A stretch of 62,596 bases of DNA, taken from an uncultured Blautia sp. (GTDB lineage Bacteria; Bacillota; Clostridia; Lachnospirales; Lachnospiraceae). The notes under the pieces are model-generated. The model had not been told where the DNA came from. It did not search any database and worked only from the letters and a program-made list of their open reading frames with translations. Location: positions 1 through 62,596 of the forward strand of contig CAKRPO010000009.1 in the NCBI GenBank assembly GCA_934378195.1, in the 5' to 3' direction. The first letter of the stretch is position 1; each line of letters starts with the position of its first letter. Both the position numbers and the translations under genes were made by a program. This document shows, one piece after another, positions 1 to 62,596 of the stretch.

Positions 1-3
1 TTC

Positions 4-130
4 GCAGTAACTTGGTCAAAATGCATTCCAAATCACCTTCGGTGATGGCATTTTGCCCCGTATGTCTCGGGATTTTGTCATATACATGACAAAACACCTC
101 GCGGAATATTACCTGTGAACAGTTACGAGA
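4..130. repeat. Hairpin-rich repeat-like element upstream of murE
   Basis: No gene is visible in 1-288. This part folds as nested hairpins. Outer arms GTAACT (7-12) and AGTTAC (121-126) are complementary. An inner hairpin has arms CAAAATGC and GCATTTTG around ATCACC-TTC-GGTGAT (18-56). A perfect 9-bp stem TTTTGTCAT/ATGACAAAA lies at 73-94. The right end (CTGTGAACAGTTAC) resembles the short palindrome family at 4491, 28756 and 42767, so this may be a longer member of that family. It may extend left of the window. Identity and mobility are inferred. Confidence 0.5.
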
Positions 131-136
131 TTCAAT

Positions 137-244
137 TATATCAGATGTGAGGTTACTCCCACGTTACCATTCAGCAGACATTGAAATGAGCATCCGTTTG
201 TGCTATTCTGTAATGGAGTATATCAGATGTGAGATGACTCCCAC
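137..244. repeat. Pair of 26-bp direct repeats related to the 109-bp element
   Basis: Two copies, 137-162 and 219-244, share the pattern TATATCAGATGTGAG-N2-ACTCCCAC and start 82 bp apart. The GACTCCCAC core and preceding GAG match the left part of the 109-bp elements at 28576 and 56260. They look like left halves or a tandem remnant of that family. The murE ribosome site (GAGGAGG) begins about 35 bp further on. Function unknown. Confidence 0.6.
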
Positions 245-288
245 TTAAGTTAAAGTAATAATTATATCCCGAGGCAGAGGAGGACAAT

Positions 289-1764
289 ATGAAGGTAGCA
301 ACACTATTAGAAGGTTTGGAATATACCTGCTGTCAGGGCAGTACAGAACAGGAAGTCACAACCGTTGTGTATGATTCACGTAAAGTAGAAGCAGATTCTC
401 TGTTCATCTGTATCCGTGGTGCGGTTGTGGACGGACACAAATTTGTACCGGATGTGATCGAGAAAGGTGCGAAGACACTTGTTGTAGAAGAAGATGTAGA
501 GGCACCGGCAGATGTGACCGTTATCAAGGTTGCAGATACCCGTTATGCAATGGCATTTATTTCTGCTGCATATTTCGGCCATCCGGCGGAGAAACTGAAA
601 ACGATCGGAATTACCGGAACCAAAGGTAAGACAACGACCACATATATGGTCAAATCCATTCTTGAGAATGCCGGATACAAAGTCGGCCTGATCGGAACGA
701 TCGAAGCGATCATCGGGGAAGAATCCATTCCGGCAAGCAATACGACACCGGAATCTTATCTGGTACAGGAATATTTCCGCAAGATGGTAGATGCAGGATG
801 TGACTGTGTAGTCATGGAGGTTTCATCACAGGGACTGATGCTGCACCGTACACAGGGATTTGTGTTTGACTATGGTATCTTTACCAATATCGAACCGGAC
901 CATATCGGACCGAATGAGCACAAGGATTTTGATGATTATCTCAGATGCAAATCCATGCTGCTTCGTCAGTGCCGTGTGGGAATCGTCAACCGTGATGATG
1001 AACATTTCGAGCGGATCATCGAGGGACATACCTGTCAGCTTGAGACTTATGGATTTTCTCCGGAAGCAGATCTGCGCGCAGAAGATGCGCATATGGTAGG
1101 CGGCAGAGGATATCTTGGCATTTCCTATCAGCTCAAAGGCCTGATGGAATTCCCTGTTGAGATCGATATTCCTGGTAAATTCAGCATTTACAATTCTCTG
1201 ACTGCGATTGCGATCTGCCGTCATTTTAATGTATCTGAAGAAAATATCATCAAGGCACTGAAGGTGGCAAGAGTCAAAGGACGTATCGAAATGATCAAAG
1301 TTTCCGATGAATTTACACTGATGATCGATTATGCACACAATGCGATGGCATTGGAGAGTCTTCTGACTACATTGAGAGAATACCATCCACATCGCCTGGT
1401 ATGTATGTTTGGCTGTGGTGGAAACCGTGCAAAATCCCGCCGTTATGAGATGGGAGAAGTTTCCGGACGGCTGGCAGACCTGACAATCATCACATCCGAT
1501 AACCCGAGATATGAAGAACCGCAGGATATCATTAATGATATTAAGACGGGCATCAGCAAGACAGATGGAAAATATGTGGAGATCTGTGACCGTAAGGAAG
1601 CAATTGCCTATGCGATCCATCATGGAGAGCCAGGAGACATCATCGTACTTGCAGGAAAAGGACATGAGGATTACCAGGAGATCAAAGGTAAGAAGTATCC
1701 TATGGATGAGAGAGTCCTGATCGCAGAGATTCTTCAGGAGGACAAAGAAAGAGCAGATAAATAA
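289..1764 (+). CDS. murE: UDP-N-acetylmuramoyl-tripeptide synthetase MurE
   Basis: Cytoplasmic Mur ligase that adds the third stem-peptide residue to UDP-MurNAc-L-Ala-D-Glu using ATP. At 491 residues it has normal family length. The ATP loop GTKGKT is at residues 110-115, and the substrate-specificity motif DNPR at about 404-407 is the form tied to meso-diaminopimelate, so DAP-type peptidoglycan is expected. The start has a strong GAGGAGG site. Its last A is the first base of the priA ATG (TAATG), so translation is probably coupled. It sits about 18 kb from the other division genes in this window. Confidence 0.97.
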   Translation: MKVATLLEGLEYTCCQGSTEQEVTTVVYDSRKVEADSLFICIRGAVVDGHKFVPDVIEKGAKTLVVEEDVEAPADVTVIKVADTRYAMAFISAAYFGHPAEKLKTIGITGTKGKTTTTYMVKSILENAGYKVGLIGTIEAIIGEESIPASNTTPESYLVQEYFRKMVDAGCDCVVMEVSSQGLMLHRTQGFVFDYGIFTNIEPDHIGPNEHKDFDDYLRCKSMLLRQCRVGIVNRDDEHFERIIEGHTCQLETYGFSPEADLRAEDAHMVGGRGYLGISYQLKGLMEFPVEIDIPGKFSIYNSLTAIAICRHFNVSEENIIKALKVARVKGRIEMIKVSDEFTLMIDYAHNAMALESLLTTLREYHPHRLVCMFGCGGNRAKSRRYEMGEVSGRLADLTIITSDNPRYEEPQDIINDIKTGISKTDGKYVEICDRKEAIAYAIHHGEPGDIIVLAGKGHEDYQEIKGKKYPMDERVLIAEILQEDKERADK

Positions 1765-3983
1765 TGATCTACGCGGATATCATTGTGGATATATCCCACG
1801 AAAAGCTTGACCGTAGTTTTCAGTATAAAGTCCCAAAGGAGCTGGAAGAGGAAATCCAGGTGGGTATGGTGGTCACCATTCCCTTTGGGAACGGCAACCA
1901 TGAGAGAAAAGGTTATGTGATCGGTCTTTCAGATAAGCCGGTATTTGATATAGCCAGGATGAAGGAACTACGTGGAATCTGCAGCAGCGAGGAGACGACA
2001 GAAGAACGTCTGATCGCACTGGCGGCCTGGATGAAGAATCGGTATGGTTCAACGATGGTGCAGGCACTGAAAACGGTATTTCCCGTAAGAGAAAAGGTCA
2101 AAGCGAAAGAAAAGAGATATGTTGTTCTGAATATAGAGGAAGAAGCAGCGGATAAGCTGGCTTCGGAACTGGAGCGCGGCAGATGTAAAGCACGTGCACG
2201 TGTTCTTCGTGCACTGCTTACAGAAAAGAAACTGGACTATACCAGAGCATCCAAAGAAATCGGGATGACGGCTTCGGTCCTGCGTCCCCTGATCGACCAG
2301 GGGGTGGTGCAGGTAACGCAGGATGAAGTCTATCGTATGGCGGTAGACGGAGATAATATTCCGCGAGAAAAGCTTTCTGTACTTACGGAAGCACAGGAAG
2401 AAGCACTGAAGCAGATTCAGGAAGAATGGAGCCGGGAGATACCACGTCCTGTTCTGATACATGGTGTGACCGGAAGTGGTAAGACACAGATCTACATGCA
2501 GCTGATCCAGCAGGTGATTGATGAGGGGAGACAGGTGATTGTCCTGATTCCGGAAATCGCGCTGACTTATCAGACGGTCCGCCGGTTTTATGGATGGTTC
2601 GGAGATAAGGTTTCTGTCCTGAATTCCAGACTTTCACAGGGAGAAAGATACGATCAGTTCAAGAGAGCAAAGCGTGGCGAGATCCAGATCATGGTAGGCC
2701 CGCGTTCAGCACTGTTTACACCCTTTTCCAGGCTTGGCCTGATCATTATTGATGAAGAACATGAACAGACATACAAAAGTGAGAACAGTCCCAGATATCA
2801 TGCCAGAGAGACGGCTGCATATCGCACACAGATGGAACATGCATATCTGGTGATGGGGTCGGCGACACCATCTCTGGAAGCATATACGAATGCTGTAAAC
2901 GGAGAATATCGCCTTGTGAAACTGAATGCCCGGTTTGAGGACCGGCCGCTTCCGGAAGTTTCTGTCGTGGATCTTCGTGAAGAACTGAAAAATGGCAATC
3001 GGTCCATATTGAGCCGAAGCCTGCAGACAGCAATCGAAAAGCGGCTTGAGCGAGGCGAACAGTCGGTACTTTTTCTGAACAGAAGAGGGTATGCTGGTTT
3101 TGTCTCTTGTCGTTCCTGTGGGGAGGCACTGAAATGTCCACATTGTGATGTGGCACTGACTGAGCACAACAATGGCAGACTGGTCTGTCATTACTGCGGC
3201 TATGAACAGCCACGTGTGGAGAAATGTCCGGTCTGTGGTTCACCTTATATCGGTGGTTTCAAAGCCGGAACACAGCAGATTGAGCAGGTAGTCCGCAAGG
3301 CATTTCCGAAGGCGAGAGTTCTTCGAATGGATTATGATACGACAAGGACGAAAGGCAGTTATGAAAAGATCCTGTCTTCATTTACTGAGCATAAGGCAGA
3401 TATTCTGGTTGGAACACAGATGATCGTCAAGGGACATGATTTTCCGGATGTGACACTGGTAGGTGCTGTGGCGGCAGATCTTTCACTGAATGCGGCGGAT
3501 TATCGCTGCGCAGAGCGGACGTTTCAACTGCTGACACAGGCAGTCGGGCGCTCCGGAAGAGGAAAAAAGGCCGGCGAAGCGATCATACAGAGCTATCATC
3601 CGGATCATTACAGCATTCAGGCCGCTGCCAGACAGGACTATGAAGCCTTTTATCAGGAAGAGATGGCATACCGTATGTTGATGGATTATCCGCCGGCGGC
3701 ACATATGCTTTCGGTGCTTGCATCCGGAGAAAATGAAGCACTTCTTACGCAGGGCATGGATTATCTGGCGAAATTTATAGAGCGGATCAGTGTGAGATAC
3801 AAGATCCATGTGATCGGACCGGCATATGCATCTGTAGGAAAAGTGAACGACATTTACCGAAAAGTTTTATATCTGAAACATCATGATGAGCAGATCCTGC
3901 AGGATATAAAAAGCAAAACAGAGAAATACATTGAAGTAAATTCCGGCTTCCGGAAGTTATTTATTCAATTTGATTATATATAA
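1764..3983 (+). CDS. priA: Primosomal protein N' (replication restart helicase PriA)
   Basis: DEAH-type 3'-to-5' helicase that reloads the replisome at stalled forks. The 739 residues include an N-terminal DNA-binding region, Walker A GVTGSGKT (234-241), DEEH (330-333), and eight zinc-binding cysteines (449, 452, 458, 461, 475, 478, 488, 491), the PriA signature inserted in the helicase core. The start overlaps the murE stop by one base. Followed by def and fmt, as in Bacillus and many clostridia. Confidence 0.97.
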   Translation: MIYADIIVDISHEKLDRSFQYKVPKELEEEIQVGMVVTIPFGNGNHERKGYVIGLSDKPVFDIARMKELRGICSSEETTEERLIALAAWMKNRYGSTMVQALKTVFPVREKVKAKEKRYVVLNIEEEAADKLASELERGRCKARARVLRALLTEKKLDYTRASKEIGMTASVLRPLIDQGVVQVTQDEVYRMAVDGDNIPREKLSVLTEAQEEALKQIQEEWSREIPRPVLIHGVTGSGKTQIYMQLIQQVIDEGRQVIVLIPEIALTYQTVRRFYGWFGDKVSVLNSRLSQGERYDQFKRAKRGEIQIMVGPRSALFTPFSRLGLIIIDEEHEQTYKSENSPRYHARETAAYRTQMEHAYLVMGSATPSLEAYTNAVNGEYRLVKLNARFEDRPLPEVSVVDLREELKNGNRSILSRSLQTAIEKRLERGEQSVLFLNRRGYAGFVSCRSCGEALKCPHCDVALTEHNNGRLVCHYCGYEQPRVEKCPVCGSPYIGGFKAGTQQIEQVVRKAFPKARVLRMDYDTTRTKGSYEKILSSFTEHKADILVGTQMIVKGHDFPDVTLVGAVAADLSLNAADYRCAERTFQLLTQAVGRSGRGKKAGEAIIQSYHPDHYSIQAAARQDYEAFYQEEMAYRMLMDYPPAAHMLSVLASGENEALLTQGMDYLAKFIERISVRYKIHVIGPAYASVGKVNDIYRKVLYLKHHDEQILQDIKSKTEKYIEVNSGFRKLFIQFDYI

Positions 3984-4017
3984 ATTTACATAAGAGAAAA
4001 AAGAGAGGAAGAATGAA

Positions 4018-4488
4018 ATGGCAATCAGAGTAATCAGAACAGAAGAAGACCCGGTTTTGAGAAAGATCAGCAAACCGGTTAAGGAAGTAACACCAAAGAT
4101 TGTGACATTGATCGATGACATGCTGGATACGATGTATGAGGCAATGGGAGTCGGTCTTGCGGCACCGCAGGTCGGCATTCTCAAGAGAATCGTAGTTATT
4201 GATGTCGGAGAAGGTCCGATCGTCCTGATCAATCCGGAGATCCTTGAAACTTCCGGAGAGCAGACAGGTGATGAAGGATGCCTGAGTGTACCGGGAATGG
4301 CCGGACAGGTGACCAGACCGAATTATGTCAAAGTCAAAGCTATGGATGAAGACATGAATGAAGTGATCTATGAAGGTACTGAACTTCTGGCACGTGCATT
4401 CTGCCATGAGATCGATCATCTCGATGGAAAGATGTACACTGATCTGGTAGAGGGAGAGCTTCACAGAACAAACTATGAAGAAGACTGA
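4018..4488 (+). CDS. def: Peptide deformylase
   Basis: Removes the N-formyl group from nascent proteins; a metal-dependent cytosolic enzyme. All three family motifs are present: [10 protein letters not shown] (44-53), EGCLS with metal ligand Cys88, and HEIDH (130-134) supplying two His ligands and the catalytic Glu. Its 156 residues are typical. A GAGAGGAAG ribosome site precedes the ATG. Its partner fmt, which adds the formyl group, follows after a 46-bp gap holding a truncated palindromic repeat. Confidence 0.97.
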
Positions 4489-4490
4489 AA

Positions 4491-4508
4491 TTGCTGTGAA
4501 CAGTAACA
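4491..4508. repeat. Truncated copy of the GTTRCTGT palindrome
   Basis: TTGCTGTGAACAGTAACA matches the copies at 28756 and 42767 except that nine central bases (GGAGTGAAC) are missing. Those bases lie between two GTGAAC direct repeats, as expected from slipped-strand deletion. It fills most of the def-fmt gap. Confidence 0.6.
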
Positions 4509-4534
4509 GACTGAGAAGAGGAGCAGACGACTAT

Positions 4535-5482
4535 ATGAAGATTGTTTATATGGGAACCCCGGATTTTGCAGTGCCGCCACTTGCAGCACTTGTAAAAAAC
4601 GGATATGAAGTGACAGCCGTTGTCACACAGCCGGACAAGCCAAAGGGAAGAGGCAAGACCCTTCTTCCGACACCGGTCAAGGAAGAGGCACTGAAACATG
4701 ATATTCCGGTTTACCAGCCACAGAAAGTACGTGATCCGGAATTCGTAGAGACTTTACAGGAACTGGAACCGGATATGATCGTAGTGGCTGCTTTTGGTCA
4801 GATCATTCCAAAGACGATTCTGGACATGCCGAAATATGGATGTCTGAACATTCATGCATCTCTTTTGCCTAAATACAGAGGTGCGGCACCGATTCAGCAG
4901 GCCGTGATCGACGGAGAAAAAGAATCCGGCGTAACGATCATGCAGATGGGTGTCGGACTGGATACCGGAGACATGATTTCGCAGGGAGTCGTGCCGCTCG
5001 CAGCCGATGAAACAGGTGGAAGCCTTTTTGACAAACTTGCAGAAGAAGGCGCATCACTTCTGATCCGTACGATTCCGTCAATCGTAGACGGAACAGCCAC
5101 TTATACGAAACAGCCGGAAGAAAGTCCGACACCGTATGCGGCAATGATCAGTAAGAAGATGGGACTTCTGGATTTTACAAAGAGTGCCGCAGAACTGGAG
5201 AGACTGGTACGTGGCTTAAATCCATGGCCAAGCGCTTATACTTTCCTCAATGGGAAGACATTGAAGGTGTGGAAATGTGCAATTGAAGAGGCAAAAGGTG
5301 GAAAAGAGGCACCGGGCACGATCATCAGTGTGGATAAATCCGGAATTCACGTTGCATGTGGAGAGGACGTATTAGTTCTTAAGGAAGTACAGCTGGAAGG
5401 AAAGAAACGAATGGAAACAGATGCGTTCCTTCGTGGATATCAGGTAACTGCAGGAACAATGCTGAAAGATCATAAGGAGTGA
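4535..5482 (+). CDS. fmt: Methionyl-tRNA formyltransferase
   Basis: Formylates Met-tRNAfMet with 10-formyl-tetrahydrofolate to make initiator tRNA. The catalytic Asn-x-His is N105/H107, followed by SLLPKYRGAAPI, and LDTGD is at 142-146; a C-terminal tRNA-binding domain follows. I choose the ATG at 4535 (MKIVYMG, 315 residues), which has a GAGGAG site; the frame is open upstream to 4475, but that part overlaps def and the repeat. Coupled to the next gene through AAGGAG near its stop. Confidence 0.96.
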   Translation: MKIVYMGTPDFAVPPLAALVKNGYEVTAVVTQPDKPKGRGKTLLPTPVKEEALKHDIPVYQPQKVRDPEFVETLQELEPDMIVVAAFGQIIPKTILDMPKYGCLNIHASLLPKYRGAAPIQQAVIDGEKESGVTIMQMGVGLDTGDMISQGVVPLAADETGGSLFDKLAEEGASLLIRTIPSIVDGTATYTKQPEESPTPYAAMISKKMGLLDFTKSAAELERLVRGLNPWPSAYTFLNGKTLKVWKCAIEEAKGGKEAPGTIISVDKSGIHVACGEDVLVLKEVQLEGKKRMETDAFLRGYQVTAGTMLKDHKE

Positions 5483-5487
5483 GGCAG

Positions 5488-6204
5488 ATGTACGGATATG
5501 GTTATGGATACGGATATTACGGATTTGACTGGACCTATATGCTTCTGATCATCGGAATGCTGCTGTCACTTGCGGCATCCACAAGACTGAAAAGCACATT
5601 TTCTTATTATAGAAAGATTAGAAGTGCGTCCGGACTGACCGGAGCGGAAACGGCACAGAGGATCCTTCGGGCTGCCGGCATTACAGATGTACATGTGCGT
5701 GCAATTTCCGGAAGCCTTACCGATCATTATGATCCGAGAACAAAGACCGTAAGTCTTTCAGAAGATATTTATGACAGGACTTCCTTGGCGGCAGTGGGAG
5801 TTGCAGCACATGAATGTGGACATGCGATTCAGCATGCAATCGGTTATGCACCACTTGAATTTCGAAGTGCGATCGTTCCAATCGCGAATTTTGGAAGCAG
5901 CCTTTCGTGGCCGTTGTTCCTGGTGGGACTTATTGCCGGAATCCGTCCACTGGTGACTGTCGGAATCGTGCTTTTTTCTCTGGCAGTTCTGTTTCAGCTT
6001 GTGACACTTCCGGTGGAGATCAATGCATCTTCCAGAGCTCTGAAAATGCTTCAGAGTACAGGAATCCTTGGAAGTGACGAAACAAAAGGCGCAAAAAAGG
6101 TGCTGACAGCTGCGGCAATGACCTATGTGGCTGCTCTGGCTGCTTCTATCCTGCAGCTTCTGAGACTTTTGATACTTGCAGGAGGAAGAAGACGAGATGA
6201 CTAA
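5488..6204 (+). CDS. YugP-type zinc metallopeptidase, membrane-bound
   Basis: Predicted neutral zinc metallopeptidase of the YugP family. The HECGH motif at 108-112 supplies two zinc ligands and the catalytic Glu. The Tyr/Gly-rich N-terminus is followed by a transmembrane helix (about 14-31), and hydrophobic helices flank and follow the active site. The ATG at 5488 is preferred over the in-frame GTG at 5479 because AAGGAGTGAGG lies just upstream. Placement between fmt and rsmB is common in clostridia. Its substrate is unknown. Confidence 0.88.
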   Translation: MYGYGYGYGYYGFDWTYMLLIIGMLLSLAASTRLKSTFSYYRKIRSASGLTGAETAQRILRAAGITDVHVRAISGSLTDHYDPRTKTVSLSEDIYDRTSLAAVGVAAHECGHAIQHAIGYAPLEFRSAIVPIANFGSSLSWPLFLVGLIAGIRPLVTVGIVLFSLAVLFQLVTLPVEINASSRALKMLQSTGILGSDETKGAKKVLTAAAMTYVAALAASILQLLRLLILAGGRRRDD

Positions 6205-7549
6205 TGGCATCAATACAAGAGAAATGATTCTGGAGATTCTTCTTCAGATCAACGAAGAAGGAGAACACAGCCATATTGCAATCCGCAATGCGCTGTCCAA
6301 ATATCAGTTCCTGCCGAAGCAGGAACGAGCTTTTATAACGAGAGTCTGCGAGGGAACGTTGGAATACAGGATTCTGATAGATTATATCATTGATTCCTTT
6401 TCAAAGATTCCGGTAGATAAGATGAAACCGCCAATCCGTGAAATCCTCCGGAGTGCGGTGTATCAGCTGAAATTTATGGATCGTGTGCCGGACAGCGCTG
6501 TCTGCAATGAGGCAGTGAAGCTGGCACAGAGAAAAGGCTTTTACAATCTGAAACCATTCGTGAACGGTGTTTTGCGTACTGTAGCAAGACAGCTTGACGA
6601 ACTGGAATATCCGTCAAGAGAAGAGAATCTTGTACGTTATCTTTCCGTTCGTTATTCGATGCCGGAAGATCTGGTGACACGCTGGCTGAATGATTACGGT
6701 GAAGAGACAACAGAAAAAATGCTTGCAGATTTTCTGGAAGAAAAACCGGTGACCGTGCGTTGCCGTACATACCTCAATTCTGTGGACAAGATCTGCGAAA
6801 GTCTTAAGAATCAGGGCGTTAAAGTAGAGCAGGCACCATATCTGCCTTATGCGAAGCGCATTTCCGGATACAATCACATTCTGGCGCTGGATGCATTTAT
6901 CCAGGGCAAAATGGTCGTGCAGGATGTCAGCTCTATGCTGGTTGCAGAAATCGCGAATCCGGCCAAGGGTGATTATGTGATAGATATGTGTGCGGCACCA
7001 GGCGGCAAGAGTCTTCATATGGGAGATAAGATGGAAGGTTATGGAACCGTAGATGCCCGGGATGTCAGTCAGTACAAAGTAGATCTGATCAATGAAAACA
7101 TCCACCGGACAGGCTCGATCAATGTACAGGCCAGAGTTCAGGATGCAACGATATTCGATGTGGAATCCGAATGCAAGGCAGATATCGTTCTTGCGGATGT
7201 GCCATGTTCCGGATACGGTGTGATCGGGAAGAAACCGGAAATCAAATACCGTTCTACTGCACAGAAGGAAGAAGAACTGGTGATCCTGCAGAGAACGATC
7301 CTTGACAAAGCTGCCGAATATGTGAAACCGAGAGGGGTACTGGTATTCAGTACATGTACGATAGCAAAAGAAGAAAACGAAGAGAATATGATGTGGTTTA
7401 TGAATAATCACCCGTTCAAACTGGAAAGTATTGATGAATTTATTCCGGAAGAACTCCGCAGTGAAACGACAGGACTTGGCTATCTGCAGATGCTTCCGGG
7501 TGTGCATGGCACAGACGGTTTCTTTATTGCGAGATTCAGAAGGAAATAA
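6197..7549 (+). CDS. rsmB: 16S rRNA (cytosine-967 C5) methyltransferase RsmB
   Basis: Methylates C967 of 16S rRNA using S-adenosylmethionine. An N-terminal NusB-like RNA-binding domain is followed by a Rossmann methyltransferase domain with DMCAAPGGK (263-271), DVPCSG containing Cys337, and STC containing Cys387, the two-cysteine pattern of m5C RNA methyltransferases. The ATG at 6197 (450 residues) overlaps the YugP stop by 8 bp and follows GGAGGAAG. The frame is open further upstream but without a better site. Confidence 0.95.
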   Translation: MTNGINTREMILEILLQINEEGEHSHIAIRNALSKYQFLPKQERAFITRVCEGTLEYRILIDYIIDSFSKIPVDKMKPPIREILRSAVYQLKFMDRVPDSAVCNEAVKLAQRKGFYNLKPFVNGVLRTVARQLDELEYPSREENLVRYLSVRYSMPEDLVTRWLNDYGEETTEKMLADFLEEKPVTVRCRTYLNSVDKICESLKNQGVKVEQAPYLPYAKRISGYNHILALDAFIQGKMVVQDVSSMLVAEIANPAKGDYVIDMCAAPGGKSLHMGDKMEGYGTVDARDVSQYKVDLINENIHRTGSINVQARVQDATIFDVESECKADIVLADVPCSGYGVIGKKPEIKYRSTAQKEEELVILQRTILDKAAEYVKPRGVLVFSTCTIAKEENEENMMWFMNNHPFKLESIDEFIPEELRSETTGLGYLQMLPGVHGTDGFFIARFRRK

Positions 7550-7551
7550 TT

Positions 7552-8592
7552 ATGACAGATATCAAATCAATGACGATAGATGAGTTAAAGGAACTCATGA
7601 CACAGATCGGGGAGAAGCCTTTTCGTGCCAAACAGATCTACAGCTGGCTGCATGAACATCTGGTAACTTCCTATGATGAGATGGCCAATATCCCCAAAAG
7701 TCTGAAGCAGAAGCTTGCCGATTATCCGATTACAGCACTGGAAGAGCTGGATGTACAGACTTCAAAAGTAGACGGCACCAGAAAGTATCTGTTCCGCCTT
7801 TCGGACGGAAATATGATCGAAAGTGTTCTGATGCGTTACAAATATGGAAATTCCGTCTGTATTTCTTCACAGGCAGGCTGTCGTATGGGATGCCGCTTCT
7901 GTGCATCGACGATCGGAGGACTGACCAGAAATCTTCTTCCGTCTGAGATGCTTGACCAGATCTACCGGATACAGACTTCTATTGGAGAACGTATCTCCAA
8001 TGTAGTTGTGATGGGAACCGGTGAGCCACTGGATAATTATGATAATCTTCTCAGATTTATCCATATCCTGACAGAAGACGGTGGAATCCACATCAGCCAG
8101 AGAAATCTGACGGTTTCCACCTGTGGGCTGGTTCCAAAGATTTATGAACTGGCGGAAGAAAAACTTCAGATGACACTGGCGGTTTCCCTTCATGCACCGA
8201 ACGATGAAAAGCGTCGGGAGCTTATGCCAATCGCCAATAAATATTCCATAGATGAACTGCTGGCAGCATGCAGAAATTATTTTGACAAGACAGGACGTCG
8301 GATCACATTTGAGTACAGTCTGGTAGCCGGTGTTAACGACAGTAAAGAAAATGCACAGGAGCTTGCCGGCCGACTGAAGGGTCTGAATTGTCATGTCAAT
8401 CTGATTCCGGTTAATCCGGTCAGAGAGAGAAGCTTTGTGCGTTCCACGCGTGAGGCGGTGGAGAATTTCAAAATAAATCTTGAAAAATGTGGAATAAATG
8501 GTACTATTAGAAGGGAAATGGGCAGCGATATTGACGGTGCCTGTGGTCAGTTAAGAAAAAGATACATGGAAAAAACAGAAAGTGAGAAGTGA
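7552..8592 (+). CDS. rlmN: Dual-specificity 23S rRNA/tRNA adenine-C2 methyltransferase RlmN
   Basis: Radical-SAM enzyme that makes 2-methyladenosine at A2503 of 23S rRNA and A37 of some tRNAs. The cluster motif is C110-x3-C114-x2-C117, and the second catalytic cysteine is Cys331 near the C-terminus (GACGQL). Length 346 is usual. It starts two bases after rsmB, matching the B. subtilis yloM-yloN order. Confidence 0.96.
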   Translation: MTDIKSMTIDELKELMTQIGEKPFRAKQIYSWLHEHLVTSYDEMANIPKSLKQKLADYPITALEELDVQTSKVDGTRKYLFRLSDGNMIESVLMRYKYGNSVCISSQAGCRMGCRFCASTIGGLTRNLLPSEMLDQIYRIQTSIGERISNVVVMGTGEPLDNYDNLLRFIHILTEDGGIHISQRNLTVSTCGLVPKIYELAEEKLQMTLAVSLHAPNDEKRRELMPIANKYSIDELLAACRNYFDKTGRRITFEYSLVAGVNDSKENAQELAGRLKGLNCHVNLIPVNPVRERSFVRSTREAVENFKINLEKCGINGTIRREMGSDIDGACGQLRKRYMEKTESEK

Positions 8593-8593
8593 C

Positions 8594-9340
8594 ATGAGGG
8601 TATATTCAGCTACGGATGTAGGGCAGAAAAGGAAGATGAACCAGGATTATGTGTTCGTTTCCGATAACCCGGTTGGAAATCTTCCGAATCTTTTTGTCGT
8701 TGCCGATGGTATGGGCGGGCATAATGCAGGCGATTATGCGTCTTCACATGCGGTCCAGACTCTGGTGGACGAGATCAGAAGAGATGCAGATTTCAACCCT
8801 ATCAAAGTGATTCGTCATGCCATTGAGACTGCAAATACGGAGATTCTGGAGCGTTCTCGCAGAGATGAACATCTCAGGGGAATGGGTACAACGATCGTTG
8901 TCTGCACGGTTGTTGGTCATTATGCATATGTGGCCAATGTAGGAGACAGTCGTTTATATGTGATCCAGGACGGAATCCATCAGGTAACCAAAGACCATTC
9001 GCTGGTACAGGAGATGGTCCGCATGGGCGAGATCAAACCGGAAGAAGCAAGAAATCATCCGGACAAGAATATCATCACCAGGGCGCTTGGTGCAGAAAGA
9101 ACCGTAGATATTGACTTTTTTGACCTGAAATTGGAACCGGACAGTACGATTCTTATGTGTTCCGATGGTCTGAGCAATATGGTAGAGGACAGTAAATTAG
9201 AAGAGATCATACTGGACAAGACAGAGGACCTGCCGGACAAGGGCGCGAGACTCCTTCGGGAAGCGAACCAGAACGGTGGTAAGGACAACATAGCAGTCAT
9301 ACTGGTAGAACCATTCACAAATGAGGTGGAAAAATGTTAA
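8594..9340 (+). CDS. prpC: PP2C-family serine/threonine phosphatase (PrpC/Stp)
   Basis: Manganese-dependent protein phosphatase that reverses PrkC phosphorylation. PP2C motifs are in order: VADGMGGHN, VGDSRLY, SDGLSN and KDNIAVI, with the metal-binding aspartates intact. The ATG at 8594 (248 residues) lies just past the rlmN stop; an upstream in-frame start at 8582 overlaps rlmN and lacks support. The gene overlaps the kinase gene by 7 bp, so enzyme and antagonist are made together. Confidence 0.94.
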   Translation: MRVYSATDVGQKRKMNQDYVFVSDNPVGNLPNLFVVADGMGGHNAGDYASSHAVQTLVDEIRRDADFNPIKVIRHAIETANTEILERSRRDEHLRGMGTTIVVCTVVGHYAYVANVGDSRLYVIQDGIHQVTKDHSLVQEMVRMGEIKPEEARNHPDKNIITRALGAERTVDIDFFDLKLEPDSTILMCSDGLSNMVEDSKLEEIILDKTEDLPDKGARLLREANQNGGKDNIAVILVEPFTNEVEKC

Positions 9341-11559
9341 AGACGGGAATGATCATAGCAGAACGCTATGAAATCTTAGGTAAGATTGGCACCGGCGGAA
9401 TGGCCGATGTATATAAAGCAAAAGATCATAAGCTTAACCGCTTTGTGGCAGTAAAGGTATTAAAGCCGGAATTCAGAGAGGATACAACATTCATCCGTAA
9501 ATTCCGCAGTGAGGCACAGGCAGCAGCCGGCCTGACACATCCAAACATCGTTAATGTGTTTGATGTTGGTGATGATGAGGGTGTATATTACATCGTTATG
9601 GAACTGATCGAGGGCATTACCCTCAAGGAATATATTGCCAAGAAGGGCAAACTTTCTATCAAAGAAGCGACAAGTATTGCTATCCAGGTTTCCATGGGAC
9701 TGGAAGCAGCCCACAATCATGGCATTGTTCACAGAGATGTGAAACCGCAGAATATTATCATTTCAACGGACGGTAAGGTGAAAGTGACGGATTTTGGTAT
9801 TGCGAGAGCTGCTTCTTCCAATACGATCAGTTCCAATGTGATGGGATCTGTACACTACAGTTCACCGGAGCAGGTACGTGGCGGATACAGCGATGAGAAG
9901 AGCGATATCTATTCACTGGGTATTACTCTGTATGAGATGGTGACAGGACGTGTACCATTTGACGGAGATACGACGGTTGCGATCGCAATCAAGCATCTGC
10001 AGGAAGAAATGGTGCCTCCGAGTGTATATACAGAGGAACTTCCGTACAGTCTGGAGCAGATCATCCTGAAGTGTACACAGAAGAGTGTGAACCGCCGTTA
10101 TGAAAAGATGGAGGATGTGATCGCAGATCTCAAGCATTCTCTGATCGACCCACAGGGCAATTTTGTGAAGCTGTCATCTGTGGACAATGAAGCAAAGACT
10201 GTTGTGATCTCCGACGAAGAGCTCGGAGAGATCAAGCATACACCGAAGAATCGCAAATCCCGCAAGCCGGAAGTGGCAGAGCTGGAGGATGAGGTTCTGG
10301 ATACGGATTATGATGACGGCGATGATTATGATGATGACTACGAAGAGGATTATCGCCGCAGACGTGAAGAAAAGAAAGCAAAGAGTAAGAAGAAACACAA
10401 ATCGTCCGGCGGCAGTGCACTGACGATCCTTGCACTTGTTGCAGGTGCTGTGATCCTTGTTATTGCAATCTTTATCATCGGTAAAGCTGCAGGTATCATC
10501 GGTGGAGATACACAGACAGAACCTAAGCAGGAACAGACAGCAGACAGTTCAGTGACAGATGAAGATGGAATGGTTACAGTTCCAAATCTGGTAGGCAAGA
10601 CAGAAGAAGAGGCAGCTGCTCTTCTGGAAGAAGAAAAACTTGGCAAACAGATGATGGGCGAAGAGAATTCTACTCAGGAAAAAGGCCGCATCTCTTCACA
10701 GGATATTCCGGCCGGAACCAAGGTAGAGCAGTACACGACCCTGAAATATTACATCAGCAAAGGTCAGCAGGAAGTGACCATGCCTGACCTGTCCGGAGAG
10801 ACCGGTGTGGATGCACAGCAGACACTGGAAGATCTGGGACTCACTGTAAATGTACAGAAAGAATACAGCGAAGATGACGGAACCGGTTACCCGCTGGTAA
10901 ATCCGGGATATGTAGATTCTGTGACACCGGCAGCCGGAAGCAGCGTATCAGCAGGTGATGAAGTGACACTGATCGTCAGCCGTGGACTGGACTATGGTAA
11001 CAGTGTATCTGTACCGAGTGTTGTTGGCATGACAAAGAATGATGCTATCACAACTCTTGGCAAATGGACAGATATTCAGGTGACAGAACAGCAGAGCAGC
11101 GACGTGGCAGAGGGAGAAGTTATTTCACAGAATCCGGTAGCAGATGAATCAGCCGATCCGGATCAGCCGATTGAGATTGTTGTAAGCAGTGGAAATAAAG
11201 CACCGTCTGCGGATACTTCTTCTGATACATCTACAGACAATACAGCTGCAACGCAGAGTACAGGCAGTACACAGCAGAGTACAGCGGCAGCAAATGGTGA
11301 AGTATGGAAATGTACACAGACTCTGAACACACCAACCGGATATCAGGGTGGACAGGTGCGTCTGGAATTGCTTCAGGATGTGAATGGAGAAACGCAGTCT
11401 ACGATCATTGTGGACTGTGAACAGATTACTTTCCCATATACCCTGGATATCACAGGAGCTTCGGGAGTCAGCGAAGGTACGTTGTATGTATCAGAAGTGG
11501 TGAATGGTACGATCGAACAGCTTGGACAGTATCCGCTTACATTTAAGAAAGCAGAGTGA
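9334..11559 (+). CDS. prkC: PASTA-domain serine/threonine kinase PrkC
   Basis: Membrane Hanks-type kinase that senses peptidoglycan fragments. The kinase domain covers about 10-270, with catalytic HRD at 133-135 and DFG at 153. An acidic then lysine-rich juxtamembrane linker leads to a transmembrane helix at about 362-386. Three PASTA repeats lie outside (about 412-480, 480-552, 557-617). After a Ser/Thr/Gln-rich stretch comes an extra C-terminal domain of about 90 residues, as in several clostridial PrkC proteins. Co-transcribed with its phosphatase and rsgA, a conserved arrangement. Confidence 0.96.
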   Translation: MLKTGMIIAERYEILGKIGTGGMADVYKAKDHKLNRFVAVKVLKPEFREDTTFIRKFRSEAQAAAGLTHPNIVNVFDVGDDEGVYYIVMELIEGITLKEYIAKKGKLSIKEATSIAIQVSMGLEAAHNHGIVHRDVKPQNIIISTDGKVKVTDFGIARAASSNTISSNVMGSVHYSSPEQVRGGYSDEKSDIYSLGITLYEMVTGRVPFDGDTTVAIAIKHLQEEMVPPSVYTEELPYSLEQIILKCTQKSVNRRYEKMEDVIADLKHSLIDPQGNFVKLSSVDNEAKTVVISDEELGEIKHTPKNRKSRKPEVAELEDEVLDTDYDDGDDYDDDYEEDYRRRREEKKAKSKKKHKSSGGSALTILALVAGAVILVIAIFIIGKAAGIIGGDTQTEPKQEQTADSSVTDEDGMVTVPNLVGKTEEEAAALLEEEKLGKQMMGEENSTQEKGRISSQDIPAGTKVEQYTTLKYYISKGQQEVTMPDLSGETGVDAQQTLEDLGLTVNVQKEYSEDDGTGYPLVNPGYVDSVTPAAGSSVSAGDEVTLIVSRGLDYGNSVSVPSVVGMTKNDAITTLGKWTDIQVTEQQSSDVAEGEVISQNPVADESADPDQPIEIVVSSGNKAPSADTSSDTSTDNTAATQSTGSTQQSTAAANGEVWKCTQTLNTPTGYQGGQVRLELLQDVNGETQSTIIVDCEQITFPYTLDITGASGVSEGTLYVSEVVNGTIEQLGQYPLTFKKAE

Positions 11560-11562
11560 TCC

Positions 11563-12441
11563 ATGCGGGGAAAGATTATTAAAGGAATCGCAGGTTTCTA
11601 TTATGTATACGGGGAAGACGAAGTCCTCTATGAATGTAAGGCAAAGGGAATCTTCCGTAAAGACAATCAGAAACCACTGGTAGGTGATAATGTAGAGATT
11701 ACTGTACTGGATGAGCAGGAGCAGACCGGAAATCTGATTCGGATCCTTCCGCGGAAGAATTCGCTGATCCGTCCGGCTGTTGCCAATATAGACCAGGCGT
11801 TTGTGATCTTTGCACTGGAAAACCCGAAACCGAATTTTATGCTCCTGGATCGCTTCCTGATCATGATGGAACAGGCAGAAATCCCGGCAGTGATTTGTTT
11901 TAACAAAAAAGATCTTGCATCAGAGGAAGAGACAGCTGCACTTTGCAGGACTTACCGGAATTGTGGATATCAGGTGATCGTTTCCAGTGCTCTCGAAAAG
12001 GAGGGACTGGAAGAGATTCATCAGATTCTGAAAGGTAAGACAACTGCGGTAGCGGGACCTTCCGGAGTTGGAAAATCATCCCTGACGAATCTTTTGCAGG
12101 GGGAAGTACAGATGGAGACCGGGGAGATCAGCCGTAAGCTGAAAAGAGGGCGTCATACGACCCGTCATTCACAGGTCATTCCGGTTGGAGAGGATACATT
12201 CCTTATGGATACTCCTGGATTCTCGTCTCTTTATCTGACAGATATGGAAGAGCAGGATCTGAAAGAGTATTTTCCTGAATTTCGAAAATATGAAGATGTA
12301 TGCAGATTTCAGGGATGCAGACACATCCATGAACCGGGCTGCAGGGTAAAAGAAGCTCTGGAGAATGGTGAGATCAGCAGACTCCGATATGAAGATTATC
12401 TTAGTTTATATGAAGAATTGAAAGAGAAAAGGAGATATTAA
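11563..12441 (+). CDS. rsgA: Ribosome small-subunit GTPase RsgA
   Basis: Late 30S assembly factor. It has an N-terminal OB-fold, then a circularly permuted GTPase with NKKD (114-117) ahead of the P-loop GPSGVGKSS (165-173) and DTPGF. The C-terminal zinc knuckle uses C247, C252, H254 and C260. Length 292 is typical. It lies three bases after prkC, whose homologues can phosphorylate RsgA in Bacillus, and abuts rpe. Confidence 0.96.
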   Translation: MRGKIIKGIAGFYYVYGEDEVLYECKAKGIFRKDNQKPLVGDNVEITVLDEQEQTGNLIRILPRKNSLIRPAVANIDQAFVIFALENPKPNFMLLDRFLIMMEQAEIPAVICFNKKDLASEEETAALCRTYRNCGYQVIVSSALEKEGLEEIHQILKGKTTAVAGPSGVGKSSLTNLLQGEVQMETGEISRKLKRGRHTTRHSQVIPVGEDTFLMDTPGFSSLYLTDMEEQDLKEYFPEFRKYEDVCRFQGCRHIHEPGCRVKEALENGEISRLRYEDYLSLYEELKEKRRY

Positions 12442-13116
12442 ATGGAATATCGATTGTGCCCCTCAATTTTGTCGGCGGATTTTAACCGCCTGGGCGAACA
12501 GATTCAGACTTTGGAAAAAGCAGGAGTTGAATGGCTCCACATTGATGTTATGGATGGAGATTTTGTGCCGAGCATCTCGTTTGGAATGCCGGTGATCCGT
12601 TCGATCCGCAAAGAATCCAAAATGTTTTTTGATGTACATCTGATGGTTTCCGCACCGGAACGTTACATTCAGGATTTTGTGGACTGTGGTGCAGATTCCA
12701 TTACAGTACATGCAGAAGCATGCGAGGATCTGGAGAGAGCAATTGAGCTGATCAGAGATGCCGGAGTTAAAGTAGGTGTTTCGATCAAACCGGCAACACC
12801 GGTAAATGATATCAGTCATCTTCTGGAAGATGTAGATATGGTTCTGATCATGACTGTACAGCCGGGATTTGGCGGCCAGAAATATATTTCAGAATGTACA
12901 GAAAAGATTGAAGAACTCAAAGAACTGATCGACAGGGAAGAACTGGATGTAGACATAGAGGTTGATGGCGGAATCAACGGAGAGACCATGGAGACTGTCA
13001 TGAAGGCCGGTGCCAATATCCTGGTTGCAGGTTCTTATGTGTTCAATGGTGATCTGGAAGCGAATGTCCATGCTGTTCAGAAGAAGATGGACGAGATTAA
13101 ATCAAAGGTTGATTGA
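12442..13116 (+). CDS. rpe: Ribulose-phosphate 3-epimerase
   Basis: Interconverts ribulose-5-phosphate and xylulose-5-phosphate in the pentose phosphate pathway. A TIM barrel of 224 residues with family landmarks: PSILSADF at the N-terminus, HIDVMDGDFVP, DVHLMV, VQPGFGGQ and DGGIN near the phosphate site. The ATG directly follows the rsgA stop, and AAAGGAG lies inside the rsgA end. Confidence 0.97.
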   Translation: MEYRLCPSILSADFNRLGEQIQTLEKAGVEWLHIDVMDGDFVPSISFGMPVIRSIRKESKMFFDVHLMVSAPERYIQDFVDCGADSITVHAEACEDLERAIELIRDAGVKVGVSIKPATPVNDISHLLEDVDMVLIMTVQPGFGGQKYISECTEKIEELKELIDREELDVDIEVDGGINGETMETVMKAGANILVAGSYVFNGDLEANVHAVQKKMDEIKSKVD

Positions 13117-13124
13117 GGAAAAGC

Positions 13125-13784
13125 ATGAAAGATGTGATCATCGTGAGCGGGGGCAATATCCAGAGAGATTTTGCCCTCGATTTTTTAAAAAGAAATAAAA
13201 CAGAGGAAGTATGTCTGATCGCGGCAGACAGAGGTGTCGAATTCTTTAAAGGGACAGACTGGGTTCCGGAAGTGGCAGTGGGAGATTTCGACAGCCTTTC
13301 TACTGAAGGTGCGGCATATCTGGAAACTTTGAGAGAGACTGAAGTCATACGGCTGAAACCAGAAAAAGACGATTCGGATACGCAGTCCGCTGCTAATTAC
13401 GCGATCGACCATGGAGCAGAGCGGATTACGATTCTGGGAGCAACCGGAAAAAGAATTGATCATCTGATGGCTAACTTTGGACTATTGGTACATGGCAGAG
13501 AACGTGGTGCAGAAATCATTCTGATCGATCAGTGGAATTATATGAAACTGATCGAAAGTCATACAATCCTTAAGAAAGATGAGCAGTTTGGCAAATATGT
13601 GTCGTTCTTTTCACTGGAGGGAGACCTGACAGGTCTGACACTGAAAGGCTTCAAATATCCGTTGGACGGATATCATCTGCGGGTTGCAGACAGCGGACTC
13701 ACGGTCAGCAATGAGATCCTGGAAGAGGAAGCATGTGTGGAATTCGATTCCGGGACATTGATGATGCTTATGACAAGAGATTAA
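13125..13784 (+). CDS. thiN: Thiamine pyrophosphokinase
   Basis: Converts thiamine and ATP to thiamine diphosphate. The N-terminal catalytic domain shows VSGG, AADRG, VGDFDS and the KDDSDTQ metal/ATP motif; a C-terminal thiamine-binding beta domain follows. I take the ATG at 13125 (219 residues), which has GAGGAA eight bases upstream; the TTG at 13113 inside rpe is less likely. This is the usual end of the priA-to-thiN block. Confidence 0.94.
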   Translation: MKDVIIVSGGNIQRDFALDFLKRNKTEEVCLIAADRGVEFFKGTDWVPEVAVGDFDSLSTEGAAYLETLRETEVIRLKPEKDDSDTQSAANYAIDHGAERITILGATGKRIDHLMANFGLLVHGRERGAEIILIDQWNYMKLIESHTILKKDEQFGKYVSFFSLEGDLTGLTLKGFKYPLDGYHLRVADSGLTVSNEILEEEACVEFDSGTLMMLMTRD

Positions 13785-13810
13785 AGAAATTGCAACAGAG
13801 GTGAAGAAAA

Positions 13811-14344
13811 TTGATAGAATACGAATTGATGCGTTCCAAAAGAAAGACCCTGGCGATCCAGGTGAAGCCGGACAGCAGTGTCATTGTGCGTGCACCGCTT
13901 AATCTGGCAGACAGTACGATTGTTCAATTTGTAGAGGAACATGAAGATTGGGTCATCAAAAAACAGAAGGAAATGGAAGAGAATCAGAAACTCATTCATG
14001 TGATTACAGAAGAAGAAAGACGAGAAGGCTTTGCAAAGGCAAGGAAGATCATTCCGGAGCGTGCACGGTATTTTGCACTGCAGATGGGAGTGGATTACAA
14101 ATATCTCAAGATCAAGGAACAGAAGTCACGCTGGGGAAGCTGCAGCTCGATCGGCAACCTGAATTTTAACTGGAAACTTGTACTGTTGCCGCCGGAACTT
14201 CTGGACTATGTGGTCGTACACGAACTGGCACACCGCAAAGTAATGAACCATGCACCATTGTTTTGGTTTTATGTGGAACAGGAAATACCTGATTATCGTG
14301 AGCGGAGAGAAAAACTCAAAATGTATGGAATGCGGCTGGGATAA
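13811..14344 (+). CDS. YgjP/WLM-like zinc metallopeptidase (DUF45)
   Basis: Small metal-dependent hydrolase of the M48-like YgjP family. WGSCS begins at residue 108 and the zinc motif HELAH is at 137-141. A TTG start is preferred because AGAGGTGA lies about seven bases before it; the next ATG, six codons in, has no site. Length 177 is slightly short for the family. The TAA stop lies in the loop of the downstream terminator. Cellular role is not established. Confidence 0.85.
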   Translation: MIEYELMRSKRKTLAIQVKPDSSVIVRAPLNLADSTIVQFVEEHEDWVIKKQKEMEENQKLIHVITEEERREGFAKARKIIPERARYFALQMGVDYKYLKIKEQKSRWGSCSSIGNLNFNWKLVLLPPELLDYVVVHELAHRKVMNHAPLFWFYVEQEIPDYRERREKLKMYGMRLG

Positions 14345-14360
14345 CCCCAGCTGTTTTTTT
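14335..14360 (+). terminator. Intrinsic terminator with the stop codon in its loop
   Basis: Stem GCTGGG (14335-14340) pairs with CCCAGC (14346-14351), followed by a T-rich run to 14360. The last codons of the preceding gene form the left arm, and the TAA stop is in the loop. Confidence 0.8.
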
Positions 14361-14387
14361 GCTTTTTTGACAAAAATAAGGTATAAT
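14359..14387 (+). promoter_or_regulatory. Candidate sigma-A promoter for the DUF1294 gene
   Basis: TTGCTT (14359-14364), a 17-bp spacer and a perfect TATAAT (14382-14387). The -35 overlaps the end of the terminator T-run. The same TTGCTT form recurs at 42822 and 46633. Confidence 0.6.
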
Positions 14388-14424
14388 AAAACCGACTGTA
14401 GGCAACAAAAGACAAGGAGGCGGA

Positions 14425-14709
14425 ATGGATATGACGAGACAAATTTTACTTTACCTGATCATAATCAATGTTGTGACGTTTCTTTTATATGGAGAGGACA
14501 AAAGAAGGGCCCGTCGTGGGGCGTGGCGTATCCCGGAGAAGACACTTCTGGGCGCAGTAGTCATCGGTGGAAGTATCGGAGCTATGCTTGGAATGAGTAT
14601 CTTTCACCATAAGACAAGAAAACCGGCATTTTATATCGGGGTTCCGCTGATTCTGATCGTGGAACTTGGACTTGGCTTCCTGTTATGGAAAACAGGTGGA
14701 CATTTCTGA
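14425..14709 (+). CDS. DUF1294 small membrane protein
   Basis: A 94-residue protein with hydrophobic segments at about 6-20, 40-56 and 70-88 and a basic loop between the first two. The pattern GAxxIGGSIGAMLGMxxFHHKTRK is characteristic of DUF1294 membrane proteins. AAGGAGGCGGA precedes the ATG; a second ATG two codons later is possible. It has its own promoter. Function is unknown. Confidence 0.8.
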   Translation: MDMTRQILLYLIIINVVTFLLYGEDKRRARRGAWRIPEKTLLGAVVIGGSIGAMLGMSIFHHKTRKPAFYIGVPLILIVELGLGFLLWKTGGHF

Positions 14710-14756
14710 GTGATTTTCCATGAATTACAAATTCTTTGAGAAATGAGGAAGAAGAT

Positions 14757-15359
14757 ATGCCGGGAACGATTATCTGTTACGGAGATTCCAATACATACGG
14801 ATTTGATCCGCATGACAGAAATGAGGGACGTTATCCAAAGGAGACCCGCTGGACAGGAATCCTGGATACAGAAACAGAATGGAATGTAGAAAATCATGGC
14901 GTGAATGGGCGCAGTATTCCGCACACAGTCAGCACAGTGAGGTTTGCCTGTCAGCAGGTCCGTGACTGGCACCGGAGACCGAATTCGGTATGGCTCTGGG
15001 TGATGCTTGGGAGCAATGACCTTCTGGAAAATCCGGAGTTTACTGCCGCAGATGTGGCAAAGAGAATGGAACGCTTTCTGAAACGGATGATGGAAGAAGC
15101 AGGACTTGCGAGTCGTAAGATGCGGCTTCGTCTGATTGCGCCACCGGCGATGCAGGAAGGTCAGTGGGTTGATCGCCCGGAACTTCTGACTGAATCACGC
15201 AATTTAGGGAAAGAATATAAGAAGACCGCAGAGCGTCTGGGAATTGCATTTACCGATGCCAGCGGTTGGGAGATCCCGACAATCTATGACGGCGTACATT
15301 TTACAGAAGAAGGCCATCGCCTTTTTGCGGAAAAGATGCGGGAAGAAACAAAAATATAA
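14757..15359 (+). CDS. SGNH/GDSL-family hydrolase
   Basis: Predicted esterase/lipase-like serine hydrolase. GDSNTYG at 9-15 has the nucleophile Ser11, GSND at 85-88 is the block III oxyanion Asn, and DGVHFTEEGH at 178-187 holds the catalytic Asp and His. The ATG at 14757 (200 residues) follows GAGGAAG; the frame is open to 14736. No signal peptide, so probably cytoplasmic. Substrate unknown, although carbohydrate acetyl-ester hydrolysis fits relatives with the GDSNTYG start. Confidence 0.85.
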   Translation: MPGTIICYGDSNTYGFDPHDRNEGRYPKETRWTGILDTETEWNVENHGVNGRSIPHTVSTVRFACQQVRDWHRRPNSVWLWVMLGSNDLLENPEFTAADVAKRMERFLKRMMEEAGLASRKMRLRLIAPPAMQEGQWVDRPELLTESRNLGKEYKKTAERLGIAFTDASGWEIPTIYDGVHFTEEGHRLFAEKMREETKI

Positions 15360-15384
15360 CGAAAAAAATAAGGAAAGAAATACC

Positions 15385-16323
15385 ATGGTAAAAGTAGATC
15401 TGATTACCGGATTCCTCGGATCCGGCAAGACCACATTTATCAAAAATTATGCCCGTTATCTGATGGACCAGGGACTGAATATAGGAATTCTGGAGAATGA
15501 TTTCGGAGCAATCAATGTGGATATGATGCTCCTGCGTGAGCTGGAAGGCGAGAAATGCGAACTGGAGATGGTAGCAGGAGGGTGCGACAAAGACTGCTAT
15601 AGGAGACGTTTTAAGACAAAGCTGATCGCGATGGGGATGTGTGGCTATGACAGAGTGCTGATAGAGCCGTCCGGAATCTTTGATGTGGATGATTTTTTTG
15701 ACGCACTTCATGAAGAACCACTGGACCGCTGGTATCAGATCGGCAATGTGATCACAGTCGTAGATGCCGGCCTGGAAGAAAATCTTTCAAAGGAAGCGGA
15801 TTACGTGCTGGCATCGGAAGCTGCGAATGCGGGATGTGTGCTCCTGAGTAAGGTACAGAATGTTTCAGAGGAGCAGCTTTCTCATACGGTTGCACATATC
15901 AACCGTGCACTGGAAGCCATTCATTGTCCAAGGGTTCTGAAGGAAGAAGTGATTCGTAAGGACTGGAACGATTTTACGGAACAGGATTACAAAGAGATTT
16001 CAGAGTCCGGTTATCTGGTCGAAGATTATGAAAAAATATATACAGATCAGGATGAGCTTTTCCAGACTCTGATATTTATGGACGAAAAATTGAGTGCGGC
16101 GAGAGTGAAGTCAGCGACAGAACAGATTTTCAAAGATACATCCTGCGGATCTGTTTTTCGAATCAAAGGATTTCTGAAAGATGGAGAACAGTGGATGGAA
16201 CTGAATGCCACACATCGTGAGACCACACTTCAGCCGATCGAAGCCGGGCAGGATGTCCTGATCGTGATCGGCGAAGCACTCAACGAAGAGAAGATACGAG
16301 CCTGTCTGAAAGATGACAAATAG
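15385..16323 (+). CDS. CobW/COG0523-like GTP-binding protein, divergent
   Basis: P-loop G3E GTPase related to CobW metal chaperones, with Walker A GFLGSGKT at 9-16 and the EPSG switch motif. Two family hallmarks are altered. The metal-binding CxCC region reads GGCDKDC, and the NKxD guanine motif appears as SKVQ. The ATG at 15385 (312 residues) follows AAGGAAAG; the upstream open frame overlaps the SGNH gene. A metal-transfer role is inferred from the family and is uncertain given these changes. Confidence 0.78.
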   Translation: MVKVDLITGFLGSGKTTFIKNYARYLMDQGLNIGILENDFGAINVDMMLLRELEGEKCELEMVAGGCDKDCYRRRFKTKLIAMGMCGYDRVLIEPSGIFDVDDFFDALHEEPLDRWYQIGNVITVVDAGLEENLSKEADYVLASEAANAGCVLLSKVQNVSEEQLSHTVAHINRALEAIHCPRVLKEEVIRKDWNDFTEQDYKEISESGYLVEDYEKIYTDQDELFQTLIFMDEKLSAARVKSATEQIFKDTSCGSVFRIKGFLKDGEQWMELNATHRETTLQPIEAGQDVLIVIGEALNEEKIRACLKDDK

Positions 16324-16355
16324 AAGATTATAACGAAACAAAGGAGTAACAGGAA

Positions 16356-17183
16356 ATGTCTGCAGATACAAGAGTATTATTTACAGATTTGGATGGAACT
16401 TTACTGAATGATGCTAAGGAAGTAACACCTGGAAACCAGACAGCGATTGATGAGGCACTTGCAAAAGGTCATAAGATAGTGGTAAGTACCGGACGCCCGC
16501 TGGCGAGTGCACGTATCTGTGCAGCTGATGCCGGTCTGGTAAAAGAAGGTTGCTATGTCATCTGTTTCAACGGCGGTCAGATCTATGATCCATACCATGA
16601 AAAGACAGTTTATGGCAAAACTTTCTCAAAGGAAACGGCAGTAAAAATCACGGAAGAAGCTTTGAAAAGAAATCTGCACATCCAGGGATATTCATCGACA
16701 CACATTCTGTCTGTGCGGGACACCAAAGAACTTCGCAGATATGCAGAGATCAATCATCTGCCATACCAGATTGTGGCGAATGCAGCGGAAATGGTTCCGG
16801 AAGATCCATACAAACTGATTGCGATCAGCTATGATGACAAACCAAAGAATGATCTGTTTCAAAAAGAAGTGATTTCCCAGTTTAGAGGGGAGGTACATAG
16901 TTTCTTTTCAAACAATGATTACCAGGAAATCGTGCCGGAAGATATTTCCAAAGGATTTGCCGTTCGCTGGTTCTGCGATTATCTGGGGATTCCGATCGAG
17001 AATTCTGTAGCGGCAGGAGATGCACAGAATGATATCGAAATGCTGAAGGCTGCTCATGTGGGCGCTGTCATGTGCAATGCATTTCCAGGAATTGCAGAGT
17101 ATGGAAATTATGTGACCGAACATGATAACAATCATGACGGAGTAGCGGAGATCATTCACAAATTTATTCTGAAAGATGCCTAA
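16356..17183 (+). CDS. Cof-type HAD-IIB sugar-phosphatase-like hydrolase
   Basis: HAD phosphatase with nucleophile motif DLDGT (11-15), where Asp11 would be phosphorylated, an STGR motif II, a C2-type cap, and GDAQNDIEM from 221 as the acidic metal-binding motif. Length 275 fits the Cof/YidA group, which acts on phosphorylated sugars and cofactors. AAAGGAGTAAC precedes the ATG. The substrate cannot be told from sequence. Confidence 0.9.
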   Translation: MSADTRVLFTDLDGTLLNDAKEVTPGNQTAIDEALAKGHKIVVSTGRPLASARICAADAGLVKEGCYVICFNGGQIYDPYHEKTVYGKTFSKETAVKITEEALKRNLHIQGYSSTHILSVRDTKELRRYAEINHLPYQIVANAAEMVPEDPYKLIAISYDDKPKNDLFQKEVISQFRGEVHSFFSNNDYQEIVPEDISKGFAVRWFCDYLGIPIENSVAAGDAQNDIEMLKAAHVGAVMCNAFPGIAEYGNYVTEHDNNHDGVAEIIHKFILKDA

Positions 17184-17367
17184 AGCTTACTTTACAGGAA
17201 TGCTACAGCCATGAGCTATATTATAGATAATTGTTTACAGGTAATATCATATTAATTGAAACTTCCTAAGATGTGTGATAAACTTAAAAACATATGGAAT
17301 CGCGGCTGAAATATGTTTGAAAGTCGCATGAGATCTAATAAATAATGAAATGGAGAACCATAGAGAA

Positions 17368-18465
17368 ATGAAACTTGGAATCGTAGGACTGCCAAATGTA
17401 GGAAAAAGTACACTGTTTAACTCACTGACCAAAGCCGGAGCAGAATCCGCAAACTATCCGTTCTGTACGATTGACCCAAATGTAGGTGTCGTTACCGTAC
17501 CGGATGAGAGACTGAAACTTCTCGGAGATTTTTATCACTCCAAGAAGGTAACACCGGCAGTGATTGAATTTGTTGACATCGCCGGACTGGTAAAGGGTGC
17601 ATCCAAAGGAGAGGGACTTGGTAACCAGTTCCTGGCAAATATCCGTGAAGTAGATGCAATCGTACATGTTGTACGCTGCTTTGAAGACCCGAATGTCATC
17701 CATGTAGATGGAAGTATTGATCCGCTTAGAGACATTGAGACTATCAACCTGGAGCTGATCTTCTCTGATATTGAGATTCTGGAGCGTCGTATCGCGAAAG
17801 TGACCAAGACTGCACGTATGGATAAGGAAGCAGCCAAAGAGCTTGATTTCCTTCAGAAAGTCAGGAAGCATCTGGAAGATGGCAACATGGCGATCACCAT
17901 GGAGCTGGAGACAGAGGACGAAGAGGGCTGGATGGGAACCTACAACCTGCTTACCTGGAAACCGGTTATCTATGCTGCAAACGTAAGTGAAGATGATCTT
18001 GCAGATGATGGTGAATCCAATGCACATGTACAGGAAGTACGCAAATACGCTGCAGAGCAGAAGAGTGAAGTATTCGTGATCTGTGCAGAGATTGAAGAAG
18101 AAATCTCCGAACTCGATGACGATGAGAAAAAGATGTTCCTCGAAGACCTGGGTCTGAAAGAATCCGGACTTGAGAAACTGGTAAGAGCAAGCTACAGCCT
18201 TCTTGGACTGATGAGCTTCCTGACATCCGGAGAAGATGAGACACGTGCATGGACGATTAAGATCGGAACCAAGGCACCACAGGCAGCCGGCAAGATCCAC
18301 ACAGATTTTGAAAGAGGATTTATCAAGGCAGAGGTTGTCAACTATCAGGACCTTCTGGACTGCGGATCTTATGCAGGCGCAAGAGAAAAAGGACTTGTCC
18401 GTATGGAAGGTAAAGAATATATCGTACAGGATGGCGATGTGATCCTGTTCCGATTCAATGTATAA
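17368..18465 (+). CDS. ychF: Redox-regulated ATPase YchF
   Basis: Obg-family P-loop protein that prefers ATP and binds ribosomes. It begins GLPNVGKST near residue 6, has [20 protein letters not shown] as switch II, a helical insertion, and a C-terminal TGS-like domain ending with [12 protein letters not shown] choose the ATG at 17368 (365 residues), which matches the family start MKLGIVG; the in-frame ATG at 17350 has no ribosome site. The 184 bp upstream are AT-rich without a clear promoter. Confidence 0.96.
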
Positions 18466-18484
18466 GGTCTGATAACTGTCTGAA

Positions 18485-18519
18485 AGACATCGGATCCTGT
18501 ACAACGTATCCGATAATGT
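18485..18519 (+). other. Inverted repeat in the ychF-lgt gap
   Basis: ATCGGAT and ATCCGAT flank a 12-base loop, with extra ACAT/ATGT pairing outside. No T-run follows, so it is not a clear terminator. The hairpin sits just upstream of the lgt ribosome site. Role unknown. Confidence 0.35.
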
Positions 18520-18542
18520 ACAGTATATGATGAAGGGGTTTT

Positions 18543-19754
18543 ATGGAGATAACAGTAAGATTTCCAAATCTGGGGTTTTTGTTTCAATATGAAGACAGAG
18601 CTTTCTCTGTTTTGGGATTTGAAGTAACGATTTATGGAATACTGATGGCAGTGAGTCTGCTTGTTGGAATGACAGTGATTCTTCTTTGTGCCAGACGGCA
18701 GAAAGCAAGTCCGAACCTCTGTCTGGGTGTTTCGATCGTGGCACTGCTCGGTGGTGTGATCGGAGGAAGACTTTTTTATATTTTGTTTTCCTGGAGTCAG
18801 TTCGGTGGCAAATCATGGAAGATCCTGTGTGATATCCGAAGTGGTGGTATGTCAATTTACGGAGCAATCCTTGGCGGAGTTCTGTTTGCAGCTCTTTTTT
18901 GCAGAATCTTAAAGACTTCGTTCTGGAAGATGGCAGATATTGTATGTATGGGACTGCTCAGCGGACAGATAATAGGTGTATGGGGAAACTTCTTCAACAG
19001 AGAAGCTTTCGGTGAGTACACAGACAGCCTGTTTGCGATGGGACTTCCTCTGGATTCTGTGCAGAGCGGAGCAGTGACGAAGCTCATGAAAGAGCATCTG
19101 GTAAATTTCAGAGATATGGATTACATTCAGGTACATCCATTGTTTTTCTATGAAAGCGTCTGGTGTCTGCTGCTTCTGGTGATTCTGCTTTTGTATACCT
19201 GGCGTAAGAAATTTGATGGCGAGATCTTTCTTCGATATCTTGCAGGATATGGGCTGGGCAAATGTGTGATCGAATGGCTTCGTACAGATAAACTGTATAT
19301 TCCGAAGACAAAGATACCGGTTTCCCTGCTTGTGTCAGCTGCACTTTTTCTGATCTGCGGCATTGTCGCAACAGTGCGCAGAATTCTTTCAAAGAAGAGG
19401 GAAAAGGTCAGCAGACGCAGGAGAGAGGAGCGTTATGCCACAGAAGAAAAGAAGGATGGCGGCAGACCTGGGGCACTGGACAGTTTCGAAGATGTGCAGG
19501 ATGAGTTCAAAGACATTCTGGAACAACTGGAACATGAAGATGGTGCAGCTGATGCGAAAGCTATGGCCGATACAGAAACTACAGAGTCAGATGAAGCCGA
19601 TACAGTGGAGGAAGAACTTTCAGAGTCTGCTGACGAGACAGCGGATTCGACACCTGCAGAGAGTGCTGAACCGGAAGATCAGGAGTCGGAAGGATCTGAT
19701 GCACCAGCTGAAACTGAGCCGGAAACTGGATCGGATGATCGTGAAGATGTATAA
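18543..19754 (+). CDS. lgt: Prolipoprotein diacylglyceryl transferase with acidic C-terminal tail
   Basis: Polytopic membrane enzyme that moves diacylglycerol to the lipobox cysteine of prolipoproteins. The core signature GGVIGGRLFY begins at residue 70 with the essential Arg at 76 or 77. Several transmembrane helices run to about residue 285. The protein is 403 residues, far longer than the usual 250-300: after a Lys/Arg-rich segment, residues about 300-403 are a Glu/Asp/Ser/Thr-rich disordered tail. The tail's role is unknown. Confidence 0.94.
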   Translation: MEITVRFPNLGFLFQYEDRAFSVLGFEVTIYGILMAVSLLVGMTVILLCARRQKASPNLCLGVSIVALLGGVIGGRLFYILFSWSQFGGKSWKILCDIRSGGMSIYGAILGGVLFAALFCRILKTSFWKMADIVCMGLLSGQIIGVWGNFFNREAFGEYTDSLFAMGLPLDSVQSGAVTKLMKEHLVNFRDMDYIQVHPLFFYESVWCLLLLVILLLYTWRKKFDGEIFLRYLAGYGLGKCVIEWLRTDKLYIPKTKIPVSLLVSAALFLICGIVATVRRILSKKREKVSRRRREERYATEEKKDGGRPGALDSFEDVQDEFKDILEQLEHEDGAADAKAMADTETTESDEADTVEEELSESADETADSTPAESAEPEDQESEGSDAPAETEPETGSDDREDV

Positions 19755-19760
19755 ATAAGG

Positions 19761-19836
19761 GCTTATCCATATGGAAACAGGTGGATGAGATGGTGAAGAA
19801 GGGGTTCTCCAGTGGGAGACCCTCTTTTGTTTTTTT
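19761..19836 (+). terminator. Terminator after lgt
   Basis: GGGTTCTCC pairs with GGGAGACCC (arms 19802-19810 and 19814-19822), followed by a T-rich tail with T7. A second weaker hairpin, CTTATCCA/TGGATGAG, precedes it. A 62-codon open frame crosses this site but lacks coding character. Confidence 0.85.
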
Positions 19837-19938
19837 GAACTTTGAAAATCAGAAAATCTTCTGTAACACTCTCGTAAAAAATAGCGATTTTCCGTATAAA
19901 ATGTACAAAATTGTTCATAAAAAAACTACGATTCCCAC

Positions 19939-19967
19939 TTGTATTTTCAAAGTAAATAGGTTAGAAT
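19939..19967 (+). promoter_or_regulatory. Promoter of the division/cell-wall cluster
   Basis: TTGTAT (19939-19944), a 17-bp spacer and TAGAAT (19962-19967). The gap 19755-20091 otherwise holds the lgt terminator and the MraZ boxes. Confidence 0.65.
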
Positions 19968-19976
19968 GACTTTATA

Positions 19977-20012
19977 AGTGGTAGAAAGTGGTGAATAGTG
20001 GTGGCAAATGGA
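19977..20012 (+). promoter_or_regulatory. Four MraZ boxes at 10-bp spacing
   Basis: AGTGGT starts at 19977, 19987 and 19997, and the variant AATGGA at 20007, exactly one per helical turn. MraZ represses its own operon by binding directly repeated GTGG-type boxes. These lie just downstream of the predicted transcription start, a repressor position. Confidence 0.85.
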
Positions 20013-20091
20013 GGGAATGTGGCATATTTATCCATTTCCGCCGGCAGATACGAAGGGGAGAATCGTATCTCACGAGAGTAGGTGAGTTTAG

Positions 20092-20523
20092 ATGTTCATG
20101 GGCGAATACAATCATACAATTGACGCGAAGGGGCGTCTGATCATCCCTTCCAAATTCAGAGAACTCCTGGGAGAGGAGTTTGTACTGACCAAGGGACTTG
20201 ATGGTTGTCTTTCTATTTACCCGATGGATGAATGGAATGCCTTTGAAGAGAAACTCAGAGCCTTACCACTTACAAACAAAAATGCCAGAACCTTCACACG
20301 TTTCTTTGTGGCAGGTGCGACGAACTGTGAACTGGACAAGCAGGGGAGAATTCTTGTACCGCAGACGTTACGGGAGTTCGCTGGCCTGGAGAAAGACGTT
20401 GTACTTACCGGAAATCTCAATCGAATTGAGGTTTGGAGCAAAGAGAAGTGGAGCGAGAATTGCGATTATGATGATATGGACAGTATTGCAGAGGGTATGC
20501 AGGACATGGGTATCATCATCTAA
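20092..20523 (+). CDS. mraZ: Transcriptional regulator MraZ
   Basis: Ring-forming DNA-binding repressor of the division/cell-wall cluster. At 143 residues it has two SpoVT/AbrB-like repeats, each with a DAKGR or DKQGR motif ([20 protein letters not shown] at the N-terminus and [12 protein letters not shown] in the middle). AGGTGA precedes the ATG. Its own operator boxes lie about 80-115 bp upstream, consistent with autorepression. Confidence 0.97.
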
Positions 20524-20559
20524 GCGTTACGCCGGAAAGAAATCCAACAGGAGACGGAT

Positions 20560-21504
20560 ATGGAATTTAAGCACAAATCTGTATTACTGGACGAGACCAT
20601 CGATGGTTTAAGGGTAAGACCAGATGGTATTTACGTGGATGGAACTCTGGGAGGAGCAGGGCACGCACAGGAAGTGTGCCGCAGACTTTCTGCCAAGGGG
20701 AGATTTATTGGCATAGATCAGGACCAAGATGCAATAGTTGCTGCGAGTGAGCGGCTGTCTGCTTTCGGCGACAGAGTTCAGATTATTCGCAGCAATTATT
20801 GTTACATGGCAAATGAGCTGAAGAACCTGGGAATTCAGAAAGTTGATGGAATTGTTCTGGACCTGGGAGTTTCGTCTTATCAGTTAGACAATGAAGAGCG
20901 TGGATTTACCTATCGGGTCGATGCACCGCTTGATATGAGAATGGATCAGAGACAGAGCCGCACAGCAGCGGATATTGTCAATGGTTATGATGAAAAAGAA
21001 CTTTACCGTATCATCCGTGATTACGGGGAAGATAAATTCGCAAAAAATATTGCAAAGCATATAGTGGCTGCCAGAGCACAGGCACCTATTCAGACGACCG
21101 GAGAACTGACGGAGATCATTCGTCAGTCGATTCCAATGAAGATTCAGGTCACCGGCGGACATCCTGCAAAGAGAACTTTCCAGGCAATCCGTATTGAACT
21201 GAACCGCGAACTGGATGTTCTTCGAGAGTCGCTGGATGGCATGATCGATCTTTTGGACGATGGTGGAAGGATCTGTATCATTACATTTCATTCCCTCGAA
21301 GACAGGATTGTGAAGACAATTTTCCGGAAGAACGAAAATCCATGTACCTGCCCGCCTGATTTTCCGGTATGTGTATGTGGAAAGAAATCCAAGGGAAAAG
21401 TGATCACCAGGAAACCGATTCTGCCGAGTGAGACAGAGATGGAAGAAAATCCAAGATCAAAGAGTGCAAAGCTCAGGATTTTTGAAAGAAGATATGAAAA
21501 GTAA
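20560..21504 (+). CDS. rsmH: 16S rRNA (cytosine-1402 N4) methyltransferase RsmH
   Basis: SAM-dependent methyltransferase acting on C1402 of 16S rRNA. It shows DGTLGGAGH near residue 28, the MraW signature [18 protein letters not shown], and [12 protein letters not shown] near the C-terminus. Length 314 is usual. CAGGAGACGG precedes the ATG. It is second in the cluster after mraZ, as in most bacteria. Confidence 0.97.
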
Positions 21505-21527
21505 TGATAGAAAGTTGTGAGATGTAA

Positions 21528-22088
21528 ATGGAGAGGACGAACAGAGCAGTCACATCCAGAAAAACAAGATCAAATGTGCGAAACGCCCGTGGAACGTACC
21601 TGGATGGCAATGCGGTACGTAAGACGCAGGAAATCCCTGCAAAGCCGTATCAGGCACCAGGCGCACAGACTGCACGGCGTGTTCGTGAGGTGGAAAAGCC
21701 TGTTGCCAGACAGCCAAGACAGCTCAGCCGGGAAGCACAGAGAAACCGCGAAAAAGCCAAGAGCATGGGGCGAGGATTTGTTGTATTCCTTGCAGTAGTA
21801 AGCGTGGCCGTACTTTTTTGCTGTGTAAATTATCTGCAGCTGAAATCGGAGCTGACGGGAAAAATGAAAACAGTTGCTTCTCTGGAAACAGAACTGTCGC
21901 AGATCAAAGAGGACAACAATGCATATGAGAGTCAGGTGACTTCGGACGTGGATCTCAACACCATTAAGAAGCTTGCCATTGGACGTCTGGGGATGAATTA
22001 TCCGACAGATGAGCAGAAGAAGACCTATACTATGCCGAGTAACAGTTATGTAAGACAGTATCAGGATGTTCCTGAAACCAAGAGGTGA
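21528..22088 (+). CDS. ftsL: FtsL-like divisome protein
   Basis: Bitopic membrane protein between rsmH and ftsI, the standard position of ftsL. A basic cytoplasmic region of about 80 residues is followed by a transmembrane helix at about 83-103, then a coiled coil (residues about 105-140) and a short extracytoplasmic tail. Length 186 is longer than typical FtsL because of the cytoplasmic part. FtsL normally pairs with DivIC/FtsB and DivIB to activate septal synthesis. Identification rests on context and architecture. Confidence 0.8.
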   Translation: MERTNRAVTSRKTRSNVRNARGTYLDGNAVRKTQEIPAKPYQAPGAQTARRVREVEKPVARQPRQLSREAQRNREKAKSMGRGFVVFLAVVSVAVLFCCVNYLQLKSELTGKMKTVASLETELSQIKEDNNAYESQVTSDVDLNTIKKLAIGRLGMNYPTDEQKKTYTMPSNSYVRQYQDVPETKR

Positions 22089-22095
22089 TAGATTA

Positions 22096-24339
22096 TTGAG
22101 CAGTACAACTAAGAGGAATCGAAGGAAACCTCAGAGAAAAATTAATCACAAAATGAGAGGAAAGCTAGTAGGACTTTTTGCTGTAGTGCTGCTAGCTTTA
22201 GTTGCTTTACTGGGGAGAATTACCTATATTAATGCAACCAGTGGCAAGAAATACAAGAAACAGGTGCTGACGCAGGCGCAGCAGAAGTACGAGAGCAATA
22301 CACTTCCTGCGAAGCGTGGTGACATTTATGATCGCAATGGAAACATTCTTGCGACCAGTCAGAAAGTATATTCTGTGATCCTTGACTGTAAGGCAGTCAA
22401 TGCAGATGAGAAATATGTGGAACCGACAGTCAAAGCACTGACGGATGTGCTTGGCCTTGACGAGGATAAGATTCGTTCTGTCCTTTCGGCAGATGCTACG
22501 AAGAAGAGTCAGTATCAGGTCCTGAAGAAGCAGCTTTCCATGGATGAAAAGAAAGCGTTTGAGGATTATGAATCTCCGGGAGAAGACAGTGAATTATCGG
22601 ATGCACAGAAAGCAGAGCGTGCGAATGTAAAGGGCGTCTGGTTTGAAGAAGATTATCTGAGAAGCTACCCGTTTAATGAGCTCGCAAACGATACGATCGG
22701 ATTTACCCTTTCCAGGGACACCGCGGATGTAGGGCTGGAGAGCTATTACAACAGTACCCTGATGGGAACCGATGGCCGCCAGTACGGATATATCAATGAC
22801 AATGCAGATGTAGAACAGACGATCATTGACCCGAAAGACGGACAGAGCATCGTGACAACCCTGGATGTGGGAGTACAGCAGATCGTTGAGAAATATGTCA
22901 ATGGTTTTAAAGAAGCCATGGGAGCTAAGAATATCGGTGTGATCGCGATGAAGCCTTCTACCGGTGAGATTATTGCGATGGATGGCGGCGACCGATATGA
23001 TCTGAATGATCCGCGTGATCTTTCGAGTATTTATTCTGAGGATCAGATTGCAGCGATGAATGATGAGGATACGGTGACAGCTCTGAATGCCATGTGGAGC
23101 AATTTCTGTGTGACAGAGACGTATGAGCCGGGATCTGTTGTGAAGCCGATCGTTATGGCAGGCGCACTCGAAAAAGGTAAGATTTCAGATACCGATACAT
23201 TTGTATGTGATGGTGGACAGACCTTTGGTGCGAACGGTGATACATACATCAAATGTGCGGTCTGGCCGGATGCACACGGAACAGAGGCACTGCGGGATGT
23301 TATTGCAAATTCCTGCAATGATGCGATGATGCAGATCGCAGCCAAGATGGGAACGGAACAGTTCCTCAAGGCACAGACACTGTTTAACTTCGGAAGCCGT
23401 ACCGGAATCGATCTTCCAAACGAAGGCTCCGGTGTGATCCATACCGCAGATACGATGGGTGAGACAGAGCTTGCGTGTTCAGCGTTCGGACAGGGATTTA
23501 CCTGTACCATGATCCAGGAGATCAACGCCATGTGTTCTGTTATCAACGGTGGCTCCTATTACCAGCCACATCTTGTCAGTGAGATCAGAGACAGCAGTGG
23601 TTCCACGGTCAGGAAATTTGATCCGATCCTTATGAAACAGACTGTTTCTTCTGAGATATCAGCTAATATCCGTTCCTACATGCAGGCCAGTGTGCAGGAA
23701 GGTACCAGTGGTACTTCAAAGGTGCAGGGATACAGCTCTGGTGGTAAGACCGGTACTGCCGAAAAGCTTCCGCGAGGCAACGGCAAATACCTGGTTTCTT
23801 TTATCACTTTTGCACCGGTGGATGATCCGCAGATCCTTCTCTACGTGGTTGTTGATGAGCCGAAGGCAGATGAGCAGGCGGACAGTAAATATCCACAGTA
23901 TATCGCACAGGGAATCCTTTCTGAGCTGCTTCCGTACCTGAATGTAACTCCGGATGAATCAGAAGATGGAAGTGTTCCGGAAACAGAACTCTGGGAAGGG
24001 TTTAAGGGACATCTGGTAGATGTATCCGGAAGCAGTGTAGATGAACAGGGCAATCTGGTCGATGGAAGTGGTAACCGTGTGGATCTTGAGGGTAACCGCA
24101 TTGATGAAAACGGTTATCTTCTGAATGACAATGGAGAACATAAACTGGATGACAATGGACAGTATATCCTGTCCGATCATCTGATCACCACATCAGATTC
24201 GTCAACGGGCAGTACACTGAAAGAAGCAATCTCGGATACGAATGTTCCGGCACCTCCGGAGGAGGATGAATCGGATACTACCGAAAATAACGATATGGAA
24301 AGCGAAGGCATCACAAATGAAGAGGCCGGGCTGGACTGA
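22096..24339 (+). CDS. ftsI: Division PBP (FtsI/PBP2B class B transpeptidase)
   Basis: Septal peptidoglycan transpeptidase. One N-terminal transmembrane helix (about 22-42), a dimerisation domain, then the catalytic domain with SVVK (Ser347), SCN (406-408) and KTGT (551-554). The TTG at 22096 is chosen because AGAGGTGA lies eight bases upstream; an in-frame ATG at 22066 lies inside ftsL. No PASTA domain is evident. Instead residues about 641-694 form 7-residue repeats of the type V-D-x-x-G-N-x, followed by an acidic tail (see findings). Confidence 0.93.
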   Translation: MSSTTKRNRRKPQRKINHKMRGKLVGLFAVVLLALVALLGRITYINATSGKKYKKQVLTQAQQKYESNTLPAKRGDIYDRNGNILATSQKVYSVILDCKAVNADEKYVEPTVKALTDVLGLDEDKIRSVLSADATKKSQYQVLKKQLSMDEKKAFEDYESPGEDSELSDAQKAERANVKGVWFEEDYLRSYPFNELANDTIGFTLSRDTADVGLESYYNSTLMGTDGRQYGYINDNADVEQTIIDPKDGQSIVTTLDVGVQQIVEKYVNGFKEAMGAKNIGVIAMKPSTGEIIAMDGGDRYDLNDPRDLSSIYSEDQIAAMNDEDTVTALNAMWSNFCVTETYEPGSVVKPIVMAGALEKGKISDTDTFVCDGGQTFGANGDTYIKCAVWPDAHGTEALRDVIANSCNDAMMQIAAKMGTEQFLKAQTLFNFGSRTGIDLPNEGSGVIHTADTMGETELACSAFGQGFTCTMIQEINAMCSVINGGSYYQPHLVSEIRDSSGSTVRKFDPILMKQTVSSEISANIRSYMQASVQEGTSGTSKVQGYSSGGKTGTAEKLPRGNGKYLVSFITFAPVDDPQILLYVVVDEPKADEQADSKYPQYIAQGILSELLPYLNVTPDESEDGSVPETELWEGFKGHLVDVSGSSVDEQGNLVDGSGNRVDLEGNRIDENGYLLNDNGEHKLDDNGQYILSDHLITTSDSSTGSTLKEAISDTNVPAPPEEDESDTTENNDMESEGITNEEAGLD
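24016..24177 (+). repeat. 21-bp coding repeats in the ftsI tail
   Basis: Seven or so consecutive heptapeptides: VDVSGSS, VDEQGNL, VDGSGNR, VDLEGNR, IDENGYL, LNDNGEH, then a variant. The DNA has diverged more than the peptide pattern, which suggests selection on the protein. Confidence 0.75.
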
Positions 24340-24357
24340 TATCGGGTTGTAAACATC

Positions 24358-24410
24358 TCCCTCGGAGAACAGTCATATATTATTAAGACTGTTTCCCGGG
24401 GGATTTTTTT
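24358..24410 (+). terminator. Terminator-like hairpin that sequesters the next ribosome site
   Basis: Left arm 24358-24374 and right arm 24387-24403 pair over about 15 of 17 positions, followed by seven T and then directly the GTG start of the next gene. The right arm ends in GGGGGA (24398-24403), seven bases before the GTG, so the same structure can end transcription and hide the Shine-Dalgarno. Confidence 0.75.
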
Positions 24411-26162
24411 GTGGAAAAAAAGAATTATACGTTTCACAAAAGAAAAGTCTGGATCGTCTTTCTGCTGTGCATGATGATGACAGGAGGACTGATCGGCAGA
24501 CTGGTCTGGCTGATGGGATTTCGCTCCGATTATTATTATGAAAAAGCAGAAGACCTTCATGAAAGGGAGAGGGATATCAAGGCTGCAAGAGGCGAGATCG
24601 TGGATGCAACGGGCAAAGTACTGGCGGCAAATAAAACGGTCTGCACAATCTCGGTTATACACAGTCAGATCAGAGAACCAGAAAAAGTGATCACACTTCT
24701 GGTGGATAAACTGGGGATGACTGAGGAAACGATACGTAAAAGGGTGGAAAAAGTTTCTTCTATAGAAAGAATCCGGACGAATGTAGAGAAAGAAACGGGG
24801 GATGAGATCCGAAATGCAGGACTTGCCGGGATAAAAGTGGATGAAGATTACAGACGTTATTATCCGATGGGCTCCCTGGCATCCAAGGTACTTGGATTTA
24901 CCGGTGGGGACAATCAGGGAATCATAGGTCTTGAAGTGGAATACGATGAGATCCTGAAAGGTGAAGCAGGAAAGATTCTGACGACAACGGATGCACGTGG
25001 AATCGAACTGGATGGAATCGGAGAAAACAGGCAGGAACCGCAGCAGGGATACAGCCTTCGGATCAGCTTGGATGCGGATATCCAGAAATATGTGCAGCAG
25101 GCGGCACAGAAGGTCATGGAAGAAAAACAGGCAGAGAGGGTTTCGATACTGCTTATGAATCCGCAGAATGGAGAAATTTATGCCTGTGTCAATGTACCGG
25201 AATTTGATCTGAATGAACCGTTTACGCTGAATACAGGAGTGGATACAGTGGGGATGAATGAGGGAAAGAAGCAGGATCTGCTGAACCAGATGTGGAGAAA
25301 TCCCTGTCTGAATGATACTTATGAACCGGGTTCGACGTTTAAGATCATCACGATGGCAGCAGGACTTGCCGAAAATGTGGTCTCCCTGAATGATTCTTTT
25401 TACTGCCCCGGATACAAACTGGTGGAAGACCGGCGGATTCACTGTGCGAACCGGAGAGGACACGGAGCACAAAATTTTGTAAAGGGAGCGGAAAATTCCT
25501 GTAACCCTGTTTTTATAGAAGTCGGACTGCGGCTTGGCGTGGAAAATTACTATCGGTATTTTCGACAGTTTGGCCTGATGGAAAAAACCGGGATTGATCT
25601 GCCGGGAGAAGCGGGAACGATCATGCATCAGAAAAAAAATATGGGGGAAGTGGAACTGGCAACGGTTTCCTTTGGGCAGTCTTTTCAGATCACACCGATC
25701 CGGCTGGCGGCGACAGTCAGCGCACTGATCAATGGCGGAAAGCAGATCACACCGCATTTTGGAGTGGCAGTAGAGTCGCCGGATGGAGAAGTGGTAAAAG
25801 AACTGGAATATACTTCCGGCAGAGAAGTGCTTCCATCAGAAATCTCGGACACCGTCCGTTATATCCTGGAGCAGGTGGTGGCAGAAGGTTCCGGTCGGAA
25901 TGCTGCGGTAGAAGGGTACCGCATTGGAGGAAAGACAGCGACTTCCCAGACACTGCCACGAAGTGCCAACCGGTATATTTCTTCTTTTCTGGGATTTGCA
26001 CCGGCAGATGAGCCGAAAGTCCTTGCTCTGTGTATCATCCATGATCCACAGGGAATCTATTATGGTGGAACGATCGCAGCACCGGTCGTACGCAGCATCT
26101 TTGAAAATGTCCTGCCATATCTTGGAATCGAAAAAAGCGAAAGCAGTGTAACAGAAGAGTAA
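24411..26162 (+). CDS. spoVD: SpoVD-like class B penicillin-binding protein
   Basis: Second class B transpeptidase, in the slot held by spoVD in Bacillus. It has an N-terminal transmembrane helix (about 12-32), a dimerisation domain, and a catalytic domain with STFK (Ser308), SCN (363-365) and KTAT (508-511). At 583 residues it is shorter than B. subtilis SpoVD and lacks a C-terminal PASTA domain. The GTG start is set by GGGGGA seven bases upstream. A spore-cortex role is inferred from position only; a second vegetative PBP is equally possible. Confidence 0.88.
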   Translation: MEKKNYTFHKRKVWIVFLLCMMMTGGLIGRLVWLMGFRSDYYYEKAEDLHERERDIKAARGEIVDATGKVLAANKTVCTISVIHSQIREPEKVITLLVDKLGMTEETIRKRVEKVSSIERIRTNVEKETGDEIRNAGLAGIKVDEDYRRYYPMGSLASKVLGFTGGDNQGIIGLEVEYDEILKGEAGKILTTTDARGIELDGIGENRQEPQQGYSLRISLDADIQKYVQQAAQKVMEEKQAERVSILLMNPQNGEIYACVNVPEFDLNEPFTLNTGVDTVGMNEGKKQDLLNQMWRNPCLNDTYEPGSTFKIITMAAGLAENVVSLNDSFYCPGYKLVEDRRIHCANRRGHGAQNFVKGAENSCNPVFIEVGLRLGVENYYRYFRQFGLMEKTGIDLPGEAGTIMHQKKNMGEVELATVSFGQSFQITPIRLAATVSALINGGKQITPHFGVAVESPDGEVVKELEYTSGREVLPSEISDTVRYILEQVVAEGSGRNAAVEGYRIGGKTATSQTLPRSANRYISSFLGFAPADEPKVLALCIIHDPQGIYYGGTIAAPVVRSIFENVLPYLGIEKSESSVTEE

Positions 26163-26176
26163 CTGTATGCAGGTGG

Positions 26177-26205
26177 TTGATAAATTGGACAAAAAGCTTT
26201 ATAAT
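26177..26205 (+). promoter_or_regulatory. Internal promoter before mraY
   Basis: TTGATA (26177-26182), exactly 17 bp, then TATAAT (26200-26205). It gives mraY-murD expression independent of the mraZ promoter. Confidence 0.75.
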
Positions 26206-26246
26206 CAAACATAATAAAAAACGAAAGAATGATAAGAGGTGTGAGG

Positions 26247-27203
26247 ATGAATATTCAAGTTGTATTCCCGGTACTGATCTCTTTTGCGATCAGCGTGATC
26301 CTGGGACCAGTCATCATCCCGTTTCTGAGAAAACTCAAGATGGGACAGACAGAACGAGTAGAAGGTGTGCAGTCACATCTGAAGAAAGCGGGAACTCCGA
26401 CAATGGGTGGTGTGATCTTTCTGATCGCTGCAGTGATTACTTCTCTGTTCTATGTCAAAGACTATCCGGCAATTATTCCGGTACTGTTTCTGACACTCGG
26501 ATTTGGAATCATCGGTTTTCTGGATGATTATCTGAAGGTTGTACTGAAACGCTCTGACGGACTTCTGGCATGGCAGAAATTTGGCCTGCAGGTCGTTGTG
26601 ACCGGTATTTTTGTTTTCTATATCCTGAATTATACGGACATTGATCTTGCCATGCGTATTCCGTTCTGGCCGGATCATTATCTGAATCTTGGATGGCTTG
26701 CGATTCCGGTGCTGTTTTTTGCAGTGATCGGTACCGTAAACGGCGTAAACTTTACTGACGGTCTGGACGGCCTGGCTTCCAGCGTGACACTGATCGTGGC
26801 AGTTTTCTTTACCGTGGTTTCTATCGGAACAAAGAGTGGGATTGAGCCTGTGACAGGTGCTGTTGTAGGTGGACTGATGGGATTCCTTCTGTTTAATGTC
26901 TACCCTGCCAAGGTTTTTATGGGCGATACCGGTTCTCTGGCACTGGGCGGATTTGTGGCAGGTGCTGCATATATGATGCAGATGCCGTTATTTATTCTGC
27001 TGATCGGCCTGATCTATCTGGTGGAAGTACTTTCTGTCATGATCCAGGTAACATATTTTAAGGCAACACATGGCAAACGTATCTTTAAGATGGCACCGAT
27101 CCATCATCATTTTGAATTATGTGGATGGTCCGAGACAAGAGTTGTTGCAGTATTTTCTGTGATCACTGCTGTTATGTGCCTGATCGCGCTTCTGGCATTA
27201 TAA
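26247..27203 (+). CDS. mraY: Phospho-MurNAc-pentapeptide transferase MraY
   Basis: Ten-helix membrane enzyme that makes lipid I from UDP-MurNAc-pentapeptide and undecaprenyl phosphate. Visible signatures are TPTMGG, LDDYLK (catalytic Asp pair), NFTDGLDGLA, GDTGSLALGG and the loop HHHFE. The ATG at 26247 (318 residues) follows AGAGGTG; an in-frame ATG at 26229 is less well placed. Confidence 0.97.
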   Translation: MNIQVVFPVLISFAISVILGPVIIPFLRKLKMGQTERVEGVQSHLKKAGTPTMGGVIFLIAAVITSLFYVKDYPAIIPVLFLTLGFGIIGFLDDYLKVVLKRSDGLLAWQKFGLQVVVTGIFVFYILNYTDIDLAMRIPFWPDHYLNLGWLAIPVLFFAVIGTVNGVNFTDGLDGLASSVTLIVAVFFTVVSIGTKSGIEPVTGAVVGGLMGFLLFNVYPAKVFMGDTGSLALGGFVAGAAYMMQMPLFILLIGLIYLVEVLSVMIQVTYFKATHGKRIFKMAPIHHHFELCGWSETRVVAVFSVITAVMCLIALLAL

Positions 27204-27225
27204 GCGTATTAAGGAGGAAAATAAA

Positions 27226-28587
27226 ATGAATTTACAGGGAAAAAAAGTGCTGGTATTCGGTTCTGGCAAGAGTGGAATCGGAGCAGCAGAGCTTCTCGCA
27301 AAAGTAGGAGCGAGACCTGTCATTTATGATGGAAACAAAGATCTGGACAAAGAAGCTGTCAAAGCAAAGCTTCCGGACTGTAAGGATGTAAATGTATATG
27401 CAGGAGAGCTTCCGGCAGAGGTGCAGAAGAGTCTTGACCTGGTCGTGTTAAGTCCTGGTGTACCGACAGACATTCCGGTCGTAAAGAGCTTTTATGAGCA
27501 GGGACTCCCGGTATGGGGCGAGGTAGAGCTGGCATACCGTACTGGTAAGGGCAGAGTACTGGCAATCACCGGTACCAATGGAAAGACGACAACGACTGCT
27601 CTTCTTGGCAAGGTCATGAGGGATGCCGAGGATTCGGTATTTGTAGTAGGTAATATTGGAACACCATATACATCCAAGGCACTGGAAATGAAAGAGGATT
27701 CCACGACAGTGGCAGAAATCAGCAGTTTCCAGCTGGAAACGATCGAAGAATTTGCACCAAAGGTAAGTGCAATCCTCAATATCACAGAAGATCATCTGAA
27801 CAGACATCATACAATGGAAGAATACATTCGTGTCAAAGAGCTGATCGTTAAGAATCAGACGGCGGATGACTTCTGTATTCTGAATTATGAAGATGAAGTG
27901 CTTCGTGAATTCGGTAAGCATATCGTTCCGAAGACTGTTTATTTCTCCAGCGTGAGAAAGCTGGATGAAGGAATCTATCTGGATGGAGATCTGATCGTTC
28001 TGAAGACAGCACAGGAAGAGATTCCTCTGGTACATACAGGAGAGCTGAAGCTTCTGGGACAGCACAATTACGAGAATGTAATGGCTGCATCTGCGATGGC
28101 GTACTATGCAGGTGTTCCGGTAGAGAGTATCCGTAAGAGTATCTGTGAATTTACAGCAGTTGAGCATCGTATCGAATATGTGACCGAGAAAAATGGTGTT
28201 GCCTATTACAACGATTCCAAGGGAACCAACCCGGATGCTGCAATCAAGGGAATCCAGGCCATGAACCGTCCGACTCTGCTGATCGGTGGCGGATACGACA
28301 AAGGCTCCAGTTACGATGAATGGCTGCAGGCATTTGACGGTAAGGTGAGATACCTTGTACTGATCGGTCAGACACGTGACAAGATTAAAGAGGCAGCAGA
28401 ACGCCTTAAAGTATGCCCTTGCATCTTGTGTGAAAATCTGGAAGAGGCAGTTCAGGTATGTGCCGAAAAGGCAAACCCGGGAGATGCAGTGCTTCTTTCA
28501 CCTGCCTGCGCAAGCTGGGGACAGTTTGACAATTATGAACAGCGTGGAGATATGTTCAAGGAATATGTAAGAGCTTTATCTCAGTAG
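27226..28587 (+). CDS. murD: UDP-N-acetylmuramoylalanine-D-glutamate ligase
   Basis: Adds D-glutamate to UDP-MurNAc-L-Ala. ATP loop GTNGKTT starts at residue 116, followed by the central Mur-ligase HNxxN region (GQHNYENVMAA) and NDSKGTNPD with the C-terminal ATP-closing domain. AAGGAGGAAA precedes the ATG. The final codons lie inside the left arm of a 109-bp repeat element, which therefore supplies the stop codon. Confidence 0.97.
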   Translation: MNLQGKKVLVFGSGKSGIGAAELLAKVGARPVIYDGNKDLDKEAVKAKLPDCKDVNVYAGELPAEVQKSLDLVVLSPGVPTDIPVVKSFYEQGLPVWGEVELAYRTGKGRVLAITGTNGKTTTTALLGKVMRDAEDSVFVVGNIGTPYTSKALEMKEDSTTVAEISSFQLETIEEFAPKVSAILNITEDHLNRHHTMEEYIRVKELIVKNQTADDFCILNYEDEVLREFGKHIVPKTVYFSSVRKLDEGIYLDGDLIVLKTAQEEIPLVHTGELKLLGQHNYENVMAASAMAYYAGVPVESIRKSICEFTAVEHRIEYVTEKNGVAYYNDSKGTNPDAAIKGIQAMNRPTLLIGGGYDKGSSYDEWLQAFDGKVRYLVLIGQTRDKIKEAAERLKVCPCILCENLEEAVQVCAEKANPGDAVLLSPACASWGQFDNYEQRGDMFKEYVRALSQ

Positions 28588-28684
28588 AGAAGACGCCCAC
28601 CTCTTTCAGGTGGTGAGTAATAGCAAATATGTCTCGGTGAGAGTCCAATCTCCGACTGAGATAAACGATCCGCGAGGATGCGCA
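28576..28684 (+). repeat. 109-bp structured repeat, copy 1
   Basis: About 93% identical to 56260-56368 (8 differences in 109). End arms TTATCTCAG (28576-28584) and CTGAGATAA (28656-28664) are perfectly complementary. An internal hairpin CACCT-CTTTC-AGGTG lies at about 28599-28613, and a conserved tail CGCGAGGATGCGCA follows. It begins inside murD and ends just before a terminator, at the spot where ftsW and murG sit in many Firmicutes. Neither RNA nor mobile-element identity is known to me. Confidence 0.8.
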
Positions 28685-28690
28685 AGACAG

Positions 28691-28729
28691 AGCCAGACTT
28701 CTGTGATGTATGACAGAGGTCTGGCTTTT
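28691..28729 (+). terminator. Terminator after murD
   Basis: AGCCAGACTTCTGT (28691-28704) pairs with ACAGAGGTCTGGCT (28713-28726), a near-perfect 14-bp stem followed by TTT. The T-run is short, so readthrough into murA is possible. Confidence 0.7.
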
Positions 28730-28755
28730 GTAGTTGCTGCAGGTATTTTGACAAA

Positions 28756-28782
28756 GTTGCTGTGAACGGAGTGAACAGTAAC
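28756..28782. repeat. GTTRCTGT palindrome copy
   Basis: Full-length member: arms GTTGCTGT and ACAGTAAC around GAACGGAGTGA. It supplies an in-frame GTG (28762) that extends the murA reading frame but is unlikely to be the real start. Confidence 0.75.
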
Positions 28783-28830
28783 CGGCTTTTGCATATAGTA
28801 ACAGTAAGAGACCCTGTAGGAGTGGATCGT

Positions 28831-30135
28831 TTGGATGAAATTCACGTGATTGGGGGAAACTGTCTGAAAGGCAGCATAACAGTGCAGGGGTCAAAAAATA
28901 CGGTGCTGCCGATGATGGCGGCATCTCTGCTTCAGGAAGAAATCTGTGTCCTCAGAGACTGTCCGCGTATTTCAGATGTTTTTTGTATGGAAGAGATTCT
29001 GAGGATGCTGGGAGTTGCCACATGGTGGAACGGTCATGATCTGCACCTGGACTGTCGTATGGTGACTGGAACGGAAATCTCATCAGAGTATACAGGGCGA
29101 ATGCGCTGTTCGGTGATTCTTCTCGGAGCACTTCTTGGAAGAATGCAGCAGGGCGTGATCGGGTATCCTGGCGGCTGCGTGATCGGGGAGCGGCCGGTAG
29201 ATCTTCATCTTTATGCACTGAAATGTCTTGGTACAGAGATCAGGGAGAAAGAAGGCAAGATTCATGCGAGCTGCAAGAAACTGAAAGGAAATGAGATCGT
29301 TTTTCGAAAAAGAAGTGTAGGGGCGACGGAGCAGGCTTTGCTTGCGGCAGTCCTGGCAGAAGGAGAGACGGTGATCAGAAACTGTGCAAAAGAACCGGAA
29401 GTTGTCTGGCTGTGCAGATTTTTGCGAAAGATGGGAGCGCAGATCAGCGGGGAAGGTGAGGAATGTATTCGGATCCAGGGCGTTTCCTCACTTCATGGAG
29501 TGCAGATGGAGATTCCGGCAGACCGGATCGTGACGGGAACGTATCTATGTGCGGCTGCAGCAACCCGGGGAAAGATTACAGTCACAAATGCTCCGGAGGG
29601 GGAACTGGATGCTTTCCTTGAAGTATATCGCAAAATGGGTGGACAATATGAATGGAACAGTGGTAAACTAATAGCGGATGGCTCCGGGATTCGATTTCCG
29701 GTCCCTTTTGTGGAGACAGAAGCCTATCCGGGTTTCCCGACAGATCTGCAGTCACCACTGCTTGCGGTGCTGGCAACGATCCGTGGAGAAAGTCATATAA
29801 GAGAAAATATATTTGAGAACCGTTTTAAGATCTGTGGTGAACTTGCACAGATGGGAGCTGTCGTAGTACCGGAGGGAAGGAACGTCCGGATCACAGGAGG
29901 TAGGCTGCATGGAGGCAGGATGCGGGCAGAAGAACTGCGCGGTGGAGCGGCACTTATGATTGCGGCTCTTGCAGCAGATGGGAAATCTGTGATAGCAGGA
30001 AGTTCGTTTATCCGGAGAGGATACGAAGATATCTGCAGAGATCTGAGAATGCTTCATGCGGATGTTTATGAATCAGATCATGCAGAAGAAGAAGAAGAAG
30101 AAGAAGAACGGTTTGACCATAGAGGATACAGGTAA
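28831..30135 (+). CDS. murA: UDP-N-acetylglucosamine 1-carboxyvinyltransferase MurA
   Basis: First committed step of peptidoglycan synthesis: transfers enolpyruvate from PEP to UDP-GlcNAc. With the TTG start at 28831 (TAGGAG about eight bases upstream), catalytic residues fall at K22, N23 and C116, nearly the standard K22/N23/C115, which supports this start over the GTG at 28762. PGGCVIGERPVDLH surrounds the cysteine. Length is 434. The C-terminus has eight consecutive Glu from a GAA run (30085-30108), absent from typical MurA. It may be one of two MurA paralogues. Confidence 0.93.
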   Translation: MDEIHVIGGNCLKGSITVQGSKNTVLPMMAASLLQEEICVLRDCPRISDVFCMEEILRMLGVATWWNGHDLHLDCRMVTGTEISSEYTGRMRCSVILLGALLGRMQQGVIGYPGGCVIGERPVDLHLYALKCLGTEIREKEGKIHASCKKLKGNEIVFRKRSVGATEQALLAAVLAEGETVIRNCAKEPEVVWLCRFLRKMGAQISGEGEECIRIQGVSSLHGVQMEIPADRIVTGTYLCAAAATRGKITVTNAPEGELDAFLEVYRKMGGQYEWNSGKLIADGSGIRFPVPFVETEAYPGFPTDLQSPLLAVLATIRGESHIRENIFENRFKICGELAQMGAVVVPEGRNVRITGGRLHGGRMRAEELRGGAALMIAALAADGKSVIAGSSFIRRGYEDICRDLRMLHADVYESDHAEEEEEEEERFDHRGYR

Positions 30136-30144
30136 TAGATTTTT

Positions 30145-31392
30145 ATGAGAACATCCAATTACAGGAAATTTAAAATAACCAAAAAACAGAAAAAAATGCT
30201 TGCAGGGGCAGCTGTTGCAGCTGCTCTGGCCGGCGTTGTTTTTTTCTTTGCTTTTTTCCATGTTTCCAGGGTAGAAGTGATGGAAAGCAGCCATTATACG
30301 AAGGAAGAGCTGGAAGAGATGGTCCTGACAGGTGCATTTTCATCCAACTCCATATTGGCGCCGATCACGTGCTCCAGAAATCATGTACAGGATGTACCAT
30401 ATATTGATTCTTTTTCGGTAAGCAGATCAGGACGTAATTCAATTGTGATCAGTTTTCGGGAGAAGAGTGTGGTAGGATGCATCCCATATCTGGACAGTTA
30501 TATTTATTTTGACCGAAATGGAATCTTTGTTGAGGGTGACAAGGACAGGAATGAATCGGTTCCTTATTTTGAAGGCATTCAGATAAAGAAAGTGGTTATG
30601 AATGAGAAGCTTCCGATCAAGAATGCAGTGCTGAATACAGCGGTAGCACTTTCTACGATCTTTGCCAAAAATAATCTTCAGCCGGATTATGTTCAGCTGG
30701 AAGAGGATTCCACGATCGATCTGATCTATGGTGATATTACGGTAAAGCTTGGCAAGGACAAATACCTTGAGGACAAGATGAGCAGAACAGTGGCAATCCT
30801 TCCGCAGATCAGTGGTGAGAAGGGCATCCTTCATATGGAGAATATCACAGAGAGTTCCAAGACAGTGACTTTTGAGAAAGAGGAAGAAGAGGTGACTGCA
30901 GAGAACTGGACCGGAGGTTACGATGAGAATGGTGACTATACCGGTGACGGTGAATATGATGAGAATGGCAAGTATGTAGGTGCGAAGCCAAAGACAGCAC
31001 TTGATTATGCGAAAGAGCAGTGGATCGGCGGCTATGATGAAGAGGGCGACTACACAGGATCGGGTGAATACGATGAGAATCTGAATTATGTAGGACCGGA
31101 ACCGACGCAGGAACTTATTGACAGCTTTGGTGACTGGACCGGAGGATACAATGAGTCCGGTGGATTTGACGGTGTCAGCGAATACGATAAAGACGGCAAT
31201 TATGTCGGACCAATGCCTGATAGTGCGGGAACCTCCGATACTTCTTCAGATCAGGATGAAAGCACGGGGGATTCGTCAGAGGACAATTCCGATGACAGTG
31301 GCGATTCCTACGATGAAGAATCAGACAGTTCGAGTGAAGACGGATATGACAGCTCGGATGAGGACTACAGTGATGAGGAATACTATGAGTAA
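30145..31392 (+). CDS. divIB: Cell division protein DivIB/FtsQ with C-terminal repeats
   Basis: Bitopic divisome protein: basic N-terminus, transmembrane helix about residues 19-41, then a POTRA domain and a beta domain to about residue 245. Beyond the normal end, residues 255 to about 355 carry three copies of a 38-residue unit (Trp at 255, 293 and 331) with consensus W-T-G-G-Y-D-E-x-G-D-Y-T-G, E-Y-D-E-x-x-x-Y-V-G, then an acidic Ser/Asp/Tyr tail. Position between murA and ftsZ supports the name. In Bacillus, DivIB works with FtsL and DivIC outside the membrane. Confidence 0.88.
   Translation: MRTSNYRKFKITKKQKKMLAGAAVAAALAGVVFFFAFFHVSRVEVMESSHYTKEELEEMVLTGAFSSNSILAPITCSRNHVQDVPYIDSFSVSRSGRNSIVISFREKSVVGCIPYLDSYIYFDRNGIFVEGDKDRNESVPYFEGIQIKKVVMNEKLPIKNAVLNTAVALSTIFAKNNLQPDYVQLEEDSTIDLIYGDITVKLGKDKYLEDKMSRTVAILPQISGEKGILHMENITESSKTVTFEKEEEEVTAENWTGGYDENGDYTGDGEYDENGKYVGAKPKTALDYAKEQWIGGYDEEGDYTGSGEYDENLNYVGPEPTQELIDSFGDWTGGYNESGGFDGVSEYDKDGNYVGPMPDSAGTSDTSSDQDESTGDSSEDNSDDSGDSYDEESDSSSEDGYDSSDEDYSDEEYYE
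30907..31248 (+). repeat. 114-bp coding tandem repeat in divIB
   Basis: Three units start at 30907, 31021 and 31135, exactly 114 bp apart. Each encodes Trp-x-Gly-Gly-Tyr followed by two turn-rich Y-D-E motifs and Y-V-G. The third unit is the most diverged. Confidence 0.85.
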
Positions 31393-31472
31393 CCGGGCTG
31401 CTGTATACAGTGTCAGAGCAGATGTGAATGACGAATAATAGTGAAAAAAGTATAAAAAAACAAAAATAGTAG

Positions 31473-31501
31473 TTGATTAATTCGAGAAAAAAATATATGA
31501 T
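31473..31501 (+). promoter_or_regulatory. ftsZ promoter
   Basis: TTGATT (31473-31478), 17 bp, TATGAT (31496-31501) in an AT-rich gap. A separate ftsZ promoter inside the cluster is common. Confidence 0.65.
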
Positions 31502-31515
31502 ATATTTATATGCAG

Positions 31516-31535
31516 CCTGATACACTGATATCAGG
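31516..31535 (+). other. Leader hairpin before ftsZ
   Basis: CCTGATA (31516-31522) pairs with TATCAGG (31529-31535) over a 6-base loop, ending about eight bases before AAGGAGG. It could protect the mRNA end or tune initiation; this is inference. Confidence 0.45.
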
Positions 31536-31555
31536 TAAATAAAGGAGGAAGTACA

Positions 31556-32722
31556 TTGTTAGAGATTATGTCAAATGAAGCTGAGTCCTCTGCAAAGATT
31601 ATTGTAATCGGTGTAGGCGGGGCTGGTAATAATGCAGTTAACAGAATGGTGGAAGAGGCCATTGGTGGAGTTGAATTTGTTGGTGTAAATACTGATAAAC
31701 AGGCTCTGACACTTTGCAAAGCTCCAACAGTACTTCAGATTGGTGAAAAGATTACAAAGGGCCTTGGCGCCGGTGCACAGCCGGAAGTTGGTCAGAAGGC
31801 CGCTGAAGAGAGCATAGAAGAAGTAAAACAGTTGATCGAAGGCGCAGATATGGTATTTGTTACCTGTGGAATGGGCGGTGGTACCGGTACAGGTGCAGCT
31901 CCTGTTATCGCAGCAGCAGCCAAAGAGATGGGAATCCTGACCGTTGGTGTCGTAACAAAGCCTTTCCGTTTTGAAGCGAAGACACGTATGAACAATGCTC
32001 TTTCCGGAATCGAGAATCTGAAGAAAGCTGTTGATACATTAATTGTTATCCCGAATGACAAGCTGCTTGAGATCGTGGATCGCCGTACAACTATGCCGGA
32101 AGCACTCCGCAAAGCTGACGAAGTTCTGCAGCAGGCTGTACAGGGAATCACAGACCTGATCAATCTGCCGGCACTGATCAACCTCGACTTCGCAGATGTT
32201 CAGACCGTCATGACAGATAAAGGAATCGCACACATCGGTATTGGTGAAGCAAGAGGAGATGACAAGGCTATGGAAGCTGTTCAGCAGGCAGTATCTTCTC
32301 CACTTCTTGAGACAACCATCAAGGGTGCTACACATGTCATCATCAATATCTCAGGAGATATCTCTCTTATGGATGCCAATGACGCAGCAAGTTATGTACA
32401 GGAACTCACCGGCGAAGATGCAAACATCATCTTTGGTGCTATGTATGATGATTCTGTTGCAGATTATGCAAGAATCACAGTTATCGCAACCGGATTATCC
32501 GATACAGCTGCAAAGACTACACCATTTGGTACAAGAAGCAATACCACACCGTTCGGTGTACGTAAACCGGCAGCAGGTACATCTGCACCGGCGTCCAGTA
32601 CTATGAGCATGCCGAGCTTCAGCCTGCCGACTATGAATGGCGGTACTTATACAGGTAAAGTTCCGACAAGCACTGTACAGAAGAAGGATATCCAGATTCC
32701 GGATTTCCTGAGAAACAGATAG
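31556..32722 (+). CDS. ftsZ: Cell division protein FtsZ
   Basis: Tubulin-like GTPase that forms the Z-ring. It has [13 protein letters not shown] near the N-terminus, the tubulin signature GGGTGTG starting near residue 107, and a variable Ser/Thr/Pro linker ending in the conserved C-terminal peptide [10 protein letters not shown], which binds FtsA/SepF-type partners. The TTG at 31556 is chosen because AAGGAGG lies seven bases upstream; the next ATG is three codons later. A bidirectional terminator follows. Confidence 0.97.
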
Positions 32723-32743
32723 GATTTTGATAAAAATGCATAC

Positions 32744-32780
32744 AAAAAGAGACGCTGTTTTTTGGACAGCGTCTTTTTCT
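32744..32780. terminator. Bidirectional terminator, ftsZ / DUF1540
   Basis: The A-rich left arm ending in CGCTGT pairs with ACAGCG-TCTTTTT, with T-runs readable on both strands. It serves ftsZ (plus) and the convergent DUF1540 gene (minus). Confidence 0.85.
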
Positions 32781-32788
32781 TTGACAGA

Positions 32789-33112
32789 TCAGCATTTACA
32801 TGAGAAGGTGTTGCATTTAGTCTCATTGCAGCCATCTGTGCTGCAACCGGCTACATCGATCGCAGAAGCAGTACATTTGCACTGGTCATTATAGGTACAT
32901 TCATGAGCTTTACAGTCAATATTGATCTTTTCACATCCACATTGTCCGGCAGTACTGTTTGTCATACCGGCAGTGGCACGGTCACGGAAGCTTCCGCAGC
33001 TTGTTTCGTCTGCACGATGGGCATCGCTTCCGGTAATCTCAATATCACCTCTGGAACAGAGTTCGTTTTCGTTGTAAAGACATTTTGTAGCACTGCATGT
33101 CAGAATAGTCAT
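32789..33112 (-). CDS. DUF1540 cysteine-rich protein
   Basis: A 107-residue protein of two tandem DUF1540 modules, each with spaced cysteines (first CSATKCLYNENELC, second CKAHECTYNDQCKC), suggesting metal binding. The start is ATG at 33112, with AAGGAGG just upstream on the minus strand (33121-33127). The frame is open further to 33250, but that part covers promoter DNA. Common in clostridia; function not established. Confidence 0.85.
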   Translation of the reverse strand: MTILTCSATKCLYNENELCSRGDIEITGSDAHRADETSCGSFRDRATAGMTNSTAGQCGCEKINIDCKAHECTYNDQCKCTASAIDVAGCSTDGCNETKCNTFSCKC

Positions 33113-33181
33113 AAATAGAACCTCCTTATAATATGATGTCATGCAGGAATAGTATCTGCAAAGATCAGAAAAATATGTGTC

Positions 33182-33228
33182 CGAAAACGTATTTACAAAA
33201 GTGTTCGAAAAAGTATTCGAAAAAAGTG
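33182..33228. promoter_or_regulatory. CGAAAA direct repeats next to the infC promoter
   Basis: CGAAAA occurs at 33182, 33206 and 33218, in contexts CCGAAAACGT, TTCGAAAAAGTA and TTCGAAAAAAGT. Spacings of 24 and 12 bp place them directly upstream of the infC -35 and in front of the DUF1540 gene. A shared operator is possible; no regulator is identified. Confidence 0.4.
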
Positions 33229-33229
33229 C

Positions 33230-33258
33230 TTGACATTGGCAGAGAGACATGATATCTT
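33230..33258 (+). promoter_or_regulatory. infC operon promoter
   Basis: Consensus TTGACA (33230-33235), 17 bp, TATCTT (33253-33258). Transcription would start about 250 bases before infC, leaving room for the leader. Confidence 0.85.
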
Positions 33259-33264
33259 TAACAA

Positions 33265-33438
33265 GTACGTTAAGAAAACAAAGCAGAGTTTCACTCTCAC
33301 CTCAGCGCACATGGATGCGGCTCGGGTTGATATTTCGCAGCAGTCTGATCACATAGATCAGAGCAGGCACAGAGATACGATTTGATTTCGTTATCGCTGG
33401 ATATCATAGAGTGTGGAAACTTTCCATACTCTTTTTTG
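33265..33438 (+). ncRNA. infC leader attenuator (L20-leader type)
   Basis: The region has no gene. It ends in a strong intrinsic terminator: AGAGTGTGGAAA (33408-33419) pairs with TTTCCATACTCT (33421-33432), then T-rich DNA. In Firmicutes, infC-rpmI-rplT operons are commonly controlled by a leader bound by ribosomal protein L20, with early termination. Position, length and terminator fit that. I did not verify the L20-binding fold. Confidence 0.7.
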
Positions 33439-33507
33439 TTTTCATAAGTATGAGGGTGACAGAGTGTCAGGTTTATCATTTATTTACATGTATGGAGGTG
33501 TACTACA

Positions 33508-34014
33508 ATTAGCAATTTAATGATTAACGAACAGATCAGAGACAAAGAGGTACGTTTGATTGGACCGGATGGGGCACAGCTCGGAATCGTTTCTTCCAGA
33601 GAAGCTTTTGCAAAGGCACAGGAAGCCGGACTTGATCTTGTTAAAATCGCACCGCAGGCAAAGCCGCCGGTTTGTAAGATTATCGACTACGGCAAGTATC
33701 GCTATGAGCTTTCCCGTAAGGAAAAAGAAGCTAAGAAAAAACAGAAGACAATTGACATCAAGGAAGTACGTCTTTCTCCAAACATTGATACCAATGACCT
33801 GAAGACGAAAGTCAATGCAGCAAGGAAATTTCTCTCCAAGGGAGATCGTGTCAAAGTTACATTACGTTTCCGCGGAAGAGAAATGGCACATATGGCAAGC
33901 AGCAAGCATGTACTTGATGATTTTGCGGAACTTCTTGCAGATGTGGCAGTTGTTGAGAAGGCCCCGAAGATTGAAGGCAGAAGCATGACAATGTTTCTCA
34001 GCGAAAAGCGTTAA
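33508..34014 (+). CDS. infC: Translation initiation factor IF-3, ATT start
   Basis: Binds the 30S subunit and checks start-codon pairing. I start it at ATT (33508, 168 residues): GGAGGTG lies seven bases upstream, and the next in-frame ATG (33520) would be 19 bases away. infC uses AUU in E. coli and B. subtilis, letting IF-3 repress its own translation. Both IF-3 domains are visible, including IDYGKYRYE and GDRVKVTLRFRGREMAH. Confidence 0.94.
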   Translation: MSNLMINEQIRDKEVRLIGPDGAQLGIVSSREAFAKAQEAGLDLVKIAPQAKPPVCKIIDYGKYRYELSRKEKEAKKKQKTIDIKEVRLSPNIDTNDLKTKVNAARKFLSKGDRVKVTLRFRGREMAHMASSKHVLDDFAELLADVAVVEKAPKIEGRSMTMFLSEKR

Positions 34015-34100
34015 GCAGTTATCACAGACAGCGTACTTTTGTACGTGTTCTTGATAATAAGAAATAAAAAACAGTACCACGAATTAAGGAGGAAATAATT

Positions 34101-34298
34101 ATGCCTAAGATTAAAACTTGTAGAGCAGCAGCAAAACGTTTCAAAAAAACCGGAACTGGAAAGATCATGAGAAATAAAGCTTATAAGAGCCATATCTTAA
34201 CAAAGAAATCTCAGAAGAGAAAGAGAAATCTGAGAAAAGCTACTGTTGTTGATTCTACAAACCTTAAGAACATTAAGAAAGCACTGCCTTATTTATAA
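34101..34298 (+). CDS. rpmI: 50S ribosomal protein L35
   Basis: Highly basic 65-residue protein starting [20 protein letters not shown], the family signature. AAGGAGGAAATAATT precedes the ATG. Second gene of infC-rpmI-rplT. Confidence 0.98.
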
Positions 34299-34342
34299 TA
34301 AGCAGCAGATGATATTGGAAGACGAACAGGAGGAAATAAGAA

Positions 34343-34699
34343 ATGGCAAGAATTAAAGGCGGATTAAACGCAAAGAAAAGACATAACCGTACATTAAAAC
34401 TGGCAAAGGGTTACAGAGGAGCCCGTTCCAAACAGTATAGAGTAGCAAAACAGTCTGTTATGAGAGCTCTTGCAAGCTCCTATGCAGGACGTAAACAGAA
34501 AAAACGTCAGTTCAGACAGCTCTGGATCGCTCGTATCAATGCAGCAGCAAGAATGAACGGACTTTCCTACAGCAAAATGATGCATGGACTGAAAGTTGCA
34601 AACATCGACATCAACAGAAAGATGCTTGCAGAGATGGCAGTAAATGATGCAGAAGGATTTGCAGCACTTGCTGAAATCGCAAAAAAAGCAGTTGCATAA
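34343..34699 (+). CDS. rplT: 50S ribosomal protein L20
   Basis: Basic 118-residue 23S rRNA-binding assembly protein with [16 protein letters not shown] and the helical C-terminal part around [23 protein letters not shown] precedes the ATG. L20 is the expected feedback regulator of this operon. Confidence 0.98.
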
Positions 34700-34713
34700 A
34701 TTATAAATGATAA

Positions 34714-34755
34714 GAAGACCGTACTGTTCTTAGGGAAAGTGCGGTCTTTTCTTTT
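34714..34755 (+). terminator. Terminator after rplT
   Basis: AAGACCGTACT pairs with AAGTGCGGTCTT over an 11-base loop, followed by TTCTTTT. The repeat at 34754 starts in the T-run. Confidence 0.85.
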
Positions 34756-34806
34756 ACAGGAAATTGCGCTGTAATGTTCCAATAAAGCAAAAAACTTCAT
34801 GGAAAT
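34754..34806 (+). repeat. TTACRG hairpin repeat, copy 1
   Basis: TTACAG (34754-34759) pairs with CTGTAA (34769-34774), then ATGTTCCAATAA and an A-rich part ending near TTCATGG. Similar to 58791-58842, with a short relative at 47107. It directly follows the rplT terminator. Confidence 0.65.
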
Positions 34807-34850
34807 TATTTCGTGATATTTCGGTTAAGTAAGAAATATGGAGGACTACT

Positions 34851-36332
34851 ATGAAAGTCAGAAAAAACGGGATACGATATCTGATCTACTTTCTTTTTTT
34901 TGCAGTGTTTCTGTATATTGGTCTCAAAGTGCCGTACTGTCATGATGAGTGGCGCTGGGGATTATGGGAACGTGTCGAATTAATGAAAACAGGTTTTGAC
35001 GGCTATAACGGAAGATATCTGGGAAATATGTTTGCCCTGGTAATTACCAGAAGCCAGGCAGCGAAGACACTTGTGATTGGTGGATGTATGATTGTGATCG
35101 CATGGCTGATGGAGACCAACATCCGCAGAAAGCATGCCTGGCAGAAGGATGCGCTCGATCCGATGCCGCTTCTTGGTACAGCGTTGTTACTGCTTGCAGT
35201 TCCGTCAACCTTGTTTGCCCAGAGCTATGGATGGCCGGCGGCGTTTGTGAATTTTGAAATTCCGGTAGCACTGTTTCTGCTATATTTTGTGTGGACCGAT
35301 GAGCTGTATCTGGAAAAGGTTGAGAAATATTCCCTGTTTCAGACACTGATCGTCATTCCACTTGGAATCAGCACACAGCTGTTCAGTGAAAATATTACAG
35401 TAGTTGTTGTGGCATATGCAGTCTGGATGATCGCATATACCGGTATAAGATACAAAAAAGTCTATCCAATGCAGATCAATTATCTCTGGTCAGTGATCCT
35501 TGGAGCGGTGATCATGTTTTCCAACTCTGCATATTCGAAAGCGGCAACAACAGATGAAGGATATAAGAGAATCTCCCTGGGAATCAGGGGAATTTTTGAA
35601 CAGTTTGTCACACAGATCTGGCCGGACCTCATGTTGAACAACCGGGGCCTGAATATAGTTCTGGCAGCAGCACTGGTGCTCCTGATCATAAGAAGCGGGA
35701 AGCGTACGCTGCTTACGATTGAAATGGTCCTGGTATTTTGTGGTTACAGTATTTTTGGTATTTTTCATGGAATCTGTTCAGAGTGGGTATTTGACAGCAA
35801 TGAGACTATAAATGGTACGATCATAGCAGGATTGTCTGTACTGTTTCTTTTGAATGTGCTTTTGTGCATCTGGCTTCTGGTCGACAAAAAAGAAAGACTG
35901 TCTCTCTGTATTACATATCTGGGAGCATTTGCGTTTGCGGCACCACTTGTAGCAGCAAATCCGATCGGACCGCGCTGCTTCTACATTTCCTATGTGTTCC
36001 AGGCACTGGCAGTCCTGAAGCTGATCCAGTATCTGATGAAGGGCAGAAAGGTCAATCTGTTTTATCCGGCAATTGCACTTGCGACCGTCGTTGTCATCCT
36101 TTCCGTAGTATATCTCCGGATCTTCAGGACGATCGGACAGGTAAATGATTATCGTGCAGAACTGATCGAGCAGTGTGTGGAAAATGATCAGAAGGAACTG
36201 ACGCTTCCGATCCTTCCATATAAAGAATATTGCTGGAAGACAATGCCGACGATGGATGCCTGGGAGCGAAAGTTCAAAGCCTTTTATCATATTCCGGAAG
36301 ATGTTACTTTGAAATTCGAAGAATTAGAGTAA
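34851..36332 (+). CDS. Polytopic membrane protein, DUF6056/GT-C-like
   Basis: A 493-residue protein with about ten hydrophobic helices. The first external loop holds CHDEW at about residues 28-32, and NGRYLGN follows near residue 58; an acidic pair in the first loop is typical of GT-C lipid-sugar glycosyltransferases. The C-terminal 60 residues are soluble. It is monocistronic between the ribosomal operon and the liv genes. I infer an envelope-polymer role and cannot assign a substrate. Confidence 0.6.
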   Translation: MKVRKNGIRYLIYFLFFAVFLYIGLKVPYCHDEWRWGLWERVELMKTGFDGYNGRYLGNMFALVITRSQAAKTLVIGGCMIVIAWLMETNIRRKHAWQKDALDPMPLLGTALLLLAVPSTLFAQSYGWPAAFVNFEIPVALFLLYFVWTDELYLEKVEKYSLFQTLIVIPLGISTQLFSENITVVVVAYAVWMIAYTGIRYKKVYPMQINYLWSVILGAVIMFSNSAYSKAATTDEGYKRISLGIRGIFEQFVTQIWPDLMLNNRGLNIVLAAALVLLIIRSGKRTLLTIEMVLVFCGYSIFGIFHGICSEWVFDSNETINGTIIAGLSVLFLLNVLLCIWLLVDKKERLSLCITYLGAFAFAAPLVAANPIGPRCFYISYVFQALAVLKLIQYLMKGRKVNLFYPAIALATVVVILSVVYLRIFRTIGQVNDYRAELIEQCVENDQKELTLPILPYKEYCWKTMPTMDAWERKFKAFYHIPEDVTLKFEELE

Positions 36333-36412
36333 AAAAGAAGGCTGTGTCCGCTGCAGAAAGACAACGGTTGGTGGAAAAAATACAAAATATTAAATAAATA
36401 TAAAATTTTCCC

Positions 36413-36441
36413 TTGCAATCACGAATAGTGAATGCTATAAT
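36413..36441 (+). promoter_or_regulatory. Promoter of the branched-chain amino-acid transporter
   Basis: TTGCAA (36413-36418), 17 bp, TATAAT (36436-36441). AGGAGGATC precedes the first gene. Confidence 0.75.
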
Positions 36442-36508
36442 CAACTACATTAAAGCTTTAGCAAATGAAAGTGAAGCGAGCTGAAGTATAAGATAGGAGG
36501 ATCTTATT

Positions 36509-37669
36509 ATGAAAAATATGAAGAAAGTACTTGCAGTAACAGCAGCAGTAGCTATGACAGCAGCAATGATGCCAACAGCAGTATTTGCAGACGACGCGGA
36601 GACATTTAAGATTGGTGTTATCGGACCAATGACAGGAGACTATGCACAGTATGGTCTTGGTGTTTATCATGCAGCACAGCTTGCAGCAGAAGAAGTAAAT
36701 GCAAACGGTGGATTCAACGGATATAATGTTGAAGTTCTTGCAGCTGGTGATGACCAGGGAGATCCGGAAAAAGCAGTCAATGCATACAATGACCTTCTTG
36801 ATAAGGGAATGCAGATGCTTTGTGGTACCGTAACATCCGGTGCATGTATCGCAGTTGGTGCTGAAGCAGCAGAGAGCACATTCCTCTTTACACCATCCGG
36901 TACAGCAGTAGACTGTATCACATCCGGAAGCAATGAATTCCGTATGTGCTTCACAGACCCGGCACAGGGAACAAAATCTGCTGAATTTATCGGTGAGCAT
37001 AAGCTGGCAACAAAGGTAGCAGTTCTTTATGATTCATCCGCAGACTACAACTCAGGTGTTAATGATGCATTTGTTGCAGCAGCTGAGGATAACGGACTTG
37101 AAGTTGTAGCTGACGAAGCCTACACAGCAGACAGCAATACAGACTTCTCTGTACAGCTTAAAAAGATCAAAGACAGTGGAGCAGAGCTTCTTTTCCTTCC
37201 TAACTACTATTCAGACAACGCTCTGATCCTTCAGCAGGCACATGACGCCGGAATGGATGATATGAAGAAATTCGGTGTAGATGGTATGGACGGTATCCTT
37301 GGAGTAGAAAACTTTGATACTTCACTTGCAGAAGGCGTTATGCTCCTGACACCATTCTCAGCTACATCTGATGATGAAAAATCCAAAGCATTTGTAGATG
37401 CTTATGAAGCAGCAAACAAAGACGAAGTTCCGAATCAGTTCGCAGCAGATGCATATGATGTAATCTATGCTATGCAGCTTGCAGCAAACGATGCAGGAAT
37501 CACACCGGATATGTCCAACGAAGACATCAGTGCAGCAATGTCTGCCTCCATGCTGAACATCGAGCTTGACGGTCTGACAGGTAAAGCTAAATGGACTGAA
37601 GATGGTGAATGTGACAAAGAGCCAAAAGCTTTTGAGATCAAAGACGGCGCTTACGTAGAAATGAAGTAA
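36509..37669 (+). CDS. livJ: ABC transporter substrate-binding protein, branched-chain amino-acid type
   Basis: Periplasmic-binding-fold receptor (386 residues) with IGVIGPMTGDYAQYG just after the signal peptide, the usual start of Leu/Ile/Val-binding proteins. The signal peptide (basic MKNMKK, Ala/Met-rich core, cleavage after AVFA) has no lipobox cysteine, although Gram-positive receptors are normally lipoproteins (see findings). Very high Ala/Asp codon regularity suggests strong expression. A hairpin separates it from the permease genes. Confidence 0.9.
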   Translation: MKNMKKVLAVTAAVAMTAAMMPTAVFADDAETFKIGVIGPMTGDYAQYGLGVYHAAQLAAEEVNANGGFNGYNVEVLAAGDDQGDPEKAVNAYNDLLDKGMQMLCGTVTSGACIAVGAEAAESTFLFTPSGTAVDCITSGSNEFRMCFTDPAQGTKSAEFIGEHKLATKVAVLYDSSADYNSGVNDAFVAAAEDNGLEVVADEAYTADSNTDFSVQLKKIKDSGAELLFLPNYYSDNALILQQAHDAGMDDMKKFGVDGMDGILGVENFDTSLAEGVMLLTPFSATSDDEKSKAFVDAYEAANKDEVPNQFAADAYDVIYAMQLAANDAGITPDMSNEDISAAMSASMLNIELDGLTGKAKWTEDGECDKEPKAFEIKDGAYVEMK

Positions 37670-37696
37670 AGAAACAGACACTGAAATTCAGAGGAC

Positions 37697-37735
37697 GGGG
37701 GACGGTTTCCTGTTATCACAGGGCCGTCCCCTTTC
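37697..37735 (+). terminator. Partial terminator between receptor and permease genes
   Basis: GGGGACGG (37697-37704) pairs with CCGTCCCC (37724-37731), with inner CCTG/CAGG pairs, then TTTCTT. It would lower permease expression relative to the receptor, common in ABC operons. Confidence 0.75.
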
Positions 37736-37771
37736 TTGCGCTAATATGACATATTATTAAAGAGGTGCACT

Positions 37772-38656
37772 ATGAGTTTTTTATCATATTTAAAAGATGG
37801 AATAAGCCTGGGCAGCATCTATGCGATCATCGCACTTGGATATACGATGGTGTATGGTATCGCCAAAATGCTTAATTTTGCCCATGGTGACGTTATCATG
37901 GTAGGTGCGTATGTGATACTTACCGCTGTTACAAGAGGAGGAATGTCTCCGGTTCTGGCTGTAGGGCTTTCGGTAATATTCTGTACAGTTCTTGGTGTTG
38001 TGATCGAGAAGGTTGCATACAGCCCGCTTCGTAAAGCATCCTCCAACCTGGCTGTACTGATCACTGCGATCGGTGTCAGCTATCTTTTACAGAACCTTGC
38101 ACTGCTGATTTTTGGTGCAGATGCAAAGAGTTTCGTAACGGTTGTGGATGTACCATCCGTTACACTGTTTAATGGAGAACTTACGATCAAAGGTATTACG
38201 ATTGTAACAATTCTTGCATGTGTTGTGATCATGGTAGGACTTACTCTTTTTGTTAAAAAGACAAAACCTGGCCGTGCAATGCTGGCAGTCTCAGAAGACC
38301 GTGATGCCGCACAGCTTATGGGAGTTAATGTCAATGCAACGATTTCCCTGACATTTGCTATTGGTTCAGGACTTGCTGCAATCGCAGGTCTTCTGCTCTG
38401 CCAGACATATCCGACTCTGACACCATATACAGGTGCCATGCCTGGTATCAAAGCTTTCGTAGCAGCTGTATTTGGTGGTATCGGCTCTATTCCGGGAGCA
38501 ATGGTCGGTGGAATCCTCCTTGGTGTGATCGAGATCTTCGGCAAGGCTTACATCTCTTCACAGGTTGCAGATGCTATCTGCTTTGCAGTTCTGATCGTGG
38601 TGCTTCTTGTAAAACCTACCGGATTGTTCGGCAAGAACATCCAGGAGAAAGTATAA
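37772..38656 (+). CDS. livH: Branched-chain amino-acid ABC permease LivH
   Basis: Inner-membrane permease of 294 residues with about eight helices. Signatures are GISLGSIYAIIALGYTMVYG, NFAHGD, the coupling region EDRDAAQLMGVN and GGIGSIPGAMVGG. AAAGAGGTG precedes the ATG. It pairs with LivM. Confidence 0.95.
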   Translation: MSFLSYLKDGISLGSIYAIIALGYTMVYGIAKMLNFAHGDVIMVGAYVILTAVTRGGMSPVLAVGLSVIFCTVLGVVIEKVAYSPLRKASSNLAVLITAIGVSYLLQNLALLIFGADAKSFVTVVDVPSVTLFNGELTIKGITIVTILACVVIMVGLTLFVKKTKPGRAMLAVSEDRDAAQLMGVNVNATISLTFAIGSGLAAIAGLLLCQTYPTLTPYTGAMPGIKAFVAAVFGGIGSIPGAMVGGILLGVIEIFGKAYISSQVADAICFAVLIVVLLVKPTGLFGKNIQEKV

Positions 38657-38668
38657 GGGGTGGACGAT

Positions 38669-39736
38669 ATGAAAAATATGAACAAAACAACCAAAAACAA
38701 TCTGATCAACTATGGGCTGGTATTAGTCCTGTTTGTCATCGTTGAAATACTTTCAGCTACAGGAAACCTTTCAAACCTTCTGATGGGACTTATGGTTCCG
38801 CTGTGCGTTTACACGATCGCTTCAATTTCCCTGAACCTGGTTGTAGGATTTTCCGGAGAACTGAGTCTGGGGCATGCCGGTTTTATGTGCGTAGGTGCAT
38901 ATTCCAGTGCATTATTTTCTCACATTGCCAGTGATATCCCGCAGGTTCCAAGATTTATTCTTGCAATTCTGGTCGGTGCAGCAGTGGCTGCCGTATTCGG
39001 CGTAATTATTGGTATTCCGGTGCTCAGACTCCGTGGTGACTATCTGGCTATCGTAACACTGGCTTTTGGTGAGATCATCAAAAATCTGATCAATATCCTC
39101 TATGTTGGAATTGATGACAGTGGCCTTCACGTAGCTACAAGTTCCGCAGCCCTCAAGCTTGGAACAGGTGGTAAACAGATTCTGAAAGGAGCACTCGGTA
39201 TTTCAGGAACAGGTGCACTTTATAAAGATGTAAAGCATTATTTCTTCCCAATTGGAATCATACTTGTCCTTCTGACATTATTTATCGTACAGAATCTGGT
39301 AAATTCCAGAAGCGGACGTGCGATCACAGCAACAAGAGATAACCGTATTGCAGCAGAGTCCGTAGGTATCGATGTTACAAAATTCAAGCTTCTTGCATTT
39401 ACAGTATCAGCAGCTCTTGCAGGTGTGGCAGGTGTGCTTTATGCACATAACCTTTCCATGCTGAAGGTTTCAGGTTTTGACTATAATATGTCTATCCTGA
39501 TCCTGGTATATGTTGTACTTGGCGGAATTGGAAATCTTCGTGGATCTATTATTGCAACAGTTATCCTGTATGCACTTCCGGAACTGCTCAGAGGATTTGC
39601 AAACTATCGTATGCTGATCTATGCGATCGTATTGATCATTATGATGCTCTTTAACTGGGCTCCTGCAGCAAGAAACTGGAGAGCACGAGTAGTTGAAAAA
39701 TTTAAAGGAACAGCAAAGAAAAAGGAGGCAGCTTAA
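38669..39736 (+). CDS. livM: Branched-chain amino-acid ABC permease LivM
   Basis: Second permease (355 residues) with LGHAGFMCVGAY, RLRGDYLAIVTLAFGEI, the coupling region RDNRIAAESVGID and GGIGNLRGSIIA. The ATG at 38669 is chosen because AAGGGGTG lies 6-7 bases upstream; a GTG at 38660 is weaker. A Lys-rich C-terminus ends just before livG. Confidence 0.95.
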   Translation: MKNMNKTTKNNLINYGLVLVLFVIVEILSATGNLSNLLMGLMVPLCVYTIASISLNLVVGFSGELSLGHAGFMCVGAYSSALFSHIASDIPQVPRFILAILVGAAVAAVFGVIIGIPVLRLRGDYLAIVTLAFGEIIKNLINILYVGIDDSGLHVATSSAALKLGTGGKQILKGALGISGTGALYKDVKHYFFPIGIILVLLTLFIVQNLVNSRSGRAITATRDNRIAAESVGIDVTKFKLLAFTVSAALAGVAGVLYAHNLSMLKVSGFDYNMSILILVYVVLGGIGNLRGSIIATVILYALPELLRGFANYRMLIYAIVLIIMMLFNWAPAARNWRARVVEKFKGTAKKKEAA

Positions 39737-39738
39737 CT

Positions 39739-40497
39739 ATGGCAATGTTAGAGGTAAATCATCTGGCTATTCAGTTCGGCGGTCTTCGCGCAGTTGATGG
39801 GTTCAATGTATCTATTGAAAAGGGTCAGCTGTATGGCCTGATCGGACCGAATGGTGCAGGAAAAACAACAATTTTCAACCTTCTTACAGGTGTTTACAAA
39901 CCGACAGAGGGTATTATCAAACTGGACGGACAGGATATCACAGGAAAGAGTACAATTGAGATCAACAAGGCGGGTATTGCGAGAACTTTCCAGAATATTC
40001 GTCTGTTTAAAGAAATGACGGTTCTTGATAACGTTAAAGTAGGACTGCACAATCATCATTCCTATTCCACACTGACCGGAATCCTGAGACTTCCGAAGTA
40101 TTATAAAGTTGAGAAGGAAATGAATGAAAAAGCAATGGGGATCCTGAAGGTTTTTGACCTCGACAGGGAAGCTCAGACACTGGCAGGAAACCTTCCATAT
40201 GGTAAGCAGCGTAAACTTGAGATTGCCAGAGCACTGGCAACAGATCCGAAGCTCCTTCTTCTTGATGAGCCGGCAGCTGGTATGAATCCAAACGAAACAC
40301 AGGAACTGATGGATACAATCCGTTTTGTGCAGGAACATTTTGATATGACCACTCTTCTGATCGAACATGATATGAAGCTGGTTGGCGGTATCTGCGAAGA
40401 ACTGACTGTACTGAATTTCGGACAGGTGCTTGCTCAGGGTGAGACATCCAAAGTCCTGAAGGATCCGGCAGTTATTACCGCATATCTGGGAGAATAG
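39739..40497 (+). CDS. livG: Branched-chain amino-acid ABC ATPase LivG
   Basis: ATP-binding subunit of 252 residues with Walker A GPNGAGKTT (from residue 36), signature LPYGKQRKLEIARAL and Walker B LLLLDEPAAGMN. AAAGGAGG lies inside the livM end, so translation is coupled. Confidence 0.96.
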   Translation: MAMLEVNHLAIQFGGLRAVDGFNVSIEKGQLYGLIGPNGAGKTTIFNLLTGVYKPTEGIIKLDGQDITGKSTIEINKAGIARTFQNIRLFKEMTVLDNVKVGLHNHHSYSTLTGILRLPKYYKVEKEMNEKAMGILKVFDLDREAQTLAGNLPYGKQRKLEIARALATDPKLLLLDEPAAGMNPNETQELMDTIRFVQEHFDMTTLLIEHDMKLVGGICEELTVLNFGQVLAQGETSKVLKDPAVITAYLGE

Positions 40498-40509
40498 GAG
40501 GAAAATCAA

Positions 40510-41220
40510 ATGTCAATGTTGGAAGTAAAAGATCTCCAGGTTTATTATGGTGTCATCCAGGCATTAAAAGGGATTTCCTTTCGCGTAGAAAAGGGAGAGG
40601 TCATTGCCCTGATCGGTGCAAATGGTGCAGGTAAGACAACTACACTGCAGACTCTGACCGGAATCATTCCTGCAAAATCCGGAAGCATTATTTTTGAGGG
40701 AAAGGACCTGACAAAGACACCTGCCCACAAGATCGTTGAGATGGGAATGGCTCATGTTCCGGAAGGAAGACGCGTATTTGCAGATATGTCTGTATACGAA
40801 AACCTTCTGATGGGAGCTTATACAAGAAAAGACAAAAACGAGATCGCTCAGAGCCTTGAGATGGTATATAAAAGATTTCCACGTCTGAAAGAACGTACAG
40901 GCCAGCGTGCAGGTACACTTTCCGGTGGTGAACAGCAGATGCTTGCCATGGGACGTGCGCTGATGAGCAAGCCGAGGATCATCCTTATGGATGAGCCATC
41001 TATGGGTCTGTCCCCGATCTTTGTAAACGAGATCTTTGATATTATCAAAGAAGTAAGTGAAAGTGGCACAACCGTTCTCCTCGTTGAGCAGAACGCAAAG
41101 AAAGCCCTTTCCATCGCCGACAGAGCATATGTCCTTGAGACGGGAAGCATCACTCTGGAAGGCAAAGCAGATGATCTGCTTCATGATGAATCTGTCCAGA
41201 AAGCATATCTGGGTGAATAA
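40510..41220 (+). CDS. livF: Branched-chain amino-acid ABC ATPase LivF
   Basis: Second ATPase (236 residues) with Walker A GANGAGKTT (from residue 36), LSGGEQQMLAMGRAL and Walker B ILMDEPSMGLSP. AGGAGGAAAATC precedes the ATG. Completes the J-H-M-G-F set. Confidence 0.96.
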   Translation: MSMLEVKDLQVYYGVIQALKGISFRVEKGEVIALIGANGAGKTTTLQTLTGIIPAKSGSIIFEGKDLTKTPAHKIVEMGMAHVPEGRRVFADMSVYENLLMGAYTRKDKNEIAQSLEMVYKRFPRLKERTGQRAGTLSGGEQQMLAMGRALMSKPRIILMDEPSMGLSPIFVNEIFDIIKEVSESGTTVLLVEQNAKKALSIADRAYVLETGSITLEGKADDLLHDESVQKAYLGE

Positions 41221-41233
41221 GGAGGAAAATGCA

Positions 41234-41860
41234 ATGGATCATGTTGTAATTACGATCGCAAGACAGTATGGAAGCGGCGGACGTACCGTCGGAGAAATGC
41301 TGGCAAAGCGTCTTGGGATTTCTTTTTATGACAAACAGATTATTCAGCTGGCATCAGATGAGAGCGGAATTGATGTAAACCTTTTTGGTAAAGTAGAAGA
41401 AGGAGACAGAGTGAAAGGTTCTCTGTTTGGAAACAAAGATACTGTCTATAAAGGTGGTCTGCATCAGCCGGGAAGCAAAGATTTTATTTCGGATGAGAAT
41501 CTTTTCAATTATCAGGCAAAGGTTGTCAATGATCTTGCAGACAAAGAGTCCTATGTCATTGTTGGACGCTGTGTCAATTATGTATTCAAAGACAGACCGA
41601 ATACTTTGCGTGTATTTATCCACGCACCCTGGGATTTTCGTGTGGAAAAAGCATCTGAGAAGATTTCCGGTTCAAGAGAAGATGTAGAGAAATTCCTTCT
41701 CAAAGACGATAAGCGCAAACAGGATTACTACCGTAAATTTGCGGGTGGTGTCTGGAATGATGCTACTAATTACGATCTTTGTCTGAACAGTGGCAAACTT
41801 GGATTTGAGAAATGCGTTGATGTGATCGAAGCGCAGTTGAAGATTATGCTTGGCAAATAA
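41234..41860 (+). CDS. Cytidylate-kinase-like family protein
   Basis: A 208-residue P-loop kinase-like protein starting with an ITIARQYGSGGRTVG motif, then YDKQIIQLAS, VIVGRCVNYVF and a lid-like RKQDYYRKFAG, as in the cytidylate kinase 2 family. The phosphate-binding loop is GSGGR rather than the usual GxGKG/S, so nucleotide chemistry is uncertain. The ATG at 41234 follows GGAGGAAAATGCA, 13 bases after livF, so co-transcribed with the transporter. Confidence 0.8.
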   Translation: MDHVVITIARQYGSGGRTVGEMLAKRLGISFYDKQIIQLASDESGIDVNLFGKVEEGDRVKGSLFGNKDTVYKGGLHQPGSKDFISDENLFNYQAKVVNDLADKESYVIVGRCVNYVFKDRPNTLRVFIHAPWDFRVEKASEKISGSREDVEKFLLKDDKRKQDYYRKFAGGVWNDATNYDLCLNSGKLGFEKCVDVIEAQLKIMLGK

Positions 41861-41892
41861 TGACAGGAAGATCATGATTGAATAGGATACAG

Positions 41893-41931
41893 AGCACCGA
41901 GAGCTTTTTGTGAGCTTTCGGTGCTTTTTTT
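41893..41931 (+). terminator. Terminator of the liv operon
   Basis: AGCACCGAGAGC pairs with AGCTTTCGGTGCT, then T7. Strong intrinsic terminator. Confidence 0.9.
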
Positions 41932-41990
41932 CTGTCATATTTCATATATTAAAGAGAATATGGTTGGTGTCTGGAAACTGAATCTTATAT

Positions 41991-42761
41991 ATGAAAAAAA
42001 GAAAAGCAGGAATCATTATTTTAGCAGGATTACTGACTATCACTGCGATATGGATAGGGTGTATGGATACAGAAGCCAGACATACTTCGGGAAGAGTACT
42101 GGCGGAACATATCGCAGGACAGGGCATGCTGCGTCTGGTGAAACAGTCTGTGGAAGAAAAATCAACGAAAGTGACAGCAGTGGAACTGTCTTCGGAAGGA
42201 CAACAGCATCCACGGGCAGCCCTGACGTTTGATGACGGACCGGACAGCAGATATACGTCGATTCTTCTGGATGGTCTGAAGGAAAGAAATGTACACGCTT
42301 CTTTTTTTCTGCTGGGCGAAAAGATCAGCCAGTATCCGGAGTTGGTACAGCGTATGCAGGAAGAAGGACACCTGGTAGGAAATCATACGTATCACCATGT
42401 ACAACTGGATAAACTAAATGAGACAGAAGCCAGGGAGGAGATTCTGAAGACGAATAATCTGATCTATGAAACGATTGGGGTATATCCGCAGTATATGCGG
42501 CCGCCGTTTGGGGCATGGAAGAAAAATCTGGAATTGTGTGTAGAGATGATGCCGGTATTCTGGACGATCGATACATTGGACTGGAAGGTAAAAAATACAG
42601 AAAAAATCTTAAGTACGGTTGAAGCGCAGATAGAGGATGGTGCGATCATACTGATGCATGATGAATATGAGACATCGGTCGAAGCAGCTTTTCAGGTGGC
42701 AGACCTGCTCAAAGAGCAGGGGTATGAGCTGGTGACGGTCGATCAGCTGATCATGCCATGA
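41991..42761 (+). CDS. Polysaccharide deacetylase, membrane-anchored
   Basis: NodB-fold carbohydrate esterase family 4 enzyme (256 residues). An N-terminal membrane anchor lies at about 6-24. The metal triad is TFDDGPD with Asp81/82, then HTYHH with His132 and His136. The RPPFG and HD motifs (DWKVKN, ILMHD) follow. Likely removes acetyl groups from peptidoglycan or another wall glycan outside the membrane. No clear Shine-Dalgarno precedes the ATG, so expression may be low. Confidence 0.9.
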   Translation: MKKRKAGIIILAGLLTITAIWIGCMDTEARHTSGRVLAEHIAGQGMLRLVKQSVEEKSTKVTAVELSSEGQQHPRAALTFDDGPDSRYTSILLDGLKERNVHASFFLLGEKISQYPELVQRMQEEGHLVGNHTYHHVQLDKLNETEAREEILKTNNLIYETIGVYPQYMRPPFGAWKKNLELCVEMMPVFWTIDTLDWKVKNTEKILSTVEAQIEDGAIILMHDEYETSVEAAFQVADLLKEQGYELVTVDQLIMP

Positions 42762-42766
42762 CAAAA

Positions 42767-42793
42767 GTTGCTGTGAACGGAGTGAATAGTAAC
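42767..42793. repeat. GTTRCTGT palindrome copy
   Basis: Differs by one base (A for C in the right GTGAA[C/T]AG part) from 28756-28782. It starts six bases after the deacetylase stop. Confidence 0.75.
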
Positions 42794-42821
42794 ACTGGCA
42801 AAACAACTGTTTGGGTTTTGA

Positions 42822-42850
42822 TTGCTTTTTTAAGGAAATTTCGTTATACT
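42822..42850 (+). promoter_or_regulatory. Promoter of the DUF624 operon
   Basis: TTGCTT (42822-42827), 17 bp, TATACT (42845-42850). Same -35 variant as at 14359 and 46633. Confidence 0.6.
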
Positions 42851-42903
42851 GTTAGATAGGTTGAGAACTTTTTACCAAATAAAGAGAAAAAGGAGCTGTG
42901 TAT

Positions 42904-43584
42904 ATGGGACGCTTTTTCAATATGGACAATAAGTTTTTTACATTTATGAATAAGGTCGCAGATCTGTGTATCCTGAATATCGTCTGTCTGATCTGCTGTA
43001 TACCGATCATTACAGCAGGGGCATCGATCACGGCCATGTATTATGTAACACTCAAGATGGTGCGAAATGAAGAAGCCTATATCATCCGAAGCTTTTTTAA
43101 ATCATTCAGACAGAATTTCAGACAGGCAACAGTCATCAATCTGACCATGCTCGTGGTGGGGGTAGTACTTTATCTGGATATCCATGTGTCGAAGGGCATG
43201 ACGGGAAGTGCCGGATCGGTCTTTCATGTGATCTTTATGGCATTTGCAATCGTATATTTTGTACTGTTTCTGTATGTATATCCGATTCTTGCCAGATTTT
43301 ATAATTCAACCAAAAATACGATCAGGAATGCACTGTTCATGGCAGTTCGTCATCTTCCGTATACGGTTGTCATGGTTCTGATCGGTCTTTGCCCGATCCT
43401 GATCCTGTTTGTGCAGTCTTATGCGATACAATCGACGCTGATGGTACTTTTCTTACTGATGGGATTTGGTGTGATCGCGTACTGCAATTCCTTTTTCCTG
43501 ACAAAGATCTTTGACAATTATATGCCGAAGGATGAGGAGGCTGCAGTGGATACAGAGACAGAAAGTGAAGACACGGAAGCATGA
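42904..43584 (+). CDS. DUF624 (YesL-like) membrane protein
   Basis: A 226-residue membrane protein with five or six helices. It starts GRFFNMDN and continues with ICCIPIITAGASITAMYY, the recognisable YesL/DUF624 pattern. The ATG at 42904 follows AAGGAG by eight bases; an in-frame GTG at 42898 is too close. The tail is acidic. In many Firmicutes YesL genes adjoin sugar transporters, but here the neighbour is a radical SAM gene. Function unknown. Confidence 0.85.
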   Translation: MGRFFNMDNKFFTFMNKVADLCILNIVCLICCIPIITAGASITAMYYVTLKMVRNEEAYIIRSFFKSFRQNFRQATVINLTMLVVGVVLYLDIHVSKGMTGSAGSVFHVIFMAFAIVYFVLFLYVYPILARFYNSTKNTIRNALFMAVRHLPYTVVMVLIGLCPILILFVQSYAIQSTLMVLFLLMGFGVIAYCNSFFLTKIFDNYMPKDEEAAVDTETESEDTEA

Positions 43585-44555
43585 ATGTGATGAATGCACA
43601 ATTGCGCAGGAACTGGAATGGAAAACCATATCATTCGCTGGATTATATGCTACGGGAAACTTTTGGTGAGAAAGTGTACAAAGTGACATTGAACGGCGGC
43701 ATGTCCTGTCCGAACCGGGATGGAAAGCTTGGAAGCAGAGGATGCATTTTCTGCAGTGCCGGTGGAAGTGGCGATTTTGCAGCAGATGCCGCACTTTCTG
43801 TAACAGAGCAGATTGACTGTCAGATTGCAGTCCTTTCTGCCAAACGGCCGATTCATAAATATATTGCCTATTTTCAGGCGTATACGAATACGTATGCTCC
43901 GGTGGATTATCTGCGCAGAATCTTTACAGAGGCAATCGAACATCCGTCGGTAGTTGCCTTATCGATCGGCACCAGGCCGGACTGTCTGGGAGAGGAAGTG
44001 CTGGAACTCCTGGATGAGCTGAACCAGATCAAGCCGGTATGGGTAGAACTGGGACTGCAGACGATTCATGAGCGGACAGCTGCCTATATCCGAAGAGGGT
44101 ATCCACTCTCAGTGTTTGAGACGGCAGTGCGTGAGCTCCGGGCGCGTAAGATCGAAGTGATCGTTCATACGATCCTGGGGCTGCCAGGAGAATCCGAGGA
44201 GGATATCCTGGAGACGATGCGTTATCTGAATGGACAGGATATCCAGGGAATCAAGCTTCAGCTTTTGCATGTATTGAAAGGAACAGATTTGGCAGAGGAT
44301 TATCTGGACGGGAAGTTCCATGTCTACGAGAGAGAAGAATATCTGAATCTACTGATAGAGTGCCTGGAACAGCTGGATCCGTCGATCGTAATCCACAGGA
44401 TGACTGGAGATGGACCGGAGAAACTGTTGCTTGCACCTTTGTGGGCCAGCCGGAAGCGGGAAGTGCTGAATCTTCTACATCATGAGATGAAGATCCGGAA
44501 CAGCTGGCAGGGGAAAAGCCTGGATAAAGAATTAAATAAAGAACAGAAAGCCTGA
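43581..44555 (+). CDS. TIGR01212-family radical SAM protein (YhcC-like)
   Basis: Elongator-like radical SAM protein of 324 residues. The cluster cysteines are C43, C55 and C58, spaced as in the YhcC family rather than CxxxCxxC. ELGLQTIHE and HTILGLPGE are core-barrel motifs. The ATG overlaps the stop of the previous gene (ATGA). A role in tRNA or sulfur modification is likely from the family but unproven. Confidence 0.9.
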   Translation: MNVMNAQLRRNWNGKPYHSLDYMLRETFGEKVYKVTLNGGMSCPNRDGKLGSRGCIFCSAGGSGDFAADAALSVTEQIDCQIAVLSAKRPIHKYIAYFQAYTNTYAPVDYLRRIFTEAIEHPSVVALSIGTRPDCLGEEVLELLDELNQIKPVWVELGLQTIHERTAAYIRRGYPLSVFETAVRELRARKIEVIVHTILGLPGESEEDILETMRYLNGQDIQGIKLQLLHVLKGTDLAEDYLDGKFHVYEREEYLNLLIECLEQLDPSIVIHRMTGDGPEKLLLAPLWASRKREVLNLLHHEMKIRNSWQGKSLDKELNKEQKA

Positions 44556-44580
44556 CTTGTGTGAGAAAGAGGTGATTGAA

Positions 44581-45093
44581 ATGGCAGAACCATTTACAAC
44601 TTATAAACTGATCGTTTTATATATGGCGAAACATTCAAAGGAAACACTGACGAACTCTCAGATTTCAGAATTTATACTGGACAGAGACTACACCGATTAT
44701 TTTCAGCTCCAGAAAGTACTTTCTGAACTGACAGAGACAGAACTTCTGAGAAAGCGGACGATTTCCAACAGTTCGTATTATGAGATCACAGAAGAAGGAA
44801 AGAAGACACTTTCCTACTTTGAGAAGGAACTTTCGGGAGAGATCAAGAACGAAGTAAAAGAGTATCTGCAGACGCATGGAGGACAGGTGCAGGAGCGTAT
44901 CCTGACACCGGCAGATTATTTCACAACACCTCAGGGCAGCTATGCAGTACGCTGTCAGATCATTGAGAAAGATTCGACAGTGCTGGATCTGACACTGGCA
45001 GCACCAGGCTTAGAAGCTGCGCAGGCAATGTGCCACAGCTGGGCAAAGAAATCACAGGACATCTATGGGATGCTGATGGGAGAATTAATCTGA
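44581..45093 (+). CDS. DUF4364 winged-helix protein
   Basis: A 170-residue protein starting MAEPFTTYKLIVLYM, with an N-terminal winged-helix-like part (about 1-80, including LTNSQISEFIL and ITEEGKKTL) and a C-terminal alpha/beta part. AGAGGTGATTGAA precedes the ATG. DUF4364 proteins are common in clostridia and probably bind DNA; the target is unknown. Confidence 0.85.
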   Translation: MAEPFTTYKLIVLYMAKHSKETLTNSQISEFILDRDYTDYFQLQKVLSELTETELLRKRTISNSSYYEITEEGKKTLSYFEKELSGEIKNEVKEYLQTHGGQVQERILTPADYFTTPQGSYAVRCQIIEKDSTVLDLTLAAPGLEAAQAMCHSWAKKSQDIYGMLMGELI

Positions 45094-45127
45094 ATCACAG
45101 CCCATAATAATATAAGATAGCAACGAT

Positions 45128-45155
45128 AAAAGGCGGGGATCGATCCCCGCCTTTT
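45128..45155. terminator. Perfect bidirectional terminator
   Basis: A 28-bp perfect palindrome: AAAAGGCGGGGATC directly followed by its complement GATCCCCGCCTTTT. Serves the DUF4364 gene (plus) and rarA (minus). Confidence 0.92.
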
Positions 45156-45164
45156 CGCATATAG

Positions 45165-46478
45165 TTATCCTTTTATCTTGTGCAGATAATCTTTTATATT
45201 TTTTTCATAGCCGAGATCACCTGGCTCGTAGAAGCGTGTACCTGCAATTTCGGATGGCAGATACTGCTGATCGACATAATGATTCGGGTAATCATGTGCA
45301 TATTTGTAGCCGATACCTTTGCCAAGCTTCTCGTGACCTCCATAGTGTGCATCCTGCAGATGAACCGGAACAGTCGTTTCTGTCTTCTTTACAGAATTCA
45401 TGGCAGCAAAGATCGCATTCACAGCGGCGTTGCTCTTAGGGGCGCAGGCCATATAAGTAACTGCCTGAGAAAGGATAATCTGTGATTCCGGCATGCCGAC
45501 ACGCTCAACGGCCTGTGCAGCGGCGACAGCGACCTGTAATGCCTGTGGGTCAGCGTTTCCGATATCTTCTGAGGCAAGGATCATGATACGGCGTGCGATA
45601 AATTTGACATCTTCGCCGGCATAAAGCATCTTTGCCAGATAGTAGACCGCTGCATCTGGATCGGAGCCGCGCATACTTTTGATAAATGCAGAGATGATAT
45701 CGTAATGATTATCACCCTTTTTGTCGTATTTGATGACACGCTTCTGTATACATTCAGAAGCAACCTCCAGAGTCAGATGGATATAGCCGTCCTCACTCTT
45801 CGGCGTGGTGAGGATGCCAAGTTCTACTGCATTCAGGGCACTGCGGGCATCACCGCCTGCCATGTCAGCGAGAAAATCCAGTGCATCTTCATCAATAACG
45901 GCTCCGTAGTTTCCCATACCTTTGTCGCAGTCATTTACGGCACGCAGGATCAGGGTTCGGATATTTGCGATGCTGAGTGGCTTCAGCTCAAAGATGATCG
46001 AACGGGAAAGAAGCGCTCCGTTGACCTCGAAGTAAGGATTTTCGGTAGTTGCACCGATCAGGATGATCGTTCCATCCTCCACGAACGGGAGCAGGTAATC
46101 CTGCTGCCCCTTATTGAAGCGATGGATTTCGTCGATGAAGAGGATTGTCTTCTTGCCGTACATTCCAAGCTGATCCTGAGCTTCTTTGACAACTTCTTCC
46201 ATATCCTTCTTGCCGGCCACCGTGGCATTGATCTGTGTGAAGGTGGCACTGGTCGTGTTGGCAATTACTTTGGCAAGAGTGGTCTTTCCGGTTCCGGGTG
46301 GGCCGTAGAAGATGACAGAAGTCAGCTTATCTGCCTGGATCGCACGATACAGTAATTTATCTTTTCCTACGATATGTTCCTGACCGACGACTTCATCGAG
46401 TGTGGTCGGACGCAGACGGGAGGCCAGAGGTGACTCTCGGTCGAGCGTTTTTGATTTTGCATATTCAAATAAATCCAT
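45165..46478 (-). CDS. rarA: Replication-associated recombination ATPase RarA
   Basis: AAA+ ATPase of the clamp-loader-like RarA/MgsA/WRNIP1 family, acting at stalled forks. 437 residues with Walker A GPPGTGKTT, Walker B LFIDEIHRF, the sensor stretch GATTENP, and the C-terminal tetramerisation part with RGSDPDAA and HYGGHEKLGKG. Its own promoter lies upstream on the minus strand. Confidence 0.95.
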   Translation of the reverse strand: MDLFEYAKSKTLDRESPLASRLRPTTLDEVVGQEHIVGKDKLLYRAIQADKLTSVIFYGPPGTGKTTLAKVIANTTSATFTQINATVAGKKDMEEVVKEAQDQLGMYGKKTILFIDEIHRFNKGQQDYLLPFVEDGTIILIGATTENPYFEVNGALLSRSIIFELKPLSIANIRTLILRAVNDCDKGMGNYGAVIDEDALDFLADMAGGDARSALNAVELGILTTPKSEDGYIHLTLEVASECIQKRVIKYDKKGDNHYDIISAFIKSMRGSDPDAAVYYLAKMLYAGEDVKFIARRIMILASEDIGNADPQALQVAVAAAQAVERVGMPESQIILSQAVTYMACAPKSNAAVNAIFAAMNSVKKTETTVPVHLQDAHYGGHEKLGKGIGYKYAHDYPNHYVDQQYLPSEIAGTRFYEPGDLGYEKNIKDYLHKIKG

Positions 46479-46533
46479 AAGAGATACTCCATTCGGGTTA
46501 AATTATTTTGAAAAAATACGTACATTTGTTCTT

Positions 46534-46562
46534 AGTATACTTGATATAAAAATAAAATTCAA
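46534..46562 (-). promoter_or_regulatory. rarA promoter
   Basis: On the minus strand: TTGAAT (46562-46557), 17 bp, TATACT (46539-46534). Confidence 0.7.
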
Positions 46563-46632
46563 GATAGACAAAAAGATAGTGAGGTATGTTAATACGATAT
46601 TTTTATACACTGTTACTGAACTAAAATAGAGC

Positions 46633-46661
46633 TTGCTTTTCACATGTTAAAGTGTTAAAAT
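46633..46661 (+). promoter_or_regulatory. Promoter of the YerC gene
   Basis: TTGCTT (46633-46638), 17 bp, TAAAAT (46656-46661). Confidence 0.6.
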
Positions 46662-46713
46662 ACGATGTATATGAAACAAAACATATAATGAATGTAACTA
46701 AAGGAGCAGGGGT

Positions 46714-47028
46714 ATGGGTAAAAAAATCAGAACAGAAGAGGTTGACCATTTATTTGAAGCAATCCTTTGTCTGAAGAATAAAGAAGAGTGTTATACATTT
46801 TTTGAGGATGTATGTACGATCAATGAACTTCTTTCTCTGTCACAGCGTTTTGAAGTTGCAAAGATGCTGACAGACAAGCGCACTTATCTGGATATTTCTG
46901 AGAAGACAGGTGCTTCTACTGCAACGATCAGCCGTGTTAATCGCTCTCTCAACTATGGAAATGATGGATATGAGATGGTCTTTTCCAGAATGAAAGAAAA
47001 GAAAGCCGCAGAAAAGACTGAAGATTAA
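46714..47028 (+). CDS. YerC/YecD-family TrpR-like regulator
   Basis: A 104-residue helix-turn-helix protein of the TrpR superfamily. The segment LLSLSQRFEVAKML then ISEKTGASTATISRVNRSLNYG is the YerC hallmark and holds the recognition helix. AAAGGAGCAGGGGT precedes the ATG. In Bacillus yerC is next to pcrA; here pcrA is about 3.5 kb away. Ligand and targets unknown. Confidence 0.9.
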   Translation: MGKKIRTEEVDHLFEAILCLKNKEECYTFFEDVCTINELLSLSQRFEVAKMLTDKRTYLDISEKTGASTATISRVNRSLNYGNDGYEMVFSRMKEKKAAEKTED

Positions 47029-47060
47029 AGAATTATCATACAAAAGAATAATAATACAGA

Positions 47061-47105
47061 AAAGGAACGGTACTCTGGAGAATTCCATTGAACCGTTCCC
47101 TTTTT
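47061..47105. terminator. Bidirectional terminator, YerC / amidase
   Basis: GGAACGGT (47064-47071) pairs with ACCGTTCC (47092-47099), with AAAA on the left and TTTTT on the right. It serves the YerC gene and the convergent amidase gene. Confidence 0.85.
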
Positions 47106-47106
47106 G

Positions 47107-47130
47107 TTACAGGAAATTGCGTTGTATTGT
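47107..47130 (+). repeat. TTACRG hairpin repeat, short relative
   Basis: TTACAGGAAATTGCG followed by TTGTATTGTTT matches the first part of the copy at 34754. It too directly follows a terminator T-run. Confidence 0.5.
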
Positions 47131-48852
47131 TTACTTTTGTTTAGTTGTCATATAGGTGTAGACATCAGCAGAAATCTTTTTGATGATATTCTGAGCACTG
47201 GCATTGTTCTGAAGATTGTTTGAAAGAATGCACAGTACATATGGATGATCTTTATCAAAGACGATGGCAATGTCATTTTCTACCACACCGAGTTTGCCGG
47301 AATCTGCAAGCTCGCCGGTCTTGTTGGCTGTTGCGATACCGGATGGAACACCTGCCGGGATCTTGGCAGTCTTGGTCTGCGCCTGAAGGAGTGCAAGCAT
47401 ATCTGCAGAAGCATCTGCATTTACCAGAGAGCTGTTGTAGATTTCAGACAGAAGACGGCAGCAGTCGGAAGCACTGGTGTAATTGTCATCGGTCGGATTC
47501 GCGGCAAGGAATTCGCGTCCAAGATGAGTGAAAGTATAGCCTCGTTCCTGACAGAATTCATTGACGATGGCAGCACCTGCCTGGAAATCTCCGCCTCCGA
47601 GCCTGCGGACCAGCTCATTGGCTGCATCATTGTCGCTTACAGTGATCATACTGGTGAGGAGTGGCTTTAAGGCACTTTCGTAGTCAGAAGAAACGGTAGT
47701 TCCTTCATTTGGATAAACCAGTTTATCATAAACAGTCGCCATGATAAATGCCTTGATGACACTGGCAGACTGCATGGACTGTTCGGCATTTACGGTACTG
47801 TAGGCCTGGGTTTTGAGGTCCATGGCGGCAATTGCCCAGGATTCACCTTTGGCTTCCTGTGGGTCCGTGTAAGTCTTTTCCAGAGAATCTGTCAGATCGG
47901 CAAGATGTTCGCCGACGGCAGTGATGTCCGGTTCAACTGTCTGAAAATAAGCATCGATCCCGTCTGCGATTCCTTTTGCCATGGTTTCGTGATTGGCAGA
48001 ATTGGTAATGTACAGATCATCACTCTGATTGCTCATAAATCCCATTTCCAGAATGGCGACCGGGATCGTGCTCCAGTTGGTACCGGTCATATTATCAGCA
48101 GAGATCACGCCTTTGTTTGCAAGGCCTGTGGCATTGGAGTAGCTGTCGATGATACAGGTGGCAAGAGTGTTGCTTTTTTCGATGATGTCCTGATCCAGAT
48201 ACTGATTGGAACTGGTCGGAGCCATTGTGAGTGCACCGGCAGCAGAAGCACTGTTGTCACTGTTGGCGTGAATGCGGACTGTGATATCAGCTCCGGATTC
48301 AGTAGCGAATTCTGCACGTTCCTTATTGCTGATCGCTTTGTCATTGTCTTCGCGGGTCATGACAACTTTGTATCCACGTGAGACCAGCTCTTTCTGAAGG
48401 ACAAGGGAAACTTCGAGATTTACTTCATACTCCGGTACCTTGGAATAGTTGCCCGAGGTACCGGTTGTTGCCTTGTTCTTGGTCTGGGAAGAGCCGGGAG
48501 CCATTGGTTCCTGTGCGCTCATATCTACCCAGCTGCCCTGATGGCCTGGGTCAATGCAGACTGTAAACTGTCTGGAGGCAGAAGGCGTTGAAGAAGCGGT
48601 ATTGGCAGCAGACCAGTCGATGCCGGAAGAGGATTCGGAAGAAGTGACTGTTTCGTTTTCAGTATCTGTACTGTCAGAAAAGTCGGCTTCATTATCCTGA
48701 TCATCGGATGTATCCGCAGAAGCAGATGAAGGTGCTTTGATCATGGCCTGCCCCTGCTCACTTTCATAAGTAGGCTCCTGGGAAGCCCAGACAAGAGCCG
48801 GAAGCAGTAAGAACAGGCATCCGGCAAGAAAAACAGATAAAAATTTTTTCAT
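47131..48852 (-). CDS. Secreted N-acetylmuramoyl-L-alanine amidase fused to a class A beta-lactamase-like serine hydrolase
   Basis: A 573-residue exported protein. Signal peptide about 1-24, an acidic Ser/Thr linker (25-95), then Amidase_3 with zinc ligands H104, probably E141, and H195, plus catalytic E269 in LEMGF. A penicillin-recognising domain follows with S364-V-I-K367, S406-D-N408 and K511-T-G513. The Omega-loop Glu pattern of true class A beta-lactamases is not seen, which points to a peptidase-like or binding role. The ATG at 48852 has AGGAGG upstream; an open frame to 49116 is not used. Divergent from an SH3 protein. Confidence 0.9.
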   Translation of the reverse strand: MKKFLSVFLAGCLFLLLPALVWASQEPTYESEQGQAMIKAPSSASADTSDDQDNEADFSDSTDTENETVTSSESSSGIDWSAANTASSTPSASRQFTVCIDPGHQGSWVDMSAQEPMAPGSSQTKNKATTGTSGNYSKVPEYEVNLEVSLVLQKELVSRGYKVVMTREDNDKAISNKERAEFATESGADITVRIHANSDNSASAAGALTMAPTSSNQYLDQDIIEKSNTLATCIIDSYSNATGLANKGVISADNMTGTNWSTIPVAILEMGFMSNQSDDLYITNSANHETMAKGIADGIDAYFQTVEPDITAVGEHLADLTDSLEKTYTDPQEAKGESWAIAAMDLKTQAYSTVNAEQSMQSASVIKAFIMATVYDKLVYPNEGTTVSSDYESALKPLLTSMITVSDNDAANELVRRLGGGDFQAGAAIVNEFCQERGYTFTHLGREFLAANPTDDNYTSASDCCRLLSEIYNSSLVNADASADMLALLQAQTKTAKIPAGVPSGIATANKTGELADSGKLGVVENDIAIVFDKDHPYVLCILSNNLQNNASAQNIIKKISADVYTYMTTKQK

Positions 48853-48891
48853 AAAGATATATCCTCCTGAGAAATTCAAGCTTACAGAAAG

Positions 48892-48919
48892 TTGCTTTCT
48901 ATATGATAAACTATAATAA
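48892..48919 (+). promoter_or_regulatory. Weak candidate promoter for the SH3 gene
   Basis: TTGCTT (48892-48897), 16 bp, TAATAA (48914-48919). It overlaps the amidase promoter back to back, so the two genes could compete or be co-controlled. Confidence 0.35.
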
Positions 48920-48931
48920 AAAATTTGACAA
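48903..48931 (-). promoter_or_regulatory. Amidase gene promoter
   Basis: On the minus strand: TTGTCA (48931-48926), 17 bp, TATCAT (48908-48903). Confidence 0.65.
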
Positions 48932-48997
48932 GAACAGTTCGACTTGAATCGAAGACTTGTCGCGGGGAGAAAACTAAATACAAAGGAGGGCAACATT

Positions 48998-49726
48998 ATG
49001 AAGAAGAGATTTTCCACAATGCAGAGGTCAGGAGTCCTGAAACGTATTTTCGTATTTATGATCGCGCTTGCGCTTGCAATGCCGATGACGGTACAGACAG
49101 GATGGGCGGCAACCACTTCCTATACAGTCACGGTAGCGGACGGATATCTGGCGCTTCGTAATGCAAAGGCATACGATGACAAGAATGAAATCGGCAAGCT
49201 TTATACAGGTGATACCGTCGATGTGACTGATTCCAGCGGTAGTACTTACTGGTATGTATATGCTTCGCGCCTTAAAAAATCCGGGTATGTGAATCGTAAA
49301 TATCTGGCAAATGCATCGAGTGAGCGTACCGTAAGTGTCAAGAGCGGATATCTTGCACTTCGCAATGCGAAGGCATACAAGTCTTCGAATGAGGTTGCAG
49401 AGCTGTATACAGGCGATAAGGTCCAGATTGCAGATGCAAGTGATGGCACTTACTGGCTGGTATATGTACCGGGACTTGGAAAAGGTGGATATGTTAATAA
49501 AGACTACCTCGTAAAGGCATCGGAAGTTGTCACAAAGACAGTAAAGGTAAAGAGTGGATATCTTGCACTCCGCAATGCGAAGGCCTATGATGATGCAAAT
49601 GAGATCGGACAGCTGAATACCGGAGATACTGTTCAGGTTCAGGATTCCAGCGGAAGTACATACTGGTATGTATATTCCCCGAAGCTTGGCAAGAGCGGTT
49701 ATGTAAACAAAAATTACCTGCAGTGA
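48998..49726 (+). CDS. Secreted protein with three bacterial SH3 repeats
   Basis: A 242-residue protein: signal peptide to about residue 37 (GWA then ATT), then three near-identical SH3b repeats of about 65 residues starting near 41, 110 and 178. Each contains G-Y-L-A-L-R-N-A-K-A-Y and ends in a G-Y-V-N-x-x-Y-L motif. SH3b domains usually bind peptidoglycan. AAAGGAGGG precedes the ATG; the frame is open to 48944 without a site. No catalytic domain. The divergent amidase suggests a joint wall role (inference). Confidence 0.88.
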   Translation: MKKRFSTMQRSGVLKRIFVFMIALALAMPMTVQTGWAATTSYTVTVADGYLALRNAKAYDDKNEIGKLYTGDTVDVTDSSGSTYWYVYASRLKKSGYVNRKYLANASSERTVSVKSGYLALRNAKAYKSSNEVAELYTGDKVQIADASDGTYWLVYVPGLGKGGYVNKDYLVKASEVVTKTVKVKSGYLALRNAKAYDDANEIGQLNTGDTVQVQDSSGSTYWYVYSPKLGKSGYVNKNYLQ

Positions 49727-49741
49727 TGCAGGTAATTTTAT
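49709..49741. terminator. Bidirectional terminator with the stop codon in its loop
   Basis: AAATTACCTGCA (49711-49722) and TGCAGGTAATTT (49727-49738) form a perfect 12-bp stem with loop GTGA. The loop's TGA is the SH3 gene stop codon. Serves the convergent DUF1836 gene too. Confidence 0.85.
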
Positions 49742-49759
49742 TGTTGGCTGAACCGGTCT

Positions 49760-50380
49760 CTATTTCTTTTTTTGTTTCGGATTAGTATCTGTAGTGGCAC
49801 GAAGATCGTCGATCATCTGCTCGATCAGCATCTTCTTGACATAGACATCGAAACTGAGAAGACAGATAAAGGAAAATAATTTCAGGAAATCCCTGTCCTC
49901 TTCGGGCGCATCCTCAAAAGTGCCCTGTGCGATCTCATATCGTTCCATCAGTTCTTTCTGAAGGGCTTCAATCTGTCCCTTTTCCATACTGAAAACTTCA
50001 TTATAGATTGCGGTCAGATTCATGGCCTCTTCTGATTTGAAATATTTGTCGGTCAGTGGTCCGAGGAGTGTCTGGATATCGTTGATCGATAAAATGTTTT
50101 TGAAATAGTAGATAAAGATCAGAACCAGAAGATGTTCTCTGGAATAGCGCTTCTTTTCAGGAGAAGGAAGCAGATTATTCTTGGCATAATTGTTGATCAT
50201 GGTCTTGGTAAGAATCTTGTCATCTTCGTAGCGCTTGGAATGTGCAAGCTGTGCTTCCATGAAGGTAGTTACCTGGTCCATATAAAGATCTATATTGGGA
50301 ATATCCTCCGGCTTTATATAGCCGATCCTGGATACACGTTCCAGGATATTGCGGATCATAGATTCTGTATTTACTGACAT
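49760..50380 (-). CDS. DUF1836 protein
   Basis: A 206-residue helical protein. The part TKTMINNYAKNNLLPSPEKK with YSREHLLVLIFIYYFKNILS is the DUF1836 pattern and resembles a MerR-like winged helix; C-terminal helices follow. AAGGAGATG precedes the start. The Lys-rich C-terminus ends by the terminator. Probably a regulator; no target known. Confidence 0.82.
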   Translation of the reverse strand: MSVNTESMIRNILERVSRIGYIKPEDIPNIDLYMDQVTTFMEAQLAHSKRYEDDKILTKTMINNYAKNNLLPSPEKKRYSREHLLVLIFIYYFKNILSINDIQTLLGPLTDKYFKSEEAMNLTAIYNEVFSMEKGQIEALQKELMERYEIAQGTFEDAPEEDRDFLKLFSFICLLSFDVYVKKMLIEQMIDDLRATTDTNPKQKKK

Positions 50381-50408
50381 AAATTCATCTCCTTTGACTG
50401 TACACCTT

Positions 50409-50437
50409 ATTATATAGTTTTAAATACTACTTGTAAA
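50409..50437 (-). promoter_or_regulatory. Promoter of the DUF1836 gene
   Basis: On the minus strand: TTTACA (50437-50432), 17 bp, TATAAT (50414-50409). Confidence 0.75.
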
Positions 50438-50501
50438 TGGTTTTTGAAAATTTTATTACATATATAATGGAGCTAATAATGGAGCTTAAATAACAAATTT
50501 C

Positions 50502-50530
50502 TTTACCATGTCTCTTGTTTCATGTATAAT
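50502..50530 (+). promoter_or_regulatory. pcrA promoter
   Basis: TTTACC (50502-50507), 17 bp, TATAAT (50525-50530). Confidence 0.65.
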
Positions 50531-50601
50531 AGAAAGACAGCATGAAAACATCAGTTCGGATTTCGGAATCCGAATGAAAGCAATAAAACAGGAGTAAAGA
50601 A

Positions 50602-52836
50602 ATGAATACGATCTATGATACATTAAATGACCGCCAGAAAGAAGCGGTCTTACATACAGAGGGACCACTTCTGATCCTCGCCGGAGCCGGATCAGGCAAG
50701 ACCAGAGTTCTGACACACAGGATCGCATATCTGATCGCAGAGAAAGGCGTGAATCCGTGGAATATTCTGGCAATCACTTTTACAAATAAAGCAGCCCATG
50801 AGATGAGAGAGCGTGTGGATAAGATTGCAGGAAGCGATGGGGGAAGTGTCTGGGTATCTACTTTCCATTCTACCTGTGTGAGAATCCTCAGACGCCATAT
50901 TGACCGTCTGGGCTATGACAATAATTTTACAATCTATGATGCAGATGATCAGAAGACCCTGATCAAAGAAATCTGTCGCAAGATGAATATTGACACCAAG
51001 AAGGTGAGGGAGCGTGCACTTCTGGCACAGATTTCTCATGCCAAGGATGAGCTTCTGACTCCGGATGAGATGGAGATGAATGCAGGTGCTGACTTTAATC
51101 AGAAGAGAGCGGCACAGGTGTATCGTGAATATCAGGCGGCACTGCACAGGAACAATGCCCTTGATTTTGATGATCTGATCTGCAAGACCGTAGAGCTCTT
51201 TCAGAATTGTGGAGATGTGCTGCAGTCTTATCAGGAGCGTTTTCAGTATATTATGGTAGATGAATATCAGGATACCAATACAGCACAGTTCAAGTTTGTC
51301 AGTCTTCTGGCATCCAGATATGAGAATCTGTGTGTAGTGGGTGATGATGATCAGTCTATTTATAAGTTCCGTGGAGCCAATATCGGCAATATCCTGGGGT
51401 TTGAGCGTGTATTTCCGAATGCAAAGGTTATCCGCCTGGAACAGAATTACCGTTCCACCCAGAATATCCTGAATGCAGCGAATGGTGTGATCGCGAATAA
51501 CACCGAACGTAAGGAAAAGACGCTCTGGACAGAGAATCCGGAAGGGGAGAAGATTCATTTCCGTCAGTTTATGAACGGTTATGAAGAGGCAGAATATGTA
51601 GTTGGAGATATTGCCAGACGTCACAGGGAAGGCGCAGCAGATTACCGCAGCTGTGCAGTTCTTTACCGTACCAACGCACAGTCTCGTCTTTTTGAAGAAA
51701 AATGCCTGCTTGCGAATATCCCGTATAAAATCGTAGGTGGTGTAAACTTCTATGCACGTAAAGAAATCAAGGATCTTCTGTGTTATCTGAAGACAGTAGA
51801 CAATGCGGCAGATGATCTTGCAGTCAGAAGAATCCTGAATGTGCCGAAGCGCGGGATCGGAGCGACAACCGTCGGCAGGATCCAGGATTATGCAGATATG
51901 ATGAACATCAGCTTTTATGATGCACTTCGTGTAGCAGAAGAAGTGCCTTCGATCGGACGAAGTTTATCCAAAGTGGACGGATTCGTTACGTTTATCCAGT
52001 CGCTCAAGAGCAAGGCACAGGCATATTCTGTATCTGAGCTTCTGGAAGAGATCATTGATCTGACTGGTTATGTGGATGAGCTGAAAGCAGAAGATACCGA
52101 GGAATCCAGAGCCAGAATTGAGAATATCGACGAGCTGATCTCCAAGACGGTTTCCTATGAAGAGGCGATGAAGGCCGAGGAGAGAGAAGCGACGCTGTCT
52201 GGTTTCCTGGAGGAGATTGCTCTGATCGCAGACATTGATTCTGTAGATGAGAATCAGGATTATGTTGTGCTGATGACATTGCACAGTGCCAAGGGACTGG
52301 AGTTTCCTTATGTTTATCTGGCAGGAATGGAAGATGGCATGTTCCCAAGCAGCATGTGTATCTTTTCCGGAGACCAGTCGGATATGGAAGAAGAGCGCCG
52401 ACTGTGTTATGTAGGAATCACCAGAGCCATGAAGGAACTGACTCTGACCAGTGCACAGCAGCGTATGGTACGCGGTGAGACACAGTATAACCGCATGTCC
52501 AGGTTTGTACGTGAAATTCCTCGAGAGCTGGTAGACCTTGGACATACCGTTACAGAGCACAAGCCAAAGATACCGGAGACAAAGTCACCGCTCAACAGTT
52601 ATCTGCAGATGAAGAAAAACTTCCACACGAAGGCATTTCAGCCACAGAATTTCAAGGTGACGAAGGCAGATACACTGGATTACGGCGTAGGCGATACGGT
52701 TCGACATATCAAATTTGGTGTGGGAATCGTCAAAGATATCGTAGAGGGTGGCAGAGATTATGAAGTGACGGTAGATTTTGATAAAGTCGGAGTCAAGAAA
52801 ATGTTTGCAGCTTTTGCGAAACTTAAGAAAATCTGA
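50602..52836 (+). CDS. pcrA: ATP-dependent DNA helicase PcrA
   Basis: UvrD/Rep-family superfamily 1 helicase (744 residues) used in repair and rolling-circle replication. Walker A GAGSGKT (28-34), DEYQDTN (220-226), GDDDQSIYKFRGA, and later LMTLHSAKGLEF and VGITRAM are all present. The C-terminal region carries the PcrA/UvrD tudor-like end (GDTVRHIKFGVGIV). No ligase gene follows, unlike the Bacillus pcrA-ligA order. Confidence 0.96.
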   Translation: MNTIYDTLNDRQKEAVLHTEGPLLILAGAGSGKTRVLTHRIAYLIAEKGVNPWNILAITFTNKAAHEMRERVDKIAGSDGGSVWVSTFHSTCVRILRRHIDRLGYDNNFTIYDADDQKTLIKEICRKMNIDTKKVRERALLAQISHAKDELLTPDEMEMNAGADFNQKRAAQVYREYQAALHRNNALDFDDLICKTVELFQNCGDVLQSYQERFQYIMVDEYQDTNTAQFKFVSLLASRYENLCVVGDDDQSIYKFRGANIGNILGFERVFPNAKVIRLEQNYRSTQNILNAANGVIANNTERKEKTLWTENPEGEKIHFRQFMNGYEEAEYVVGDIARRHREGAADYRSCAVLYRTNAQSRLFEEKCLLANIPYKIVGGVNFYARKEIKDLLCYLKTVDNAADDLAVRRILNVPKRGIGATTVGRIQDYADMMNISFYDALRVAEEVPSIGRSLSKVDGFVTFIQSLKSKAQAYSVSELLEEIIDLTGYVDELKAEDTEESRARIENIDELISKTVSYEEAMKAEEREATLSGFLEEIALIADIDSVDENQDYVVLMTLHSAKGLEFPYVYLAGMEDGMFPSSMCIFSGDQSDMEEERRLCYVGITRAMKELTLTSAQQRMVRGETQYNRMSRFVREIPRELVDLGHTVTEHKPKIPETKSPLNSYLQMKKNFHTKAFQPQNFKVTKADTLDYGVGDTVRHIKFGVGIVKDIVEGGRDYEVTVDFDKVGVKKMFAAFAKLKKI

Positions 52837-52867
52837 GTTTTTTTTGTAGCATGAAACATTATATTTT

Positions 52868-52890
52868 TCTTAAGAAATCTTAAAGTTTCT
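52868..52890 (+). promoter_or_regulatory. TCTTAA direct repeats upstream of the lipid operon
   Basis: TCTTAAG at 52868 and TCTTAAAG at 52878 are 10 bp apart and lie 15-30 bp upstream of the -35. One-turn direct repeats here are typical of OmpR-type response-regulator sites. The regulator is unknown. Confidence 0.4.
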
Positions 52891-52899
52891 GTACTGTGG

Positions 52900-52928
52900 T
52901 TGTTTTACTTCCTGAGGAATGCTATACT
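52900..52928 (+). promoter_or_regulatory. Promoter of the PAP2-flippase-pssA-psd operon
   Basis: TTGTTT (52900-52905), 17 bp, TATACT (52923-52928), with TGC before the -10 as a partial extended element. Confidence 0.7.
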
Positions 52929-52957
52929 GGATACATGAAATCTGAAGGGAGTACAGA

Positions 52958-53650
52958 ATGAAAAAGATTTTGAAAGGCCTCACGAGAATACTCCCTGCTT
53001 ATGGGATTTTTCCAGTTGTTTTTTCTTTTGTATTTAATTGTCTTGTTTATTCAGGTTCCAGAATGATCGCAGGCGGATGGCCGCATCACAATATCGAAAC
53101 TGCTGTGGATAAGGGACTTCCTTTTGTCCCACAGTTCCTGATCGTCTATTTTGGCTGTTATCTGTTCTGGGCCGTCAATTACATTCTGATTGCCAGGCAG
53201 GATCGACACAGTGTGTATCAGTTTTTTACAGGAGATTTTATATCAAGATGTATCTGCCTTGGTTTCTTTCTTTTGTATCCCACCACGAATACAAGACCGG
53301 TGATCACAGACTCAGGATTATGGAATCAGCTTGCTTTGTGGCTGTACTCGATTGATGCGCCAGACAATCTGTTTCCGTCTATTCATTGTCTGGTCAGCTG
53401 GTTCTGTTATCTGGGCATCCGCGGAAGAAAAGAGATTCCGGTATGGTATCAGAGAGTATCGATGATTATTGCGGTTCTGGTGTTTGCATCTACACTGCTG
53501 ACGAAGCAGCACGTGATCGTTGATGTGGCAGGTGGAATCCTTCTGGCAGAATTCTGTATTCGGATTGGCAGAAAGACAAATCTGTACAAGAAATATGAGA
53601 GATTTGGCAGCAGAATCGAACAGGCGATCTTAAGGATGACAGAAGGGTGA
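52958..53650 (+). CDS. PAP2-superfamily membrane phosphatase/transferase
   Basis: A 230-residue membrane protein with about six helices. Variant PAP2 motifs: NTRP, SIHC with His143 (replacing PSGH), and H185-V-I-V-D189. The SIHC form is closer to inositol-phosphotransferase-like PAP2 enzymes than to plain phosphatidate phosphatases. It heads a four-gene lipid operon. The substrate, a lipid phosphate or phospholipid head group, is inferred. Confidence 0.85.
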   Translation: MKKILKGLTRILPAYGIFPVVFSFVFNCLVYSGSRMIAGGWPHHNIETAVDKGLPFVPQFLIVYFGCYLFWAVNYILIARQDRHSVYQFFTGDFISRCICLGFFLLYPTTNTRPVITDSGLWNQLALWLYSIDAPDNLFPSIHCLVSWFCYLGIRGRKEIPVWYQRVSMIIAVLVFASTLLTKQHVIVDVAGGILLAEFCIRIGRKTNLYKKYERFGSRIEQAILRMTEG

Positions 53651-53657
53651 GCTGCTT

Positions 53658-54704
53658 ATGAAAAAAAATAAAAAAGTGATCTTCAATGGAGTATTTCTGG
53701 TCATTGTGTTTGCACTTACGATCTATGGAGTATTCCATGGCGAGGATCTGGATGCCATGATGGATGCCATCCGTAGTGCCGACAAGCGATGGCTGATGCC
53801 GGGAATCGGACTGGTGGCGTTCTTTATCTGGGGCGAGTCGATTATCATCTGGTACATGATGCGTTCTTATGGGATCAGACTTAAGAAAAGAACCTGTTTT
53901 CTTTTTTCTTCGGTAGGTTTTTTCTTCAGTTGTATCACGCCGTCTGCAAGTGGCGGACAGCCGATGCAGGCATATTATATGAAAAAGAAAAATATCTCGA
54001 TTCCGGTATCGGCGGTCATTCTGATGATTATTACGATCACTTACAAACTGGTACTGGTCGTAATTGGAATCGGAGTAGCTGTATTTGGAAGAGGCTTTCT
54101 GCATCAGTATCTGGAAGGGATTATTCCAATCTTTTATCTTGGATTGACACTGAATATTTTCTGTGTGACATTTATGACGATTCTGGTGTTTCATCCAATG
54201 CTTGCCAGGACATTTCTGGTGTGGGGACACAGTATTCTGGAGAAGCTTCACATTCTGCGACATAAGGATGGCAGACTGAAGAAGCTTGAGGATTCCATGG
54301 ATACTTACCGGGATACAGCTGCGTATCTGAAGACACATTCGAGAGTTATTGTGAATGTCATCGCTATCACATTTGTGCAGCGAATGGCGATGTTTGCAGT
54401 CACATGGTTTGTATACAAAGCGTTTTCGTTGTCAGGAACCGGATTCTGGACGGTGCTGTTTCTTCAGGCCGTAATCTCTGTTTCTGTTGATATGCTTCCT
54501 CTTCCGGGCGGCATGGGAATCAGCGAGACATTATTCCTGACGATCTTTACACCGGTGTTTGGAGCATTACTTCTGCCGGGAATGGTCCTCAGCAGAGGAC
54601 TTGGCTATTATGGGGAGCTTTTGATAAGTGCACTTTTTACGATTGTAGCACAGCTTACGATCGGTCAGGAAAGTGCACAGCAAAATAAGGAGACAAGCGA
54701 ATGA
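53658..54704 (+). CDS. Lysylphosphatidylglycerol-synthase transmembrane-domain (flippase-like) protein
   Basis: A 348-residue protein with about eight helices, of the AglD/UPF0104 family. Hallmarks are PSASGGQPMQAYYM near residue 95 and LPLPGGMGISE near 275. This matches the membrane half of MprF without the lysyl-transfer domain, so lipid flipping or a glycolipid role is possible. GGGTGAGCTGCTT precedes the ATG, and the gene overlaps pssA by 4 bp. Confidence 0.88.
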   Translation: MKKNKKVIFNGVFLVIVFALTIYGVFHGEDLDAMMDAIRSADKRWLMPGIGLVAFFIWGESIIIWYMMRSYGIRLKKRTCFLFSSVGFFFSCITPSASGGQPMQAYYMKKKNISIPVSAVILMIITITYKLVLVVIGIGVAVFGRGFLHQYLEGIIPIFYLGLTLNIFCVTFMTILVFHPMLARTFLVWGHSILEKLHILRHKDGRLKKLEDSMDTYRDTAAYLKTHSRVIVNVIAITFVQRMAMFAVTWFVYKAFSLSGTGFWTVLFLQAVISVSVDMLPLPGGMGISETLFLTIFTPVFGALLLPGMVLSRGLGYYGELLISALFTIVAQLTIGQESAQQNKETSE

Positions 54705-55378
54705 TTGGATTTTATGATTATACAGTAGTTGTTACATATATCAGCCTGATTTCATCGATTCTGGGAATGTTCTGTGCGATTGACGGGAAGCTGGAACCGG
54801 CAGTTTTCTGTCTGGCATTTTCGGGACTGTGCGATATGTTTGATGGAAAGATTGCGCGAACGAAGAAAAACAGAACGGATGATGAAAAATCTTTTGGTAT
54901 CCAGATAGATTCGCTTTGTGATATTGTCTGTTTCGGAATCTTTCCGATCATTCTTGGATACAAGCTTGGTATGTGTAAGCCATACAGCAAGGCAATCCTT
55001 GCATTTTACGGGCTTGCAGGCGTGATTCGACTGGCGTATTTTAATGTCATGGAGGCGAAACGTCAGAGTGAGACATCTGAGAATCGCAAGTATTATCGGG
55101 GACTTCCAATCACATCCATGGCAGTGATCATGCCGCTTTTGTTTGTGGCATCGGTATTTTTTCCGGGATTCCGTTATTTTGTGGGGCTGCTCCATGCAGC
55201 GATGCTGATCGTTGGCTTCCTGTTTATCTTTAATTTCCGTTTCCGCAAGCCGACCAATAAGGAACTTGTAGTGCTGGTTGCAATCGTGGCAGTGGCGGTT
55301 CTTTTTATTATGTTTTATGATGAGGCATGGTGGGCACATTACAGTACGATAAGAAAACTGAAAGGAGTTGCTCCATGA
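54701..55378 (+). CDS. pssA: CDP-alcohol phosphatidyltransferase, probably phosphatidylserine synthase
   Basis: A 225-residue membrane enzyme joining a CDP-diacylglycerol to an alcohol. The catalytic motif runs from DGKIAR (48-53) to D70-S-L-C-D74, giving the Asp set of the family. The gene directly after it encodes phosphatidylserine decarboxylase, overlapping by ATGA, so serine is the likely acceptor. Together they would make phosphatidylethanolamine. Confidence 0.9.
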   Translation: MIGFYDYTVVVTYISLISSILGMFCAIDGKLEPAVFCLAFSGLCDMFDGKIARTKKNRTDDEKSFGIQIDSLCDIVCFGIFPIILGYKLGMCKPYSKAILAFYGLAGVIRLAYFNVMEAKRQSETSENRKYYRGLPITSMAVIMPLLFVASVFFPGFRYFVGLLHAAMLIVGFLFIFNFRFRKPTNKELVVLVAIVAVAVLFIMFYDEAWWAHYSTIRKLKGVAP

Positions 55379-56253
55379 GTACTTATACGGCAGACCGAAG
55401 AGGTTATGTAGTCGAAAATGATTCCGTTCAGGACAGATTTCTGGAAAAGATGTATGGCTCTGCGATTGGCAGAGCTTTCCTTAAACCTCTTGTTAATCCG
55501 GTGCTGTCTGAGCTTGGCGGCAGGATTCTGGATACCAGAATATCGGCGCTGGCAGTTCCGGCATTTATCCGTCATGCAGGGATTAACCTGCGTGAATACG
55601 AACCGCAAAGATATCGTTCCTATAATGATTTCTTTACCAGGCAGATTCGGGAAGATGCGAGAAAGATCGATATGACACCGGAGCATTTTGTCAGTCCGTG
55701 TGACAGCAGGCTGAGCGTATATCCGATCGATGAGAAATGCTGTGTAAAGATCAAGCATACACCATATACCGTTGCGGAACTTCTCAGGAATCCTGTGCTG
55801 GCGGAGCGGTATGAGGGCGGATACCTCTGGGTATTTCGTCTATGTGTGGATGATTATCATCATTACATTTATATTGATGACGGATTTGAATCTAGACGGG
55901 TGCATATCCCGGGAGTACTGCATACAGTCAATCCGATTGCGAATGATGTGTATCCGATCTATAAGGAGAATACAAGAGAGTATGCGCTCCTTAAGACTAT
56001 GAACTTTGGTACGGTTCTGATGATGGAGGTCGGAGCATTGATGGTTGGCAGAATTGAGAATGTCCCGCTCCGTGGACGGGTAAAGCGTGGCAAAGAAAAA
56101 GGCAATTTTGCATTTGGCGGTTCTACAGTCGTTCTGATGACACAGAAGGGACGCGTGATGCCGGATCCGGATATCTTCCGTAATTCACAGTATGACATCG
56201 AGACACGTGTGCATATGGGGGAAAAAATCGGTGTCTCAGAAGTGACAGAATGA
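55375..56253 (+). CDS. psd: Phosphatidylserine decarboxylase proenzyme
   Basis: Converts phosphatidylserine to phosphatidylethanolamine. Self-cleavage at the GGST motif (Ser250) would create the pyruvoyl alpha chain; DDYHHY and HTVNP are also conserved. I use the ATG at 55375 (292 residues), which follows AAAGGAG and overlaps the pssA stop; the upstream frame to 55327 is inside pssA. Confidence 0.94.
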   Translation: MSTYTADRRGYVVENDSVQDRFLEKMYGSAIGRAFLKPLVNPVLSELGGRILDTRISALAVPAFIRHAGINLREYEPQRYRSYNDFFTRQIREDARKIDMTPEHFVSPCDSRLSVYPIDEKCCVKIKHTPYTVAELLRNPVLAERYEGGYLWVFRLCVDDYHHYIYIDDGFESRRVHIPGVLHTVNPIANDVYPIYKENTREYALLKTMNFGTVLMMEVGALMVGRIENVPLRGRVKRGKEKGNFAFGGSTVVLMTQKGRVMPDPDIFRNSQYDIETRVHMGEKIGVSEVTE

Positions 56254-56259
56254 AAATAG

Positions 56260-56368
56260 TTATCTCAGTCGAGAAGACTCCCACCTCTTTCAGGTGGTGA
56301 GTAATAGCAAATTTGTCTCAGTGGGAGTCAAATCTCCGCCTGAGATAAACGCTCCGCGAGGATGCGCA
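56260..56368 (+). repeat. 109-bp structured repeat, copy 2
   Basis: The better-paired copy. Outer arms are TTATCTCAG (56260-56268) and CTGAGATAA (56340-56348). Inner arms GACTCCCAC (56276-56284) and GTGGGAGTC (56321-56329) are perfectly complementary, around the CACCT-CTTTC-AGGTG hairpin. The tail CGCGAGGATGCGCA is identical to copy 1. It starts seven bases after psd. The 308-bp psd-to-56562 gap holds this, the hairpin below and a promoter. Confidence 0.8.
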
Positions 56369-56416
56369 GTGATTCTGTAAAGAATATGTCAGCTTATGCT
56401 GACCAGAATCACGCGC
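56363..56416 (+). other. Long inverted repeat following the 109-bp element
   Basis: GCGC-A-GTGATTCTG pairs with CAGAATCAC-GCGC around an inner GTCAGC-TTAT-GCTGAC hairpin. It shares the element's GCGC end. No T-run follows, so termination is doubtful. Confidence 0.6.
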
Positions 56417-56513
56417 CAAGTCTCACGGATGTTCGACTTGAAGTTGAATAACTGCGCGGTGTAGAAACATAATCGAAAATTTGCTGGAAGATATGGTAAA
56501 TCAGATCGATTAG

Positions 56514-56522
56514 TGGTATACT
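56514..56522 (+). promoter_or_regulatory. Extended -10 promoter candidate
   Basis: TGGTATACT gives an extended -10 at 56514-56522; the -35 (TGGTAA, 17 bp upstream) is poor. Confidence 0.4.
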
Positions 56523-56561
56523 ATGTGCTATAAAAGTTTGAGCGAGAGGAAGGTGTCCATC

Positions 56562-56813
56562 ATGAATCTGAATAATCTGAATAATTTAAACCTGAACGCA
56601 AAAATTGAAGATTTACTTGCTACCTTAAAGAAAAAAGAAGACGAAAAAGAAAAGAATACAGTCCTCTGGGTACTGGCAATCATCGGTGCTGTAGCAGCAG
56701 TTGCCGGAATCGCATTTGCAGTATATCGTTTCTTTGCTCCGGATTATCTGGAAGATTTTGAAGAAGATTTCGATGATGATTTTGATGACTACTTCGAGGA
56801 CGAAGAAGAGTAA
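56562..56813 (+). CDS. Small membrane protein with acidic tail
   Basis: An 83-residue protein: Asn/Leu repeats at the N-terminus (NLNNLNNLNLN), a charged helix, one transmembrane segment at about 45-65, then a tail made almost entirely of Asp, Glu and Phe. GAGAGGAAGGTG precedes the ATG at 56562; the frame is open to 56523. Similar short proteins occur in Lachnospiraceae. No function recognised. Confidence 0.7.
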   Translation: MNLNNLNNLNLNAKIEDLLATLKKKEDEKEKNTVLWVLAIIGAVAAVAGIAFAVYRFFAPDYLEDFEEDFDDDFDDYFEDEEE

Positions 56814-56814
56814 G

Positions 56815-56841
56815 GTTACTGTTCTCAGAGTGAACAGCGAC
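56815..56841. repeat. GTTRCTGT palindrome copy, inverted and diverged
   Basis: Arms GTTACTGTTC and GTGAACAGCGAC are kept while the centre (TCAGA) has changed. It starts one base after the small membrane gene's stop. Confidence 0.55.
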
Positions 56842-56866
56842 AGAATAATCGTAGCATGAATTCAGG

Positions 56867-56895
56867 CAGCTCCGGCAGATTACCGGGGCTGTTTT
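56867..56895 (+). terminator. Terminator before rlmD
   Basis: CAGCTCCGG (56867-56875) pairs with CCGGGGCTG (56883-56891), then TTTT. Confidence 0.8.
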
Positions 56896-56992
56896 ACTGC
56901 AATGTCGGAACGGTATCCAGATAGAGAGGTCAGGAAGTTTGAAGGAAACCTGTCCGCGTTGTTTACAGAGATATAGATGAGGAAAAAGTGAG

Positions 56993-58384
56993 ATGAAAAA
57001 AGGCGAAATTTACGAAGGCGTAATAGAAAAAGTTGATTTTCCAAATAAGGGATATGTTTATATAGAAGATCAGAAGGTACTGATCAAAAACGGTATTCCA
57101 GGACAGAAGGTCCGCTTTATGATCCAGAAGAAGCGTTCCGGAAGGGCCCAGGGACGCATTCTTGAAGTTCTGGAAAAATCTCCACTGGAGACAAGAGAGC
57201 CGCTATGCAGTAATTTTCCTTCATGTGGTGGATGTATGTACCAGACTATGTCATATGAAGATCAGCTGCATATGAAAGAGACACAGATACGGGAATTACT
57301 GGAAGATGCTCTTGTACAGTGTGGACAGGTGAATGAGAATGGACAGGCAGATTTTGAATGGGAAGGCATTCATGGAAGTCCGATAGAGTTTGGCTACCGC
57401 AATAAGATGGAGTTTTCTTTTGGTGATGAATACAAAGACGGACCACTTTCTCTCGGACTGCACAAGAAGGGAAGTACCTATGATATCCTGAATACCGATG
57501 ATTGTAAGCTGGTACACAAAGATATGACGGACATTTTGACCTGTGTGCGTGAATTTTTCCGTGAGAAAGGCGCTTCCTATTACAGAAAACTGCAGCATAC
57601 CGGCTATCTGCGTCATCTGATGCTGAGACGCGGTGTGACTTCCGGTGAGATTCTGGTGCACCTGGTAACCACGACACAGGAAGAGTATGATCTGGAACCA
57701 TTGAAAGAACAGCTGCTTGCACTTCCGCTGGAAGGGAAAATCGTCGGAATCATGCACATCCTCAATGATTCTCTTTCTGATGTGGTACAGAGTGATGAGA
57801 CAAGAATTCTCTATGGACAGGATTATTTTTATGAGACTCTGTTGGGATTGAAATTCCGTATTAGCACATTTTCTTTCTTTCAGCCGAATTCTCTGGCTGC
57901 CGAAGTGCTGTACAGCATTGTGCGTGAGTATATTCAGAATACCAGTGGTATGGAAGTGTTTGACCTCTACAGCGGAACCGGGACGATCGCACAGCTTCTT
58001 GCCCCGGTAGCGAAGGAAGTTATTGGTGTCGAGATCGTGGAAGATGCCGTGGCTGCAGCAAGAGAAAATGCGAAGCTCAATGGACTTGATAACTGTAAGT
58101 TCATTGCTGGCGATGTCCTGAAAGTTCTCGATGATCTGACTGAAAAACCGGATGTGATCGTGCTGGATCCACCGCGTGATGGTATCCATCCGAAGGCATT
58201 GCCAAAGATCCTTGCTTATGGGGTAAACCGTATTGTATATGTGTCCTGCAAGGCAACCAGCCTTGCACGTGACCTGGAAGCATTTCTGCAGGCAGGATAT
58301 CGCCTCGAGAAAGCATGCTGCGTTGACCAGTTCTGCGAGACTGTCTGGACAGAAGCAGTGGCTGCCTTTGTAAAAGAGGAGTAA
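56993..58384 (+). CDS. rlmD: 23S rRNA (uracil-C5) methyltransferase, RlmD/RumA family
   Basis: SAM-dependent RNA m5U methyltransferase (463 residues). An N-terminal TRAM domain (1-60) is followed by iron-sulfur cysteines C72, C78 and C81 with a fourth in TDDCKLV, a SAM-binding DLYSGTGTI, DPPRDG, and the catalytic cysteine near 419 in VYVSCKATSLARDL. The exact uridine target (23S U1939 or another) cannot be read from sequence; Firmicutes often carry several paralogues. Confidence 0.92.
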   Translation: MKKGEIYEGVIEKVDFPNKGYVYIEDQKVLIKNGIPGQKVRFMIQKKRSGRAQGRILEVLEKSPLETREPLCSNFPSCGGCMYQTMSYEDQLHMKETQIRELLEDALVQCGQVNENGQADFEWEGIHGSPIEFGYRNKMEFSFGDEYKDGPLSLGLHKKGSTYDILNTDDCKLVHKDMTDILTCVREFFREKGASYYRKLQHTGYLRHLMLRRGVTSGEILVHLVTTTQEEYDLEPLKEQLLALPLEGKIVGIMHILNDSLSDVVQSDETRILYGQDYFYETLLGLKFRISTFSFFQPNSLAAEVLYSIVREYIQNTSGMEVFDLYSGTGTIAQLLAPVAKEVIGVEIVEDAVAAARENAKLNGLDNCKFIAGDVLKVLDDLTEKPDVIVLDPPRDGIHPKALPKILAYGVNRIVYVSCKATSLARDLEAFLQAGYRLEKACCVDQFCETVWTEAVAAFVKEE

Positions 58385-58385
58385 A

Positions 58386-58740
58386 GTGACCTTGTGGAGA
58401 GAAAGTACTAAGCGGGTCAGCCAAAATTGCAGGCAGAAATGACCTTGTGGAGAGAAAGTACTAAGCGAGTCAGCCAAAATTGCAGGCAGAAGTGACCTTG
58501 TGGAGAGAAAGTACTAAGCGAGTCAGCCAAAATTGCAGGCAGAAGTGACCTCGTGAAGAGAAAGTACTAAGCGGGTCAACCCAAAATTGAAAAAAGGGAT
58601 GATCTGGAATAGAAAAAGTACAAGCAGGGTCAATGAAAGCTTGTAAAAAGGATGACTTAAAATAGGATAAATGAGAATTAAGCCAAAAAATGAGGTAAAA
58701 ATGGATGACTCAAATCAATGAAATCATGAAGAGAGTCAAT
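58386..58740 (+). repeat. Decaying 53-bp tandem repeat
   Basis: Units start (at GACC) at 58388, 58441, 58494 and 58547, exactly 53 bp apart. The first three are almost identical, the fourth is diverged, and recognisable but degenerate units continue to about 58740. Each unit has TGACC at its left and GGTCA or GAGTCA about 25 bp later, followed by GCCAAAATTGCAGGCAGA. No coding gene lies here, although chance frames are open in both directions. Confidence 0.9.
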
Positions 58741-58790
58741 ACAGGAGATGCTGTTCTGATTGTGATGAGCGATTGGAACAGCTTTTTACG

Positions 58791-58842
58791 TTACGGAAAA
58801 TTACTCCGTAATGTTCCAATAACGCAAAAAAATGTTTCGTGG
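58791..58842 (+). repeat. TTACRG hairpin repeat, copy 2
   Basis: TTACGGA (58791-58797) pairs with TCCGTAA (58805-58811), followed by TGTTCCAATAACGCAAAAAA and TTTCGTGG. Compared with 34754 the stem pair A-T has become G-C on both sides. Confidence 0.7.
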
Positions 58843-58902
58843 GAATGCGACTAGATGCATTTGGAATATGTCCGTGTTGTTCGTAAAATTTTTCAAAATA
58901 TA

Positions 58903-58930
58903 TTGACATATAGAACCAGGATGTTATAAT
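58903..58930 (+). promoter_or_regulatory. Promoter of the metal-efflux operon
   Basis: Consensus TTGACA (58903-58908), 16 bp, consensus TATAAT (58925-58930). Very strong unless repressed. Confidence 0.88.
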
Positions 58931-58939
58931 ACAATCAAA

Positions 58940-58961
58940 CATATGAATGATTGTTCATATG
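58940..58961. promoter_or_regulatory. ArsR/SmtB-type operator
   Basis: CATATGAA-TGATTG-TTCATATG: perfect 8-bp arms in a 22-bp palindrome immediately downstream of the -10. It matches the ATATGAA...TTCATAT form bound by SmtB/CzrA/CadC repressors; the repressor gene is third in the operon. Confidence 0.88.
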
Positions 58962-59001
58962 AAAACGTGAATAAAACATATATGAGAAGGAGATAACTAC
59001 T

Positions 59002-59220
59002 ATGAAGAAATCCTACAAGATTGAAGTTGACTGTGCAAACTGTGCAAATAAAATGGAAGAAGCAGCAAAGAACACTGCCGGTGTTAAAGATGCCAGCGTA
59101 AACTTCATGATGCTCAAGATGAAAGTTGAGTTCGAAGAAGGACAGGATCCGGACAGCGTAATGAAAGAGGTTCTGAAGAACTGCAAGAAAGTAGAAGACG
59201 ACTGCGAAATCTATTTATAA
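59002..59220 (+). CDS. Stand-alone heavy-metal-associated (HMA) domain protein
   Basis: A 72-residue ferredoxin-like metal carrier. The metal motif is CANC (residues 11-14) in VDCANCANKM, with Asp before the first Cys, a feature seen in Zn/Cd/Pb-type HMA domains rather than copper chaperones (MxCxxC). The next gene's ATPase lacks an N-terminal HMA domain, so this looks like the detached domain acting in trans. AGAAGGAGATAACTACT precedes the ATG. Confidence 0.9.
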   Translation: MKKSYKIEVDCANCANKMEEAAKNTAGVKDASVNFMMLKMKVEFEEGQDPDSVMKEVLKNCKKVEDDCEIYL

Positions 59221-59232
59221 GAAAAAGATGAG

Positions 59233-59330
59233 TGCCCTGCTGCAGATGTGGCAGGGCATTTGAACAAGTAGAAGAAATGCTGCTGACAATCTGTGCATGT
59301 GCGGCAAGACGGAGCAGGCAATCTGCCTGC
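59233..59330 (+). other. Two hairpins between the HMA and ATPase genes
   Basis: TGCCCTGC (59233-59240) pairs with GCAGGGCA (59251-59258), followed by TTTGAA. GCAGGCA (59314-59320) pairs with TGCCTGC (59324-59330) over a 3-base loop, ending a few bases before the ATPase ribosome site. They may give more HMA protein than ATPase. The stretch is open in frame with the ATPase and would read Cys-rich, but it has no ribosome site. Confidence 0.6.
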
Positions 59331-59348
59331 GATGGGAGGAAAGAGATT

Positions 59349-61235
59349 ATGAATAAAAAGCAGAAAAAAATGCTGACACGTATCATCATAGCGGCAGTAC
59401 TGCTGATCGTATTGCATTTCGTTCCGGTCACAGGAATTCCGCGATTTATCTGTTACCTGGCGGTTTATCTGGTAATCGGTTACGATATTGTAAAAAAGGC
59501 GTTCAAAGGAATCAGGAACGGGCAGGTCTTTGATGAGAATTTTTTGATGGCTGTCGCAACAATTGGTGCATTTGCACTGGCAGTTTATGAGAAAAGCGGC
59601 GATTATAATGAATCTATTGCCGTTATGTTGTTTTATCAGATTGGCGAATTGTTCCAGAGCTATGCAGTCGGCAAGAGCCGTCGTAACATCACCGAACTGA
59701 TGGATATCCGCCCGGATTACGCAAATATCGAGAATGATGGAAAGCTGGAAAAAGTTGATCCTGACGAAGTTGAAGTTGGTACGATCATCGTGGTTCAGCC
59801 GGGCGAAAAAGTCCCGATCGATGGTGTGATCGTGGAGGGAAACAGCAGCCTTAATACCAGTGCACTGACTGGTGAGAGTCTTCCACGTAATGCAAAAGTG
59901 GGGGATGAGATCATCAGTGGATGCATCAATATGACCGGAGTGCTGAAGATTAAGACGACCAGGGAATTTGATGAATCAACGGTGTCCAAGATTCTGGAAC
60001 TGATCGAAGAATCCAGTTCCCGTAAATCCAGATCCGAGAACTTTATTTCGAAGTTTGCACGTTATTATACTCCGGCAGTCTGCTATGGAGCACTTGCCCT
60101 GGCAATTCTGCCGCCGCTTGTCAACCTTGTGATCCTTCATAATCCTGCCATGTGGGGACAGTGGATCTACAGAGCCCTTACTTTCCTGGTAATCAGCTGT
60201 CCGTGTGCATTGGTCATCAGTATTCCACTGAGTTTCTTTGCCGGAATCGGCGGTGCCAGCAATGCAGGTGTGCTAGTCAAAGGTTCCAACTATCTGGAGA
60301 CTTTGTCACAGACCAAATATGTGGTATTTGATAAGACCGGTACCCTGACAAAAGGTGTATTCGAAGTGGCCGGTGTTCATCACAACACTATGGAAGAAGC
60401 AAAAATCCTTGAGTATGCTGCACTTGCAGAGAGCTTTTCATCACATCCGATCAGCCGCAGCCTGAAAAATGCGTACGGCAAAGATATTGACCAGAAGCGT
60501 GTAACGGATGTGGAAGAGATCAGTGGAAATGGTGTTATGGCAAAAGTGGATGGAATATCTGTTGCTGTTGGTAATGTCAAACTGATGAAACGCATTGGTG
60601 TGGAAGCAATCGAATGCCATCAGGTAGGAACTGTCATTCATGTGGCAATCGATGGCACTTATGCAGGACATATCCTGATCTCTGATGTGCCGAAACCGAC
60701 TTCCAAAGAAGCCATTGAGAAACTCAAGAAAAATGGTATCAAAGAGACTGTCATGCTGACAGGTGATATTGACAAAGTAGCACAGCAGGTGGCAGGTGAG
60801 CTTGGCCTGGACTGCGTATACAGTGAGCTTCTTCCGGCTGATAAGGTAAGTAAGGTAGAAGAGCTTCTTGCAAAGAAAACAGAGAAAGAGAAGCTTGCCT
60901 TTGTTGGCGATGGTATTAATGATGCGCCAGTACTTTCCAGAGCAGATATAGGTATTGCAATGGGAGCACTTGGCTCGGATGCTGCGATTGAGGCTGCAGA
61001 TGTTGTCCTGATGGATGACGACCCGATGAAGATTGTCAAAGCGATCCGTATCGCAAAGAAATGCATGCGTATTGTATATGAGAACATCTATTTTGCAATC
61101 GGTATCAAGCTGATCTGTCTGTTCCTTGGAGCAATTGGTATCGCGAACATGTGGGTGGCAATCTTTGCAGATGTCGGCGTTATGGTACTGGCTGTCCTGA
61201 ATGCGATCAGAACACTGTTTGTGAAAAAACTGTAA
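59349..61235 (+). CDS. zntA: Zn/Cd/Pb-type P1B ATPase exporter
   Basis: Heavy-metal-translocating P-type ATPase (628 residues). It has TGES (actuator), CPC at 284-286 in helix 6, DKTGT with phosphorylated Asp328, an HP motif (SHPIS) and GDGINDAP. The last helix carries FADVGVMVLAVLNAIR; the conserved Asp there marks the zinc/cadmium/lead subgroup. No fused HMA domain. The ATG at 59349 has GGGAGGAAAG. Operator type, HMA type and ATPase type agree on divalent metal export. Confidence 0.92.
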   Translation: MNKKQKKMLTRIIIAAVLLIVLHFVPVTGIPRFICYLAVYLVIGYDIVKKAFKGIRNGQVFDENFLMAVATIGAFALAVYEKSGDYNESIAVMLFYQIGELFQSYAVGKSRRNITELMDIRPDYANIENDGKLEKVDPDEVEVGTIIVVQPGEKVPIDGVIVEGNSSLNTSALTGESLPRNAKVGDEIISGCINMTGVLKIKTTREFDESTVSKILELIEESSSRKSRSENFISKFARYYTPAVCYGALALAILPPLVNLVILHNPAMWGQWIYRALTFLVISCPCALVISIPLSFFAGIGGASNAGVLVKGSNYLETLSQTKYVVFDKTGTLTKGVFEVAGVHHNTMEEAKILEYAALAESFSSHPISRSLKNAYGKDIDQKRVTDVEEISGNGVMAKVDGISVAVGNVKLMKRIGVEAIECHQVGTVIHVAIDGTYAGHILISDVPKPTSKEAIEKLKKNGIKETVMLTGDIDKVAQQVAGELGLDCVYSELLPADKVSKVEELLAKKTEKEKLAFVGDGINDAPVLSRADIGIAMGALGSDAAIEAADVVLMDDDPMKIVKAIRIAKKCMRIVYENIYFAIGIKLICLFLGAIGIANMWVAIFADVGVMVLAVLNAIRTLFVKKL

Positions 61236-61314
61236 CTGCCAGGCTACAACGGGTGTATAGCACAGTGCAATCTGTAGTTACAAAAGTAAAAGTAAGAGAG
61301 AAAGAGAGACTACT

Positions 61315-61677
61315 ATGGCAGAAGAAAGAGATGAAATAACCTGTGAATGCCAGGAAATACATGAGGATCTGCTCAAGATCGTGAATGAGACCATGCCGGA
61401 TGAAGAAGAACTGTATGATCTGGCAGATCTCTTTAAGGTATTTGCCGATTCCACACGTATCCGGATTCTGTTTGTATTATTTGAGTCGGAAGTGTGTGTG
61501 TGCGATCTCGCGAAAGTTCTGAATATGACGCAGTCGGCAGTATCTCATCAGCTTCGCATCCTGAAGCAGAGTAAGCTGGTGAAGAACAGAAGAGAAGGAA
61601 AATCCATTTTTTATTCTCTGGCAGATGATCATGTAAGAACGATCATCTCCATGGGAAGAGAACATATTTTAGAATAA
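61315..61677 (+). CDS. ArsR/SmtB-family metal-responsive repressor
   Basis: A 120-residue winged-helix repressor. It keeps both classical metal sites: cysteines C10, C12, C61 and C63 (alpha3N type, CVCDL), and D104, H106, H117 and E120, which match the alpha5 zinc site of SmtB in spacing and number. The recognition helix is MTQSAVSHQLRIL. It is expected to bind the operator at 58940 and release it when zinc or a similar ion rises. Confidence 0.93.
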   Translation: MAEERDEITCECQEIHEDLLKIVNETMPDEEELYDLADLFKVFADSTRIRILFVLFESEVCVCDLAKVLNMTQSAVSHQLRILKQSKLVKNRREGKSIFYSLADDHVRTIISMGREHILE

Positions 61678-61789
61678 ACTGATAGAACATTATCAAAAAA
61701 CGCCTGGTGCAAAAGTGATTGCCGGACAGCGAATATACATTGATGACGAAGCTGCAAAAAAGTTGATTAGTAAGTATTTGGAATGGTAG
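61673..61789 (+). pseudogene. C-terminal gene remnant without a start
   Basis: After a stop at 61670, a frame of about 38 codons reads like a real protein end (segments KTPGAKVIAGQRIYID and EAAKKLISKYLEW) but has no start codon or ribosome site, and its frame differs from the ArsR gene. It is probably the tail of a lost gene, perhaps a small DNA-binding protein. The stop lies in a terminator stem. Identity unknown. Confidence 0.4.
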
Positions 61790-61820
61790 GTGAGAGTAAA
61801 CTCATCTACCTTTTCCTTTT
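61785..61820 (+). terminator. Terminator of the metal-efflux operon
   Basis: GGTAGGTGAG pairs with CTCATCTACC, followed by TTTTCCTTTT. Confidence 0.8.
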
Positions 61821-61931
61821 AATAACGAAAAAACGAATGAGATACTTGCTTTTTGGGAGATTATCATGGAAAATAAAAAAATACAGAATAGAATCATGTA
61901 AATTTGTGCTTGACAGAAAAGGGGAGTAACT

Positions 61932-62596
61932 ATGATAAGAGCAGTCATTTTTGACATAGACAATACGGTGTACAGTTATGATGAGAATCATGTGTATGGC
62001 ATGCAGGCCCTGGCAGAGTATTGCACCGGTGCATTTGGCATATCCAGAGAAGAAATGGAAAAATGTTACAGACAGGCCGGTACGATCATGGTCAACCGGA
62101 TTGGGACAGATACCGCCGCGATTCATAGCCGTATGATCCGTGTGCAGTGCATGCTGGAACTTCTCGGACAGCCGCTTTTTCCGCATGCACGCAATATGTA
62201 TCACGCATACTGGGATACGTTTATTGAGCATATAGAGCCAAATCCGGGTGTACTGGAATTTATGCAGGAACTGAAAAAAAGAAACATCCGCGTCGGGATT
62301 GGAACGGATATGACCGCCTATATCCAGTACCGCAAACTGGAGGCAGCCGGAGCAGCGCCATATATTGATTTCATCGTGACGAGTGAAGAAGCCGGAATCG
62401 AGAAACCACATTATCATTTTTTTGATATCTGTGTGGAAAAAGCAGGCGTTCGCCCGGAAGAATGTGCATTTATCGGTGATAATGTAAAGAAAGATATCGA
62501 AGGAGCCTGGGAGAGCGGCCTGAAAGGAATCTGGTATACACAGGAAAAAGAAGCACCGGAGAGGAGATATTTCCCGACCCTTCGTTCTTTCATCGG
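61932..62596 (+). CDS. HAD-family hydrolase, truncated by the window edge
   Basis: The reading frame runs from ATG at 61932 to the end of the window without a stop (221 codons), so it is incomplete. It starts MIRAVIFDIDNTVYSYDE, with nucleophile motif DIDNT (8-12), a helical C1 cap, GTDMT as motif II, the Lys in IEKPH as motif III and GDNVKKDIEGA as the acidic motif IV. GGGGAGTAACT precedes the ATG. Likely a phosphatase of the YjjG/HAD-IA group; substrate unknown. Confidence 0.88.
   Translation, partial: MIRAVIFDIDNTVYSYDENHVYGMQALAEYCTGAFGISREEMEKCYRQAGTIMVNRIGTDTAAIHSRMIRVQCMLELLGQPLFPHARNMYHAYWDTFIEHIEPNPGVLEFMQELKKRNIRVGIGTDMTAYIQYRKLEAAGAAPYIDFIVTSEEAGIEKPHYHFFDICVEKAGVRPEECAFIGDNVKKDIEGAWESGLKGIWYTQEKEAPERRYFPTLRSFI

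Follow-up and report, generated by a model that had tools for sequence, protein, structure and literature searches.

A modular hairpin repeat of Lachnospiraceae that is probably a non-autonomous mobile DNA element

Introduction

Intergenic repeats of the BOX, RUP and Correia types are non-coding, dispersed and modular, and non-autonomous derivatives of IS200/IS605 are known as PATEs. REP, BIME and REPIN sequences are described, in passages of two papers, as multi-copy intergenic palindromes that lie mostly downstream of genes (PMC3733652, PMC6006769). Passages of the first describe REPs as palindromes of 20–40 bp and CGTC-tagged palindromic repeats as having no dedicated transposase (PMC3733652).

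Here, we analyze two related sequences in 62,596 nucleotides of DNA from an uncultured Blautia sp. (contig CAKRPO010000009.1 of assembly GCA_934378195.1; this whole stretch is “the window”). Our best reading is that they belong to a modular, non-autonomous, REP/MITE-like family.

The two copies in the window

The original prediction described a structured 109-bp element present twice, at 28576–28684 (copy 1) and 56260–56368 (copy 2). The two sequences align over 109 bases without a gap (92.66% identity), and the eight differences and equal length that were claimed are exact. Copy 2 also contains the claimed stems (TTATCTCAG/CTGAGATAA and GACTCCCAC/GTGGGAGTC) and CACCT/AGGTG hairpin; its lowest-energy RNA fold (-44.1 kcal/mol, z = -5.41) uses competing pairings instead. 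For copy 1, the lowest-energy fold is at -36.3 kcal/mol (z = -3.15). Each copy starts close to the stop of a gene, much as predicted: copy 1 begins within the last codons of murD, and copy 2 begins six bases past a stop codon.

The element itself, however, does not correspond to this 109-bp stretch: copy 2 runs on to about 56442 (184 bp), and copy 1 ends after a 21-bp core. Copy 2, on the forward strand, comprises hairpin 1 (56260–56347), which is of the type that we call a, in its long form, and whose inner hairpin GACTCCCACCT/AGGTGGTGAGT resembles IS200/IS605 left ends; the core AACGCTCCGCGAGGATGCGCA (56348–56368); hairpin 2 (56364–56416), which reads GCGC A GTGATTCTG ... CAGAATCAC GCGC with the inner stem GTCAGC/GCTGAC; and hairpin 3 (CAAGTC ... 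GACTTG) with the right end GACTTGAA (56417–56442). Model R1 matches this copy at 56348–56417 with 85.5 bits. Copy 1, on the same strand, has a long a-type hairpin 1 (28576–28663), whose first bases encode the last residues of MurD, (L)SQ, and the stop, and the core AACGATCCGCGAGGATGCGCA (28664–28684), directly after which it is truncated; hairpins 2 and 3 are absent. The hairpins behind the two 109-bp stretches do differ, as had been noted. The one behind copy 2 is the element's own hairpin 2, whereas the one behind copy 1 (28688–28731, forward strand, T-rich tail, identified by eye) is unlike hairpin 2 and unrelated to the element, since copy 1 breaks off at its core; a strict terminator scan does not list it.

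The element shapes gene ends: in the window, copy 1 appears to supply the stop codon of murD. The terminal SQ extension is found in the window and in 2 of 40 relatives. Both window copies are probably now immobile passengers.

The window also carries relics, all on the forward strand. Two half-sites had been proposed, at 137 and 219. The latter holds up as an a-type left arm (219–246; 28 nt, 89% identity, E = 4e-5 to the copy in locus L146), and the former is a weaker, probable relic (137–162; E = 0.065) that resembles it. Two others resemble hairpin 1 of another type, b, and each lies behind a hairpin that looks terminator-like by eye (34747–34794, E = 5e-8; and a short one at 47101–47123, best E = 0.001). 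We judged weak matches at 15480–15504 and 36375–36406 to be due to chance.

Architecture and distribution of the family

The element has the order hairpin 1, core, hairpin 2, hairpin 3 and is roughly 130–200 bp long (by eye). A variable outer stem had been predicted, and the variation goes beyond this: the entire hairpin 1 differs between types, of which there are at least three (a, b, and c). The 21-bp core is AACGMTCCGCGAGGATGCGCA, within a wider skeleton of the form CTCC-loop-GGAT. Among the model matches, the exact 21-mer is present in 7 of 62 in genome G727 and in none of 21 in a divergent set, while the skeleton with at most one change occurs in 59 and 20 of them, respectively; in divergent copies, the loop varies in both length and sequence. 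The invariance of the core in our exact-core set was imposed, because the exact 21-mer was the pattern of the collection scan, and so was the GNRA-type loop of that set. Of 107 core-anchored contexts, 93 were complete on both sides, 5 lacked the 5' arm, 7 lacked hairpin 2, and 2 lacked both. (By our rule for hairpin 2, which was partly too strict, 17 of 144 core occurrences had none; all counts of architecture, neighbors, skew, terminators, and completeness omit duplicates and contexts close to the end of a locus.) We considered whether the TATAGTAA ends of the c-type might be the ends of a DDE transposon and rejected this, as they were inconsistent in locus L144.

A model of the core and hairpin 2 matched 128 of 299 sampled genomes of Lachnospiraceae, or about two fifths of those sampled from a major gut family, and gave no match in the other 171. 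It also matched 10 of 391 genomes of the class and 34 of 60 of one genus. Copy number in 17 genomes ranged from 2 to 104 (2–84 in 12 of 12 and 6–104 in 5 of 5), that is, up to about 100, and copies are mostly intergenic. Genome G010 has 84 matches, 37 of them with equal scores, and all 20 of the copies that we fetched share 70 identical bases. Two copies in G727 are absent from its relative G734, leaving apparent empty sites; these copies score weakly (30.3 and 33.3 bits), and the junctions are not defined to the base. The high and variable copy number, the identical copies, the presence or absence between relatives, and the lack of an adjoining transposase gene support the earlier suggestion of a non-autonomous mobile element. 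A full-length parent that carries a protein did not emerge: a pattern search in four genomes, in which we retrieved loci for 30 of 65 places, returned only copies of the element and truncated left parts. Copies also lie at several contig ends, and the element probably breaks assemblies.

Rfam has no match in the window, and none at E ≤ 1 for 56200–56500. Core and arm strings matched only apparently unrelated papers in PMC text. In IMG/VR, neither the 21-bp core nor a 21-mer of hairpin 1 was found, and the 29 hits to a 16-mer appear to be unrelated DNA in which no other part of the element occurs nearby. Matches in a phage collection were to faecal scaffolds, and we set them aside: of six fetched, two carried RNA families above the gathering score (the lysine riboswitch and TwoAYGGAY) and another carried a T-box below it, so the scaffolds may be bacterial DNA.

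Similarity to IS200/IS605 left ends

Judging from sequence similarity, the inner hairpin of the a-type is homologous to the left-end hairpin of IS200/IS605, in the same orientation. When a-type hairpins were compared to insertion sequence loci with BLAST, 21 of 27 matches (from only 7 of the 12 hairpins queried) lay in the sense orientation within 300 bp before tnpA, a zone that makes up 4.9% of the strand-bases searched; the best match had E = 1e-10. By inspection, TTTAAC/TTTATC-like flanks are seen at many a-type left ends and some insertion sequence left ends. As for the rest of the element, whole-element queries gave no match of hairpin 3 to loci L156–L165 (not every one of which reaches its right end), and the whole of copy 2 matched none of these ten. 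Of the outcomes that the original prediction named as refuting, a match to a catalogued insertion sequence end is seen in part, for the inner hairpin; there is no Rfam match, and covariation is strong (see below). We have seen no IS605 likeness in the b- and c-types.

No tnpA or tnpB was found beside the cores at E = 1e-5 among the open reading frames of loci L030–L155 and the window. (The query from L165 was an open reading frame neighboring a RAYT gene; RAYT was tested separately.) One clade of tnpA has the matching left end, and its association with the element is weak: the element is present in 18 of 30 carrier genomes, with 12.8 expected (p = 0.052), and G010, with its 84 copies, is not a carrier. 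RAYT genes show no such association (26 of 57, 24.4 expected, p = 0.66), and we rejected RAYT as a partner.

Covariation, genomic context, and alternative explanations

The stems covary strongly. Double changes occur in 14 of 21 pairs, and 93.2% of cells are paired, versus 73.8% after shuffling; for hairpin 1 of the b-type outside G727, 159 of 170 cells are paired (shuffled mean 102, maximum 118). This is what a structured RNA would show, whether a guide, an sRNA, or a 3'-UTR regulator, that had spread to many genes. The GNRA-type loop of the exact-core set, itself imposed by the scan pattern, would also fit, as would the strand of the element: in 70 of the 94 contexts with a gene upstream, the two share a strand (14 of 95 contexts in this set are untyped). 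However, G·T pairs are no commoner than A·C mismatches (62 versus 50, p = 0.30; and 11 versus 16, p = 0.44), which fits DNA hairpins but is not what RNA should show; in the acceptor stems of 18 control tRNAs, the counts were 10 and 0. Also against an RNA are the variable core loop of divergent copies, the absence of an Rfam match, and the location of b-type copies, which in 21 of 38 contexts immediately follow a terminator (versus 6 of 222 control positions). We consider a structured RNA improbable, and the guide-like or regulatory RNA of the original prediction is unsupported. Arms that covary without wobble point to DNA hairpins or template switching. In its behavior, the element is closer to a set of DNA hairpins that an enzyme from another locus moves than to a functioning RNA, and it provides a natural case in which to ask if covariation must always imply RNA. 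Group IIC introns target T-runs behind terminators, and the location of the b-type would suit a SINE-like element retro-copied there, from T-run primers, by a reverse transcriptase such as theirs. But among 67 a-type contexts, only 8 have an abutting terminator (the test covers the 38 b-type and 67 a-type contexts typed by motif among 189, leaving out 84), the arms pair by Watson-Crick rules, and neither end is constantly intact. We give retro-copying little credence. Truncation at the 3' end had looked like a sign of it and was rejected, since losses occur at both ends; the impression arose because the search used the 5' part.

A functional DNA element maintained by selection (a transcription insulator, a bidirectional terminator, or a replication-polar site), and not a selfish mobile one, might explain why 98 of 104 copies in G727 are oriented with the replication fork, an effect that we could not tell apart from gene orientation, and why hand counts in four other genomes gave 11 of 11, 10 of 10, 6 of 6, and 5 of 6. 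Furthermore, the strict terminator scan reports a terminator-like signal on the reverse strand of copy 1's core (1 found versus 0.3 expected), and hairpin 3 of several b-type copies ends, by eye, in a T-run. Yet in other genomes, the concordance with local skew (73 of 97 contexts) is about what gene orientation would yield, and it falls to 31 of 63 inside antisense genes and 1 of 7 where both neighbors are antisense. The absence of matches from more than half of the sampled genomes of the family, the wide range of copy numbers, and the truncated relics also argue against a selected function, which we view as unlikely. Given the effect of gene orientation, we also rejected orientation by replication strand, suggestive in G727, as proof of Y1 transposition.

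Discussion

On balance, we favor, with some reserve, the explanation that the two window sequences belong to a mobile DNA element of Lachnospiraceae that is multi-copy and non-autonomous and whose a-type, the type in the window, is probably mobilized in trans by a Y1 transposase. The arms would work as hairpins of single-stranded (or cruciform) DNA, and a Y1 (HUH) transposase would excise and insert a-type copies after reading the inner hairpin and the TTTAAC/TTTATC-like left flank. A factor in Lachnospiraceae that binds the core may be the reason why its skeleton persists. More speculatively, and with less confidence than doubt, the core and hairpin 2 could be the recognition module of a putative single-strand DNA recombinase found across Lachnospiraceae, combined with at least three end-hairpin systems (IS605-like, terminator-abutting, and TATAGTAA-type), with arms that can be exchanged and then re-matched by template switching within hairpins.

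Several known systems resemble the element in part. Like CGTC-tagged repeats, it is a palindromic family without a dedicated transposase, but those repeats lack its modular, three-hairpin build. Going by their general description, it is like BOX, RUP, and Correia-type repeats in being non-coding, dispersed, and modular. With REP, BIME, and REPIN sequences and their RAYT (TnpA-REP), it shares multi-copy, intergenic palindromes that are mostly downstream of genes; unlike these, it has no GTAG or GTGG in its core (where we scanned), it has three different hairpins over about 184 bp, and RAYT is unassociated with it. Relative to IS200/IS605 and their derivatives, it differs in its additional core and hairpin 2 module, in a hairpin 3 that gave no match to their ends, in b- and c-types with no demonstrated likeness to IS605, and in copies without an adjoining tnpA; what it has in common with them is the apparent homology of the a-type inner hairpin to their left-end hairpin, perhaps along with a TTTAAC/TTTATC-like left flank.

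An element larger than 109 bp

The two look-alike copies are real: copy 1 (28576-28684) and copy 2 (starting at 56260) align without gaps and differ at 8 of 109 bases. Copy 1 starts inside the final codons of murD (27226-28587), and six bases lie between copy 2 and the stop codon of the phosphatidylserine decarboxylase gene before it. Both fold as single strands much better than shuffled sequences (z = -3.15 for copy 1 and -5.41 for copy 2), and the 184-nt copy 2 folded as DNA gives z = -7.5. However, the 109 bp that were proposed as the unit are the overlap of one full and one truncated copy of a larger element: hairpin 1, a core, hairpin 2, and hairpin 3. Copy 2 has all of these parts and extends to about 56442. 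Copy 1 ends at the core. The original prediction that different hairpins follow the two copies is correct in that they differ, but the one after copy 2 is the element's own hairpin 2, while the one after copy 1 is unrelated. (The reverse strand of the copy 1 core, at 28670-28685 on the minus strand, scores as terminator-like.)

The last 21 bases of the 109-bp copies are the core, AACGMTCCGCGAGGATGCGCA. As an exact pattern against genome contigs, it matched at least 120 stretches. By title, the matches listed are from Lachnospiraceae (presuming the family placement of genus and species names) or from unnamed or uncultured Clostridia; the names include Blautia, Coprococcus, Lachnospira, Butyrivibrio, Agathobacter, and a few others, such as Sarcina sp. 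and Clostridium fessum. In nearly all of the exact-core copies displayed, a second hairpin, GCGC, and a third hairpin lie 3' of the core. The core is invariant in this set because the search pattern imposed it. Among matches to a covariance model of the core and hairpin 2 (model R1), the exact 21-mer is rare: genome G727 has it in 7 of 62 matches, and a divergent set in 0 of 21. CTCC-loop-GGAT, allowing one change at most, is nearly constant (59 of 62 and 20 of 21), so the common feature is a short hairpin skeleton. Its loops include GCGA, GCAA, GCTAA, GCTAT, ATAA, and others.

Hairpin 1 has at least three types. The a-type, which starts with TTTAAC or TTTATC, has long, short, and perfected-palindrome forms; the b-type has the arms ATAGGAAA...TTTCCTAT, and its start is fused to a T-run; and the c-type is TATAGTAAGCGC...GCGCTTACTATA. 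In G727, a- and b-types occur together, with unlike second hairpins and related cores. Our simplest guess for related cores behind unlike first hairpins is a shared DNA-binding partner. Two or three b-type elements, spaced 134-191 bp apart, form tandem arrays at L249, L261 (G727), L106, and L127.

DNA hairpins or RNA

Hairpin 2 has two stems, outer and inner, and a one-sided bulge rich in purines. (Some copies have other small hairpin-rich inserts within it, at L091, L049, and L142, as if its loop served as a target.) Covariation of the stems was borne out in 32 varied sequences picked from the exact-core set: 93.2% of cells are paired, with double changes in 14 of 21 pairs, and the covariation score of 0.417 compares with 0.111 in shuffles, while slid partners reach no more than 0.087. 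Further pair types were not above shuffles in these sequences (30 versus 29.3). Compensated changes are present even in the GCGC stem of divergent copies (L216 and L217).

If the arms were kept as RNA, then G.U pairs should outnumber A.C mismatches. In stem alignments fitted to the covariance model, we counted 62 G.T versus 50 A.C in G727 (60 distinct of 62 matches; p = 0.30). Across the window plus 99 further loci, 125 matches, of which 82 are distinct, gave 11 versus 16 (p = 0.44). In a small control, the acceptor stems of 18 distinct tRNAs from these loci had 10 versus 0. This lack of a wobble excess speaks against the suggestion of a guide-like or regulatory RNA. The b-type hairpin 1 is Watson-Crick too: over five positions outside G727, 159 of 170 cells pair in this way (shuffled mean of 102). 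Because G.T is not above A.C and the arms are Watson-Crick, the covariation favours either hairpins of DNA or a mutational process by which the arms are rematched. Copies with an inverted loop (L175) or a perfected palindrome (L177, L351, L362, and L367) in hairpin 1 suggest template switching inside the hairpins, which is expected to yield such variants in quasi-palindromes. Overall, we consider it quite probable that the hairpins are DNA rather than RNA.

Mobility and distribution

The repeat is very likely mobile and non-autonomous, one of the readings that the original prediction offered. Of the 84 matches in G010 (reached via a locus with the title Eubacterium oxidoreducens), 37 score equally, and 20 of 20 copies compared share an identical 70 bases. 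In a syntenic stretch of G727 and G734 (70-80% identity), two of four G727 copies are absent from G734, with spacings between matching blocks of 218 versus 110 bp and 253 versus 24 bp; these two copies are low-scoring (30.3 and 33.3 bits), the divergence is too great to read junctions, and the gap with the other two copies is also shorter in G734 (856 versus 433 bp). No tnpA transposase gene lies beside the cores in the window and the loci searched around them (L030-L155).

At murD, the element supplies the SQ and the stop of the window protein, which ends in ...VRALSQ (28570-28587). Among the 40 best relatives (of 120), SQ is present in two (P0009 and P0010), which would thus bear the element at murD, and absent from 38, including P0002 at 93% identity. 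Other short extensions are seen in two relatives that are more distant.

Model R1 matched all 12 numbered genomes (2-84 copies) and all five further genomes (6-104 copies), as well as at least 128 of 299 genomes in a family sample, at least 34 of 60 in a genus sample, and at least 10 of 391 in a class sample (G001, G039, and G185 are also in the family sample). The counts for these large samples are lower bounds because of stricter filters and a limited number of candidates. IMG/VR had no exact match to the core. A plasmid search with copy 2 gave a single weak match of 28 bases, and one with a related faecal element gave none. The repeat is also carried by faecal "bacteriophage" scaffolds from a phage collection (L030-L035; MT836712, MT835472, MT835487, MT835872, MT836815, and MT839494). 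L032 has a lysine riboswitch, L033 has TwoAYGGAY, and L035 has a T-box below the gathering score, so part of this set may be bacterial DNA. We found no account of such a repeat in Lachnospiraceae in the literature (preprints and most subscription papers were outside the scope), and an earlier description is possible. Five element strings searched in paper texts matched three papers, each of which contains one 14-base string a single time and is, by its title, on human cancers.

Genomic sites and replication orientation

Among 95 contexts, the upstream gene is on the element's strand in 70 of the 94 with an upstream gene call, the core lies a median of 97-151 bases from the end of that gene, depending on type, and 17 contexts overlap an ORF (gene calls are crude). 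Of b-type contexts, 21 of 38 have a terminator directly beside hairpin 1, compared with 8 of 67 a-type contexts and 6 of 222 shifted controls; the remaining 84 of the 189 contexts are untyped.

In G727 (3.59 Mb, with dnaA near base 1000 and a skew change at 1.70-1.78 Mb), 98 of 104 copies are oriented with the fork, versus 296 of 365 genes (Fisher p = 7e-4). By hand count, and assuming a terminus opposite dnaA, 11/11 copies in G713, 10/10 in G584, 6/6 in G114 (a seventh is on another contig), and 5/6 in G148 run with the fork. Yet among copies between oppositely oriented genes, 13 of 17 run with it, and in other genomes 73 of 97 contexts agree with the local skew, which is about what gene orientation predicts: agreement is 44 of 45 between two sense neighbours, 1 of 7 between two antisense ones, and 31 of 63 for copies within antisense genes. 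The orientation test leaves replication and transcription unseparated.

Comparison with IS200/IS605

All five genomes searched have genes for Y1 transposases (TnpA), and the inner hairpin of the a-type resembles the left end of one IS200/IS605 clade. We compared 12 a-type hairpins to 29 oriented IS loci (of 30 chosen; L156/L326 and L158/L343 are pairs that each cover a single place). At E = 0.05, seven of the queries gave 27 matches, of which 21 (18 of 24 without duplicates) are on the sense strand within 320 bases before tnpA, a region with about 4.9% of the strand-bases searched. The best match covers 38 nt at 92% (E = 1e-10). Such left ends are also matched by the two copies of the window, at best E values of 9e-5 and 0.001. 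Three of the six other matches are some 1650 bases past the start of tnpA in L332, at a place where a right end could lie. A search gave no confirmation of the putative TTTAA(C) target of IS605 itself.

Homologues of the left-end-matching clade's TnpA include the solved transposase of ISHp608 and its relatives. PMC6006769 describes such transposases as binding subterminal single-strand hairpins and acting at the lagging-strand template. Of 30 genomes with this tnpA clade, 18 carry the element, versus 12.8 expected (p = 0.052). RAYT (the TnpA of REP sequences) was rejected as a partner: it is unassociated (26 of 57 versus 24.4 expected). RAYT-like Y1 transposases occur in 57 of the 299 Lachnospiraceae genomes sampled, including L165 (G007), G062, and G584. 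Four results speak against the link to IS200/IS605: hairpin 3 has no match among the IS loci, copy 2 of the window has none among the first ten of them, tnpA is absent beside the cores, and the association between the clade and the element is only weak. Mobilisation of the a-type by Y1 is the best mechanism on offer, and we judge it about evenly balanced between right and wrong.
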